Shown: piece after piece, positions 1-64,000 of the stretch
Layout of the letters: each line of letters starts with the position of its first letter
Numbering within the stretch: position 1 is the first letter of the stretch
NCBI GenBank assembly: GCA_017506865.1
Contig: JAFCMP010000168.1
Coordinates: 1-64,000 of the forward strand
Direction of reading: 5' to 3'
DNA length: 64,000 bases
Source of the DNA: Tribonema minus
Taxonomy: Eukaryota > Sar > Xanthophyceae > Tribonematales > Tribonemataceae
Position numbers and translations under genes: made by a program
Notes under the pieces: model-generated
The model's database searches: none
What the model saw: only the letters and a program-made list of their open reading frames with translations
Told to the model about the DNA's origin: nothing

Positions 1-49
1 CAAGGAGTGCTGGGTGTACCTGGTGCAGGTGCGCGCGAGGGGGGGGGGG

Positions 50-495
50 GGCAACTGTCGCTGACTGTCGCAAGCAGTGTCTGGCGCCTTCGTGCCACCA
101 CAACTTCAAGAGAGGCAGTGTGCCGCCCCTTTGAATGCGCTGAGCACATCTAAGCAAGCTATGTTATAGAGGTGTATAGAAGTACCAAGTAGTGTCGGAC
201 CTACCTGGTGCCGGTGCAACCTGAACTGCAGTCGTAGATCTAGCTCGAGTCGGTGCAACTGGTGCAGGGAATCAACTGATGCCGTGAAACTGCAGTGTTC
301 CGTGTTGACAGAGTTTCGAAGGCCCGTGCGGAATTGATGGGTGAGCCTGCTAAAGGACGGGAGTATAGGTGTGTGCAAGGTGAACTGCCGTCGCTGACTG
401 CTGCAAACGATGTTTGGTGCCTTCGAGCCACCGCAACTAGAGGAGTGGCGGTGTGCCGCACCTATAAATGCGCTGAGCACGTCTAGGCGAGCTAT
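50..495. repeat. Diverged ~113-bp direct repeat, two copies
   Basis: Bases 52-163 and 382-495 are clearly related: both run through CTGACTG, a CCTTCG/CCACC core and GAATGCGCTGAGCAC or AAATGCGCTGAGCAC, and end in GAGCTATG or CAAGCTATG. They are in the same orientation about 330 bp apart. The rest of the first 797 bases shows no convincing exon. It lies upstream of the fucosyltransferase start, or in an earlier intron if an upstream exon exists outside the window. Confidence 0.6.
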
Positions 496-797
496 GATGG
501 CGGCGGGAGCGAAGCGCAGGCCGTAGGCGAGCTCGGGCGGCGCCGCGCGTAGCGCAGCGGCTTTGACTGTCTCCCTGGCTATTGTTGGACCGCTGCAGGC
601 TTGCCCACACACGTCGCTGCGTCTCCCTTGCCAGACCACGCATTCCCTGTCCCCCATGCGCGCACAAACCCATTCAATATGCCATAGCTGCTGATGCATG
701 CTCACAACATCATGGGTACATCAGGAGTCAGTACTGATCTGCTCCTGCCCTTGCGCCCAATGCGTCATGCGCGCTGCGCGCCGCCTGTGTGCAGGCG

Positions 798-3700
798 ATG
801 GCGTGGTCCCAGATGCAGGACGTGACGCGCCCCGCGTTCGCTTGGCAGGTGAGTGCAGCACTGCGCAGTCTGGTAGAGCACATGCTGCGTGAATGGTCCG
901 TTACCCATGTGCCGTTCTACTATGCCAAGGGGACGGCAGCAGAGTGGCACACAAGGCTCTTGTATGGATGAAATAGAGCAATGATACATTGTCATTGCAT
1001 TGGTATGGGGGGGGAGGGGAGTGAAGCCGCTGACAGCTTTACCGCCTGTACCACGGTGCCACTTTAATGCAAGCACACGCCTAGACTTGCAGGGGGGGGG
1101 GGGGGGGAGGGGCAAACGGAAGGACATCATACATGTGACAATGATGGCCTGCGCAGGTGCATGCGTGGCGGCCCCCGTGTCGCTGGTCATGCGTCTGCGC
1201 ATCTGCGCTCCCTCCATGCAGGAAGGCAATACGAACCACACCACAGCATGAAGCACGCACACCATTCAGCTTGAGCACAGCGACGAAGCCGGCGGACGCG
1301 TTATGCACGCTCTTCTATGCGGCGCCACAGCCATTGCCGCGCTTGTGCTGCGCCAATATTGTGTGCGGAGCGCTTGCAATCTCTCGCACCTAGCGCCTAC
1401 GTCGGCTCTCGGTGCAGCTGGGCAGCTCGAGATTGCCTGCATGGTCGCAGCCTGCAATTGCTGACTCGTACATGCTGCACATGGTATTTCTGCCACTCGT
1501 GGTAGCACTTGCACATTGTCTTCTACTCGCCCAGAGCGCTCCTTGCAGACCAGCTTGATGTCCCACAGAGTGCACATCACGTTAAATCATACTTCGAAGT
1601 ACTTCAAGTATATATATATGCATGTGTGCGTTCTCTTTTCATGCATGTTATCACGTCGGCAGCCGACGATGGCTACGCCCCGCGCGAGAGGCGCAGCAGC
1701 CAGCGCATCAGCGCATCTCTATGCGCGCACCAATGTAGCCTTCGAAGTGTTACACTGCAGCCAACTGCAGCGAAACAATGTGAGCTTCTGACCTGGTCCC
1801 CGCTGCGCGCGCGCTGCGTTCCGCTGAAACCACTCTTGCAGTACGCCTTCATCGGGATCTGCTGCGTCAAGCTCGTGGTCATCTGCATGCTGTGCTACCG
1901 CGCCTACACCCCTTTCCGGAGGTGAGCGCGCGTAGATTCAGCACATCGAGACGTATGACGGGTGCTGGAGTAGAAGTGTCAGTACACTACAGCAGTGCAC
2001 AGGCAACTCGCCTTGTCAGGAATAAGCGCGATGCTCTGCGCGCACGAGTGCGCGCAGGAAGGCGACACTCACTCACAGCTGCAAGCTCGTCTCAACGCAT
2101 GTGCTCGTGGCGATCCATCTCATCTTGGCTGCTGCTGTGGCACTGATGATCTAGTGGCCGTCAAGCATTTCCAGTTACACGGAGGACCGGCGTGGATCAA
2201 CATCAGCATTCTCGTACTGTTGCCGCAGTGGTTGGCAGCAAAAGTATGCGGGCTACAATCGCACAATCTACATACATGATTCCTGAAATGTGTGCATTCA
2301 GCATGTACGGGATCACTCGCAGTGATCAGCAAATGCGGCATACTTTGATGCATCACGATATATGAGCCAGCAACTACAGTGACCATGTGGTCGACAACAG
2401 TCTGCTGGTCCCGGCCAGGAGCCCGAGCTCACAACACCACACCAACTTGTATTGCTTCCAACCGTTGCGCAGCCGGTCCAGCAGCAACCTGAACTGATGC
2501 AGTGCTGAGGCATACAGATGGTCGCTTGGGTAACAAAACTGTAAAACACCGGCAGCAGCCGTCACGAACGCGTTTGCTGACAGTCATACGCGCAGCCATG
2601 TGCCATGCGCGGTACCGTCCGTGCGCGCGTCGCTTGCTGACGCTGCAGAGCACTGCTGTAAAGTGGCGCATCACCTCTCGACCATTCATGCTCCCTGTGA
2701 GCGCCACTGCGCGTGCCGATTGCAGACATTGTCGTGTCTCGAAGCAGATGCGAGGTGCACGCATCGCCGTCCCCAGGCCGTTGCCAGCGTGAGAGCGACA
2801 GCGGCACCGGGGTTGTCTTCGCATACCAGTAGTGCGCGTGTCATTGAAGTTTTAAGAAGAGCGTACCAGCAGCCGTACTCGATGCACGAGACCAGTCCTG
2901 CGCTCGTGCACCCCTGCCCTATTTGAATGTATGTCGATGAGCACTGCAAAGTCACAGCACAGCACCAGCCCGTACTCTAAGGCCTTCAGCAATGCTGCGG
3001 TACCCTGCGAGCTCTGCCCTTGCTCGTGCGCTCACGCACTTTTCTGTTGCATTGCCCGCGTCCACTCCAGCAGAACCGCAAACACCACACAAAAACACAA
3101 CTCGAGACTACAGCCAGCTGCTCCCGACATGACCATGTATGAGCACGCTTCTCATTCGCTGGCGTCGCGTGCCCGTCTTTGTCCGCCTCCCCCCCCCCCC
3201 CCCCCCCCCCCCCCCTCCCCGCTCATTCCTCAGAATCATCCTCCAGAACAAATTCGTGGTCAACTATTCGCCCACCACGCCCACGCCCTCGCCGTCCGCG
3301 CCCCCATCGCCGACGGCGCCCCCGCCCCCCGCCATGGCGGTGCCGCCGCGGCGCACGCTGATCCGCGCACTCAGCCACAATGACATGTCGAGTCACAGGG
3401 TACTAATTCTAGGCAGCCAAGCAGGCGGCGGCGGCGGCGGCGAAGGCGGCAGCAGCAGCGCCAGAGCAGATCTTGGCGCGCAGCACCCGCCACAACCGCA
3501 GGTGCAGACATGACGCCCCACACAGCCTGCACCCGCTGGCGCTTGAAGTTGGAGCACAGCTGTCCGCGTGCTGTGCTCCCAGGGAAGGTAGTCTCCGTAG
3601 CGCACTGTGTGTGGGTGGTGGGCCGGAGCGCGGCGGGGCCGTAGCATATGATGGCATGTCGTACCGCCGTTTGTGAGGTGGGACGTACAGGTGCTGCACA

Positions 3701-6700
3701 CAGCGCACTGACCATCGAGTGCATGCAGTACCGTCAGCCCCCGCGCCAGGTGGTCAATGCATCGCAGCGCCCAGCAGCAGCGAGGAGGGTTTATGGACGG
3801 GGGGGCAGGGGGGGTTGATGCAAGCGTACACCTCATCCCGCATGAGCAGCCAATAGAGCTACGGCTCGGTCACACCACGCACAGCGCAGGGGGCGGGTGC
3901 ATGTGTCGCGCACAGCCGCTGCTGCGCGCCCCGTCCACCGGCGCTGCGTTTACAAAGGCAGAGCAGCAGCTCACGAGTGTGAGCACGAGTACGAGCGTCC
4001 CTGCAACTGCATCCCGACGCACGCACTGCATCCGTCACCATCGGAAGCCATTGTGTCGATTTCTGTCGCGCCTCTTGGTTTACGGCAGTCCACACTACAT
4101 CATGATTATCAAATTGAGGTGTCCTGTACAGTCTGCTCAAGCGAGGCTGCAGAGGTGTACTCTCTGCACTGGACTGAGGCGAGGTGGCGGCACGCAATCG
4201 ACTCGCGCTGCTGCTCAGCGTTGCACAAGTGGTCTGCAGCTAAGCAGCGCGCGCATACCAATTCCAGTTTTGTAACTTTCCGCGTGTCCTTGTGGCCGAT
4301 GCTGTTCTGTTGTTGGGAAGGCCGGTGCGACATGCTTGGCCGCTCAGGTGGGTGAGGGTACCACCAGCAGCACCTGTAAAGCGTGCAGCATCATTGCTTT
4401 GGAGGACTAAATACGAAACCAAAACCTCAGAAGCAAGTATATCAGAAGGGACCTGACTTCCGCTGGGGCCTATACAATACAGTCCACAAGTACATGAGAA
4501 GTGGGTTGTGCATCTAGCAGTACTTGTCATAGCGTGGCGTGTCCTATTGCTGCACTTGCTTCCTTGTCTGTTGTCGGTGTGCACAAGTAAAGCAGAATCT
4601 GGGCGTTCAGATCAATGCCAACCCGTGCTACTTCACCCAAACCCAGTAGTTGGTAGGACTAGGGTTAGGCTTGGGGTCGACCAGCGCAGGTCAAGCTCAA
4701 AGAACAAGACGTACAGAGGAGCGTTAAAGTAGGAGCAAGAAGTGGCGAAGAACAAGAGGATGGCAGCAGCAGCAGCAGCAGCAAACACAATCTATACCTG
4801 CCGCGCGCCGCAAGCCCAGGATGCACCAATTGTGCAGCACTTCATGCAGTGCCAACAGCGGGCGGTACGTCTAAATGTTTCGGGCGTGGAGAGCCGATTT
4901 TACATCGCGCATGGTACACTTTTGTTCAGTCCTTGTGACGTAGACTACGCGCCCCAATACTTTCAACACTGCTTCAGAGTAACGTTGTTGTTCAGCAGGC
5001 AACCTTGAAGCTTTCAAAGGTCATCGGACCGCCAAGCTGCAAGTAGGCTTGAAACTTCAAAGCGGCAATCATGAAACAGATGAGGCCACCAATTGATGCC
5101 TTGCGTACACACACCCAAGTGCACCACAATCGTGAACGTTTTTCATCCACGCTGACTTCGTTGTTGGTGTGTTTTGCACGCCTGCCCCAGTGCATTAAAA
5201 CTCATTTTGACAATGCCGATGGCGCATGCGCCATCTCAGCCACCCACCATCCCCTAGTCACTGTTCCAACAAACTGACTGGCAATCTGCATCATGAGATG
5301 CCCATCTGATTTGACGACACCTTGTCACCAGCCTGCAATGCTTTATCAAGGCTTTGCTCATCCCTAGTGCTGTTGGGATGTTGGCCTCGAGCAAGGGGCT
5401 CTTTGAGTGGTGCTTTCCTTGACATGCTGCCCGCGTGAGCAGCTGGCGGCTGGCGCGTCGTGCTGCAACATCTCAGGCAGTTGCAAAGACAGGTGCCGCT
5501 TGCATCTGCCCAGGCATGCACTGCGGGGCTTAGCACGCGCCTCGCACAACGGTTCGCCTTCCAAAACCACCAGCGGAGATATAACGATCGACTTAAAAAG
5601 TCCGGTTCCTACCCTGCAGCGGGGAGCCGCGCCGCAGAAGCTGCTGGCAGCCTGTGTTTTAAATTTTTACAGTTACACAGTCCGAAACTGTGGAGCTAGG
5701 CACACGACAAGACAGATGCACAACACGAACATCGGGCTGTCGTCGGCGTTGCGTGCCGTGCATACCTCTGAGGTAGCGCCCCGCATTTTGGTTAGCGGAC
5801 TGAGACTCCTGCCCACTGTGTGACACGATTCTGCTAGAGAGTGATCACGGCTGCCGCTGCTGCGCAGGATCATGACGCGTGGTGGGTGCCTCCACATGCA
5901 CTTGGTTGCGACGCTGCTGCAAAGCTTGATACGCATGGCGGTGATACTGCCGCTATGGCAGCGTGACGCGCTGGCGGACGCAAGCGAGCTCGTCGCATTG
6001 GCCTTGCAGGCGCACCAGCACATGGCTGCCGCACGCGCCATCGACTCGGAAGACACCATACCGCCATGGTATCAGCCCAACTTCAGGTAAAGCACGATCT
6101 TAACCACGCTTTGAATCTCGTACGGCGAAGAATCTGATCGCAGATGCAACGGGGAAGGGCTCGCGTGTCGCAGTGGGGACATCAGAACGCCGCCCCCTGC
6201 CAATTGAGTCTATCAACGCACCTTTTTTGTGAAGGTCCAGCCAACAGCGGAGCCAGCCATGTTACATTCAGGGATCATATGTCCATCCTCACTGTGGCGT
6301 TGCCAGGCACATGGCATGATTTACTCTTAGCAGGTCGTCTTGCTGCAATCTAGTTGCAACACATGGTGACAAAGTGCCATGGCGCCAGCAGGAATTGAAT
6401 TCACTCAGCTGAAGCGCAAGAGTGCCCGTCACCGTCAAGACTATGATGATCCATAGAGGCCGCTTTGACCACACGTGCAGCAAAAGTGCTGAGCCTCTAT
6501 CATCTCTCATTGTGAGTCTGGGCCACTCAGGGTGGCAGCGGCATGGGTATGGGCAATATCAGCATGATGAATCAGTGGTGACGCACACACATGTTATAGC
6601 AGCAGTACCCACAAAGTACGCAGTCAAGCAGTCTGCTGATTGCCGGTCAGATGGGGCGCGCACTCAAACTTGGCCCTCATCAGCGTAAGAGCTTTTAATC

Positions 6701-6733
6701 TGACGATTATCACACTGATAGAAGTATAGCGCT

Positions 6734-6780
<47 letters not shown>

Positions 6781-8741
6781 TGCTAATCCCACATCGCGCC
6801 GCCGCGCTGCTAAACCCCCCTTGCACTGCCGCCGCCGCCGCCGCTCCCTGCTGCACGCTGCCGCCGCCTCCGCCGCCGCCGCAGGCTGTCCGGCGCGCCG
6901 CACACGCGCCTGCCGCTGACGGAGGAGGTGCAGGACGACATCTGGCGCAGCCAGAACCCGCCGTCGTGCGCGGGGCGCGCGCTCGTGCTGCACCCGCCGT
7001 CCGACTACGGCCTCAGCGCGGAGCTGCACTGGGCGGCGGGCTCGCTCGGCATGGCGATGGAGCACGGGCACCTCTTCTCGTGGCACGCGGCGACGGGAGC
7101 GTCGGCGTTCACAGGGCACTACTGCGACGCGGCGGGCGCGCACAACCCGTCGTGCCTCCTCATGCCGCCGACCAACTGCACGGACCACGCCGCCGCCGTC
7201 GCCGCGGGCGTGGAGATCGTCCCGTACAAGGCGGGGCAGAACTACACCATCCCGACGAAGTGGAGGAACAGGTGAGGAACAGCGCGCGCGCGCGCGTGCG
7301 TGAGCACGGCGCACGCGTGAGGCTGCGTGCTTCAGAGTACTCCGAGTGCAGGAAGAGATGTGACGTCGTCGCGACAAGAGCGCAGTGGTGCGTACCTGTG
7401 AGGGGGTCGAAACGCATGACCTGTAGACGTGCAGATCCACGCAGTGCGAACTCATGCAGGTGACACAGCCCATGGCAATAGCAACTTCCCGTCCGCCTCC
7501 GTGGTTGCTCACGAGCGACGCGCGCTGACGCGGCGCCCCCCCCCCCCCCCCTCCCCCCCCCCCCTCGCCTCGCCCCCGCCAGGTTCGAGGCAGAGGTGCC
7601 GCCGGGCAGCCCATGGCGCAAGGTGATGACGCTCAACTACTGGTGGCGCGCGCAGGTCGCGACATACCTCTTCCGCCTCAACGAGCGCACGTCGCACGAG
7701 CTCACACAGCGGCGGCGCGCCTCCGCGGCGCGCGGCTCCGCGCCGCTGCCGCTGCCGCTCGACGCCTTCTCCGTGCACGTGCGGCACGGCGACAAGTGGA
7801 AGGAGATGACGCTGCAGTCGTGGGACGCGCACGAGGGGGCGGCGCGCGACGCGGCGCGCGCGCGCGGCGTGCCGGAGTCGCGGCGCGCCGTCTACCTGAC
7901 GACGGACGACCCGACGGTCGTCGAGAGCGCGCGCGCGACGCCGGGGTGGACGACGTACGTGCTGCCGTGCCCGGTGGCGGCGGACGGCGCGCTGCTGCCG
8001 TGCCGCACGACGGACAACACGACGAACCCCGCGTTCGACGCCGGGACGGAGGGGCACATGCACGCGGTGAGGCGGGCGGGCCGCAGTTGAACTTCAAATG
8101 CCAGCACAAAGTTCATGCATGCGGTGAGGCGGCGGGGCGGCGGCCAGAGTTGAACTTCAGCCTTCACTTCCGTCTGTTGTGAAGGACAGCCGCTGCTGAG
8201 AGTTGCGTGTGGTTGGCGTCCTTGCGAGTCCGGTGCTTGACCGCCGTGCGCCCTTGTCACGGCCATGTTTGAGGAGCCAATGACCGAATGCAGCTCTATC
8301 ATAAAGGGTTCATGCCGCCTTGCTGTCGATTCACCACGAAATGTCGGTTTTGTTCCTGCGCATTTTGAAGTTGATGGGTATCAAACGCACACATGGCTTT
8401 GTCAGATTGGAATTACGAATGAATCAAGCTGTGCTCTACTGTGTGACGTGTAGACCTTCGCTGACCCTCCCCCCCCCCGCCCTCACCCCCCCCCCCCCGG
8501 CATGCAGGATGAGATCACGCTCTTCTCGCTGGAAGGCCTCATGGTCGCGCTGGAGGCGACGCACTTTGTCGGGCAGCGCGGCTCCAGCTGGACGGTCCTC
8601 ATCGACAACCTCCGGCAGACGCTCGTCGGCAGCGACTTCAGCTTCAACACACCTTACGTCGACGTGGACTGCTCGCTGCACAGGTCCTACTGGCCCGAGG
8701 ACTACGCGTGCAACAACCCCAGCCGGCGGCAGCGGTCGTGA
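798..8741 (+). CDS. Probable Golgi fucosyltransferase, GT23/FUT8-like (type II membrane protein)
   Basis: Seven-exon model: 798-848, 1842-1921, 3234-3399, 5962-6086, 6885-7271, 7583-8066, 8508-8741. The joined frame is open for 508 aa and all phases agree. In order it shows a 17-aa cytosolic start (MAWSQMQDVTRPAFAWQ), one membrane helix (YAFIGICCVKLVVICML, ~18-34), a Pro/Ser/Thr-rich stem (~55-75), then a catalytic domain. Recognised motifs are RSQNPPSC before a GS-type nucleotide-sugar loop, NYWWRAQ (288-294), HVRHGDK (335-341) and VYLTTDDP (373-380). The last three match the WWR-Q, HVRRTDK and VYLATDDP motifs of alpha-1,6-fucosyltransferases, which transfer fucose from GDP-fucose to N-glycan cores in the Golgi. 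Size is near FUT8 (575 aa). The last three exons are secure. Exons 1-3 are inferred from phase and topology. Exon 4 could instead begin near 5869, but that fails to match exon 3 phase. The acceptor substrate is not predictable. Confidence 0.68.
849..6884 (+). other. Introns 1-4 of the fucosyltransferase gene
   Basis: These four introns hold no exon I can defend beyond those listed. Features seen are G-runs near 1092-1107, a 30-base C-run (about 3187-3215) directly before the exon 3 acceptor, a short CAG run near 4762-4783, and a G-rich telomere-like fragment (GGACTAGGGTTAGG) near 4657. An uninterrupted CCG tract at 6734-6780 and another CCG-rich stretch up to 6884 precede the exon 5 acceptor. 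The 3400-5961 intron is the weakest part of the model, because another small exon could be hidden there. Confidence 0.5.
6734..6780. repeat. (CCG)n microsatellite in intron 4 of the fucosyltransferase gene
   Basis: About 47 bases of uninterrupted CCG repeat lie on the sense strand, followed by interrupted CCG triplets to 6884 just before the AG acceptor of exon 5. The tract probably doubles as a C-rich polypyrimidine region. Antisense it reads as poly-Ala, producing a spurious long frame. Confidence 0.9.
8057..8158 (+). repeat. Tandem copy of a splice donor after fucosyltransferase exon 6
   Basis: The exon end plus donor at 8057-8072 (CATGCACGCG then GTGAGG) is repeated 57 bases later at 8114-8129 (CATGCATGCG then GTGAGG). 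Both are followed by a G/C-rich stretch and GAGTTGAACTTCA or CAGTTGAACTTCA. The second copy leaves a near-identical potential donor in the intron. Reading through the first donor soon meets a TGA, so the first donor is taken as the real one. Confidence 0.75.
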
Positions 8742-9388
8742 GCGCCGCCGCGCCGCACGCACGGCGCTTGGGGGGGCTCTGCGCGTCTCGCGATCCCCCC
8801 GGTGTCGCTTTCACAGAGTGCCGGTCCCGAAGACTGCATCTGCGACTGACTGCCTCTGCTGACAGCGAGTGTGACCGCCGCACCACGGTGCTGGGCTGGC
8901 CCGATCGCGCCTTCACTTTGTAACTTGTCGTTGTTGGTTATATCGTCGTCTGTTGCGTGTTGCGTGGGCTTTACAGTGGGCTTTCTTGTTGCAAGCTACG
9001 TAGCTGTCTGTTGTGTATGTTGCATCGCTGTTGTTGGTTGCCGCACCATTGGGGATTGATCGTGTTTGCAAGCGGAGTTCCCATACTGTAGACCTGCCGC
9101 CACCAAGGTTGCGGCGGCGGCCATGCTCAGTAAATTAACAGAAGCTGCTCTCATTCTACAGATATAAACAGAGCTGAGCTCTCGTGCACCTCCTTTGCTT
9201 TCTTCGTTCGTGACAAGCGCTGACTGATCTGCTTCTTTGCCGCACGTCATACATTCTGCTGTTCACCAAGAAGTCTGCATCATGCATTGTCTTGTATTAT
9301 ACGAATGTACGTATGGACTTGTATTTATAAAGGCCCAAGGGAGGCCGGGTTGCCTATGCAATCGAAAAGCTTGCGTCAACGCAGCAGC
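8742..9388. other. Intergenic stretch, 3' side of the fucosyltransferase gene
   Basis: This holds the presumed 3' UTR of the fucosyltransferase gene and unannotated sequence, with TTG-rich sequence around 8925-9055. I see no gene, RNA structure or clear terminator. Confidence 0.5.
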
Positions 9389-10192
9389 CTAGTCTGCGCT
9401 GTGCCCTAGGAGCTTGGATACCGGCGCCGCAACACAGCCCAGCATTCGCGCTCCACGTGTGTACGCCATAACGCGCTCCGCCAACTCCCGCGCCAGCGAT
9501 ATGCTCAGCTCAATGAGGATCTGACGCTTAGCTAACCCGGCCTTGCGTAACACATCTGCCTTCCCCCCCCCTGAGCACAGTGCTGAGTGCATTGCCAACT
9601 CCTTAACAAAAAGGCTTGTCTGCTTGCCCAGCCGTCCGTACGACTCCTGCACGAATGGCACAAAAGCCCAAGATGACGTCAAGGTGCCGGTGTGGTGCTT
9701 GACCTTCGCGTCCTCCCCCACCCCAGCAGCATAGCCGTCCGTGTTCGAGGCATTTGTTCTGCCTGTCAGGTTCGAGCTCGCTGTGGGCGCGCGCACACTT
9801 GTGTCTAGCACTATTCCCTTGTTACGGTATGCACTGCTAAAGTGCAGACACCCTGGGTCAATGACTGTGTCCGCCCGATACCCCGGTACCTTGAAGACGC
9901 TAGCGTCCTCATTGCGGACAATAGAGACATGGTGCTGTCTCAAGATGCGCTGCAGGCACCGCTTTTGGGCAGTGTGTGTCGCGTTGTGCCCCCGTATGTG
10001 CTGGCTGGGGCAGCTGATCGCATGCGTGGAGGTGGGGCTCACATCACTGCACCGCCATGGGCACACCTCGCCCTGTATGCCCCACCCGTCTATGAAGATC
10101 GCAATCAAAATCATCGTGGCTGCTGCCATACTGGACATGGGCGCCGCACCCGGGCGGTCATTGGCAGTGGGTGGCACGCTCATCCACGCCAT
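9389..10192 (-). mobile_element. Retroelement fragment: C-terminal zinc-binding plus PD-(D/E)XK-like endonuclease region
   Basis: Intronless 267-aa open frame. What is seen: a C/H-rich stretch (CSDVSPTSTHAISCPSQHI then RGHN, ~48-69), RYRAD-like GYRADTVIDPG (~104-114), GIVLDTSV (~126-133), AKVKHHTG (~161-168), then AFVPFVQESYGRLGKQTS (~175-192) and a leucine-rich helical end. This order, a Cys/His knuckle with HN, a D...VLD...K nuclease-like core and an F-PF-E--GRLG signature, is the arrangement I know from the C-terminal ends of algal and invertebrate non-LTR reverse transcriptase polyproteins with restriction-like endonucleases. No reverse transcriptase domain is found upstream, so this is probably a 5'-truncated copy. 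The frame is still open, which suggests fairly recent insertion. Exact family uncertain. Confidence 0.55.
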
Positions 10193-11523
10193 TGCCCCGG
10201 ACGCACGCTGTACAGCTGGAGTGACTCTGCACTACTTGAAATTGCCCGCGTCGGCTTGTATGTCGCATGCTACGTGCCGTTGTCGGCACCAGCAATGTGC
10301 TCATGGTTGCAAATTGAGACGATGGGACCTGAACCAAAACACGTGCCTCACGGTAGATTCACTGATGCTAGGATGACATGCTTTTGTTTACACCTTGCCA
10401 TGATCTTGATCTCATTGACAACTGTGCAAGTACATTGGCATAGACAACTGCAACACCATCCAGTCGCTGACACTGCAGCAGCGATCATGCCAACAGACAC
10501 TTTGAGAGGGCATCCACAAGTCCAATTGTGTGCTGCCTACGTCATTCCAATGATATACCGTTGAATAATCCTCAGAGAAGCCAGAAGACATCACAAGTTG
10601 CGCACTTAAAGGCGTTGCAAGCAGAGTGATGGCTACCTTCACAGCGGACCACGGTGCTGCGTGCTATGGGTGCACACGCTTCAGAATCACTACAATTCCA
10701 GCAGACGGCCAACGACACTGGCAGTTTGTGCTGCTGCATGCTCATGTATTGCATTTAATGGCCTCGGCCCCGTGCGAAGTCTGCTCAGAAAGTGTCGTGT
10801 CGCGCAGCCTGAACTGCGGTGTGTCGAGCACTGCCTCGGGGGCGCTGTACACGTACATCAGCCCTCCCCCGCCCCCCCTTGTTGGACACAATGTATAAGT
10901 GTGAAGTGGCGCACGCAGCTGTCGCCATCAGCAAATTTGATACAGTGATATGGCTCTCAGGTCCCGGTGCGGCCGCCGTCGTGCAGCCTCTCTGCGGCGC
11001 CAGAGGGCAGTGCTCTCCGATGGCAAACGTTTACGTCTGCTGCCGTCGACGCAGCGGCGTCGGCTCTCAGGCGCCGCTCCACTGCTCGCTTAGCAGCAGT
11101 CTCAAACAATATTTGGATTGACATCCTTCAACAAGGTGTCTATGTCCTGCGCTCGCCGCGCATCGTGGAGAACCCATGCCCTTGATCGGGCGCGGAAAGG
11201 CGGGTCCGCCGCTTCTGCTCAGCGCAGGTGGCGGCGACTACACTACTGAAGGTAAAACAATAGAGTGCAGGCGCGGGCAGCAGTATGAATGTGTGCGCTC
11301 GCCGCTGCCTCGAGGTTCACTCGCGCCAGCAACCGAAACAAGGCGAGAAACCGCACTGACACTTGGAATGCGGCTGCGCGTCCCTGTGCCCAGCGTTGCA
11401 TGCACACAATCCCACACGCCGCTGCGCCTACATCCCCGTTCTCTGACACGTCGTCGCGCGCCGCGTGCGCCATTTGAGCGGCGAACGCGGGCAGCGGCAG
11501 CGGCGGTGGCGGCAGCGGCGGCA
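10193..11523. other. Intergenic stretch between the retroelement fragment and the 3' end of gene A
   Basis: No coding exon, RNA or repeat structure is convincing here. Short open frames on both strands lack splice-site context and composition like the neighbouring exons. It should contain the 3' UTR of gene A, which is transcribed leftwards. Confidence 0.5.
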
Positions 11524-14500
11524 TTACGGGCACGCGGGTCGCGCCGTCCGCACCGCCGTGTTGGTGCTGTCCGTGGCCACGCCGCCGCTGAGCGCGATGC
11601 GCGCCATCATGCCCGTGTCGCTGCGCGCGGAGCGGCGGAGACGGAGGCAAACGACGGCGCGGCGCGGCGCGGCGTCAGAAGTGACGTGCAGGTCGGCCGG
11701 CGTGTTCGGCGTGCGAGACCGCCGTCGCTGCTGCGCGCGTGAGCACGGGCTGGCGCGTGTGCGTGGCGCGCCGCCCTGCGTCTGCGCGATGTCGCGCGGG
11801 CGCACACACGCCGCCACCCCGTTGGCCACTTCAAAGAGCTGCAGACATCATCCAGAGATGGCTCGACACGGCGCAGAACCGCGTCACGATGCACGTCCGC
11901 CAAGTTGTGGCTGCGTCAACTGCGCATGCACACACCAGTTCCCGGTCTGCCAGCGGCATGCGGCGCGACGAAAGCGTACCATGTAAATCGCATGTAGCAT
12001 GGCCTGAGGTGGTAGATTTTCGATGAGCAAGAGGTTGCAGGCTTTGCAACGACACGCAAACCAGTTGATGATGCCTTCGCAAAAAAAAGGCAGCCCAGCA
12101 TGCCTGCGATCAGGCATCCGCACCTGTGCTCGAAGACGTGGCAGTGGCAGATCATGTCGCCGCCGTACCGGTCGACGCGGAACTTGACGATGCCCGTGTC
12201 GGCCGCTGCGCATGCACAGGACCGCCAGCGCGCACAGCGGCAGCGCAAGATGTATGCACGTGAGCAGGCTGGCTCGCAGTGACAATTCTGGCATCTTGAC
12301 CCGGCCATAAAACACACGCGTACTGTGTGTATGCGACCCAACAGCTGTTGCCTCTCAGTGGTCCTTGGTGAATGTTAGCTGGTGATTTGCAGCAATTAGA
12401 TCTGAGGTTGCGCATGGTGCTTGGTGGAGATTACTGGTGCCATGGAGGAAGTATGGTACGCATTGCATGGCATTGGATGCTTGGGTGCATGACTGAATGC
12501 ACATTCCCATTTCGCCATCAAAGGCAAGCAACAGACAATGTTGCACATTGCCAAGTGTGCTTGCGTAGCAGAATGTGATGGGTTTCTGGACTCTTGAAGA
12601 TTGACACTGCCGTGCATGATATATGCAGCGCATGAATATACATTGTACTACTTAAAAATTTAATTAATTGAAAGTTGTCTTCGGATCCTGGCCTATTGAT
12701 GTATGTTGCTATGTATACGCAGTAGGAATTATGTGCAAGCTATAAATACATGTTGTAAACCATGTAGGAGATCTCATGGTACGCTGGTCGGCGACCCTGG
12801 TCATAAGCAGCTTAAGCGCAGCACGCCATCTTGTCCGCTTCAATTGCGAGCGACGCCCCTGTACCTTGGACCTGTTGCTGCAGCCCTGCTCCTCTTGTTC
12901 TGGGCTCAGCAGACAGGCACTCTCCTGAGCAAGTCATTGAAATTGTAAATCTTTTTCTACCCCGGAAATATACATTTGGAGCTGATCCTCTTCTCTACCC
13001 TTGGAAAAATATATCTGGAGGGGTATGAATACCTAGTTGTATTTTTGTGATGAACATTTCACTCCAAGATTCTCATCTTTAAAAAAGGTACCAAGAAAAA
13101 CTTGGAACACAGTCTTAGTTAGGTGATACAAGCTGAAAACAAAAAAAACTGCTGATAAAGAAAATCTCATGCACTTTTGAAAATGGAAGAAAATGCAGCG
13201 CAATGATTGATTGACAATCCAAGTAGCTAGCTTCTAAGAAATGAAGCAGATTTCGCAAGCAGGAGCAACAGACTTTGATTGAAGCCGATTTCGCAAGCAG
13301 GAGCAACAGACTTTGGTTGCGCATGCAGGTCCTTGACTCTTCGGGGGTTTCTTCAAATGTTTGTCATGGAGTCCACCTTTATTACGGCCCTTTGGCCCGC
13401 CTGGGAAAACCGCTGCGGCCATGACATGATGCGAACAGCAGACATGCGATTGGGGTTGAGCGGTGCTGCAGGCAGAAGGCTCACATGCAAACGTGTCAAG
13501 CCAGTCGCCCGCCTTGTACCAGTTGGCCACGCCACCCGCCTCGTACGCGGCCTGCAGCTGGAAGTGGTTGACGTGCCTGCGAGCAGTGCGGGGGGGGGGG
13601 GGGGGGGGGGGGGGAAGGGGGGGGGGGGCAGGATGCTTCAGCAAACGCGCGCAACGTCAGGGCAGAGGGGGAGAGAGTGCCAGATGCGTACGTGTGCGCG
13701 ACGGAGCGTCGTGCGCATGCGAGCGCGCTGCCGTGCACAGCGACGGATGCCCCGCTGCAAGGGGGCGGGGTGGGGTGGGGGGGTGGGAGGGGCTGGGGGG
13801 GGGGCACCGTGCTCAGATCTCATCACAAGCACACCTGTGCCCGCCTCGTGAATGCGTGCGGCGCGGACCCAGAGTGCGCTGACAACGCATGCGACGAGCA
13901 CACGCTGTGGCAGCGGCTGCGACGTGCGTGAATGGCGAGCGCGGGACGCAGTGGATGTACGCATTCGTTTTCTACGAGAAGGCTGCGAGAGCGCGTGCGC
14001 TCTACGTGGCCCGGGTGCAGCGGCGCGCGGCAGAATGCAATGTCGCTGGTCGATGCAGCGCGCTGCGGTGCTGCGCTGCACTGCGGCGCGGCGCGGCGTC
14101 CGACCGTCGGTCACAGCGCTTCGCGTCACGGCGCACGCGACGCCACTCCCCGTGTAGCACTTACTGAAGCACATGACTCTGATTCGACGCGTGTCTCTGT
14201 ACAAACTACTCCCGAAGAAAACAGCAACGGGAGCGAGAGTATAGGCATGCGCTGCAATCCCGCATCGGCGACCCTGCTAGGGTGCGGCAGCAGCTACACG
14301 TATATGTGGAACTGGTGATTTGGAGAGCGTCTCTGCACAGAGTACTTGTAAGAAAACGAGAACAGACGAGAACAGCTTGAGCAGGTGTATGAGCATGAGC
14401 ATGCGCTGCAGTCCCGCGCGCATGCACCGGCGACCCCGTTGGCGCGTGGCGGCGGTTACACGCACATGTGGGGAACTGGCAATTTGGAGAGCGTCTCGGC

Positions 14501-17500
14501 ACAGGCTGCTTCTGAGAAAACGAAAATAGCATGAGCAGAAGTATGAGCATGGGCACTGCAGCGCAATAGTAAGAAAACGAGAACAGACGAGAACAGCTCG
14601 AGCAGGTGTATGAGCATGAGCATGCGCTGCAGTCCCGCGCGCATGCACCGGCGACCCCGTTGGCGCGTGGCGGCGGTTACACGCACATGTGGGGAACTGG
14701 CAATTTGGAGAGCGTCTCGGCACAGGCTGCTTCTGAGAAAACGAAAATAGCATGAGCAGAAGTATGAGCATGGGCATGCGCTGCAGGCGCGCGCGTGCAC
14801 CGGCGACCCCGCTAGCACGGTGGTTACACGTACAACTGGTGATTCGGAGAGCGCCTCTGTAAAGAGTACCTGTGAGGAAACGAAAACAGCATGAGCCCAA
14901 GTATGAGCGAGCGTGAGCACGCGCTGCAGCCGCGCGCGCGCGCCGGCGGCCCCGCTGGCGTGCGGCAGCAGCTGCACGTACATGTGGAACTGGTGCTGGC
15001 TCGTCCCCGCGATGGACGCCTGCGCGGCGACGCCCTCCGCGAATGGGTCCTTGTTGAGGTACGGCGTCGCGGCGCCCTTCCAGGACTGGTCGTTGATGGC
15101 GCCGTTGATGAGCGTGATGGCCAGCGAGTTGGCCGCCGCGACCGTCACGGGGCGCAGGTCCGACAGGTAGAAAGGCCTGGGGCGCGGCGGGGCGCGGGGA
15201 GAGGGCGCGCGCGTGAGCGCTGCGCGCGCGACAGTGGTGCGCATGGGATCGGACGCCGCGCCGCGCAGTAACGAGAGGCACGGGGTCGACGAAGTGCGGC
15301 GGAGGCGACGCGCGAGACGTGTGATGACGGCTCTGCGCGAGTGAACGGCGCGCGCGCGGCATCGTCCAGCATTGGTCGCATCGAGCGCTGAGCGTTGCAG
15401 ACGGAGGCCGCGGCAGCCATCGTAGGCGCGCAAGCTCGAAGCACCGCACGTTCTGAAAGCGCCACCTTGGCGATGGCGTCAGGGATGTCGGCCGCAACGG
15501 TGACGACTGGTTGCAAGTTGTGGCTAACCCTAACCCTAACGCTGTCCCTAGCCCAAACCTAGCCCTAACCCTGCAAGTTGAGGGACTGGCGTGGCAGCAG
15601 GACGGGGACAGCGGCGGCTCCGTGCGAACTGCAGAAGGTGCAGAAGCGCTGCGTCCCGCGCTGCACTCTCACAATGGCAGATCTCAGGCGATGTAAGAGC
15701 TCTGAGTTGCCGCCGTGTCCGGCGCGCCGCGGCGAACGGAGGAACCGCGCGGCGACGCCTCCTGAAACGGCAGTCATGACCGACCTCGCATGCTGCCTGG
15801 CCCCAGCGTCGGGTCAGCAAGCCCAGAGCATGAACAGGTGGAGGGATAGGCTTGCGAGAGCTGGCACCATCCACTGACATGCCGTCCCCTGTTTTGTAGC
15901 AATGTAGGTGTACCTTGCCACTCTTTGAGCGGCACACACAGGCAACAGGCCCCCATGGAACGGCGCCATATGCACCAGCTCAGAGCAGTGTGCTGATGCG
16001 CTCGGCTGTTGCGGAGGGAGAAGTCCTCTAGGCGGATTTGACGTCAAGCGTGATCGAAGCCTTGGGCCCGCGTTGCTGTCATGGTACAACAGACCCTCCA
16101 GGACCATGTTCATCACCTCAAGTGTTGCACGCCCCGAGCGATTGCTACAGTAGACATTAACACAATACCTGCAGGGCTTCCACGCGGGCAGCGTGGCGGC
16201 GTCGACCGCGGTGCCGGCGGCGACTGTGAGCGTCGCCACCTTGAGCTTGGTCGTGAACGACACAGTGCTCAGCAGCACGCTGTATGTGCCCGCCGTCTTG
16301 CAGTACAGGGCGATGTCCACGCGGCTGCTGATGGAGAAGAAGAGGTTCGTGTAGACGGTGCCGGGGGCGCTGTCGTAGACACCTGCCCGGGGGGGGGAGG
16401 AGGGGGGGGGGGGGGGGGTTCGAGTGCTGAGCACTGCAGCCATTGTAAAATGCGCACTTGATAAGGCCGACGGCGCGGGTCCACGTGCGGCTGCGAAGGA
16501 AGGCATGCACTGCAGTCACCATACAATGCGCACAACGTGCAATGCGCGGCAAGGTCAACGACGCGCGGCTGCAGAGGAAGGCGAGGAAACGGTTGGTGCA
16601 GCCTGCGCCTCTGCTAATTTGCTGCATTGCGACGCGTGCGGCGTGCAGTGTGGGGCGCAAGCTGCAGTGTGCGGAGGCTCGACGTCGTCGACGTCAACAA
16701 AGTGCAGCATGCACAGCCGTAGCGCGTGTCATAGGCATGTGAGCGCGCTTGTCGGCATAACGCAAGATCGCGGCTAAATCATGTGGCCAACCCTTGCTGT
16801 GAGCTGTGCACCAACTACTCAAAGACACCGTGCTGCCGATGCGCAGAACGCATGGGGACCGCAAGAAGCAATTGCACGCGGCACACCAGCCTGCCGCACC
16901 AAGCATTTGCCGTCCCAGGCACTTCAACAATGGGGAAACGGTGTGTGTGCGTCTCTGCGCCTGCGGCTCTGTTGGAATATGATACATTCCTGAGCATCTA
17001 CGTTAGTTAGTGTTGGAATATCATTCATTCTTGAGCATCTTTGCTGCTTGCTCTTAGGAGTCTCCGCCCACATTCTGGCAAGTTCTAGACATGTCATGCC
17101 CCGCTCCTGCTCCGCCGACATGGTTCAAACAATTGTGCATTCTGATCACCCCTCTGCTCCCGCGCGAGCCGCCTCCAGCGCCTCTGCTTCCTCTGCTGCT
17201 ACAGTATGCATCGATAACGGCGTGCCCTGCCAGCGCACCACTGGTACCTTCCCAGTGCACGTACCGTCCTTGGCGAGCAGCGCCATGATGCAGGGGTCGC
17301 CGCCGCCCTGGTTCTGTATCGACACGAGGGCGTTGTCGAGGCGGCCGACGTGCAGCATGCGCAGCCGCGTCCACTTGCCGAGGGTGATGCTCATCGTGTA
17401 GTCGTCGCAGCCGTTGGTCAGGTAGTGCTTCGCCGTCGCCGTTGTGTAGAAGAGCTGAGCGCGCGCGGGGGGGGGGGGGGGGGGGGGGGCAGCGCATCGC

Positions 17501-20500
17501 ACCAATGCTCATCCGTTGTCTTTGATGTTGCCAAGTGGCACTTTCCCGCGCACGTGGACATTGCAGTGCCATGTGTGTTCCATCAGATCGTGCAACACAC
17601 AATCGTGCACAACTGCTGTCGGCGATCAGGAGAGCGCAAGCGTTGCTGCGACGTGCCGGCCCGCCTCATGCCGCCGTCGTAAAGAAGAGCTGCGCGCGCG
17701 CGCGCGGGGGAGGGTGTGGGGGGGGGGGGGGAATAGCGCTCGCACCAGCGCATCAGCGATCAACGAGCGGCAGCAGAGCGCTGCCATGGCCGTGAGGCAT
17801 GACGGCGAACCTTGTGTTACAGAAACGCGGGGTGAGGCGGCGCGTTGGCACGGATGTTGCAGGTAGGGGCGCAGGACAATGCTAAGAACTGCAAGCGCTT
17901 GTGCTTCCGCAACACGTGAGACACGTTTCGAGAGTCTGTACTTCGAGACGTGCTCCAAACCATCTGTGGGGCTTGCCAGGGCCCGCACTCCCGAGGAGCG
18001 TCGTCTGTTGACCCTCGACCAGATACTTCCAGCTCATACTTCAAGTGCACTTCAAGTAGTTGAACTACTTCATGGCGCCACACTCACGTCGTCGCCCATG
18101 GCCGCCGCGGTCGTCTGCAGCGTGTCCGGGTCCACGTACTGCAGCACCACGTAGCGCGTCGGCATGGAGCCGTAGATGGCCGGGCGCGACGCGATCGCCT
18201 CGAATGTGGGGTTGTCGTCGACGCGCAGCAGGCCGACCGCGCCGCCGCCGGCCTGCAGCGTGACGCCGCCGTGGTGGTGCGCGTGGTAGAAGTGCGTGCC
18301 GCCTGCGCGCGCGCGCGCACGCGAGAGGGGAAGGGGGGTGAAGGAGCGGAGGCATGCGCACGCGCGCGCGCGAATGGCATCTCAGAGGCTCCGCAGTGCC
18401 TGCGTGGGTGGACTGTCCGATAGCAGGCCGCCGCCGCTGCTCAGAAGGGCCTAGTTCGTGCATTGGGGGCGCGCGTCACGTCACGGGGGGCAGCACACAC
18501 TGCGACGGGTGTGCCCGTGCACACGCCGCACGATGCTCGCCGCGCATGCTGCAGATGCAAAAGTCGTATCGGAGCCGTAGCTGGCCTGGCTGGGCGCAGG
18601 CAGCGTGCGCTGTCAGCTGAGTTTGCAGATACGCTGTGAGTGCACGCATGACACGAACATGACAGCCGCTTCTCTTGCATTTTTCAGAGGGGTCCCCGCC
18701 CCTCGAGCAAAAGTAAGACCAGTACTGGAGCTGCAGTCCCATACCGCATGTGGTCAGTGACGCCGACCAAGCGCCTGGGCGGGACTCACCGGCGTGGTCG
18801 CAGGGGATCGCATACGTGTACACGGCAGACTCCCCGCGCGCCACCCTGCGTGCGCGCGACGCAAAGCGAGCAAGAGGAGTGAGAGAGAGAGCAATAGAGT
18901 TTACATCACCATGTGCAAAAGCAGCGCTCAGCACAGGGTGGGCAAGGGGGTCCATGGCAGACGGCAACTCGGCGCCCCAGACAGGCTCTGCTATCGCTGT
19001 TGCTCGTGATGGTGGCAACGCGCGCCATCAGCAAGAGTCTGATGTCAACGCGCGCTGAGGCGGCGCGGCGCGCGATGCGCGTTTGCCGCAACAGAGGAGA
19101 CCTCAGGCCCGGCAGGCACCACATCCTAGCGCCCCTCTTTGCAGTTCAGGCAAAGCCAGCAGCAGCAGCAGCAGCAGCTGATCCATTTCGATTGACATGG
19201 CACAAGAATGCGACAGCTGCTGCTGAAACCCAACAGCTCTGTGACGGGGGAAGCCCCCTCCTCGGTCGGTGACAACCGCCTCGACCTCTGCACAGGGGCG
19301 TGCGAACCGAAAGCTGCAGCAGTCAAAAGTAAGCTTCAGCTCGCTGGGGACTGGAGATGAGCGCTGATGCGCGGCCACGCCCTCGCAGCGCTCGTGCACT
19401 GCGGAGCTGCAAGAGGCACCACCGCAGCACAGCAACCGAGCGACGCTACCACATGCAGAGCGACGGCAGCGGCGGCGGCGCGCGGCGACGCGCCCCACTC
19501 ACTCGCGCAGCACGTTGTCCGCGTTGCCCATGCCGGAGACGTGGAGGCCGTGCGTGTGGAGGTTGGTGGTGGACGGGTTGGTGAATTGGTTGAGGGTGGG
19601 GCTCGTGGGGTCCGCCCAGCCGCTGAGCGTGTTCTTGAGCGTGAGCTTGTACACCTTGCACGCCTGCAGGCGCATGAGCGGGCCGGGGATGCCGCCGTTG
19701 TAGCTGCGGCAGCGGGGGGGGGGGGGGATGGAATGCGCGAACGTGATGAGAAGCGGCTCGCCTTCTGATACCGTGCTGCACGTTTTTTTGCGCGCGGCAG
19801 GCTTGACGTGTAGGCTGTAACCTTTTGTGCAGCCGCCTGTGGAATAGACGGGAGAGGCTGCAGATAGCCCTGCGCTTTTCATCAGCGGGACGAAGATGCC
19901 GTTGGTGCAGCTGCAGGGAAGGCGCTGGGCCCGGGGGGGGGGGGGGGCGCAGAGCTTCTGATGTACTCAAGTATGCGCACTGGTCGCGAGGGTACAGAGC
20001 AGTGCTGAGTGCACCATTAGAACTGTTCGCTGACAGTCACAGTACACTGCCTAGTAATGGCGCCTGGAGGCGCTGCGCATGGCTCAGTTGGTAGCCCTAC
20101 CTCGATGGCGTGAGCAGTCTAGAGACTGTCACCACGAGCACTCCCTGCGTCACAGCACTCCGCTGGCAGTGCTATAATCGGTCGTAAAGTGCCCAAAGGC
20201 GTCAACGTTTGAGGTGCCTCGCTTCCCGGCGTCACATCACGTCACAACGGACCAAAACTCCCCAGTGGCGGAGCCACGTGTGTACCTGACCATACTTTAT
20301 TCGCGCCGGCCCTGCAGCAGCCTGCCGCACTTTTACCATACAGCGGCCCACACGGTCTCCGATCGTGTCGCAAAACCGCAAAACAAGAGTTGCTGTGCAA
20401 GCTGCCTCATGCACGCAACACCAGTTCTGCCCCCGCACACCTGTGCACCTTGTGCGAGCCCGCTACCTGTTTTGTGTCGGCCGGCAGCATGCAGACTGTC

Positions 20501-23500
20501 ACGGTTGGTCTGTCTGAAGTTTTTTGACACGACCGTGCACCTTGTCGCAGGCCCACAAGCCTGTTTGGCATCAGCTTTTGCTTTCTTGCGGCACAGGCAA
20601 AGCCGCTCCGGCGGAGAAGACATCGCGCACACGCACGTAACGCGCGCCGCCGTCCTCACCCGCGCGTGCGCGTCGTCCCGTACTTGTTGGTGAACTGTAT
20701 CGCGCCAAACTCCAGCGTCGCGCTGAGCGTGCCGTCGGCGTTGGTCGTCCACGCGAGCGCGCCAAAGTTGTCTGTGGCGCTGCCGACGGAGCACGTCTTG
20801 CTGACCATTTTCACGGGCAAAGTTCCCGCGGGGGACGGCGGGACGCCCGGCGCCGTTGGCTTGGCGGTGGTCGGGGCCGGGCTGGGCCCCGTCTGCAACA
20901 AGCCGTGGAGGGGAGAGGCAATAGGCGTTACATAGTACAAGGGGAAGTTTCTGCAGATAGACTTTGGGCAAACAGCACCGACGCAGGTCTTGCTGAGGTG
21001 GTGCAACAGTGCTCAGCCGCCTGAGCTCTCCTTGGCTGCGGCCCCTCCTCATGTTTCCACTGAAGGCCAGCCTCTCTGCTGACACTGCTGCTGGATGCAG
21101 AGCGGCGCGCTGCACACGGCACGTCCGATACCGCGCCCATTCTCGCGGCAGCGCACGCCGAGGATGCGCATCGCACAGCGCCGTTGCACAGGCAGGGCTC
21201 GGGTGGCGCGCCTGAGGCTGGATACCTGACCTTGAGCGGGCCCTAGGGTCTACTGCAACAGTGCGTGACGCTCCATCGAGGGGGTTCACAGCTGAAGTTC
21301 TAGGGCGCCAAGCGCCGACTCACCGTGGCCGTGGACGACAGGGAGATGATGCGCGCGTGCTCGTAGTCCAGTATGTAGACCTTGCCGGAGACGGGGTGCA
21401 GCGCGATGTGCGAGATGCCCACGTCGCCGCCCGCCATCAGAGCCTTGACTGCGGAGCACTCGAAAAGGGAGGGGGCGGGGGGCGGGGCGGAGGGGGGCAC
21501 AGGAAGTCAGGGGAGATGCGGGAGGGGGGAAGGCAAGTCGGCACGCAGGCTACCCCGCAAGAAGCAGGCTGCTGTGTAGGCCTTCTGATATATCTCACAT
21601 AAGCGCGTGACGTGCATCGGGGATACGCGCAGGCTCGAGTAGCATCTTTGAGAGGCGCAGCGTTTGACCACAGGTTTGGTGCTGCTGCTTGCGGTCCATG
21701 ACACTACCATTGGGACTCCTGCAGGCTGCTTACCAAATAAACACCAAGATGCGCTCTCATTACCTGACCCACATACATAACGCCGCTCAAGGCTCAGCAT
21801 GCCCATCACGACTGTGATGCTGTGCGCCCGCACGTTGATGACACATCGCAGCTCAATGTCTGTACCACATTGTCACCACTCAGACTAGAAGTATCGAGAT
21901 GCATGCGAGTACGTGGACTAACGCGGAAGCGCAATGCCAAGAGCCGGCAGATCATGCCGCTTCACAGAGGCAGAGTTTCGAGGGCGTCGCCGCACTTCAT
22001 GCTTCTAGTGGCGCACGGCAGTGCTCACCGTTCACCACCTTGCCCTTGGAGTCCAGGGAGCCGTAGAACAGGCACCGCTTGGCGTGGTCAGAGAAGAAGA
22101 GCTTGTTCCGGTACTTGGTGCCCATGCCGCTGCCCTGGTTCCAGAGTATCCTGCACGGCACCGGCGCGCGCGTCACTCTTCTTGAACGAAATTGCCATTT
22201 TCGCTTGGAGGCGCAGCAAATGCGCACGGCGGCTGTCGGTAGATCATTCATCATCAACAGCATTGCAGTATATACTTGGAGCTCAAACGCATGCACACGG
22301 CGGCCGATGGTGCACGACGCAAAGCGTGTGTCGTTTGCGACACCCGCGGCAGCTGGCAGTGAAAGCAGAGCACCGCTGGGCATGCGCGCGCTACTGGCCG
22401 AGGCGATGCTGCTGACGGAGACAAGCGCTCACTCGCGGTGCTGCCGCGGCGGCCCGCCGGTGCGGTGTCATTGCTCCGCGTCGAGCCAAAAGCCGGCGTC
22501 AGTGCGCAAAACACATCATGCAGGAGCGCATCTGGCGGTGCGCCATTGTTGTCTGTCAGCACATGAGCATCGCTGCATACCTCCACGTACAGCACGAGGT
22601 CCGGGGTGCCGCTGCACTCTGAGTAGCAGGTCGAGAAACTGCCAAGGAGGTAGCAGCGTACGAAGCTGCTATGGAGCAGATGGTCAGCGTACACGCGCTG
22701 CGACGCAGTGTCGCACTCCCCCAAAACACTACAGGAGCAGCCAGTCAACCAGTACATCACACTGCTGCACAGCGGAGGATCGCGGCGCCGCGCACCCGCT
22801 CACGGCCGCCCTGCTGCCGCTGCAGTCCGGGTAGCTGGGGTCGGGCAGGTCGCGGAACTCGTACGTCGGCGAGAAGTAGTTGGGCTCCGCTGTCACGCTG
22901 TTGACGTCGCCCACCCACCACTTCTGGTCCACGCCGGCGGCCTGCATGGGCGGGAGGCAGCGAGTCGGAGTCAGAGTCAGAGTGCGGGCTGACGGGCGCA
23001 CTTCTGCGTTTTTTTCCTGATGTCGTGAATTCTTTCGCTCGTGCGCACGTGGGACGCCTCCGTGCTATCCCATGACCACGGCACCCATGCTCGAGCTGTC
23101 TACGGTCACTTGTGCACCAACCTATGACAATCACTGTTAAATGTGTCATCCAAGAGCGGCGGGCCACAGGGATGTCGCTGCCAAACCTGGGCTGACAGTG
23201 CCCCTCCCCCACCCCCCACCCACCCCGCCCCTCCCTCCCCCCCCCTGCGCGCGCATCTGTATCTCGTGCGCTGCGCTCAACAACTGATGTGCTGGCGCAG
23301 ACGACAACGCTCTCTCGTCGAGAGCTCTGCCACTGCTTCGCAGCCAAGTGCGTTGCGCCCAGCACGTGCCGACGCCGCCGTTGCTCCAGCGAAACCACTG
23401 CACTTCGTCTGTTTCTGTGACACATATGACACCGCGACCGCACATGGCACACGGGCCACGTTATCATCTTGTACCAATTGTTGAACCCGCCGCACGCGCC

Positions 23501-26500
23501 AGTTGCCTGTGCAGACCTCACCACCTAACCAACAGTGCGCGCCAGCGCCGCGGCGCCTCTCGCGCTGTTGCCAGCGAGCTGGTGCTCTGCCGACACATTC
23601 GGCCAAAAACTGCCGCAGCCTCTGCGGCGGCGACGCGCAACCTGGCAACTTCCACCGCCGAGCGCTGCTGCTGCTGCTGCTGCTGCTGCCGCCTCGCGCC
23701 TCAGCACGCGGCTCTTGACGCAGCAGTGAGCGCCGCCACCTCTTGCGCGTTGCAGCCGCCTCAGCTGACGATCAGCCCGCTTGCCGCTCACCTTGTACAC
23801 GCCGTTGCAGGTGGTGTAGCCGTTGTTCTTGAGGTAGCTGGCGCGCGCCTGCTCGCTGGTGGACCCCAGCAGCGGCCCAATCTCGCCCTCCAGGCACGGC
23901 CAGCCCATGTTGTACAGCGGCTTACTCGCGCTCGAGCCCCTGCGCGCGCGGCGTGTGGTGCAAGAGCGCATCAGCAGCCCTTTACACGATGCCCGCTCGC
24001 CATTCTGTCTTCATTCTACCACAGGTTATTTTGGTAGATTTATTGTAGTGATTGTCGCGGCTAGCTTTTGTTTGTTGTTGGAGGCCCGATCTCGCCCTCC
24101 AGGCACGGCCAGCCCATGTTGTACAGCAGCTTACTCGCGCTCGAGCCCATGAGCACGCGGCGCGGCGCGGCGGCGCGCGAGCACGTCAGCAGTCCTTGCA
24201 TAGGTGCCCGCTCGCCATTATGCCTTCAATCTACTGCAGGTTTAATACATTTCTTATACTTCCTCTGTCCCATAAGTATGTTTCCCATTGTACAAACATG
24301 ACAGTCCCAGTTGCAATTGCGGCAACCAATGTGCAGAGTCATAATGAAACTTGTGTGTCGGGTATAGGCCTGTTGCGTGTCAAATTCTCAGCTCTCAACT
24401 CTTCGATACGCTGATAAACGGTTCATTACCGTGTATCTAACATTTTGCAGCCCAGCAGGCAGACATGCACAGCACGGCAACCACATAGGCTGCTGTGATG
24501 GCTGCCATTTTGAGGGGTAGATGCAGTTTCTTGTGTGTGGCATACCAGTATGTCATGGTCAGAAGCTAAGGCAGGCCTCAGCAACAGCTCACAAGACCAC
24601 ATGACTGCGTATGCACCACATACACCGCTCAAGGCCGGCTGCCGTCCTGTGCTGGTCTACCAAGTTTTTGCACAACGAGGTCGCAACCAGCACAGCAAGC
24701 CTTGCATGTCCATTGCATGGGCAGCAATTTCACCACACCATAGACGAACAGTAGTGAGACGTCTCAAGAAGTTTGGTTGCCCCACCACATAGGCAATGTG
24801 CTGTAGCTCCATGCTCTAGCCAGAGCTTGGTGACACGCCACCTGAGCGACAGCACCGATCTGTGAGGCTTGCAAGGCACCTTGTACAAACAGGCTGGTGC
24901 TCAGGTTGCTGCTATAGTTTAAGTAGCAGCAATGGAACGCCATGTGTGGTTGACAGCTCACCTGAGCTCATGGTACACGAGCTGCAGCGTGTGCTTCCTT
25001 CGCAGAGTTGCAGTCGCCTGCGACTGCACTCCCCCAGGCAGACATCAATGCGCCGCCCACACAGCACACCAGCAGGTGCACCGGCCACCACACAGCATCT
25101 TTGCTGCTTCCTTAAGGGATTCCGACTGCCTGGCACATGCCAGGTAGTGCCGGCAGCGAGTTGTAGCCACCTGACTGCCACCTAGCTCAATTTGGGACCT
25201 CCACGCCAAAAGCCGCCTTGCCGTCCACAGGCACACCCTGGCCATGTGGTGCGCTAAGTAACTCTGGAACTAATGCCATCATTGGCAGCTGTGAGCAACC
25301 ACTCCTCCTCAAGTGTCGTGTAGCGCGTGTGCTGTGTGTGGAGCTGCCACAGTGATTTTTGCGCGCCACGGCGGATTTGACTTTTGGCGAAATTTTGGCC
25401 CAGATTTGACTCCGAAATCTGGCTTTTTTTCAGATAAGCTCTACTTCAATGGTGAAGATTGTAACGGACTTCATTTTTGAAAATTGTTCCGGAAAGCTCG
25501 GGACTTGACCATCAATTTTTACACAGGAACTGTTCACCAACAAGCCCATCTCAAAAAGTTAGCTTTGAGGCGACTTTAAGGGAAACATACTTATGGGACA
25601 GAGGAAGTAGTTGTTGCTGCAAATTTCTACTTCTATTATAATTTTATTTTAAAAGGCTCACGACACTTGTGTTTGACTATCTGTGTTCCATTCAAAAATC
25701 ATCACATAGTGATATGATATCGTAGCTACATATTACATTCATGCCATAGTAGTAAGTGATTCTTCTAGATCCAATGAAAAAGGGGGCAATCGCGTCACAT
25801 TTCGTATGAGGTGTTGCTAGCTACACACGAAGTTTGACTGAGTCGACGCTGAACCACAGCAAAGCGGTCCCTTGGATAATTGTGTGAAAGCGATCATTGA
25901 TGGGTAGATCTAGATTTTGCGCTTTTGGTGCATTTGAAAGGATTCAATCCATGTCCAAGGCTCAGAAGTCCTTTGCTCGTCCAACTGAGCCAGATGCACT
26001 TGATGCAATGTTGGTTTTTTGAATAGTGTTTTCTTCTTCTACGTTGCCAGCAGCTTGCAGTTCAGGCATTCCGTGTGCAACTTGGCCCGTGTGTCTTAGC
26101 TGGCGTATAATTGCATTATGCGCCTGAAGTTGGGGTGGGATTTTAGTTTGACAACAGAAAACAACTTTCAAAGTTTCACATGTAGCTGATTTCTTCTTTA
26201 CCACCAACCAAAGTGCAGGCACAGCGGCACTGGCGGCTTCCTGTAAGTGAAGCCTTGGCTGGTAGGCTTATCAATATTGCCCGTCCCAAAGCCGGCCTCC
26301 CTTCGCCTGCTCGAGCTCGAGCCCCTGTGTGGTGCCGAGCGCAGTACATTAACAGCCCCACATCCTGAAGCATTGCGGTCTGTGCTCACCTGCAAGTGTA
26401 CTCCAATTTCAATATGAGTCGGGGGTACTCAGCATGTACTGATTTGAGGCATGAGTGCCATGTGAGCTCACAGTATGGCCAGCCGGCGCTGGCCCGCCAG

Positions 26501-29500
26501 TTTGTGCATCACTGTCGCGTGCCCGCCCACGCGACGTTGCGCATGTGCTGCCCCTCATCCAGTACGTGAGCGCAGTGCAACACTTGGCAGGCGAGGGGGC
26601 AGCCATTCCGCAGCTGCTGCTCCTCCCCTGCTGGCTCACTCCGCGTGTTGATCAGCTTCAGCGGTGCCGCCGCCGCGGCTCAGACTCAAGCACTGCAGCA
26701 TATGCTTTCCTGACACCGTGCGTTGTGCTGCGCTGACTGAGGTGCTGCGGTGGCATATGCTCTCGTGACACAATGCATTCTGCGGCGCTGACTGAGGTGC
26801 TGCTCGGTTGCTGAGCGCTGCTGCAGCTTGTCGACTGGGCTGTTTGTTGCGCAGCACAGCGCGCAGCTCCTGCACGACGATCAAGTCAGCGTCACGCCTA
26901 CAGCTAGCACCCGCAAGCAGTCTGCTCAGAGGGGGTCATGCTGCGGTGTGAAGTCAAAGACGGGCTGCGTGGGACGCCGCCATTGGCGTTAATGAACGGA
27001 GAGCAGCGGTACACAAGACTTGTTCTGATTCACGCATCTGCGTGCTGTGGTGTGCGCCCCCAGCACAATCTTGATGCAAGACAACAACAACCTAACGTTG
27101 TGCACATGCATATTTGCGGTGCAGTTACAGACGTCAATGCACTTGAGCTGACTTGGGCTGCTGTGCATGTGCGCATGTCATCCACGGACACGCAGGCATG
27201 CTCACACAGTTGTCTGCACAGGTCAACTTGGCAGTTACACAATGCCGGAGCGTCACCGCGCAGGCGCGCGCGAGCTGGGCCTACATACATCCATACCTGG
27301 CGTCAAAGTGGAAGATGCGCTCCGCCTGGCTGTTGCCGACGTCGCCCACCCAGATGGTGTCGTCCGGCAGCACCATGGACGAGTACGGGTTGCGGATGCC
27401 CTTGGCGATGTGCTGCGGCGATGCGGCCAATGCACGCGGCGGAGAACACAACTATGTTATCAGATGATGATACAAAACGACGTCATCAGATGATGATGTG
27501 GAATATACGCCGTGGTGCGAGAGATGGCGCGGCGCCCTGGCCGGGTGCTCGCGCACTTGCTCACACAAATGACCCGACAGTGCAGGCCAAGATGCCCGCA
27601 CCTAGTACACCCGACCAGAAAGTAGACCACCTGTGTTGCAGGGCTGCTGCACCTCACGCGTAAACTGACAGCCGAGCAGCACGCATACCATAGTGCAGAG
27701 GCCGTCAGTGTCACCAAGCATTGCTGCTCAAGTGATGGACCTAAATGATACAGAAGTACGCAATGACACCAGCAGCAGTCAGCAGAGCGCCGCCTCGAGG
27801 TGCTTCGGCATGCCACCGCACACGGCAGTAGCAGCACATAGATCTCCCTTTTCAAGAGCACCACCAGGGCTCCGCCTGGTAACGGACTTCTGCAACTCCA
27901 CCCCAGCCCTCATGCTGGCCAGCACGCGCGCGTGTAACTTGCTGTGCGCTGCTGCACATGGTTCAGTACCATGCGCACCGCGCAGTTCGAACCTCAGCGC
28001 CCATGCAGTCGGTAACTTGCCGCCAAATGCATCCGATTTGCCCCGTTGAATGCTCACCTCGTAGTCAGTGCCGAACACCACAGGGGCCGTGTTGGTGCGG
28101 TACCTGCCCGGGAAGACGCGCAGGAACTTTCCAATGTCGTTGTGGCTCCTGGCGTGCAAAGGGAGGCGGCGACAATGGTCGCGTCAGGCGGAGCGGCGGC
28201 GGTCACTATCGCTCTCACTGTTGTGACCACGGCGCTTGCCTCGAAACGCCCATACGAGCGCGCATTCGCGGCTGCTTCAGGCATCATGCTGAGGGTTGAC
28301 GACACATAGTCAAGTCATGATGCCTCGCATGCACCAAGCGACATGACGTGCATGCGCTTCACGAGCCCTCCGCGCGACGGGCCAGCGGCGGGGTCGCGGA
28401 TGCCTCAGTCTCAGGCGACTGTGCCGCGACGCAGCAGACGCGCGTGCAGCGGCGCGTCTCGCACTCCCGCTGCCCTGCGACGGCATCTGAGCGCACAGCT
28501 CTGACAACGGCGCTTCATGTCAGGCATACATGCAGCGCCGCCAGCTGGCAAACAAATAAAAAACGCCCTTCTCGCCGCGCTCCAATAGCTGACTGGACTA
28601 CAGCAGTTCAGTAGGTGGACTGAGCCAGAAGACAATTGCTCTGTGTCCCTTCACTTGAAGTGCGTGTTCAACGCAGTTCACGTGGCTGCTGGGACCTGGG
28701 AGGGACTTCAGCGCGCTGCGCCCAACGCAGTCAGGGATGCTGCACGCTGAACACACTCCGCCGTGCAGCTGCACAATGTCAACAGCGGTGCACAGATAGA
28801 TGCAAGTGCATTCTGGCCGTATGGAGTGCCAACATACAACACTGGTGCCTGCCGCTACAGCTGAGCTGAGGATGCTGTGCGTATCAGGGGCAAACACGAT
28901 GTGGCGCGCGGCGCGTACCTTTGGCAGTTCCACTGTCCCTGAGGCTGGCTGCGCGCGACGGAACACGGAGGGCCGCAGCAAGGTCGTGAGAGCGCTGGTG
29001 TGAACAGACGGACGTTTTGAAGCATTGAGGTCAATCGGGGTTCATCAGGGCGAGCGCAAAAGCGCATAGGCGCGAGCAGCGGCTCGTCACCACGCCCACG
29101 GCGGTGCAAAACTTGCAAAATCTACCTCTGCGCTGCGCTTCACTTCCGGCAGCAGAGGTCGGGCGCCCATCTCTCTGATACCCGTGGGGTGTCCAAAGTG
29201 TACGCCAATGCGCCAGCGGTCAATGGATCGCATTGTTGCACAGCTGGGTGGAAGTGGTTTCAATCATGGAATGCGGACCCCTAAGCAAGTGGAGCTGGTG
29301 GCACGCAGTGCTCACACAGTGTTCCTGTCGCCAAGAGGCCCCCGCCACCGGCAAGCACCAACAATGAGACCCCAACCCCTGTCAGGTAGCCGTGAACCCC
29401 GGCCCTTGCCAACTGCCTTGACATACAGTCAGCCCTCAGGCATCTATGCTGCTCAGATGCACTACCGCAAGCCAACTCCTGGGCCGCTCTGATCGTAACT

Positions 29501-32500
29501 ACTGAGAGAAGTCGATGGAGGCATATTCCACATTCGAACTGGCGGCCATGTGCCTGTCCACCAAGAACAGTACCTCAAAGTGCGGAACATGGCTGAGGGT
29601 GACGCTGGTGCGGTCTCACTGTTACCCCAATTTCCAACTGCGCCTTTCGATGTGTGATGGCGCATGTCGCCTTCCCGTATTGTCCTGGATGCACTAAGCC
29701 AACTTGAAGTCAACTGCCAGTGCGTGTTTGGGCGAGCAATGTTGACATATCAAAGTGGCATTTCGTCGACCAATCAGGCGACACAGGTGTGGCAGCAAGC
29801 CTGGTAGGGTGGTTGGTCATCAACGTGGAGCGGTTTGCCACGAGTGAATGGATGAAAGCGTGCTGCCACTCACCCCGCCGACGTGTAGTAGCACATGTCG
29901 CCGTTCGGGTCGCCCTGGTCGTACTGCGTGAAGTCGATGGAGTGGTCGCCCATGCCAAACACCATGGAGCCGTCCTTGAGGAACATGATGTTGGACCACA
30001 GGTGGCCCCACCAGCCGCCTGGTAGGGCACCGGCCGACATGGCATGTGCGGCTCTGTCAGACTGAGTGCAATAGTGCCAATGCTACAGCGTTGAATACTT
30101 ATAACGCAAGCAGTACACCGGTCAGCTGCAGCGGCCTGAGAGCTGCACGTGCCGAGCAGCTGCATGAGCGTTGCCTGCACCGTGCGTCGTGCATCGGCAA
30201 GCCACTTTGAAGTGGTCAACAAATGTCAAAGCTGGCGGCGCCAGGTAGTCACGGACGTGAGCGTCCCAGACAAGCACTTTCAGAGGCTCCTGGGCACACG
30301 TTGACAATCATCATTTGTCTGAACAAAAAGTAAATGCGCGGTTGTGCTGTGACAGTCGCAGAATTCATTCCATGCTTGCCACAGGGAGACGGTGGTACAG
30401 AGCGCCGGCACACTCATGAAGCATTGCTGATTCCTCAGTCATGACAGCAACGCATTGACATAATTATAATGTGTCAACTGGCGTTGCTGCTGCAGGCACC
30501 TGCACTGCAGCTGTGATACAGACATGCGTATATACTTCAAACTACAAGCCGTGCTACTGTGACATGTGGTGACTCACTGCAGGCGCGAGTTGTCTTGTAG
30601 ACGCTGGAGCGCGACACGTACGTGAACGTGTCGGGGTTCACCTTCACGCGATCCACGCGCCTGCAGCGAAGCATTCAAGCGTGCTGAGTGATGAATTGAC
30701 TGTGTTGACTCCTGCACGCGCATCCGACTTGCAATGTGCCCCAGAGCGATTCGTTGCATCCTAGTCCATTGCAGTATGATGTCATGACACCTGCGCCAAC
30801 TGGTCAGCACGCTGTGCAGTACAGCTTGTGTACTTGGAAATACTGAAAACTTGTGCTTCTAGTGACTGTGCCGAAGCACATACTGCGAAACTACCGTTTC
30901 TGTCAAGTTCAGGGTGTGCTGCACGCAGATATTGCGGTGCACGAGTGCACGGCCCCGCACCGCGTATCGCCATATCCACATGTGCAGCACAAATCTCAAA
31001 TACCAACGCCATATACTCACAATGACATCTCTCCACATGACATTGTGCATCATTACAAACTGCATATTATAATGTAGGAATAGCTTCTGGGCTGAGCGTC
31101 TGCACGCCCCACAAGGCCAGCGTACCGCGCTAATTTATTGAACGCAACCACACAGCGCATGCACTCACGAAAACACTTCGCAGTTCCAGGAGAGCGAGTC
31201 GCAGTTGGTGGTGCTCGTCTTGTAGTTGGGACATTTATTGGCGACGCTCTGGTAGTTGGTCTTGTCGGACACGAGCCAGCACCCGCCGCGGTTGTTGGAG
31301 GTGTTCCAGTTCGAGGGGCGGTACGCGCCCTTGTTCTTGAGGTTTGTGTTAGGCCACGATCCGGTGCCGCCGTAGTCGGCGTAACCTGGCGGCGAGACGG
31401 CGTGCCGTGCGGGTGGGGGGAGGGGTTGGGGGGGCGTCAGCGCTCGGCGAGTGCACTGCAGAACTCGGCGCACTCACGCGTGACGCACATGGCCGGCAAG
31501 GATGTCGGATGCATCTGAGGCGCACACTTTGTGCTGTTTGGTGAAGCGGTCTGAACATGCAGCCCGCTTGCCGTTGAGGTCACTGGTGATGCCGTGTGGT
31601 GCCGTCGGCATACTATTAGACTGAGTCGGACCACTGGCAGGTGGAGACTGGTATAATACTTTAGGGGCATGAGGCGTGCATGGGGTGTCGTAGCAGCAGG
31701 CGCCTGCTTGTCATTGCGTGCATGCGCTCTGTTAGGGGGCATGCCATGAGCGTGCACGAGTGTTGGTGTGCATGGATGGTGCTGCCAGCCGCCTTAAGCT
31801 GCAATGACTCATCGGAAGTTTCGTGCTCGCTGTAGTTGCCGCCGCCGCCTGCGAGAGCCTGCGATTGCTTGTGGCCACTCAATCTGAAGATCAAATGTCA
31901 CACGCATTGAAACAACGAGCTTCAAATTGATGCATCAGGCAGCAGCCTGCATCTCTTACACTCAAGCCAATGATGAACTTCAATTTGAACTTGAAATAGA
32001 TGATTTAAACCGTGCTCTGAATGCAATGGTGCAGTTTGCAATGTCAAACTTTGGATTGGTACGACATGGGGAAGGCTGCAGTATGTATGCCTCGGTGTCG
32101 CATTTTAGCGTCCAGGTTATTTTTTGTAAGTGAATTTATGCCATTTGTGCCCTGAGAGGCTCTTCAAAGCCACAGCAAACTCATTACATTTACGGTATCG
32201 CGCACCAACATGCTCACCAATGTAGAAGATGTAGAGGTATGGCTGGGTTGGCCATTCCGGGTCAAAAGCCATGGACATCAGGCCATCCCACTGAACCTGC
32301 AGTGGGCATGCGGAGTGTGCATGCGGAGTGTGAGAGACATACCGTATGACATGATGTCACTGACCTGAGTGCACTTAGACGGTCTCGTTGATAAGGTAAT
32401 TTCATAGCATACGTGTATACGTTGTCACTTATTATAATGTTTGAAATTTGTACGGCGGCCGTAACCTTTACGGTACTACCTATAGTAGCAGCTGCTAGCC

Positions 32501-35500
32501 TGACTCAGCCTGCTCGTATATGCCTGAGTAAACGCCCCCCCGAGCGTGCGGATCTGGACCCTTGCACAGCACGCCCATGGGCGTTTACATGGGGGAGGGG
32601 CCTGTACAAGGGGGGGGGGGGCTTAGCTGCTCCATTTCGATTTGTCAGCTAGGGGAGGGGGCGTTTACAAGAGGGAGGGGGCGTTTACTAGGGCCCGGAG
32701 GGGGCGTTTACAAGATGCGAGCACAAAGTTGACAATGTGGTGGCGATAGCGGACATCTCTGATAACGGCAATGGCGGTGCTGGCGAAGCTGCAGCAGCTA
32801 CGACAGCTCTTGTCAAGCGAGCATTGTCGCCTGTGTGACCATGCGTCGGAAGCACTCAGAGAACGAGAATGAGTTCAAGTTCGGCTTGAAGTTTGGCTTA
32901 ATTCGTTATTTCCGGCTGTTTTTGCAAGCCCCCATGCCAACCTGCAGCCAATATGGTTGCTAGGAGGCGTTTACAAGGGGGGGTGCCAGTGGGCTATGTT
33001 GCCCACTTTGCCCTGCAGCCATGGCAAGCACGCCCATGGGCGTTTACAAGGGGGGCGGGCGTGTACAGGGGGGCCCCGGGGGGGGGGCGTTTTCTCCAGC
33101 ATATATGATAGTACTTTGTCTACTTGTAGTACATGCAGTGCCATTGGGGGGACGAAAAATTCTGAAGTGCGAAAACATTTGAGCCAATCACATAACGCGA
33201 CGTATGCCAGCCTGTCAAAGAGGCGCTCGGTCAGAAGGCACAGACTCTGTCAGTGAGGCTTGCGCTGCTGTCGTTGCGCGTCATGGTGCCGTGCACGCCA
33301 TGGCCTCAGCCTGAGGGTGTGGGGAATCCGATACTGCCATTGGCAGCGCCAGCAGCACCGCTTTGGCGCCGTGGCATGTCATTGCGCGAATTCGTTAGCA
33401 TCCGTTCACGTCTAAGGAGGGAATTGTTTGAAACAATCCGCCAATTCTTGGAGGGCACCACAAGTTTGAGGCCGGCGGACACGCCCTCAGAAATCATTAT
33501 GGTCCACAGCCTGAGGCCGAAAAAGGCTTGATACCTTTTGCACTTTTTCAAAATTTGAACTGACACATTCTCTGCGATCCAGATAATATATTGTACTTCA
33601 AGTTGAAGTCAATACCGATGCACTTGGGTGATGCCACGCTTGCTGATTTTTGCGAGCTGGGTATGCGTACGTGCGTATCGCTGCGACCGTTCACCAATCA
33701 GCGCGCTGGGGTCGAGTTGCCGCTCCCAGCAGCCTGAGGAACTTCGTTGATTCAGAACGCCTGGGAAGCTTCAACCTTATTCTGGCGCTGGCTCTCCAGC
33801 TCGTGGGATTGCTGCACAGGCGGCGCTGAGCGCGTGCAGCGCCGCGGCATTGCTGCTTGGCACGAATCGTACTGCAATCTCAAGCCTGCGGCCACGCTTC
33901 ACGGCCTGCTGCTGGGCCAAGCGCTCTCACAAGGCTTTTTTCGCTTCAGAAAGGAAGTTGTGCGTAATGGCTTTAGAGTTGCTGCGCAAGTTGTAGACCG
34001 CAATGCTGTATGGATGCCGCAGTGTGCTTGACGTAGAAATAACACCATGTAACAGGAGGCAGAACTCATGCTTGCAACGTGTACGTATTTTAATGCTCAC
34101 AAGTTTAACGCAAATTTGCTTAGGCAGCATTTGACGCACGTTCAAAACCTTTTGCTGAGGTGGGAGCGGTGGTCTCTGACCCGCGGCGCTTTGAGCGCAG
34201 CTTACCCCTTTGCTAGCCTCCTGCACTATGAGTTTGGGTCCCTTGCCCCCTACCTTAAAGTTTGGAGGATTGAGGGAGGGCCTTCCTTGTGATACTATCA
34301 GTCACTGTGGCTCTTACTATTCAATAACTTTGACGAATACACTGTCAGTAACTATGATATGATTCCTGGACACTGAGTCTCGCCGATGCTGGCAGTCTCA
34401 GATTGGTCCAGGACTCCGGAATGATCACGACATTTGTCAATGACTCTTGAATCACACAAGGACCTGAAGTAAAAGAAGCCTTGACAGGACTACCACTCAG
34501 ACTGAGTCAGGAAGCATGTACTACTTAGTAAGTTCAGTTAGTAAGTTAGTGACCACTGGCAGCTGCTGAGTACGGTACCTATGATAAGTGAGTCTTTGGC
34601 CTGGCCAGTGGCACGTCTCAGACTGGTTCAAGTTGTCAGGCAGTCTGAGTGTTCCAGCCTGAGGGCCTGCCGTCGTTACCGTAACCGTTACGGTTAAAAT
34701 TTGTGCTGCTTTCAAGACGATGTTGACTCACTGACTCAGAGTCTGCGGTTTGGCAGGTTCAACTTGATAATATGAAGGCACAAGATTTAGTGATGAAGTT
34801 TGACGATCATGGCATTGAGCACTCTAAGACTTGTGACTCGGAATCACTTTAAAACCAGGTCTTCAATCTGGAGTTGAAATTCCATTATGTATAACAGTTA
34901 CTGTAACAGTTTTCCAATAGTAATACTACTGTATGTGAGACGCTCACAATCATGCCATCATGACTGCAATCACTGTGTCGCTGCGATACTTTGAATCAGT
35001 CTAGTAGTTAAATTCACTTGGCAATTTGAAAGTTTTAAAATTTGTCAATTGAATGATAGTGACTGTGACAGTCATGGATGATGGTCAAGTCCAAGTTCCA
35101 CATGCCATGGGGGATACTCAAGTTAATAAAGTATATATATATAATACGGGCGTAAGAAAACATCTTACAGTTTGCTACACATTGTCAAATCAAATGTCAC
35201 ATAAACTTGCTTTTAGGCATGACTTTCAAGATGTCATTGATCACTTTGACAGTATTGCACTTGAAGAAATCACAAATTCAATCAAAACAGCCTGACTCTG
35301 AGATAATCATACAATAAGCAAGTTAAACAAGTTGAGCACTGTGACAGTTACAGTAACTACTAGAAACTTTAAGCAGACTGAGTCACTCTGTGTCACTGAC
35401 TGTCTCAGTCTGGTTGACTGTGAAGAGCATTGAATTTGATGCCTTAGGGTTAGACCACCTAATAGTATGGGGCGGTTTTAATATAGGGTACAAGCCATCG

Positions 35501-35896
35501 CACTTTCACCCTGTCATAGATTGCAGGGACACGCAGCTGCGTCTTGCCTCAGTGAGATCTCACCTGCGCATCGATGTCCAGAAATTTGGTGCCGGATGAA
35601 AACGTGCTGAATATGCTGTTGAGCAGCACGAGTTGGCCAGAGCTCTGCAGGACTACAACGCGCGGCTCGGAGCGTGCAGGGACATCCGGCACGAAGTAGA
35701 ACTTCTGCGGGTGCTTGCCCTCCTGGGTGCGCGATATGCCGAAGCTATTGACTTGCCGCACCACCATGTCTGGCTCATTGTTGATTTTTGGAGTCAGCGA
35801 TGAATCCGTGAATCCCTGAAAGGTAGCCGCCCCCGCCCCCGTCAGGCCACCTAATGCCAGCAGCACTCCCACGGCTCGCTGCAGCGCCGCCATCAT
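11524..35896 (-). CDS. Gene A: secreted PQQ-propeller (glucose/sorbosone dehydrogenase-like) fused to multicopper oxidase
   Basis: Twenty-one exons (- strand, 5' to 3'): 35896-35564, 32296-32218, 31385-31169, 30660-30578, 30018-29874, 28148-28058, 27412-27297, 23939-23792, 22941-22796, 22150-22029, 21448-21324, 20892-20660, 19703-19503, 18845-18790, 18302-18088, 17454-17265, 16382-16169, 15176-14982, 13576-13485, 12205-12124, 11620-11524. All phases agree and give 1059 aa ending in TAA. A signal peptide (1-23) precedes a GSDH/HHIP-like propeller (~24-535) with GLMSMAFDPEWP, WGHLWSN (His243), GIRNPY (Arg323-Asn324) and GWPCLEG. A Pro/Thr linker leads to an oxidase with HTHG (662-665), HAHHHG (705-710), HQFHMH (966-971) and HCHVFEH...GM (1021-1032). 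These supply the ligands for type 1, 2 and 3 copper. Known for the families: propeller oxidises sugars or alcohols, copper domain reduces O2. Coupling within one chain is inference. Start is the first of two adjacent ATGs. Confidence 0.87.
13243..13318. repeat. 38-bp tandem duplication in an intron of gene A
   Basis: Bases 13243-13280 and 13281-13318 are two adjacent copies differing at about two positions (GAAGCAGATTTCG versus GAAGCCGATTTCG at the start). They lie just downstream of exon 19 of gene A in its intron and have no coding or splice signal. Confidence 0.9.
14281..14970 (-). repeat. Array of degenerate copies of the gene A exon 18 end and donor
   Basis: The true exon 18 end (CACCAGTTCCACAT then GTACGT, donor at 14981) is echoed downstream in the intron near 14830, 14690, 14468 and 14300. 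Examples are CCAGTTCCCCACAT then GTGCGT, and CACCAGTTCCACAT then ATACGT, where the GT is lost. Most copies are preceded on the - strand by a pyrimidine-rich TTTTCTCAG, TTTCCTCACAG or TTTTCTTACAAG acceptor-like sequence, so each resembles a mini-exon of about 40-46 bases that would shift the frame. Within the array, 14351-14571 and 14572-14792 are a nearly identical 221-bp tandem pair. Confidence 0.8.
15524..15573. repeat. Interstitial telomere-like repeat (CCCTAA-type) in gene A
   Basis: The + strand reads CTAACCCTAACCCTAACG followed by degenerate units (CCTAGCCC, AACCTAGCCCTAACCC). It sits in the intron between exons 17 and 18 of gene A, so the transcript carries TTAGGG-type units. It is too short and internal to be a chromosome end. 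Confidence 0.8.
17671..17730 (-). repeat. Decoy copy of the gene A exon 16 acceptor
   Basis: On the - strand the real exon 16 starts at 17454 after a C-run and GCGCGCGCTCAG. About 235 bases upstream in the transcript, a second C-rich run followed by GCGCGCGCGCAG leads into CTCTTCTTTACGACGGCGGC starting at 17689, which mimics the exon start CTCTTCTACACAACGGCGAC. The copy reads LFFTTAA and then a TGA, so using it would truncate the protein. It is a duplicated exon edge with an intact acceptor. Confidence 0.75.
20080..20091 (+). promoter_or_regulatory. Isolated Pol III A-box-like sequence
   Basis: TGGCTCAGTTGG matches the tRNA A-box consensus at every defined position. No B-box (GGTTCGANTCC) follows at a suitable distance, so no tRNA is called. 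The same 12-mer occurs at 25992-25981 on the other strand, where the rest of a tRNA-like fold is present. Confidence 0.3.
24082..24245 (-). repeat. Broken duplicate of the gene A exon 8 start
   Basis: This repeats 23874-24036 about 208 bases away. It carries the first ~20 codons of exon 8 (SSASKLLYNMGWPCLEGEIG) but the CGCAG acceptor has become GCTCAT, and the coding match stops at GGGCC. It is therefore a dead partial exon copy in the upstream intron. The non-coding flank (TGCCCGCTCGCCATT...CAGGTT) was duplicated with it. Confidence 0.85.
24259..25607. mobile_element. Mariner/Stowaway-type DNA transposon, probably non-autonomous (1349 bp)
   Basis: Perfect 28-bp terminal inverted repeats occupy 24259-24286 and 25580-25607, beginning CTTCCTCTGTCCCATAAG, and a TA dinucleotide flanks each side (24257-24258 and 25608-25609). 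The TIR start and TA target duplication match plant-type mariner and Stowaway families. No intact DDE/D transposase is visible, only short frames of unclear origin on both strands, so it would need a transposase from elsewhere. It sits in the 3.4-kb intron between exons 8 and 7 of gene A. Perfect TIRs indicate a recent insertion. Confidence 0.82.
25927..25999 (-). tRNA. Degenerate tRNA-Arg(UCU)-like sequence, pseudo-tRNA or SINE head
   Basis: Exactly 73 bases on the - strand can be laid on a tRNA plan. The acceptor GTGCATC pairs with AATGCAC at six of seven positions. The D-arm GCTC/GAGC lies inside a perfect A-box TGGCTCAGTTGG. The anticodon arm AAGGA-CTTCTGA-GCCTT has anticodon TCT. The T-arm is poor (GGATTGAATCC, two changes from the B-box), with mismatches. 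It lies inside an intron of gene A. A functional tRNA is unlikely; a decayed tRNA gene or tRNA-derived SINE fits better. Confidence 0.35.
26697..26808. repeat. 55-bp tandem duplication in a gene A intron
   Basis: Two adjacent copies of GCATATGCTTTCCTGACAC-type sequence ending GCGCTGACTGAGGTGCTGC begin near 26698 and 26753. They differ at roughly ten positions. No coding meaning is seen. Confidence 0.8.
32528..33065. repeat. Cluster of GGGCGTTTACAAGGG-type units in gene A intron 1
   Basis: GGCGTTTACAAG or close variants (GGGCGTTTACATGGG, GGGCGTTTACAAGAG, GGGCGTTTACTAGGG) occur about seven times between 32580 and 33050, with one inverted copy (GAGTAAACGCCCCCC) near 32527. CACGCCCATGGGCGTTTACA occurs at both ends of the cluster. 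Units are embedded in G-rich sequence and irregularly spaced, unlike a simple microsatellite. Confidence 0.75.
33655..34025 (+). repeat. Dispersed repeat, copy 1 (pairs with 38712-39085)
   Basis: Similar to 38712-39085 in the same orientation. Shared blocks include GCGTAC...CATCGCTGC, TTATTCTGGCGCTGGCTCTCCAGC, CACAGGCGGCGCTGA and GAAGTTGTGCGTAATGG. One frame keeps related residues in both copies (MRTCVSLRPFTNQRAGV versus MRQCASLQPFANQDAGV), hinting at a decayed coding element. Because the host genes are divergent, this is an inserted repeat rather than shared intron sequence. Confidence 0.7.
34678..34694. repeat. Perfect short palindrome in gene A intron 1
   Basis: ACCGTAAC, one base, then GTTACGGT: two 8-bp arms with a 1-base centre. 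The surrounding 34.3-35.45 kb is AT-richer and contains several TGAGTCA or TGACTCA words (about 34504, 34724, 34732 and 35381). No function can be assigned. Confidence 0.5.
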
Positions 35897-36703
35897 CAGC
35901 GCTCCTACCAGTGGGCAGCAGGTGTGATAGAGTGATTTGAGGCTAGCATGGGGTTGAGCATTTTAAAAAATTGCAGCGAAATGTGTGTTCTTCAAGATGA
36001 AACTAAATTGGGGTAAGCTCTGTTGCAGCTGCCTGCGCTTTTGTGACCACCATCTAGCGGTAGTACACGTAACACTCGCAAAAACACCACCATCCGCCAG
36101 TCATTGCTGCAGCAGTTCATGCAGCATCATGCAGCATCAATGGTTGGGACCCTTTCACCTGGCAGATGGCGCATGGCCATTTTTCGCGTGCTCATGAGTT
36201 ATATATACTACGATGCTGACTAGACCAGAAAGCAGTCACGTGAGACTCAGGTTGGTTAACGATGGACTGCACGGTGGTGCGTGCAGCCAAAGACAGCGCG
36301 CTCATGAAGATAATTGCCGATACGAGGGGGTGACCGTCCGTCGGGGAAACTCAGCTTTGATGTTGCATTTGCATCGTGGTATTGCATGCGCATTGCAGTG
36401 CACGGTGGCAGTGGGTGTGGATGTTGCATGAGAGTGGCGACAAATGGCGATGGCTTGTTTGACACAGCGCGCGGCCTTCCTTTGGTGCCAGAAGACTCGG
36501 AGCTGACTCGCCGACGATGCGATGCGCATATTATCCAGAAAGCTGCGCGCTCTTTCGTGTAGGCGGGACCAGAGCGGGCGTCCACAGGTGGCAGTGGTGC
36601 TGGCAAGCAGCTACGTGTGCGTCCTGGCACTGGCGCTGATACGCCTGGAGGCACACTGCCGCATCACTCGATCACAGCTCTGCCGCATCCGCATCACTGA
36701 TCG
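35897..36703. promoter_or_regulatory. Divergent intergenic region between gene A and gene B
   Basis: This 807-bp gap separates the two start codons and must contain both promoters and 5' UTRs. A TATATATA-like stretch lies at 36199-36207, about 500 bases before the gene B ATG on the + strand; whether it acts is unknown. No exon is evident. Because the two genes are head-to-head paralogues, shared control from this gap is plausible, but no mirror-image regulatory repeat is obvious by eye. Confidence 0.5.
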
Positions 36704-39700
36704 ATGCGGTCAATTATTGTGCGTGTGCTGGTGTTGGGAGTGATTCTCGGTGGAGTCACTGTGGAGGGAGTTCAATACAAGGACTTCTCCAACAGCGATG
36801 GCACGCCACGCATACTTGTACCCGATGATGGCATGGTGGTGCGACAGGAGATGGAGTTTGGGATGCCGGATCTGCCTGGCGTAAACAATCACGTGCAGAA
36901 GTTCTTCTTCGTGCCTGATAGAAAGGCAGAGCCGCGCGTGGTGACGATGGTGTCATCAGGGAGCCTTCGGCTGTACGACAGCATCAAAAGCGATCCCAGC
37001 GATTTCAAAGAGTTCCTAAACATCGAAGATGAGGTAAGCATGTATTTTTTTTTACAAACATAGGTAGAAGTATACATTCATAATACTTGTGAAGAGTGTT
37101 TCATGATCTGTTTTACATGTAGTAACTGTACATATTATAATACCTGTAGGCGAAGCCTAGGCTACGGGCCTGCGATCGAAGCTGTGTTCAACGGCAGGCC
37201 CGTAACCTCCGGTTAATTTTGCTCTGATGTCGAGGCTGGTGTTGCAAAACGAGGCTTGGTGTTCTTTTCAACTTAGTAATACTATGTCAATAGATTATCA
37301 TCCTGCACTGATTACAGGTATACTACTATATAGAAGATGATCATTTGAATCAGATCTGCAACTAACCAACTTGAAAGGTACTACTACTAGTAGGCTAGTA
37401 GACTACTAGTATAGTATAGCAGTAAGTGTTACATGTAGACTTGCAATACCTCGTCGACCACAGTACACACGATAGTATGTGTGCTGCTTACTACTAGTAG
37501 TAGTCTCTCCGCAGCCAGCCCTGCCCCTGAGCCCACTCCTGCTTAAAGCTTCCCGCTGACAGAATCAGTCCGTGCAGCTTGTCACAGCTGAACGCTGCGG
37601 TAGCCACCGCCAACAGGTGTGCCACCATGCGGTCGGTCACTGTTTTTATGCAAGCGATGATGTCCGAGAGTCTGCCTTGCGCTAGGCAAAGGGAGGCAGG
37701 TGCAGCGAAGCTTCGCTAGGCAGGACCTCAGGCTGGTGAAGCTTTGCTAGACATCCCCAAGTGCGGTCACATGTCACGAGACTGAACGGGACGGTCACAG
37801 CTGGCACCGCCACCATGGCTGAAAGACTTAAAGTGTACATACTAGTAGCTTATCCACCCAGGAGCGCCAGCAGCACTGTGTGACACGCGCCCTCAGACTA
37901 CTCCGCAACGCTGACAGTTTTGCAGTCAGGAAACACACAGGAAACTTCAAGGAAACAAGACAAACCGCGACGGCACGATGGTCACTGTTGAAGACATTGT
38001 CGCCATGGGTGCGAAGCTGCTACTCGTAGTCGGAGTCCTTTATTAGCACTGCTGGCAGCGCTGAGCTAGCCTGAGAGCGTGCCGACTGTCGTCTCAAGCT
38101 CGAAAACAACTTGAATTTCCCAGGTCCTTCGACATGTGTTTGTCGAAGGACAAACAGACTCGGGGTCGCCTCCCCAGCACATATGCGCTTGTGCGGCCTA
38201 GATTCTCCGAGACGCTCTGCTCGGCAAGGCCAGGGGCCCTGCCGCAAGCTTCGCTCGCAGATGCAATAATTACAGAAACTGATACCATATAGCAGTACGA
38301 TCATCATAGTGGTAATATGCTCATTTATGGAATGGACCAGGTTTTGATTTCAAATCGAACTTCATTCCATTGCCAACTTGAAGTGCCAGTGGAGACTGAG
38401 TGCAACCCAGTAGAGTACGGTAACCGTAGTACAGTATGATCATCATACTACAAAGTCATAATATATTCATTGTTAAACTGATTGGTTTGATTTCATTCAA
38501 CTGCCAAGTTGAACTTGAAGTAAGATGCAATCCAGTGACAATTTGAAAGGTTTACAGAAAAACCTAGGCAAGCGGAACGCCGGTACCGTTGCATGGTAGG
38601 CGAGGGACTCCCTTCAGCCTGAGGGCGCCTTGAAGTTCTCAGGTATTTTGGTGCGCGCGCGATTCTCTTCACCACCGATGCTTCTGGGCGTGCTCATTGT
38701 TGCGGGTGGCCCAGGGTTTGCGTACATGCGGCAGTGCGCATCGCTGCAACCATTCGCCAACCAGGATGCTGGGGTTAAGTTTCCAATGGGACTACCCCAG
38801 AAGCTGCGAGCTTATTCTGGCGCTGGCTCTCCAGCGCATGGGCTATTATAGCACAGGCGGCGCTGACCGCGCGCATACAGCGCTTTAGCGCTTGGTAGGT
38901 ATCGTACTGCTCTCAAGGCTGCGGCCACAATTGACGATGTGCCACTGCCAGTGGCAGGCTCTCTCATCAGTCTCACATTTCGCGCCTCCAGGAAGTGAAT
39001 GTGAAGTTGTGCGTAATGGATTTGAAGTTGATGCGGACTTTGTGTCTGTGGTGCTGTTAGATGTGCTCGATGTAGGTATAGCACCGTCTAGCGGCAAGGC
39101 AGGTGTTATCATAATGATGGCTGCAGTATGTATACTATAGCAGTACATGTTCTCGAAATCACAGGCGCAACGCAAGAAGCAGCACTCATGCAGGCAAATC
39201 GTGACGCAACTTGAAGCAAAACGTTGAGGCGATGATGTCCGACCCCGGTTTGTGCGCAACTTACACCATTTGACGTTTTCAAGCAATTGCCTCCACACAC
39301 ATCATGATGATCAATGACATGCATTAGGGGTACCTGCCCCCCTACCTCCGGAGTTTTCAAATTGGACGGTCTTTGTTCTTCTTGTCCACACTAAGTGGCA
39401 CGTTAACTCTATAGTAGTCACAGTACGTAGTACTATCAATCAGCCTAGTGATTGATCGAGATTCGACTCGGAAGGCTCAGCCTGTTGGCAGCTGACAGCG
39501 CAAGTGGTATTACACCACATCATCATATAGCCCATAGATTGTCATGTAATATATCAGCACAGAACTTCTGTCAGTGACCTGGGCCAATGACTCTAAGACT
39601 TTTCAAATTGGCAACAGACCGGCGGCACTCAGTCAGCTGCAGAAGCCAATCATCATGGCCCATTCGATGTTGTCACCTTGTCAAACGATTCAGAGTACAG

Positions 39701-42700
39701 TCAACACAGGTCCACCGGCACGAGCCGCTGCGGCTACGGCTGCAGCCTGTCCGCGAGTCCCGGAGTCCTCACGCGGGAACTTACACACGTGCCGCTTCCA
39801 TTGCATCATGGTCACCAGACTGAGTCTTGCGCCGCACCTTGCTGTACTACGGTAGGTGTTCTGGAATGGCCTCATGTCGGTGGCCTTCGACCCGCAATGG
39901 CCCCAGTCGCCCTACATATACATCTACTACATAGGTGAGTCACTGAGCGCGCTGATGCGCTGCGGTCAGCGCCCGTCGGTGCGCAGCGAAGTTGCTGTTG
40001 ACTTCATCTGCAAGTACTCTCAAGTATTGCTTGCGAAGCGGTGCGCGTTACAGCATGGCACCCCTTGAAGGCCAAGCTGCTAAAGGCTGCTGGCAGCGTG
40101 GCCAGTATGTGTTGCACGGTACCTTCAAAGTGAACCAACCTTGTGTGGAATCCGTGCCGTCACGTGTCGAGCGCTGCTGCAATGACCCTTTTTAGGCAGG
40201 CATCCTGAATATACATCGGCATCAGATGGGCTTGTCGTCAGAAACGTCGATGGTGTTGGTAGCCTGACGATAGGTGCCGACCCCCCCGCACGCTGCTCTC
40301 CCAGTCCGTGCAGCTACATTCATGTCAGTCCATCGGGTGCAAAGCCTCGCAGCGCTGTGTCTCACCGAATTGAGCGCAGTGCAGCCAACGCTCAGCCGCA
40401 AGCAGCTGCATGCGTGCAGCCACCCAGTGGCGCGCTCACGCGAGCAGCTGGTGCAGGCTGCGTGACTTCTGCGGGCTTGGACGCGTGGCCCAATGAGTAG
40501 CGCGCTGGCGAGCCGGAATGGCCAGCGCCTCCCAAGCAAGAGAGCAGTTGAGGCTCTTTTGCAGAACACGGCACGTTGAGCACTCATGTGATCATGGCAG
40601 CTGCAATGCAACCGTCGAAGTATTCTTCCCAAGTATCAAAATGGCACACCGCAGTACATAGTCCTCATTGCGTCTCCTGCACGCGCGCTGTCAGGCGGCG
40701 CGCATGTACGCACCGCACAACCTTGTACAGAGGTCGTACGTACTTTGAGGTATATATATAGAAGTATATATGTGGTCAGCACACGTAAGAGTTGGAATGT
40801 TTGTGGCGTACCTGCATGCAGCCGATGGCTCCGTCTGAGACAGGCGCGCGCATGCCCGACCCCTCTGTCCGACGCGCCGCAGGCTACACGGAGATCAGCA
40901 ACGACGCCGCGTACCCCAACACCAAGCTCGGCGGCGAGCGGCCGCTGGAGTGGGAGACGGCCGGCGGGTGCCGCCCGATGCCTGACCGCTCCAACTACCA
41001 GCACACGGCCGACACGTGCCCGAGCTACCGCAACAACCCGGGGGGGTGCGACGTCCTCTCGTGGAACTGCGAGATGTTCTCGTGAGTATTCGAGTGATTG
41101 ATCAAAATGTGCCTAGTGCCGCGCGGTGCCGGACCTCTCCAACTACCAGCACACAGCCGACACGTGCCCGAGCTACCGCGACAACCCGGGGGGGTGCGAC
41201 GTCCTCTCGTAAAACTGCGAGATGTTCTCGTGAGTACTACTGGGAGATAAGATGCTAAGAACAACGGTTCAAGCATGTCGTGAATGCAGCGCCGCCTTGC
41301 GGTAATGCTTGTTGTAGCGCTGGGGCTTGTGGCTGCAGCAGCTGTGCGCGCTTGTATGCAGCGTGCGTGACAAGGCCGGAGTGCGCGCCGCAAGCAAGAG
41401 CAGCACACTCGTCCAGTAGCAGAAGACTGCAGTGTCTGTGGCTGATAGGACGGTGCTGGCGAGCGCATATGAATTCTGCCCTGCGCGGCTTTGATTTCAG
41501 CGTGTGCCGCAGTGCTTTGCGTAGTAGTGCTGTTGGCGCTCCTGAGCTGCGTGGCTAGGTGCTGCTGCAGAGTTTTGCGCACATGCTTCGCCATGTGACT
41601 CACGGCAGTGCTCTGTGTGCCAGATGTACATTCGCGCAAAACATTAGACGTGTGGACCTGAGGCAGCAGACTGCAGATGAGTGGCAATGCCTGAAGTATA
41701 GCTGTCATGCATGCGCTCCTAACGTCACCAATATTTGTGCACATATAAAGGCAAAAATACTTTGTCTGCGCTCACAACAATGGGCAGACGCTCTGTTGAA
41801 GCACCTCTGGTGTTCACGGTGCCTGCCATTTCGTGGCACACCACGCAATTTCTCAATTTGTTGACAACCGCAAAGCATGGCAGTGCACATCACAATACCC
41901 CAGTAAATCTTTGCCGCCTGACCCATCACGAAGCGCCGCCGCTGTCCGCCGACCACTTTTAAAATTTCTCGCGTGCAACGGCTGACTTGGTTGTGGATTT
42001 GCATGCGCCCCTTGGCAGGCGCATCGACCGCGTAAAGCTGGACGTGGACACGTTCAAGGTGCAGTTCCGCGGGCACGTCTACGGCAGCACCCTCGCGTGC
42101 GGTGAGTTCATCTCTCCCCCCCCCCCCCCCCCCCCTTTCTGGCCTGCCGCTGTGCCACTGCGCGCACTGCTCTTCTTAGAAGGGTGCATCCTGCATGGCG
42201 ATTCAAGTCGTGGACTGTCCGCGTGCACTGTGGCATATGCATCCTGCAAGTGCACTCAAGCGTATATGTGTATGATTTATTTTGTCAGAGCGTGCTTCAT
42301 ATCAATTGCAAGCACAAGCATAGTCTGACATGCACGCCAAGTCTTCTGCACCACAACTGTGTATCGGCTGCAACAGAGTTCCGTGATCCGGTCCAATGTG
42401 CTTGCATTCATGGCATCTTTCTGTGTCACGATCTGCCTAATAATTTGCCATGTATGCAACTTGGTTGTATAGGTATGACATGGATATTTCAGTACTAGCA
42501 GGCCCTACTTGCCTGCATGTACGTATTTCTCACAGCACTTCAGGGGTGTGTTATTTTCAGCGCGCGCTGCTGGGGGTGCAATGGCCTTGAAACGACTGTC
42601 TGCTGCATATCACAACCCCACGTGCCGTTGCACCGGATGCGCACCCAGCACATACACTGTACGTTTCACGCCCTCACTGCCGCCGTCCCCCCCGGCCTGC

Positions 42701-45700
42701 GGCGGCGCACAGGCGGTTACTGGGGCCACCACTGGTCCAACATCCTGTTCCTCAGCGACGAGTCCATGGTGTTTGGCATGGGCGACCACGCTATCGACAC
42801 GATCCGCGTGGACCCCGGCAACCCGCTCGGCGACATGTGCTACTCCAGCGACGCGGGGTGAGCGCGCGAGCTCTTCTTCACGGAAACAAATCACAATGTC
42901 GTAGAGCTCCAGGTGACAAATCCACCTGAGTCTGCTGTACAGACTGATGAGCAATGGCGCACTAGCGTGAGCTTATGGATACGCATGGAATGATCGTAGC
43001 GCCCTAGGCGACGAGGTGCGGTCAGCCGCAAGTGCCTTGCTCCAACCTGTATAACGGTTGATGCGACTGCTGTCCGGTGCTCGGGGGGACTGTATTGCAC
43101 CTGCACAGCCCTCGGCTGTCCTGCAGAACAGTGGATGCAACCGCCGCCTGGTGCTCGCGGGGCTGTGCTTCATCTGCACAGCACTCGGTGTTGCCCACGC
43201 AAAAAACTGCTTGGCGCCAAAGATGTATGGTGCTCGCAAGGCCGTGCTTCATCTGCGCAGCACTTGGTGTCTGTCACCCGCGCAAACAAACGGCGCTCAC
43301 GTATGCATGCCGCTGCTCTGCAACTGCAGGGCGCCGCAGGGGCACTGGAACCCGCAGCGCGAGTGGACGGACCTGGGAAAGTTCCTGCGCATTTTCCCCG
43401 GCAAGTACCGCACCGCCACGAAGCCTGTGACGAGGGGTGATGACTACGAGGTGGGTGAAAAACAATGCCATCGGCACAGCGCTCATTTTTTTGCCATAGT
43501 ATGCCAAAATTCTGAATGCTGCCTCTGAGCGTTGCTGAATCTGCATCATCGTGACTGGCGCTTCATGGTTTGCGCAGGCCTGGGGTACGCGCGGGCGAGC
43601 ACGGGTCTTAAGTCGCACGAAAGTGAGCTGCGGCATGAAAGGCATGCGCCGCGCGCGCCGCTCACGTTTGGTCCAATGGGTCCTGCCACACTTGACCCTG
43701 CGCTGAAAGCCACATACTTGTCCGCATCAACGCCATTGCCGTCCGTCATATACGCCCCCCCCTCCCCCCCCCCCTCATGCGGACAACGCCATTGCCATCC
43801 GTCACATTCCCCCCCCCCCCCCCCCCCCCGCCACCCCCCCCTTCCCCCCCATGCCCCCCGCAGATCATCGCCAAGGGTGTCCGCAACCCGTACGCCGTGC
43901 AGGTGCTGCCGGACGACACCGTCTGGTTCGGCGACGTCGGCAACGCGCTGTCGGAGCGCATCTACCGCTTCAACGCGAGGTCAGCGCGCGCGTGCTGCAC
44001 CGAAGGACCAATGCAGCTAGGTCGTAGTCTTTGACATGTGTGTGCCGCTTCGCTGCCGAGCATGACTTGCATGGGGCGTGGCGGCACGGCGGCAGCGCGC
44101 TGCGTCAGCGTGCTGCGTCAGCGCAACTGAGCGTTCAAAAGCACGAGCGGCGCACGCGCTTACGCTATGTGTCTGTTTGCTGCGTGCGCTGCGCCCATGT
44201 GTGCCCGTGCTGCAAATTGGCTATGCGCGCGTGCGCATGTGGCGCGCGCACAAGCGGTGTGGGCAGCAGAGTCCTTGTTTTGCATGCGTAGACGGCAGCG
44301 ACGCATGCCATTAGAGCAGCGTTCATACCGAGGATGGCAAGCGGCAGATGCGTCTGCTGAGCCGCTGCTGGCGCGCGATGCGAAGACGCGCGCGACCGAC
44401 GCCGCGTACCATAGAAGTGCCCGCACTGCCCGTCGTAGAGCTGCTTGAGAGCCTTCGACAGGGGCGGCTAGTCACTCGCAGCGGTCAACATTCTGGTGCC
44501 GCGCCCGATCTCCATGCGCAGTGCAGCGTGCCGCTCTGTGAGCGCGTGTGCTTGCGCTCTGTGTGCGAGGAATTGTCCCAGCGCTACGCGCGTGCCACCA
44601 TCGCCGCCGCCCCTCTTGCCGCCATCACTGCCCCCCCCCCCCCCCCCCCTCACCCCCTGCATTGCCGCCGCCGCCGCTCTCGCGCGCGCGGCCGCTGCTG
44701 CGCAGGCAAGCCGCCGGCGCGAAGGGCGACGCGACGCTCTCGCCCGACGCCGTCAACTTCGGCTGGCCGTGCGTGGAGGGCGACGCGGGGGGGCCGATGC
44801 TCGCGCCCGGCAGCGAGACGGAGAAGGCGCAGTACCTCAAGGACGAGGGGTTCAGCCTGTGCGACCCCGTGTACAAGGCGCGTGCGGCAGCGCTGCGGGG
44901 GTGCCTGTCGCTGAGCGCTGTGGCATCGAGAGTACTCTCCACGCCCTGCTGAGGCGGCGGACGGCGCCTTGACTTTTGCGGGCACGGGCTGCGCGGCCGC
45001 CCTGTGCTTGCACGATCATGGCAGTGAACGCGTCGTTGTACAACAGCTGCTAGGACTTCGTTGTACGACCTCGTAGTTGTTGCCGGCGGACAGCATGCGT
45101 GCGGCATCGTGGCCGCGAACGCGGGTGCCATGCGCACGCGAGCGGTCTGTAGCCGAGTGCTGCTGTGCCGCAGTCAGTCAGTGCGGAAGGGCGTGCTTGG
45201 TGTGCATCTGATCAATGCACATCACGCGGGCATCCATGTCGCCAATGTTGACCTCGGCTGGTGCCAGGCATGTGATGCCAGCGCATGCCCCCGGGCCTGC
45301 CTATTCGGTCTGCCACGTGGTGCACGAGCGGCTCTGCATTTGAAGCGTGTGGTACCAGCGCACGTGTCGGTGCTCAGTGCGTGGGCAGGAGGGGGATGTG
45401 TCAATGCCACTCCAACTACATGTAGGCTGCAGGCATGCGAGCGCACACACTATGGCATGCGGCACCCACTGGCAGTGCTAGAGCCGTGCAGTCCCTGACG
45501 CACCGCCGTTTTTCTGCATATCCTGTCCCCGTCAGGCTGCTGGGATCAACTCCAAGTGGTTTGTGGGGTCGCCCAGCAACACCAAGGCCGACGCGCGCTA
45601 CGAGAGCCCCGCGTTTGAGTTCCGCGATGTGGTGGACCCCGATTTTGACGGCTGCCGCGGCAGCAGAGCCGCCGTCAGCGGGTGAGTGGTGCGCACACAT

Positions 45701-48700
45701 CTGACAGTACAATTGCAGTCATCAGTTTCATATACACTCCTTACTCTTATACGCGTCAACAGCTTCGTTGCTGTCTGCTGTACATTCGCCGATTCAGCGA
45801 CACGTTGGCAAGGTCACCCGGCAGCTGGGATCGTCACAAAGGGCGCCTTTTCGTTATAGCATGCACTTCACCATGGCATTTGCGTTGATTGGCTGCTTCA
45901 AATGAGACGGCCTCGCAGTCCGCAAGTGCTCCTGGTGCCCGTCTATACGAACGAGCGCATACGGGCAATGCGCTGGCAACCACAGGCAGCGCCCTGCGTA
46001 TGCACAGCGCAAATGAGGTGCAGGTTGAAGTCACTTTCTGTTGTGCCATTGTTCATATGCGCAGCGTGTATTACAACATGGGCGACAAGCTGGGCGGCCG
46101 CTTTCAGAACAAGATCTTCTTTGCGGACCACGAGAAGCAGTGCCTGTTCTACGGATCCGTGGACGACAATGGCAAGATCGTCAATGGTGAGCACTGCCGT
46201 GCGGACTGCTGCTGTAGTAGTTGGGCAACGGCAACATGCATGTTTAGGTGGCTGCGCTGCTCCCCTCAACGAGCGCTGTTGACGGGGTCACGCAGCATCA
46301 GGTTATGGTCACTGTTATTGCATACAATTTCTTGCAACAAGACAAATTCACTTCAGAAACCGACAATACAATTCCACATCAGAAAATGATATCTGTATAC
46401 TGCGTCCCCTCCGCACAGTAGCGCGGAGTGCAGCGCGTGTCTTGAAGCGCTGAAAGTGCTTCACAATGTTTTTTTTGTTGCTTACGCTGCCGAGCGTTTG
46501 GAGTTGCCTAGCGCAGCATACAGCCCGTTATTTGTGTCCAGGTTGTCAGGGCTTGTCTGCCCAACCCAGCAAAGCCGACGCACCGAGAGTCTGCCGGTTT
46601 AAAACTTTGAGTACTCAACCACATTCTCTGGAGGGCGTTGCATTTTCAACACGTGCTGCACGTGTTTGACAGCGCTGGCAAACGAGCTGGTGGCTCAACA
46701 TGTCGGTCAGTGAGGCTTGCCACACTAGAGCGCTGATCGGGCTCTCCCCCCTCCCATCCCCCCCCCCCCCCCCCCCCCCTGCGCAGTGCGCTCGCTGATG
46801 GAGAAGGGCGACGTGGGCATCTCGCAGATCACCACGCACCCCACCACCGGAGCGCTGCTGCTCATGGACTACCAGCGCTCGCGCATCATCTCCATCACCA
46901 CCAAGACGGATGTGAGTGCGGCGTTTGCCCCTCAATCATGTGTGTAGTATGAATGACCGCAGCAGCGGCGACCACGGTCATTGGTGGAAGGCACTCGCGG
47001 CTGACCACTCCTTGTCACCTAGAGCTCTACGCTATTTTGAATCGTTTTCATGCATAATCAACTACTGCGCGCTCCCTGCACCAGCAATGCCTATAGAAGC
47101 GCCGGTGGAGCGAAGTGTGCTGCAACGCATGTCCGCTGGCTCGCACGAGCGCTGTGCGCAGAGGGGGTTTGCGATGTGGCGCCCCTCCCTACCAGGTGTG
47201 ATACTCAGCAGCCGCTTTGCCTCATGGCAGCTTGCTCCCAGCTCCCGGCCGCCAAGCGCGATCCCCCAACATCACCACTCTGTTACAGCGAGTCCTGCTT
47301 GCACCCAGTAGGCCCCCGCTGCAGTTGTATGTCGGCCAGCGCTGTCCCCACAGCGCAACACGCCTCCTGATGCTTACCCCGGTCCTCTCTGCCACGAAGA
47401 CGGTGGATTTTTCCACTGGTAGCAACAACTCCACGAAGACTACAGATTGGTGGAAGGCACTCAATCTGACGGCTGACCTCCCCTCGTCGCCCAGAGCTCT
47501 ACGATCTTCTGATTCGTTTCCGTAGATGATGCCGCGTGTAACGAGCGCTCCTCTCGCCTGCGGCGTAATACCTGCAACGCGTCCGCCGATGCTTACCCCG
47601 GTCCTCTCTCCACGAAGACTACATAATTTTCCACTGGTAGCAACGCCACGAAGACCATAGACGACGCCATGGGTGACAACCGCTCCTCTCCCCCAACGCG
47701 TAATACATACCTGCAGGGGCCGGCGCCGGAGACCCCCCCCCCCGACGGCGGTGGCAAGCCCTCGCTGCGGCCGCCCAAGGGCGCCGTCGTCGCCAAGTTC
47801 AAGCCGCAGTGCGCGCTGCAGGGCGAGGAGCGCAACTTCCCGGAGCTGAAGTGGACCCAGGGCAAGGACGGCGTCTTCCGCGCCACGCTCACGCTCGGCG
47901 CGGTACAGTTCGCCAACAAGTGGGGCACGACGCGCACGCGCGGGTGAGGGCGGCGCGCTCATTGCAACAGTGCGTCGCGTGCGCTGACGGCGCGTCGCCG
48001 TCATTGGTAGCGCGCGCGCTCGACTCTGAGGCGAAGGGCGTTGTTGCAGGTGGCGCGTCTCTCGCGGCGAAGTCGCAGAGCGCTGAGCGCGGCGGATGCG
48101 TGTCGCCGCAACGCTCTCTGGTACTGCAGCTTTTCTTTTGAAAGCGTGCTCAATTAACTGGCGGTGCTGGGTGAATTGCGGGATGCGCATTTAGCAACTG
48201 GCGTTGAGGCATCGCCGTGTGCGCGACAGGTCTGCTGCAGCGTTGCTCAGCCATAGACCTCGCGATCCCGCGTGGGCGCTCATCCGCGCTGGCGACGGAG
48301 ACGCTCACCGGGGCCTGCTCCTGCCTTGCCCAAACTGCTTCTGCTGAGGCATGAGTGCCGTTTCTCATTCACTCACACATTCAGTCAAAGTCGTTAATGT
48401 GAGCCAAGGTTGTGGTGGTGTATGGCGGCGTGCACATAACTGCGTAGTGCCTGAAAGCGTGCGGAGGTCACTGCGGCTGCAAGACTCTCTCTCCTGCCGT
48501 TCACCTCAGCGGCGGCAGGTGCTTCTGCGACGCTGTTCCAGGTGCCGACTAGCAGCTTACTACAATGACTGTCTTGATTGTGAGCGCCATCCTCCGATAC
48601 TTTGACAGAATTTGAAGATCGCCTTGCACTGTCAGGAGCATATATTTTTGAAGCACACTTTGGATATGCGCAGAAGGCACTCACGTGCTCTACCGACCAG

Positions 48701-51700
48701 CCCCCCCTCCCGCTCATCCAACCTTAAGTACACAGCGTGCGTACCAGCCAATCAACAGTTCACTAACCCGCCCCTTGCCCCCCCCCCCCTCCCCCCCCCC
48801 GGCTCATCCCGTCCACCCCCCGCGACGCGCGCTGCGCTGCAGCTACAACGGCGGCGTCCCCGCGCCGCTGATGCGGCTGCGCGCGTGCGGCGTGTACAAG
48901 CTCACGCTGCGCAACGCTCAGCAGAAGTGGGGCAACCCGGGCGGCGCGCTGAACGACTTCCGCGAGCCCGCCACCACGAACCTGCACACGCACGGCCTGC
49001 ACGTGTCGGGCATCGGCAACGCGGACGACACGTACCGCGAGTGAGTGGAACGGGTTCGAGTCTGGCTCGTGGCGCCACGTTTCTTGCGGGGATGGCTTTG
49101 TCGAGGCATGCAGGCAGCGTGCTGTGATGTTGTGCTTGCCTAGTGGTGGATCTGCTGTATCAAGCACGACTGTTGCAGTGTGTCTGTATGCACAGTGAAA
49201 TCGTGTACACCCTTGCTCTGCATGGGTTTGACAATGGCACCGCTGACAGCCCGCCCCTCGGAGGGGCGGGGGGGGGGGGGGGGGGGGGGTAATTTGTTAC
49301 AAGCTGATCACTAGCACAATATCTGCTCATGTCACCAAAATGCAGCCAACTTGGACAGGCAGACCAGCTTCCGCTGGTTGGATCTCAGACACAATAGTCG
49401 CAGATGCCATTGCTCCTACTGCAATTAATCACGTCACCAACTACTTTGAGGTATTAGAATTCATTCTTTACAGCTCACCAGTCAAGCACATCCAATCAAG
49501 GCAAGGACAACCCTCGGCTGTGCACGCGCTGTCTGTCGCTGCACTGCTGGCAGCCCGCTCCCCGCGCGTTGCATTTGATAACCGCGCCACAACCGTGACA
49601 GCGCTCACGCTGAGCGGCAGATGCGCATCGCCGGTGTGCGACGCGCCAGCGCGCACGCCGGACGCCTCGCGCGCCGGAGGCGTCCGGCACACGCTGAGCA
49701 TGCGATGCGGACTGCCGTGCGTGCAGCGCAGCAGCGGCGCCGCACGCAGCAGCAGCAGCCGCGCTCCGTGCCATTGCCGCCGTCAGGCTTCGCTGACCAC
49801 GGCCGCTTCCGCAAGGCGATGACGCCCGGCGCTGCATCCCTTATCAGGGACTTTGAGCATGCATCAGCATCCTTCGATTCTGGCCATCATTGAGAATTGC
49901 AGCACCTGCGTTGAATCTGTGATGCATTTGCGCTGAGCGTGCCAGCTGCCTGACAGCGTTCTTGGGGACCTCTGCCCCCCCCCCCCCCCCCCTTTTTGCC
50001 TTGTGTGCGTCGCGCAGGGTGCTGCCGGGGAAGGAGACCGTCTACACGTACGCCATCCCTTGTGACCACGCCGGTGAGCGATTGCCGCTGGCTACTTCTG
50101 TTCACCTCTGTCATTTGTGGTTCGGGGTATTTGATTTGACTTCTACTGCGTCATGTTACTGCTTGGTTTCAATATTATCTCCACATACCATTGTTTGCAT
50201 GCGGCGAAGGACCTCGACGCAGTCGGCGCTTGTCCGTTGAGTCCATGCTGCAGCTGAGCACGCATGCAAGAGAGACACACGATTGCCTGACTCAATGCCC
50301 CTGATGGTCCTCCATGCGAAAGATGTCCCGAGTGTATTAATTTGCGAGCGCTGAGTGGGGGTGTTGCTTGTCCACTGCGTGTTGCTCTCCAGTCATGCGC
50401 CGTGCAACACTGCGTGTGGCCTACATTTGTCCCCTGGGGTACGGTCGGCGCCGCTCAGCGTCCCAGCAGCGCGTTGTTCACACCCGTGAGCACGTGCCTC
50501 TGCCCCAAGTCTCGCCCTGTTGGCGCTCGTGCGTGACACGTACGCGCGCGACCGCGGCGCATGTGCGCGCGGGAGGAGGAGCACGTTGCCCTGAGAGCTG
50601 ACACACTGCGTGAACGCTTCTGCTTGCCTCAACGAAGCACGTGCCGCACTCCACAAAACCTGAGATTTCAGTCGCTTCCCGGAAATGAGGCGGCAAGCAC
50701 ACTGCAGAGTAAGAAAAGCCGCCCGCTGCTTGTACAGCGAGAGTGATGTCCTGTGGAGGTGGTAAGCCTGAACCAGGAAGGGCCAAAAGGCGCCAAAGGA
50801 AAGTTCTGGAGAGACCAGAAAATGTGCGACACACCCTAAACTGACAAGTCATGTGCTGACTGTATAACTGTGGCCAGTCATGACCAGCATGGCCAATGTA
50901 CTGCAGCCTTTATGAGAGGCTGCTACTCCGACAGCTCACAACAGTACGACTGCTCAAACAGCGACGCTCCGCGCACACGCTCGCGCGCCCGCCCGGCCGC
51001 CCGCACGCAGGCGGCACGCACTTCTACCACCCGCACCACCACGGCAGCGTCTTCCTGTCGGCGGGCGCGGGCGCGGTGGGCATGCTGCGCGTGGACGACA
51101 ACCCGACGCTCGAGGCGAACGCGCGTCGCCCCGCCATCTACGGCCGCATGCCCCAGCGCTACCTTGCCTTCCAATTCTTCGACCCGTCGCGCCTCAAGGC
51201 GCTTGCGGACGGGATGGGGGACCAGGCACGTCACCCCGCGGGTTGCAGTTGAAGTGGAAGTTGGTAGGACGGCAATGATCGAGTTCAGTAACATGTTGAA
51301 GCAGAGCGAGTACGTTTCAGTCTACCTCGCCTTCCAATTCTTCGACCCACCGCGCCTCAAGGCGCTCGCGGAGGGGATGGGGAACCAGGCACGTCACCCC
51401 GGGGGGGGGTAGGGTTGCAGTTGAAGTTGAAGTTGGTAGGACGGCAACGATTGAGCTCAGTAGGAGGGTGAAGCGAGCGGTTGACGTAACCATTGTTTAA
51501 TTGCAACGATTGAGTTCAGTACATGAGAGGTTAAAGCAAGAGCGAGTGCATTTGGCAGCGCTACCTCGCCTTCCAGTTCTTCGACCGGCCGCGCCTCGGG
51601 GCGCTCGCGGAGGGGATGGGGGACCAGGCACTCACTCTCTGAAATTGCAGCTGTCAGGATTGCGATGATTGAGTTCAGGAGGAGGTTGTAGCGAGAGCGA

Positions 51701-54700
51701 GTACGTTTGACAGCACTACATCGCCTTCCAGTTCTTCTACCCGCCGCGCCTCGAGGCGCTCGCGGAGGGGATGGGAGGCCAGGCACGTCACCCCACAAGG
51801 AATAGGGTTGCGGTTGAAGTTGAAATTGGTAGGACGGCAATGATTTGAGTCCAGTAAGAAGTTGAAGCATAGCGAGTGCGTGTAGGGTACATAGTGGTTG
51901 AAATGACACGTTTTGGGATTGCAACGATTGAGTTCAGTAGGAGATTGAAGCAAGCGCGGCTGCATTTGGCAGTGCTACCTCGCCTTCTGTGATTTTTTAG
52001 CCCCCCTGCGCCTCAACGCGCTCGCAAAGGGGGTAGAGAACCAGGCACGTTACCACGGAAGGGCTAGACTTGACGCTTGCGCGGTATGGTTTGTGGTTGG
52101 GCCAGGGTCAGAGTTGAGGCGAGAGTGACTGCGTATCGCAGTGCTGCCTCACCTCCCGGTACACATACACTAGCTACGTGTCTAGCTCGTTGAGCGGATG
52201 AGACAGGACCACGCAAGTGCTGTACGTCAGCACTGTCGGTGAGGGAGGGGGGGGCAGGTCTGAGGTTAGCAGATGGGCGGCAGGCAGGCGCGTGCTGCAG
52301 CGCTCATGCGCTTTTATGTGCTTAGCCCAGCTGATTTCTCATTGCGTTGGCAGCCGCGACGAGGGGTCAAGCAGGTCGACAAGCTAAGAGGGTAGGGGCC
52401 CCCATTGATGGCAGACTTGAAGCTCACCCCCCCCCCCTCCCCCCTGCGCCTGCACACGCCTTCCGCGTTCTCGCGCGCAGCTCTTCTACACGACCGCGAA
52501 GCGCAAGCACTACCTGACCAATGGCTGCACAGGCTACACCAACTCGATCACCATCGGCAAGTGGACGCGCCTGCGCATGCTGCACATCGGCCATGGCGCG
52601 GACGCCGTCGTGTCGCTCGTGCGCGAGGGCGGCGGCAAGACCTGCAAGGTGAGTCAAACTCTGCAGTGGTGGTGAAGTGACATTGCGCACAGGTGTCGTA
52701 TCCGCAAGCTTACATCATTCTCTTCCAGCCTCTGCGCCTCTGCATCTTTCAGATCATCTGCATACAGGCTAGGGAAGCAAATCGTTGTATCAGGTCTATA
52801 TGTCTCATCTTTGAGTCAGCGCACCAAGCGTGCACTGTAAGGTCACTGCGGGTGTCGTACGCGGCAGATGACAGTGCTCACCCGAGGACAGCATCTACTG
52901 TTGGTTGCCAACGTGCTGTTCAAAAGCGGTTTGGCCGTCAGCTGCATTTACACCTGAGGCGCAGCACACAGCACTACAAGCAGCTATCGCCGCCAGTAGC
53001 GAATCCTGCAGAGGATGTTTAAATGACGTCAACACCACAGAGCCACGTGGTCGCGCTAGCAATACGTTGCTGCAAACTTCGGGCCGCGTTCCGCCGCCTT
53101 CACCCAGCTCCTTGTGTACTGCAAGCTACTGCTGGTGCAGCAAAGTTGCATCCACATCGCGACTCTCACGGCGCGCCGTACCGCCCACGCCCCACCTAAT
53201 TTCGAAACCGCAAGTCAGCGCTGCTGCGATGAAGGTCTACCCTGCACGTACTGTCAAGCAACACTGCCTTTCCATGTGCGCGCTCACGACGCCGCGCCGC
53301 CGCCGCCGCCACTGCCTGCGCTCAGGTGGCCATGCTCGCCAAGGACGGCATCTACTCCGACACGGTCGGGCGCGTCGTGCCCGCGCAGTTCTACTTCTCC
53401 GTCAGCAGCCGCGTCGACGTCGCGATCTACTGCGCGCAGCCCGGCACGTACAGCCTCGCACTCAAGAACGCGCACTTCCCCAAGCCCGTGAGGCTCGCGC
53501 GCTTCACCGTCGCGCCCAGCAAGGCGGTCAACAGCGCCAAGCTGCCGCTGTGGAAGCCCTGCAGGTGCGCCGCCGCCGCCGCCGCCGCTGCCGCTGCTAC
53601 TGCCGCCGCCGCCGCCGCTGCCGCCGCTGCTGCCGCCGCCGCGGTCCGCGCGCCAGCGCCGCCGTCTTGCGCGCATCGCCGCAAGCTGCACGCGCTTTGC
53701 GGCGGTGCGGCCCTCGCTCCAGTGTCGGCGCATGTGTCGCCTGACAGCTGGGGCTCTGCTGCAGCTGCGTGCCTAGTGTAGGTGGCGTGCACCGATCGAC
53801 ATGTCACGAAGTGCGCTGCTGCCTGCGTGTAAAGTCTCTCAGCAAGAGCTTTACGTTCTATTGCATGCACCCGTTCCTCGATGCTGCCACGTGGAACTCC
53901 CAGTTGCGGCCCGACTGCTCACCAGCTGCAGCCAGCGCGCCCACCGGGGGGGGGGGGGAGGCAGAGGTCTGTTTGCGGATCTCACTGGTCCGATGCATAG
54001 GCACTGCTTGTGTTTGTCCCGACTCACGCCCTGCCTCGCACGCCCACCACCACCTACCCCCGCCCTCGCTCACCCGTGCATTGCATCTGCCGCTGCCGCC
54101 GCCGCCGCCACTGCCGCCACGCCGCAAGCCGACCACCCGCCCCCCCCTGCCCTCGCTCACCCGCGCACTGCATCTGCCACCGCTGCCGCAGGCCGTACTA
54201 CCTGTCGGACCTGCGCGGCCTGCCCGCGCCGCCGCGGACGGTCGCTGTGAGCTTTGCCAACGGCGCCATCAACGGGCAGCTGTGGGCGGGCGCGCGCACG
54301 CCGCCGCTCGCGACGGTCGCCGAGGGCGCGCTCAACGCGTGGTCCGTGACGGGCACGGACGAGCACCCGTTCCACCTGCACGTGAACCCGATGCAGCTGC
54401 AGGCGGCGGTCGCACGCCCGGGCGCGCCGGCGGGGTGGTTCCGCGCGGGCGACTGGCTCGACACGCTGTCGTGTGAGTGGCGCGCGCGCCAAGGCCTTGG
54501 TGCTGAAGGCGCTGTGTCTGTGTCGGTTTGCACGTGTGTCGTCGCCGGTGTGACACAGGTCGTCGACGTGCGGGACGCTCGTGCTGGTGTCGAGGCGCAA
54601 CCGCTATCATCGATCGCACCGCAGCCTTGGCCTTGCAGCGGGGTCATTTGCTCGCTGCAGTGTTACATTTGCTCGCTCAGTGCGTACTGGGCGCGGACGA

Positions 54701-56585
54701 CCTGTACTCCCTCATAACATTGCACTTTGCCAGGCATCTCGAGAGTCAGAGGTGCCTCGAGATACCTGCTGTAGCTTTATGACATCCTCACCCCAGCCGC
54801 ATCCTATTGCTGGATCGCTGATGCGAGTAGCAGCACTCGCCGCAGTCGCACACGGAGGCCTCCCCATGCGAGATATCATAATAATTTACAGGCGTGACCT
54901 CTGATGAAGGTTTACGCCCCGCAAGCACAGGAAATTAGAGTACTACTTTGAAGCACCTTCAAAGCACCTGCAGCAAGCAGCAGGTGGATAATAGCTGACA
55001 TATTGTCACAATAATGATGGGGGGTGAGCCATGGGGGGGGGGCGAGCGTTGTGCATGCTGACAACCGACACATTGTAGGTACAGCAGATTTTAGACAGCT
55101 CACAACGTGAGAAGTGTCTTGACTCAATGCCTATTGTGAATTCACGCATCAAAACTTTGGCACACTGCTCAAGGCAGTGCTTCAAAAGCTTCCACAAGTA
55201 ATTATATATCGGAAATACACTGACACGCTGCACAGGTTGCACACACTGTTGCACAATCGTCAAACGGTGCGCCCTTGTTGAACAATTGTCATGCGGACAT
55301 GTGGTCCATAGTGCGTGCGTCACTGAACATCTCAAGAAAAATCATGCGCGAGCGCTCTCGAGTGCCTGAGCTCGCAGAATCGGCGCACCCAGTTTCAGAC
55401 TGAGACACTGATGTATCTCTATCACCCACGTCCATCACCCCTCCTGCAGCTCCCAACACTGTGAACGTGCGGTTCCGCACGGACCGCTTCGGCGGCAACA
55501 TGATCTTCCACTGCCACATTTACGAGCACAGGTGAGGAAAGAGAGAGGGCTGCGCTGCGCTGTGCTGTGCTGCCGCGGCATGTAAATCTCTGCGTGATTG
55601 CTGTCCGTGCGTGTACTACTTCTGTACTGCAGCACGTGCTCTGGAGCACGTCTGGCAGGAGCTTGGTGCGTCTGTGCTGCACATGAGCTACATCCATCAG
55701 GGCAGCGCGCAAGAGTACTCTCGCATTTTCCGTGAGAGCTCGGCCACTGGGAGTGTTGGTGCTTGCCGCCGGCACAGCAGTCCACAGTTAGCGGTGGTGA
55801 CTCACGTCATGCGCGCATGTAGCCCACAGCAATTGGCAGCAATCATTGACTGCCAATGAAACGGGCCGCGATGCTACTGCAGGGGCCCTCAATGAGGTGC
55901 TCACATGGTTTGCTGTGGTCGCATCAAATGCGGAGCTGGAGTGGTTGTATTACCACATGTGATCGCCTTGTGCGACTGCTGCACAACTGCATCATGTAGT
56001 CGTCATCCGTGGCGTTTTCTTCAAGCACCCGCTTTAGTTCGTGCTGAATGGCAAATAACTTTTGGAGATGTCGGGACGCTTAAAATCACGGTGCGACCTT
56101 TGTTTCCGCATGCATGCAATGTGTTTGCGTCAGATGGCTGTACGCCAACATTTTAATGAGTCCGCTGTGATGCTCTGGACTGGCACACATGTATGTCAGC
56201 CTCTGCACACGCGCAATTTCAAGTGTGCTCAGCACTGTAATGCCGACTATACTGAGCATGTAGCAGGCACTCGACACATGGTAAGGCGACATGGCACGTT
56301 GTCCAGGGCTATTCTGCAGCGCCGATCCGTGGCCATGCTCACAGCGCCTTCGCCATACCCTAACCCAACCCTAACCCTAAACTCAACCCTCACGGCGGCG
56401 GTCGCAGCGACTCCGGCATGATGGGTCACGCCGTCATCACCGGCGGGCAGCAGGCCAACAACATCAACACGAAGGTGCTGAAGCAGGGGCCCCGCTGCAC
56501 GTTGCCGCGCAAGAAGCGGCCCGGCGGCAAGCCCGGCAAGAAAAAGCCGGGCAAGAAGAAGCCGGGCAAGGGAGAGCCCAAGTAA
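36704..56585 (+). CDS. Gene B: secreted PQQ-propeller (glucose/sorbosone dehydrogenase-like) fused to multicopper oxidase, basic tail
   Basis: Twenty exons: 36704-37033, 39856-39934, 40883-41081, 42019-42101, 42713-42857, 43330-43450, 43864-43979, 44706-44877, 45536-45681, 46065-46186, 46787-46911, 47717-47943, 48843-49040, 50018-50073, 51011-51225, 52481-52648, 53326-53564, 54192-54472, 55450-55531, 56408-56585. All phases agree: 1093 aa plus TAA. Signal peptide (1-~22), propeller (~23-546) with GLMSVAFDPQWP, WGHHWSN (His236 or His237), GVRNPY (Arg326-Asn327), FGWPCVEGD; Pro-rich linker (~547-570); oxidase with HTHG (670-673), HPHHHG (713-718), HPFHLH (972-977), HCHIYEH...GM (1028-1039). The end is a KKPGK-type repeat tail absent from gene A. 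Twelve of the exons have exactly the same length as in gene A. Donors after exons 8 and 15 are GC, the rest GT. Predicted role: extracellular sugar or alcohol oxidation linked to O2 reduction; substrate unknown. Confidence 0.89.
37163..37204. repeat. 11-bp inverted repeat in gene B intron 1
   Basis: TACGGGCCTGC at 37163-37173 and GCAGGCCCGTA at 37194-37204 are perfect inverted copies with a 20-base loop, so the transcript could form a GC-rich hairpin. No motif of a known RNA family is recognised. Confidence 0.55.
37372..37505. repeat. ACT/AGT-rich simple sequence in gene B intron 1
   Basis: Runs such as GGTACTACTACTAGTAGG, GACTACTAGTATAGTATAG and TTACTACTAGTAGTAGTC form several small self-complementary stretches. 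This is simple sequence with no gene signal. The remainder of the 2.8-kb intron (37034-39855) holds the dispersed repeat at 38712-39085 and otherwise nothing I recognise. Confidence 0.6.
38712..39085 (+). repeat. Dispersed repeat, copy 2 (pairs with 33655-34025)
   Basis: Second copy of the element described at 33655-34025, in the same orientation and here in intron 1 of gene B. The two copies flank the divergent promoter region by about 2 kb on each side. Stops and frameshifts break any coding frame. Confidence 0.7.
41116..41229 (+). pseudogene. Duplicated, stop-containing copy of gene B exon 3 (3' half)
   Basis: These 114 bases repeat 40968-41081 at a distance of 148 bases. They keep SNYQHTADTCPSYR, CDVLS and EMFS and an intact donor (TTCTC then GTGAGT), but the Trp codon TGG has become TAA (at 41205-41207). 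A possible acceptor (GCCTAG) precedes it. If spliced in, it would truncate the protein, so it is a pseudo-exon or a decay-coupled poison exon. Confidence 0.85.
43075..43290 (+). repeat. Three ~70-bp tandem units in gene B intron 5
   Basis: Units built on GGTGCTCG, CTTCATCTGCACAGCACT and a CC/CG-rich end begin near 43077, 43150 and 43229, each with several differences. They lie about 50 bases upstream of the exon 6 acceptor. No coding role is seen. Confidence 0.75.
43731..43863 (+). repeat. Duplicated polypyrimidine tract before gene B exon 7
   Basis: AACGCCATTGCCGTCCGTCA plus a long C-run (43730-43772) is followed by a second copy with AACGCCATTGCCATCCGTCA and another C-run (43783-43855) that runs into the exon 7 acceptor at 43863. 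The duplicated part is the 3' splice-site region rather than exon. Confidence 0.8.
47371..47716 (+). repeat. Two-copy repeat ending at the gene B exon 12 acceptor
   Basis: 47371-47575 and 47591-47716 share GATGCTTACCCCGGTCCTCT, CCACTGGTAGCAAC, CCACGAAGAC and GCGTAATAC-CCTGCA. In the second copy the end is ATACCTGCAG and forms the real acceptor of exon 12. In the first it reads AATACCTGCAACG and the AG is lost. An insert in copy 1 (TTGGTGGAAGGCACTC...AGAGCTCTACG) itself matches 46982-47040. Confidence 0.75.
51226..52210 (+). repeat. Tandem mini-exon-like array in gene B intron 15
   Basis: The last 69 bases of exon 15 (51157-51225, after an internal CAG) recur at 51321-51388 (68 nt), 51559-51627 (69 nt), 51714-51782 (69 nt) and 51973-52044 (72 nt), with a remnant from 52142. 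Each copy follows a CAG, mostly in TTTGGCAG or TTTGACAG or TTTCAG context. Each intact copy ends CAG and then GCACGT or GCACTC, the same GC donor as exon 15. Copies 3, 4 and 5 are open in phase 0 and encode 23-24 residues like RYLAFQFFDRPRL then GALAEGMGDQ. Copy 2 is one base short. They could be spliced in as cassettes without breaking the frame, since exon 15 ends and exon 16 begins in phase 0. Confidence 0.8.
56357..56390. repeat. Interstitial telomere-like repeat before gene B exon 20
   Basis: CCCTAACCCAACCCTAACCC, then degenerate units, lies 18 bases before the exon 20 acceptor (56407) on the sense strand. It supplies the C-rich part of the 3' splice-site region. A similar CCCTAA block sits in gene A at 15524-15573. 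Confidence 0.8.
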
Positions 56586-58912
56586 GAACTTCAAGCGCAC
56601 GAGCAGCCCGCTGAGAGGCCCCTGACGCTGCAGTTCTGGAGGGGTTGATGCGCTTTGTGTCCACCGCCCTGCACTCACGCGTAACGCCATATAACGCGCC
56701 TCTGAGATCAACAGGCGCTAAGGAAGCGGCAGAGAGCTGCCGCGCCCCTCTCACAGCACACATGTGTGGCGCAGCTGGAAGGCCCACACCACAGTTTTAG
56801 TCGTTCTTCTTGTTGTCTTTTCTGCGTGCATTTTAGTCGAATCGGGCGTGCCCGACAGCTCAGTTTACAGCGATATACCTGCACTAACGATCTGCGCCCC
56901 GGTGTCGGCGCCGACCACTGCTCCTCGATGCAACAGCAGTACGGAAGTTGTCTGTGCGTGCCAGCTTCGCGTGCGTCTCAGCAGCGAGTGCCTTAGGCGG
57001 GGTCACGGACCTCGCAGCGCAGTCTTCCGCATGTGTGCGCCGCCGCCCACGGGCGGTGACGCTCCCGTGGGGTCAGCGGCGGCGTCAGTGCCGCTTGTAC
57101 GTGCGCAGGCTGCGCCCTCCCCCGCAGTATGTCGACTTTTAAGTGAAGCCATGAATGCAGTCAAGTGGTTGCTGTTGGGTCGTAGGAGCACATTCATGTC
57201 CAAGATGCAACTTTACTTTTCGTTTCGCCACACTCGCCGGCGCAGCGTGCGCGCTCTCCGTTGCTCTCGAGCTGTTTCACTGCTCTTGTGCATTGCGCAT
57301 GCCGTGTGAAAACTTGTGGCGTCAGCCCAGTTGTGGCCTGGTGTGCTGTGTGTGTACGTTTTGTGCAGCACTGCTCAGGAATGCGCCGCAGATGCCGCTT
57401 GCTTGGTTCGATGACTGCACGCTGACCTTTTGGCTGTGAGGCTCAGGGGCCCTTGCATCAGCCCTGTTGCACGCGTTGCACACATGCTCATGTGCTGCTG
57501 CCAAAGCGCTCATCATGTGCAATGCCCGTATTGTAATTGTTCGCTTTAGGTCGGAAGCTCACAAGGTATACCAAACCAGGCTTGGTGCACCACACATAAC
57601 AAGTAAAACTCCTGTGCGTGTGAACAAGTCCCTCTCGTGTAGGTGCATGAAGTGGCGCTCACGCTACTGACAAAAACCTAGACTGTGCAAGACTTTCTGC
57701 AAGCATCATGCTGGTAGTACATGCCAATGGAAGGCTGCGGCCTCGATTGTGGCGCCAATCACATGGGCATGAAGCTGAATTGCTGGCCTTGACAAAGCCG
57801 CCTTCATTGCTTTGGTGCACACGCGCATCCCTTGCACGTGCTTAAAGCCATCAACGGTACCGAGTCTGCTGCATGCAGATGACCGTGGTGCACACAGAGA
57901 GGATACAGCGTCATTGCCTTCACTGCGCGGGCGCCGGGCGTCGCATACAGAATCACAGAGCCCAGCGATGCCACCAATGGCAGAAGCATTGTCCGTGGTC
58001 TCACATCTTGTCATGTGGCGTGGGCGTTGCAATGCATGGTCATGGTGTGATGTCAAGCATATGAATATGCATACATGTAGTGAGACAAATGTATGTGCCT
58101 AGAGAAGTTCCAGGACTTGTGCCAATGCGTGCTCAGCCGCAGCGTTTGAACTGAATTCAGCAATGCAAACGCACATGCACTTTATTATTTGCATGAGCCC
58201 ACTGCGGTAGCATCGCATGTACAGTACCCCATGCTGAGGGCTTGCTGAGCAGCGGCAGAGATGGGGCGTCACTGCACTTGCCCTTGCAAACAACGAATCA
58301 CTCTCTTGCACGTGATCCGGTGGTCGGACGCGTCTCGTCGTTGGCCAGTGGGCCTTCTGTGGGCCAAAAGGCCCCGTATTTTCACACCGCTACTTTTTCA
58401 TTCGCCTTTCTTCCCGCAGTTTCCATGTGGTACTCATGGACTTGAGTTTTAACAGGCCACGGCGGATGTCGTGTTTGCTGACGTTAAGGTTCGGATATAC
58501 CCTATGCAGCAACAACCTACTAGTCTGCACTATGATGATGCATATGAAAAGTACATGTGCCTGGATTACTTTGGAGTCACTGCTTCATCATTTCTGCCAT
58601 TGCACTGATGAACACATGCCGCTCCCATGTGAGCCATGCAAGATGCTGCTGAGTCAATTATGTATCCGCTTTCAGCCATTTTTTTTTTAAATTTAAAACT
58701 GCAAAACATTCACCTACAATCACCTCGAAAAAACACCCTGTGAAAACGGTCGTTGCGTTACGGCCAAGCTGGCTCTCCAAGCAAGCAACGAAGAGCCATT
58801 GACTGCTGGGGCATGCACTATGATCACAGCCATGAGCAAGCGCACGGCGTGATGCCAACTTCTACACCTGCTGGCAAAGGTGTTGGAGCTCGAAAGCAGG
58901 CGTGCGTGCGAG
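56586..58912. other. Intergenic stretch between gene B and the xylanase-like gene
   Basis: It should contain the gene B 3' UTR and the promoter of the next gene. The longest open frame (56764-57309, 181 codons) starts with a hydrophobic segment, but I see no family resemblance, splice partner or biased composition, so I do not call it a gene. No RNA gene or transposon end was found. Confidence 0.45.
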
Positions 58913-61900
58913 ATGGCGCTGCGGCGCATACTGGTGTTCTTGTGCTGCTGTGCCAGCGCGTTATCGCAGGTGAGTCGCCGACAGCGGCGGCAGCGACTGC
59001 AGCCTGGGAAGTGCGCCATGCAGAATTGTGCGTCGCCATCTTCTACTCGAGGCAGCGACAGCTACGCGCATAGCAGTCGACCACCTGGGGCTGATGAAGA
59101 ATAATTGTTTCCGCAAGGACGTACTGCAACGTCGTGTTCCAGTTCCTGCGGGCAAGGCTTGAGCGGATCACTGGACCACTACTACCACATACGTGGAGGC
59201 TGGAGCATTCTTGCTGTGCCATTGGTCTGTCGAAGCTCAGACGGCATGTGTTGCAAGACACTGCCGCCCCACATAAAAGTCAGTGCAGGGCACTGCGGTC
59301 GACACTCGTTGGGACTCTTGCACAGAGGCTGGGAAAACACAAGTTTTAGGCCAGGAAATTCAGAACTTCTAGTGCGCATTTGCATACGCAAGATGCGGTC
59401 AGCATGCAGTGGGTTTATGGTCCTGCTAGCCATCAGTGTGCATCATGCAAAAATCCGGCGTTGTCATGTGAGGGTGTCCTGCCATGCGCTCACTGCTCAA
59501 TTTTTGACAGTACGCGACAGCTGTATACATATGTATGACCCACTGCAGAAGTGTACGGCAACAATTATGGAGAGGCTACGAGGTACTGAAGCACAGGAAC
59601 GTATGCTTGAGTGGCGTATGAACTGCATCAAATAATGATGACATTGTGAATACCATGGGAATACTGGCACCATTCATGTTACGGGACCCGCAGAGTCGCA
59701 TTCGGGATCTGAGCAGGCGAAGACCTGCGTACTCTGGTGTGAGCTCTGTTACGTCATTCAGTGCATTGCTGAAAAACATCGCTGGCGAGACAGTAAGACG
59801 ACAGGCCTCACACACGTAGTCTCGCTGAGGCGGACCACTCACCGAAAGCAACCCGCCACCGGTGGTATCTCTGCATGCTTGCAGACAAAACGCAAGCAGT
59901 CAGTGCGCGGCCATGAAAGCTTGGCTACATGAAAGCATGCATGAAACGTCAATAGGATCAGACGGGCGTCGTTACGTGTGGTGTGAGGGCCGCATTACCA
60001 AGTTGCGCACGGGTGCTGAGCTTGAACTGCTGCAGCTGCAGCAGGAGCGTTCTTAGCACCTTACGCGTGCACTGCATCCACGCGGGCTCTTTCAGTGCAT
60101 GGCGTGGGTCGCATAGATGGCACTGGTAGTACGTATTTGCAGCTCCAGCACACGATCAACTGGCGGTGGCATTGAGACTCTGTTCGATGACCGCTGGCGT
60201 GGGTCGCTACATGATGGGATTATCGGTTGTGGGGCGGCCATACGCAGCAGCGCAGCTGCGCAGTGAGGTCAGCGGCGCACGCTTTGCAGTTGGAGCGAGA
60301 TTGACACTGTTGCTGGGCCTGCACATCCAACGACTAAACACCCCCACGGTATGTATGAGCCTTGCTCGCTGCACGTTTTGCACGACAGAAAACCATGCTG
60401 CCCGCAAAGACCAATCCACAGGTGCCACGGTAGCTGCCGCTGTGGGGAAAACAAACTGCACTCACGTGTCGTTGTGCTGTGCAGCTGGATCATGTGACAA
60501 AATAATGGCAGCACTCCGCCGTCCCCTCTGTCGCACAAAGGGGACCAGGCATAGAATTAGTACTTTTTGCAAGCCCCCGGGGGAAGTTGGCAGTGTGCCA
60601 AATCACACCTCGTGCTGACAGGCAGCCAACGAGTGTTAGGCACAGCTGCAGCAAAGGCGATAGCTGGTAGGCACAGTTGAAAGCCCACTCACCCTGCCCT
60701 TCTTGCACTGAGGGGGTAGGGTACAGGTGAAAAAGGGGGGGGGGGGGCATTTTGGAGGTGCTGGGGTACCCAGGTGGTTTCGCCCTTAGCTCCTTGCCGT
60801 TTTTTCCCCTTTCCCCCCACAGCCAGAAAGCGACGATACATCAGTGTCTAGTGAGACATTCACTCTTTCATTTGTGCCCTGCCTGCTATTCCCCCAAAGC
60901 TTGTAAAACGGGCTTTGACGCCGCACGCCGACGTACCGCGCGCCGTCACGCTCCTCGCGCACTCCCGCCCGCTGCCTGCGCAGCAGGCGACGCTCCGCGA
61001 CGGCGGCTTCGAGGACCCCGTGGACGGCATCTGGACGGCCAGCTGCGCGGAGTACGCGGGGCGCGTCGCTGCCGGCGGCGGCGCTAGCGCAGGCGGGCCG
61101 GCTGCGCCCCGCAGCGGCGCCTGGATGTACCGCTTCCAGGCCAAGAGCTGCACGGGCTTCTCTGCGGCGCTGACGCAGCGGCTCACGGGGCTGGACGCCA
61201 ACGTGCCGTACTACGTCAGGGTGAGCGCTGCTGCTGCTGGCTGGGTGTGGTGGGTGGCGAGGGGCGGGCGGGGGGGGGGAGTGGGGGGGTATGGGGGGGG
61301 GTTATAGGGGGGGGGCTTGCTGCGGTGCGTCAATGAAGGAGCAAGTATGTCGCGAGCATGTTGGTTGCGTTGCAGCCACTACATTGGTCTGCACGAGTGC
61401 GCACATGCTGCGCATTGGAAGTGCTGCCACTCATTGACAGCTAGCTGGGCCTTGAAGCAAGGCCCTGCATTGTTGATCAGATGAGATAGCTCACGAGCAA
61501 AGCGTATGGCACAGTTCTGGCCACCAGCTGACACGCGCGCAAGTGCGCGCGGCTAGCACGGCACTGACATGACCCCTTGCTCACCTTTTCAAGTGCGCGT
61601 TGGACTGCTCTAGCTAGCCCCTCCCCCCCCCCCCCCCCTTGTGTTCGTTGTCATGACTGCGCCAACCTGCCCCCCTCCCCCCTCCCCGCCCCCTGCGTTC
61701 GCTGCCGTGCTGCGCAGGTATACGTGTGGCTCCCTCAGTCAGCGTGCACGACGTCATCCGGCTCCTCAAGCTGCCCGCAGCTATCGTACCAGGCAGACGC
61801 ATACAGGCCGGTGGGTACTGGGTAAACTTGCATTGCCTCACATGCTTCAATTGCTGCTTGCAGGCCAGTGGTATACTCCTGGGACCGTACTGCACTATGC

Positions 61901-63045
61901 AGTTGACATGCCAATCGAGTGACGCACCAGTATTGCCTGCCCGTCCCCTGCATCCTCGACCGTCGCGCAAGTGGGCTTCCACCTACAGACTGTATAGGTA
62001 GTCTGGTTTGCAGCGCAGCGCACCTTTGCTTGTGCGCAAGAGCTGCGTCAAGAAATGCTCAACGACTGACCCCGCACCCCAAACCCCCACTCACGCCCCC
62101 TTGCTGCCCCCAGGCGGGTACTACAGCCACGGCGATCGCAAACACGTGGAACCTGATATCCGGCAGCATTTACACGACTGGCGTCGACGTCACTCTGAGA
62201 ATCGACAACTTGCCCATTGGGGGCGCCGTATGGTTTGATGATGTCGAACTCCGACGCTGCGGCATCGACGACTTCAGGTACGTCACGCTGCTGCGCAGGT
62301 TTTGAGTTGTCAGAGTCACGATGACGCTGCGACAGCAGGGCTAGCAGTTGCCCTCAATGCTGTCTCCTGGATCATGTTGTGCTGCAGCTGCCAAGTGCTT
62401 CCGCCTCAGTGGTTGCTGAGGCGGGGGGAAAAATCAATGAGCTGCACCCGCAGAGGAAAATGGGGCGAGTGCTGACTGCCTGAGCACTGATGCAGTCGTT
62501 CGGCTTCACCAGACAGGGAGCACTTGGGGTGAAGCGTGGACAGAGCACGCTGAAGCAGAGTGTGTGGGCGTTGCAAAGAGCCGACTGCTGCCGCACTGCT
62601 GCTCAGCGACACAACGGCGATCATGCCCTGTCGTCAAGCTTGTGCCGTCGTCGATGCATCTACAGCGGCATGTGACACTCATACAACGCGCCGACAGCGT
62701 GTGTGGAACGAGGTCAGGAGGCGCGTCCCTTCATCACACAAGAAGCTGACTTCGTTCTGCTGTACAGCACGCGTCAGCACAACGCACGCTCTGCCGCTGC
62801 GCTTTCCCGCCTCGCGGCCAGGGAGTACTCGAGGGGGGAGGTGGACAGGGTGCGCAGGAGGAGCGTCACCGTGAACTTTGGCGCGCCGCAGCCGCGGCCC
62901 GACGGCTCGCTGCCGCGCGTCGCGGAGCTGCGCGCCGACGTGGTGATGCTCAGGCACGCCTTCCCGCTCGGCGCCTCCATGCAGCCCGCGTGCGCGCAGA
63001 CGCCGGCGTGCGTGCGGTTCTTCCGGGACCACTTCAACTATGCAG
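58913..63045 (+). CDS. Secreted CBM4_9/CBM22-like plus GH10 xylanase-like protein, 3' end outside the window
   Basis: Five exons seen: 58913-58969, 60900-61220, 61718-61810, 62114-62277, 62768-63045 (exon 5 might start at 62822, same phase). Joined frame about 304 aa, open at the right edge in phase 1. Exon 1 encodes a signal peptide (MALRRILVFLCCCASALSQ). Exons 2-4 form one carbohydrate-binding module (~40-210) with LRDGGFEDPVDGIW near its start, TWNLISGSIYTT late and AVWFDDVEL at the end, the usual CBM4_9/CBM22 pattern. Exon 5 has VRRRSVTVNF, LRHAFPLGAS and FFRDHFNYA, which match the start of plant-type GH10 xylanases (RKRDV..., NSFPFGS..., FF-HFNWA). The catalytic Glu residues lie in later exons not present, so activity cannot be judged. 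Predicted role: secreted beta-1,4-xylan binding and cleavage or cell-wall remodelling. Confidence 0.74.
58970..60899 (+). other. Long first intron of the xylanase-like gene with decayed open frames
   Basis: Between the signal-peptide exon and exon 2 several moderately long + strand frames occur (59105-59635, about 59636-59832, 59862-60056). Segments such as NDDIVNTMGILAPFMLRDPQ and SDGRRYVWCEGRITKLRTG look compositionally like protein, but they are broken by stops and I recognise no family. They may be remnants of an inserted element. The exon 2 acceptor has a long pyrimidine tract ending CCCCCAAAG at 60899. Confidence 0.35.
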
Positions 63046-64000
63046 GTGACGCGCCGCCCGTGAGAGCAGCCTTAGACGTCCGCGGGTATGATGACGCCGA
63101 AGCGTTATTGGGCGCAAGTTCAAGGTGTGGGAGTCAAGTGCGGCTCAGCAGAATGAAACCCTGGGGGTCAGGCGCTTTCTGTTGCTGCAGTCTCAGCGTC
63201 CATGATGTGGTTAGTGTGACTGATCGCACTGCATGCTGACGTGTGCAGGTATAATGCTCAGCAATTTACGGCGATGGGGGCTGTACGCCAGCAGAAAGTG
63301 TGCTTGTTCAAACACGACTGCAGTAGTGTTGTGGAGAACACTGCAGAGGTTGAAGGGCAGATAATATGCCAGCCAGGCCATGTAGTCTTGCAAGCTCCTG
63401 AGAGCGCACAGAGTGGCTGGACAAAGCGTGCACGTGGGCTGGTTGTATGCTGCATTTACCAGCCATGTCAAATTCTGGACATGTCATGTGCCTGTGCACA
63501 GGTCCCTTTAGCACTGTGCTGTTCACACAATCATAGAAGCACAAGCTGCTGCTGCTGCGTGAGGTACCACACGGCGTGCACTGTATGACCTCCCTCGTGA
63601 GCTCTTGTTACTGCCACCAGCAGCTGCTCACTCAAGTGCTGAATCACAACGAGCTGATGCCAGCGCTGTTACCATGTTGCATGCTCCTTGATTGCAGTGG
63701 CTGAGACTGGTGTGAAGGTGAGAGGTTACCGTACGCCTATAACAAAGGACTACTACAGAGGCGTATGGGCTTAGACTGTAACAGAGCGTACACAAGAGGG
63801 TAATTGGCGCCCAAGGCATGATGCACATCCAGTGAGATTTTGGCTTGCTGGGTGTGGTTGCGCCTGAGCACTGGACCAGATTTGGCATTTGTTGTGCACT
63901 CATCCTCATCTGGGCGCATGCAGCAGCGGCCCTGTTTGCGCATTATGGCCATCATTGTGGTTACATGGCCGCCATCACGGTGCCGGTCCTTGGCGCCTGG
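63046..64000 (+). other. Start of intron 5 of the xylanase-like gene, to the window end
   Basis: A GTGACG donor follows exon 5. GH10 proteins continue here with an NE-KW segment, and no such exon is found before base 64000. No other gene or repeat is recognised. Confidence 0.5.

Follow-up and report, generated by a model that had tools for sequence, protein, structure and literature searches.

What does an alga do with a secreted-type protein that carries a sugar-dehydrogenase-type propeller and a multicopper oxidase (MCO) in the same molecule? And is it truly a single chain? Both questions are raised by a 64-kb window (the whole stretch of DNA that was analyzed), in which two genes, A and B, lie head to head. 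A preliminary description had read them as two paralogous fusion enzymes able to oxidize a sugar or alcohol and pass the electrons on to O2. Both models were reassembled by hand from the two strands and checked by translation, and signal peptides, here and in the relatives discussed below, were judged by eye. The features are as follows.

35896-11524, minus strand: gene A, 22 exons joined from the raw sequence, 1069 aa
35564-35896, 32218-32296, 31169-31385, 30578-30660, 29874-30018, 28919-28948, 28058-28148, 27297-27412, minus strand: exons 1-8 of A
23792-23939, 22796-22941, 22029-22150, 21324-21448, 20660-20892, 19503-19703, 18790-18845, 18088-18302, minus strand: exons 9-16 of A
17265-17454, 16169-16382, 14982-15176, 13485-13576, 12124-12205, 11524-11620, minus strand: exons 17-22 of A
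21324-35896, minus strand: signal-peptide-like N-terminus and GSDH/sGDH-type propeller of A, exons 1-12
20660-20892, minus strand: exon 13 of A, with the linker TGPSPAPTTAKPTAPGVPPSPAG and the first MCO strands
11524-20892, minus strand: multicopper oxidase of A, exons 13-22; third motif HQFHMH, fourth motif HCHVFEHSDTGM with the axial Met
35897-36703: spacer of 807 bp between the divergent ATGs of A and B, which may be a shared promoter
36704-56585, plus strand: gene B, 20 exons joined from the raw sequence, 1093 aa
36704-37033, 39856-39934, 40883-41081, 42019-42101, 42713-42857, 43330-43450, 43864-43979, plus strand: exons 1-7 of B
44706-44877, 45536-45681, 46065-46186, 46787-46911, 47717-47943, 48843-49040, 50018-50073, plus strand: exons 8-14 of B
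51011-51225, 52481-52648, 53326-53564, 54192-54472, 55450-55531, 56408-56585, plus strand: exons 15-20 of B
36704-46911, plus strand: signal-peptide-like N-terminus and GSDH/sGDH-type propeller of B, exons 1-11, aa 1-546
47717-47943, plus strand: exon 12 of B, the bridge between both domains, with the Pro-rich linker GPAPETPPPDGGGKPSLRPPKG and the first MCO strands
47717-56585, plus strand: multicopper oxidase of B, exons 12-20, with a Lys/Gly/Pro-rich C-terminal tail

The length first given for B proved exact, but that given for A, 1059 aa, was 10 aa too short: the difference equals the length of the 30-nt micro-exon at 28919-28948, whose inclusion restores the match to B. Neither gene has an internal stop, and positions 11524 and 56585 are the stop-codon ends of A and B, respectively. 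All introns start with GT or GC and end with AG; the two GC-AG introns are both in B (after 44877 and 51225), and A has GT at the equivalent places. Many acceptors are preceded by C-rich polypyrimidine tracts. The exons of B were recovered again when a spliced-alignment script was run on the DNA, after which a paralogue on another contig, C101, was modelled; the profile used was made from the A and B models, and the recovery of B is a consistency check rather than independent proof.

Bacterial contamination was considered as the source of A and B and ruled out, given their 21 and 19 introns and the light-harvesting matches at C168:377401 and C168:448906, on the contig to which the window belongs. 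The genome (158 Mb in 554 contigs) contains 92 matches to the light-harvesting family, and because some of them are on C168, the window is taken as algal nuclear DNA. The parts of the window that flank the two genes (1-11000 and 57500-64000) yielded no identified gene, and none of their ten long open frames had a Pfam match at E ≤ 0.01.

The introns have features of their own. Degenerate copies of pieces of adjoining exons occur in intron 3 of B (41117-41236) and intron 8 of A (24064-24226), and others were seen, by eye only, in intron 15 of B (∼51320-52050). The exon-3 copy of B carries an in-frame TAA and is covered by a TRF array with a 148-bp unit (40968-41236). Intron 19 of A contains a near-perfect tandem duplication of 221 bp (14348-14776; 1.9 copies, 99% match), and short, imperfect telomere-like (TTAGGG) stretches are found inside introns of A (∼15520-15575) and B (56357-56390).

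How far have the two genes diverged? They are 52% identical over the propeller and 57% over the MCO half, a likeness that, together with the equal GC3 of both genes and the invariant copper ligands described below, exceeds what chance would give. With the NG86 method, dN is 0.41 and dS 0.61, values in which strong constraint is not evident as they stand; however, dS is depressed because GC3 is 0.91 in both genes, and the ratio therefore gives no conclusion. At residues shared by A and B, the synonymous mismatch is 0.29 in the propeller and 0.24 in the MCO, the fully randomized expectations being 0.38 and 0.39.

The description of A and B as two paralogues was right about their presence but too narrow, because the genome holds at least eight such fusions. 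Five nearly complete ones with the same domain order were located by tblastn and spliced alignment on C101, C22, C268, C290, and C457 (C101 lacks an identified last exon, and the other four are incomplete at the N-terminus), and a partial locus on C34 (L036) runs from the end of a propeller into the start of an MCO. The count is a lower bound, since further sites with MCO exons of this family exist beyond those traced upstream. The seven paralogues to which the counts below refer are A, B, and the five nearly complete fusions. Viral contigs gave 22 pattern matches for the propeller and 23 for the MCO, with no relatives among them.

Are the two domains really joined, or has a propeller gene been wrongly run into an adjacent MCO gene on each strand, an alternative that the preliminary description had itself put forward? 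In A and B the junction crosses an intron, and these models are known here from DNA alone, which is what this reading has in its favor. Against it, a single exon in each of three paralogues (C268 891606-892099, C290 413483-413773, and C457 567155-567476) leads from the last propeller strand through a linker such as PPPTAAPTMAPF into the first MCO strands. In C22, the linker shares one exon with the second half of the propeller, and the exon plan of C101 resembles that of A and B, with a like junction. As first reported, the exons of A and B are phase-consistent: their order and phases are identical across the junction, and the exon that holds the linker and the MCO start begins with neither a Met nor a signal peptide. 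How a separate MCO starts can be seen in two unfused members of the same family.

C90:1029984-1032401: unfused MCO (L050), one open frame of 806 aa
C179:401894-404311: unfused MCO (L052), one open frame of 806 aa

The C90 frame begins with the signal-peptide-like MHRLIALLLVSLLSASPCSAQ and passes directly into the MCO. The single-exon junctions, together with the own start of these unfused proteins, contradict the two-gene reading without recourse to RNA data; it is rejected on these junctions and the exon structure of A and B, and we regard it as very improbable. In A, B, and their paralogues, the propeller, the linker, and the MCO form one polypeptide, and the layout first proposed (a signal-peptide-like start, a GSDH-type propeller, a Pro-rich linker, and an MCO with four motifs) is borne out by the rebuilt exons, by Pfam, and by the copper ligands in all seven paralogues.

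The two unfused frames are almost identical, either as recent duplicates or as haplotigs, and they have a C-terminal extension of an unfamiliar kind. The aligner put one or two short introns inside them, and the frames are nevertheless open throughout. In a tree of the MCO halves they adjoin the fused C457 (IQ-TREE support 63, FastTree 0.90), a placement that lends weak support to a possible loss of the propeller.

The MCO half is the easier of the two to interpret. Cu-oxidase_3 and Cu-oxidase_2 exceed the Pfam cut-off in A and B, and both models match all seven MCO halves at E ≤ 0.01. The four copper motifs, which in B are HTHG (H670, H672), YHPH (H713, H715), HPFHLH (H972, H975, H977), and HCHxxxH (H1028, C1029, H1030, H1034), supply ten His and one Cys that are invariant in the seven paralogues and that we take to be the full set of type 1, 2, and 3 copper ligands. 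Among solved structures, the nearest are two laccase entries, 6wcn and 2xu9 (the second carrying the name Thermus thermophilus), and also CueO; these have the same four motifs, ligands, and Pfam families, but the similarity is moderate (best E 4e-25), the algal proteins add an N-terminal propeller, and the axial residue varies within the one algal family: Met in A and B (M1039), Leu in C290, and Val in C22, C268, and C457, while C101 is cut short there. By its motifs, this half is of complete laccase type; bound copper and O2 reduction are predicted.

Where does the propeller come from? With the full-length proteins, the Pfam GSDH model (PF07995) scores 32.4 bits in B and 24.7 bits in A, just below the cut-off of 25, and it matches six of the seven propeller halves at E ≤ 0.01; the Cu-oxidase families follow it, the order expected at the outset. 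Searched by itself, B gives no more than a marginal hit to sGDH (E 0.18), while a profile of the seven propellers reaches it in hmmsearch at E 3e-9, followed by E. coli Asd and HHIP. NCBIfam gives weak matches only, to a PVC-type heme-protein model in four of the seven and to a PQQ-dependent glucose/sorbosone model in two, and none for B.

Closer relatives are found in bacteria. A scan of prokaryote genomes with the propeller alignment and the pattern N[WMF][GA]WPCxEG gave at least 595 pattern matches, at least 447 of which encode relatives, with record titles from Actinobacteria, Deltaproteobacteria, Chloroflexi, and others among the matches listed. From the best 80 of these relatives, 79 loci were read (L061-L139); the motif they share was the basis of their selection. 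Aligned with 14 bacterial propellers, the seven algal ones give an hhalign probability of 100% (E 2.1e-49, 400 columns). At a greater distance (26-27% identity) there are plasmid-borne relatives whose annotation reads PQQ-dependent sugar dehydrogenase.

A structure predicted for one of the bacterial relatives (465 aa, mean pLDDT 74, pTM 0.81, 95 of 465 residues under 50) finds its top fold matches in 2ism, 3a9g, 3das, and 1qbi, which are of Asd type or sGDH, with query-normalized TM values of 0.57-0.60. Sugar-dehydrogenase quinoproteins come first in this ranking, then HHIP, and then AA12; streptogramin lyase and paraoxonase appear at ranks 46-49. From the profiles, and from a fold modelled on this bacterial relative, the algal propeller is assigned to the PQQ sugar-dehydrogenase (Asd/sGDH) superfamily. 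The algal genome also encodes a second propeller type: an HHIP-like frame of 527 aa (L001, C21:274753-278640) with a Cys-rich N-terminal part, in which NHNGG and RNPW are kept.

Does such a propeller still hold a quinone? The residues thought to serve PQQ binding and catalysis had been reported as present, and this is true of some and not of others. In sGDH numbering, the equivalents of His144, Arg228, and Gly247 occur in all seven algal propellers (H236, R326, and G345 in B). At the Asn229 position, A, B, C101, and C290 have Asn (N327 in B) and the other three Gln. Lys377, which faces the C-7 carboxylate, has a Lys equivalent in six of the seven by the HMMER alignment (K488 in B), a residue that MAFFT shifts by one column and that hhalign pairs with a bacterial Arg (R403 of L061) invariant in all 14 bacteria. 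In contrast, the equivalents of Arg406 and Arg408, which grip the PQQ carboxylates in sGDH, are each absent from all seven, as is that of Gln76.

The bacterial subfamily shares the His, Arg, and Gly pocket residues and the missing Arg408. Among the 79 loci from the best 80 of at least 447 relatives, His, Arg, and Asn are present in every one, an Arg406 equivalent in five, and an Arg408 equivalent in none; the Arg408 position is occupied by V in 71 of the 79, and a C-terminal VDLxxGPxG is found in many. As judged from these residues, the cofactor pocket of the bacterial subfamily departs from the textbook GSDH one. The algal forms differ from it by additional conserved cysteines, the linker, the MCO, and the Gln in place of Asn229 in three of the seven. 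In the bacterial set just described, an MCO motif was found neither in the propeller frame (0/79) nor in the flanks of the same loci (970,696 bases), and the pairing is therefore left without an independent sign of function from this side.

HHIP propellers, which are not known to use PQQ, provide a control. HHIP is likewise secreted and eukaryotic, with the same fold and the catalytic His, but it has no MCO, and, when aligned through the algal HHIP-like protein, it shows HD where the algal propellers have RN or RQ. Because HHIP has lost both residues, the retention of Arg and of Asn or Gln in the algal family goes beyond what a scaffold would need.

This comparison bears on the main rival to a redox role: that the propeller is a cofactor-free module binding a polysaccharide, a glycoprotein, or a metal-bearing matrix, with PQQ lost as in HHIP, and that catalysis falls to the MCO only, as a laccase or ferroxidase targeted by the fusion. 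The loss of both carboxylate-binding arginines in all seven paralogues fits this idea, as do the place of HHIP among the structural neighbors of the bacterial model, the existence of the MCO without a propeller in C90 and C179, and an axial residue that varies between Met, Leu, and Val as if the oxidase were tuned to substrates of its own. However, the catalytic His and the Arg are invariant and Asn or Gln is kept, precisely where HHIP lost Arg and Asn, and the bacterial subfamily that the propeller resembles retains His, Arg, and Asn throughout the set read. A binding module is a serious possibility, albeit one to which we would give distinctly less than an even chance. For the pocket itself, a quinone site with altered carboxylate binding is possible, and a cofactor-free pocket is nearly as likely.

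Is there a precedent for a quinoprotein of this superfamily that hands electrons to a partner on its own chain? On the fungal AA12 chain, a heme domain is thought to meet the redox center of the propeller. Like the algal proteins, CcPDH (AA12 with an AA8 cytochrome b) is a secreted eukaryotic six-bladed propeller of the GSDH superfamily that shares its chain with another redox domain; its partner is a heme b domain, whereas the algal partner is an MCO of O2-reducing type. Work on CcPDH describes this heme domain (PMC4133262, PMC6881789), PQQ dependence despite the lack of several sGDH contacts with the cofactor (PMC4133262), and contacts through Arg273, Arg621, His539, His560, His363, Arg430, and Asn431 (PMC6881789). 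When His363, Arg430, and Asn431 are placed on the sGDH columns 144, 228, and 229, the His and Arg are found in all seven algal propellers and the Asn in four; in CcPDH and the algal family alike, several other sGDH contacts with PQQ are replaced. According to PMC6881810, the Arg/Asx pair is ∼94% conserved in AA12, and the catalytic His is absent from more than 25% of the sequences. The analogy has limits. AA12 keeps one C-terminal Arg, Arg621, common to sGDH and Asd (PMC6881789), while in the algal family both C-terminal sGDH columns are devoid of Arg in all seven paralogues, the pairing of Arg621 with one of those columns being our deduction from that paper. In addition, the fold predicted for the bacterial relative matches Asd, sGDH, and HHIP ahead of the AA12 structures.

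Taken with the quinone-facing residues that are kept, the sGDH-superfamily ancestry, and the intact copper ligands, the CcPDH precedent speaks for a tethered quinone-to-copper oxidase. Several sequence features speak against it: Arg406, Arg408, and Gln76 equivalents are missing from all seven, Gln stands at Asn229 in three, and the NCBIfam PQQ glucose/sorbosone model matches two, weakly. We tentatively consider it the best reading of the fusion, at somewhat under an even chance. If the fusion is such an oxidase, the propeller would bind a quinone cofactor outside the cell, either PQQ of bacterial origin or a related compound, with a grip on the carboxylates that differs from that of sGDH. A sugar or alcohol would be oxidized at the retained His/Arg/Asn site, the type 1 copper of the tethered MCO would accept the electrons, and O2 would be reduced to water at the trinuclear center, the linker letting both redox centers meet so that a soluble mediator would be unnecessary. 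Should the propeller be redox-active, the MCO would be, by analogy with CcPDH, the natural sink for its electrons. The enzymology proposed in the preliminary description is, to that extent, plausible but only half supported by the residues: A and B may use PQQ and may pass electrons on to O2. The picture in full, an algal family of self-contained extracellular quino-copper oxidases that scavenge bacterial PQQ or a relative, oxidize sugars or alcohols, and pass the electrons within the chain to a laccase domain and on to O2, is a conjecture to which we assign well below an even chance.

Even an active propeller need not be coupled to its neighbor. It might be a dehydrogenase, or another enzyme of the fold, that works independently of the MCO and is merely secreted with it: a long flexible linker is not enough to impose electron transfer, and the fold has non-redox neighbors such as streptogramin lyase and paraoxonase. 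Yet the fusion is kept in at least eight genes, whose two groups of propellers are ∼30% identical to each other, which suggests that the tether matters, and independent action appears rather unlikely.

As for the literature, a report of PQQ-dependent activity in a trypanosomatid deals with a different, nine-bladed type of propeller (PMC13384848), and the closest parallel in concept is the fusion, in Deinococcus, of a propeller lactonase with a Cu/Zn-SOD (PMC12362111). The earlier remark that no enzyme with the present layout has been described is in line with the literature searched, in which no paper on a fusion of a PQQ-type propeller with an MCO was found; this is weak evidence, as most subscription journals lie outside that literature. 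The architecture is real, it is repeated within one algal genome, and it is undescribed in the literature searched; its novelty is the pairing of the propeller with the MCO.

What would these proteins mean for the alga? If the two domains are uncoupled, there is still a domain architecture, absent from the literature searched, that has multiplied in one algal genome, and its propeller still marks a bacterial GSDH subfamily with a cofactor pocket that is not the textbook one. If they are coupled, the result would be a natural one-piece enzyme that passes the electrons of a sugar or alcohol to O2 and needs no mediator, a coupling built by artificial means in biosensor and biofuel-cell research, and, provided that the MCO works as a laccase, it would release no H2O2. 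Such an enzyme would represent a new oxidase layout and, as a PQQ enzyme of a eukaryote, would have a carboxylate pocket different from those of sGDH and AA12; it would also extend the use of PQQ to an alga and tie that alga to a bacterial vitamin supply.
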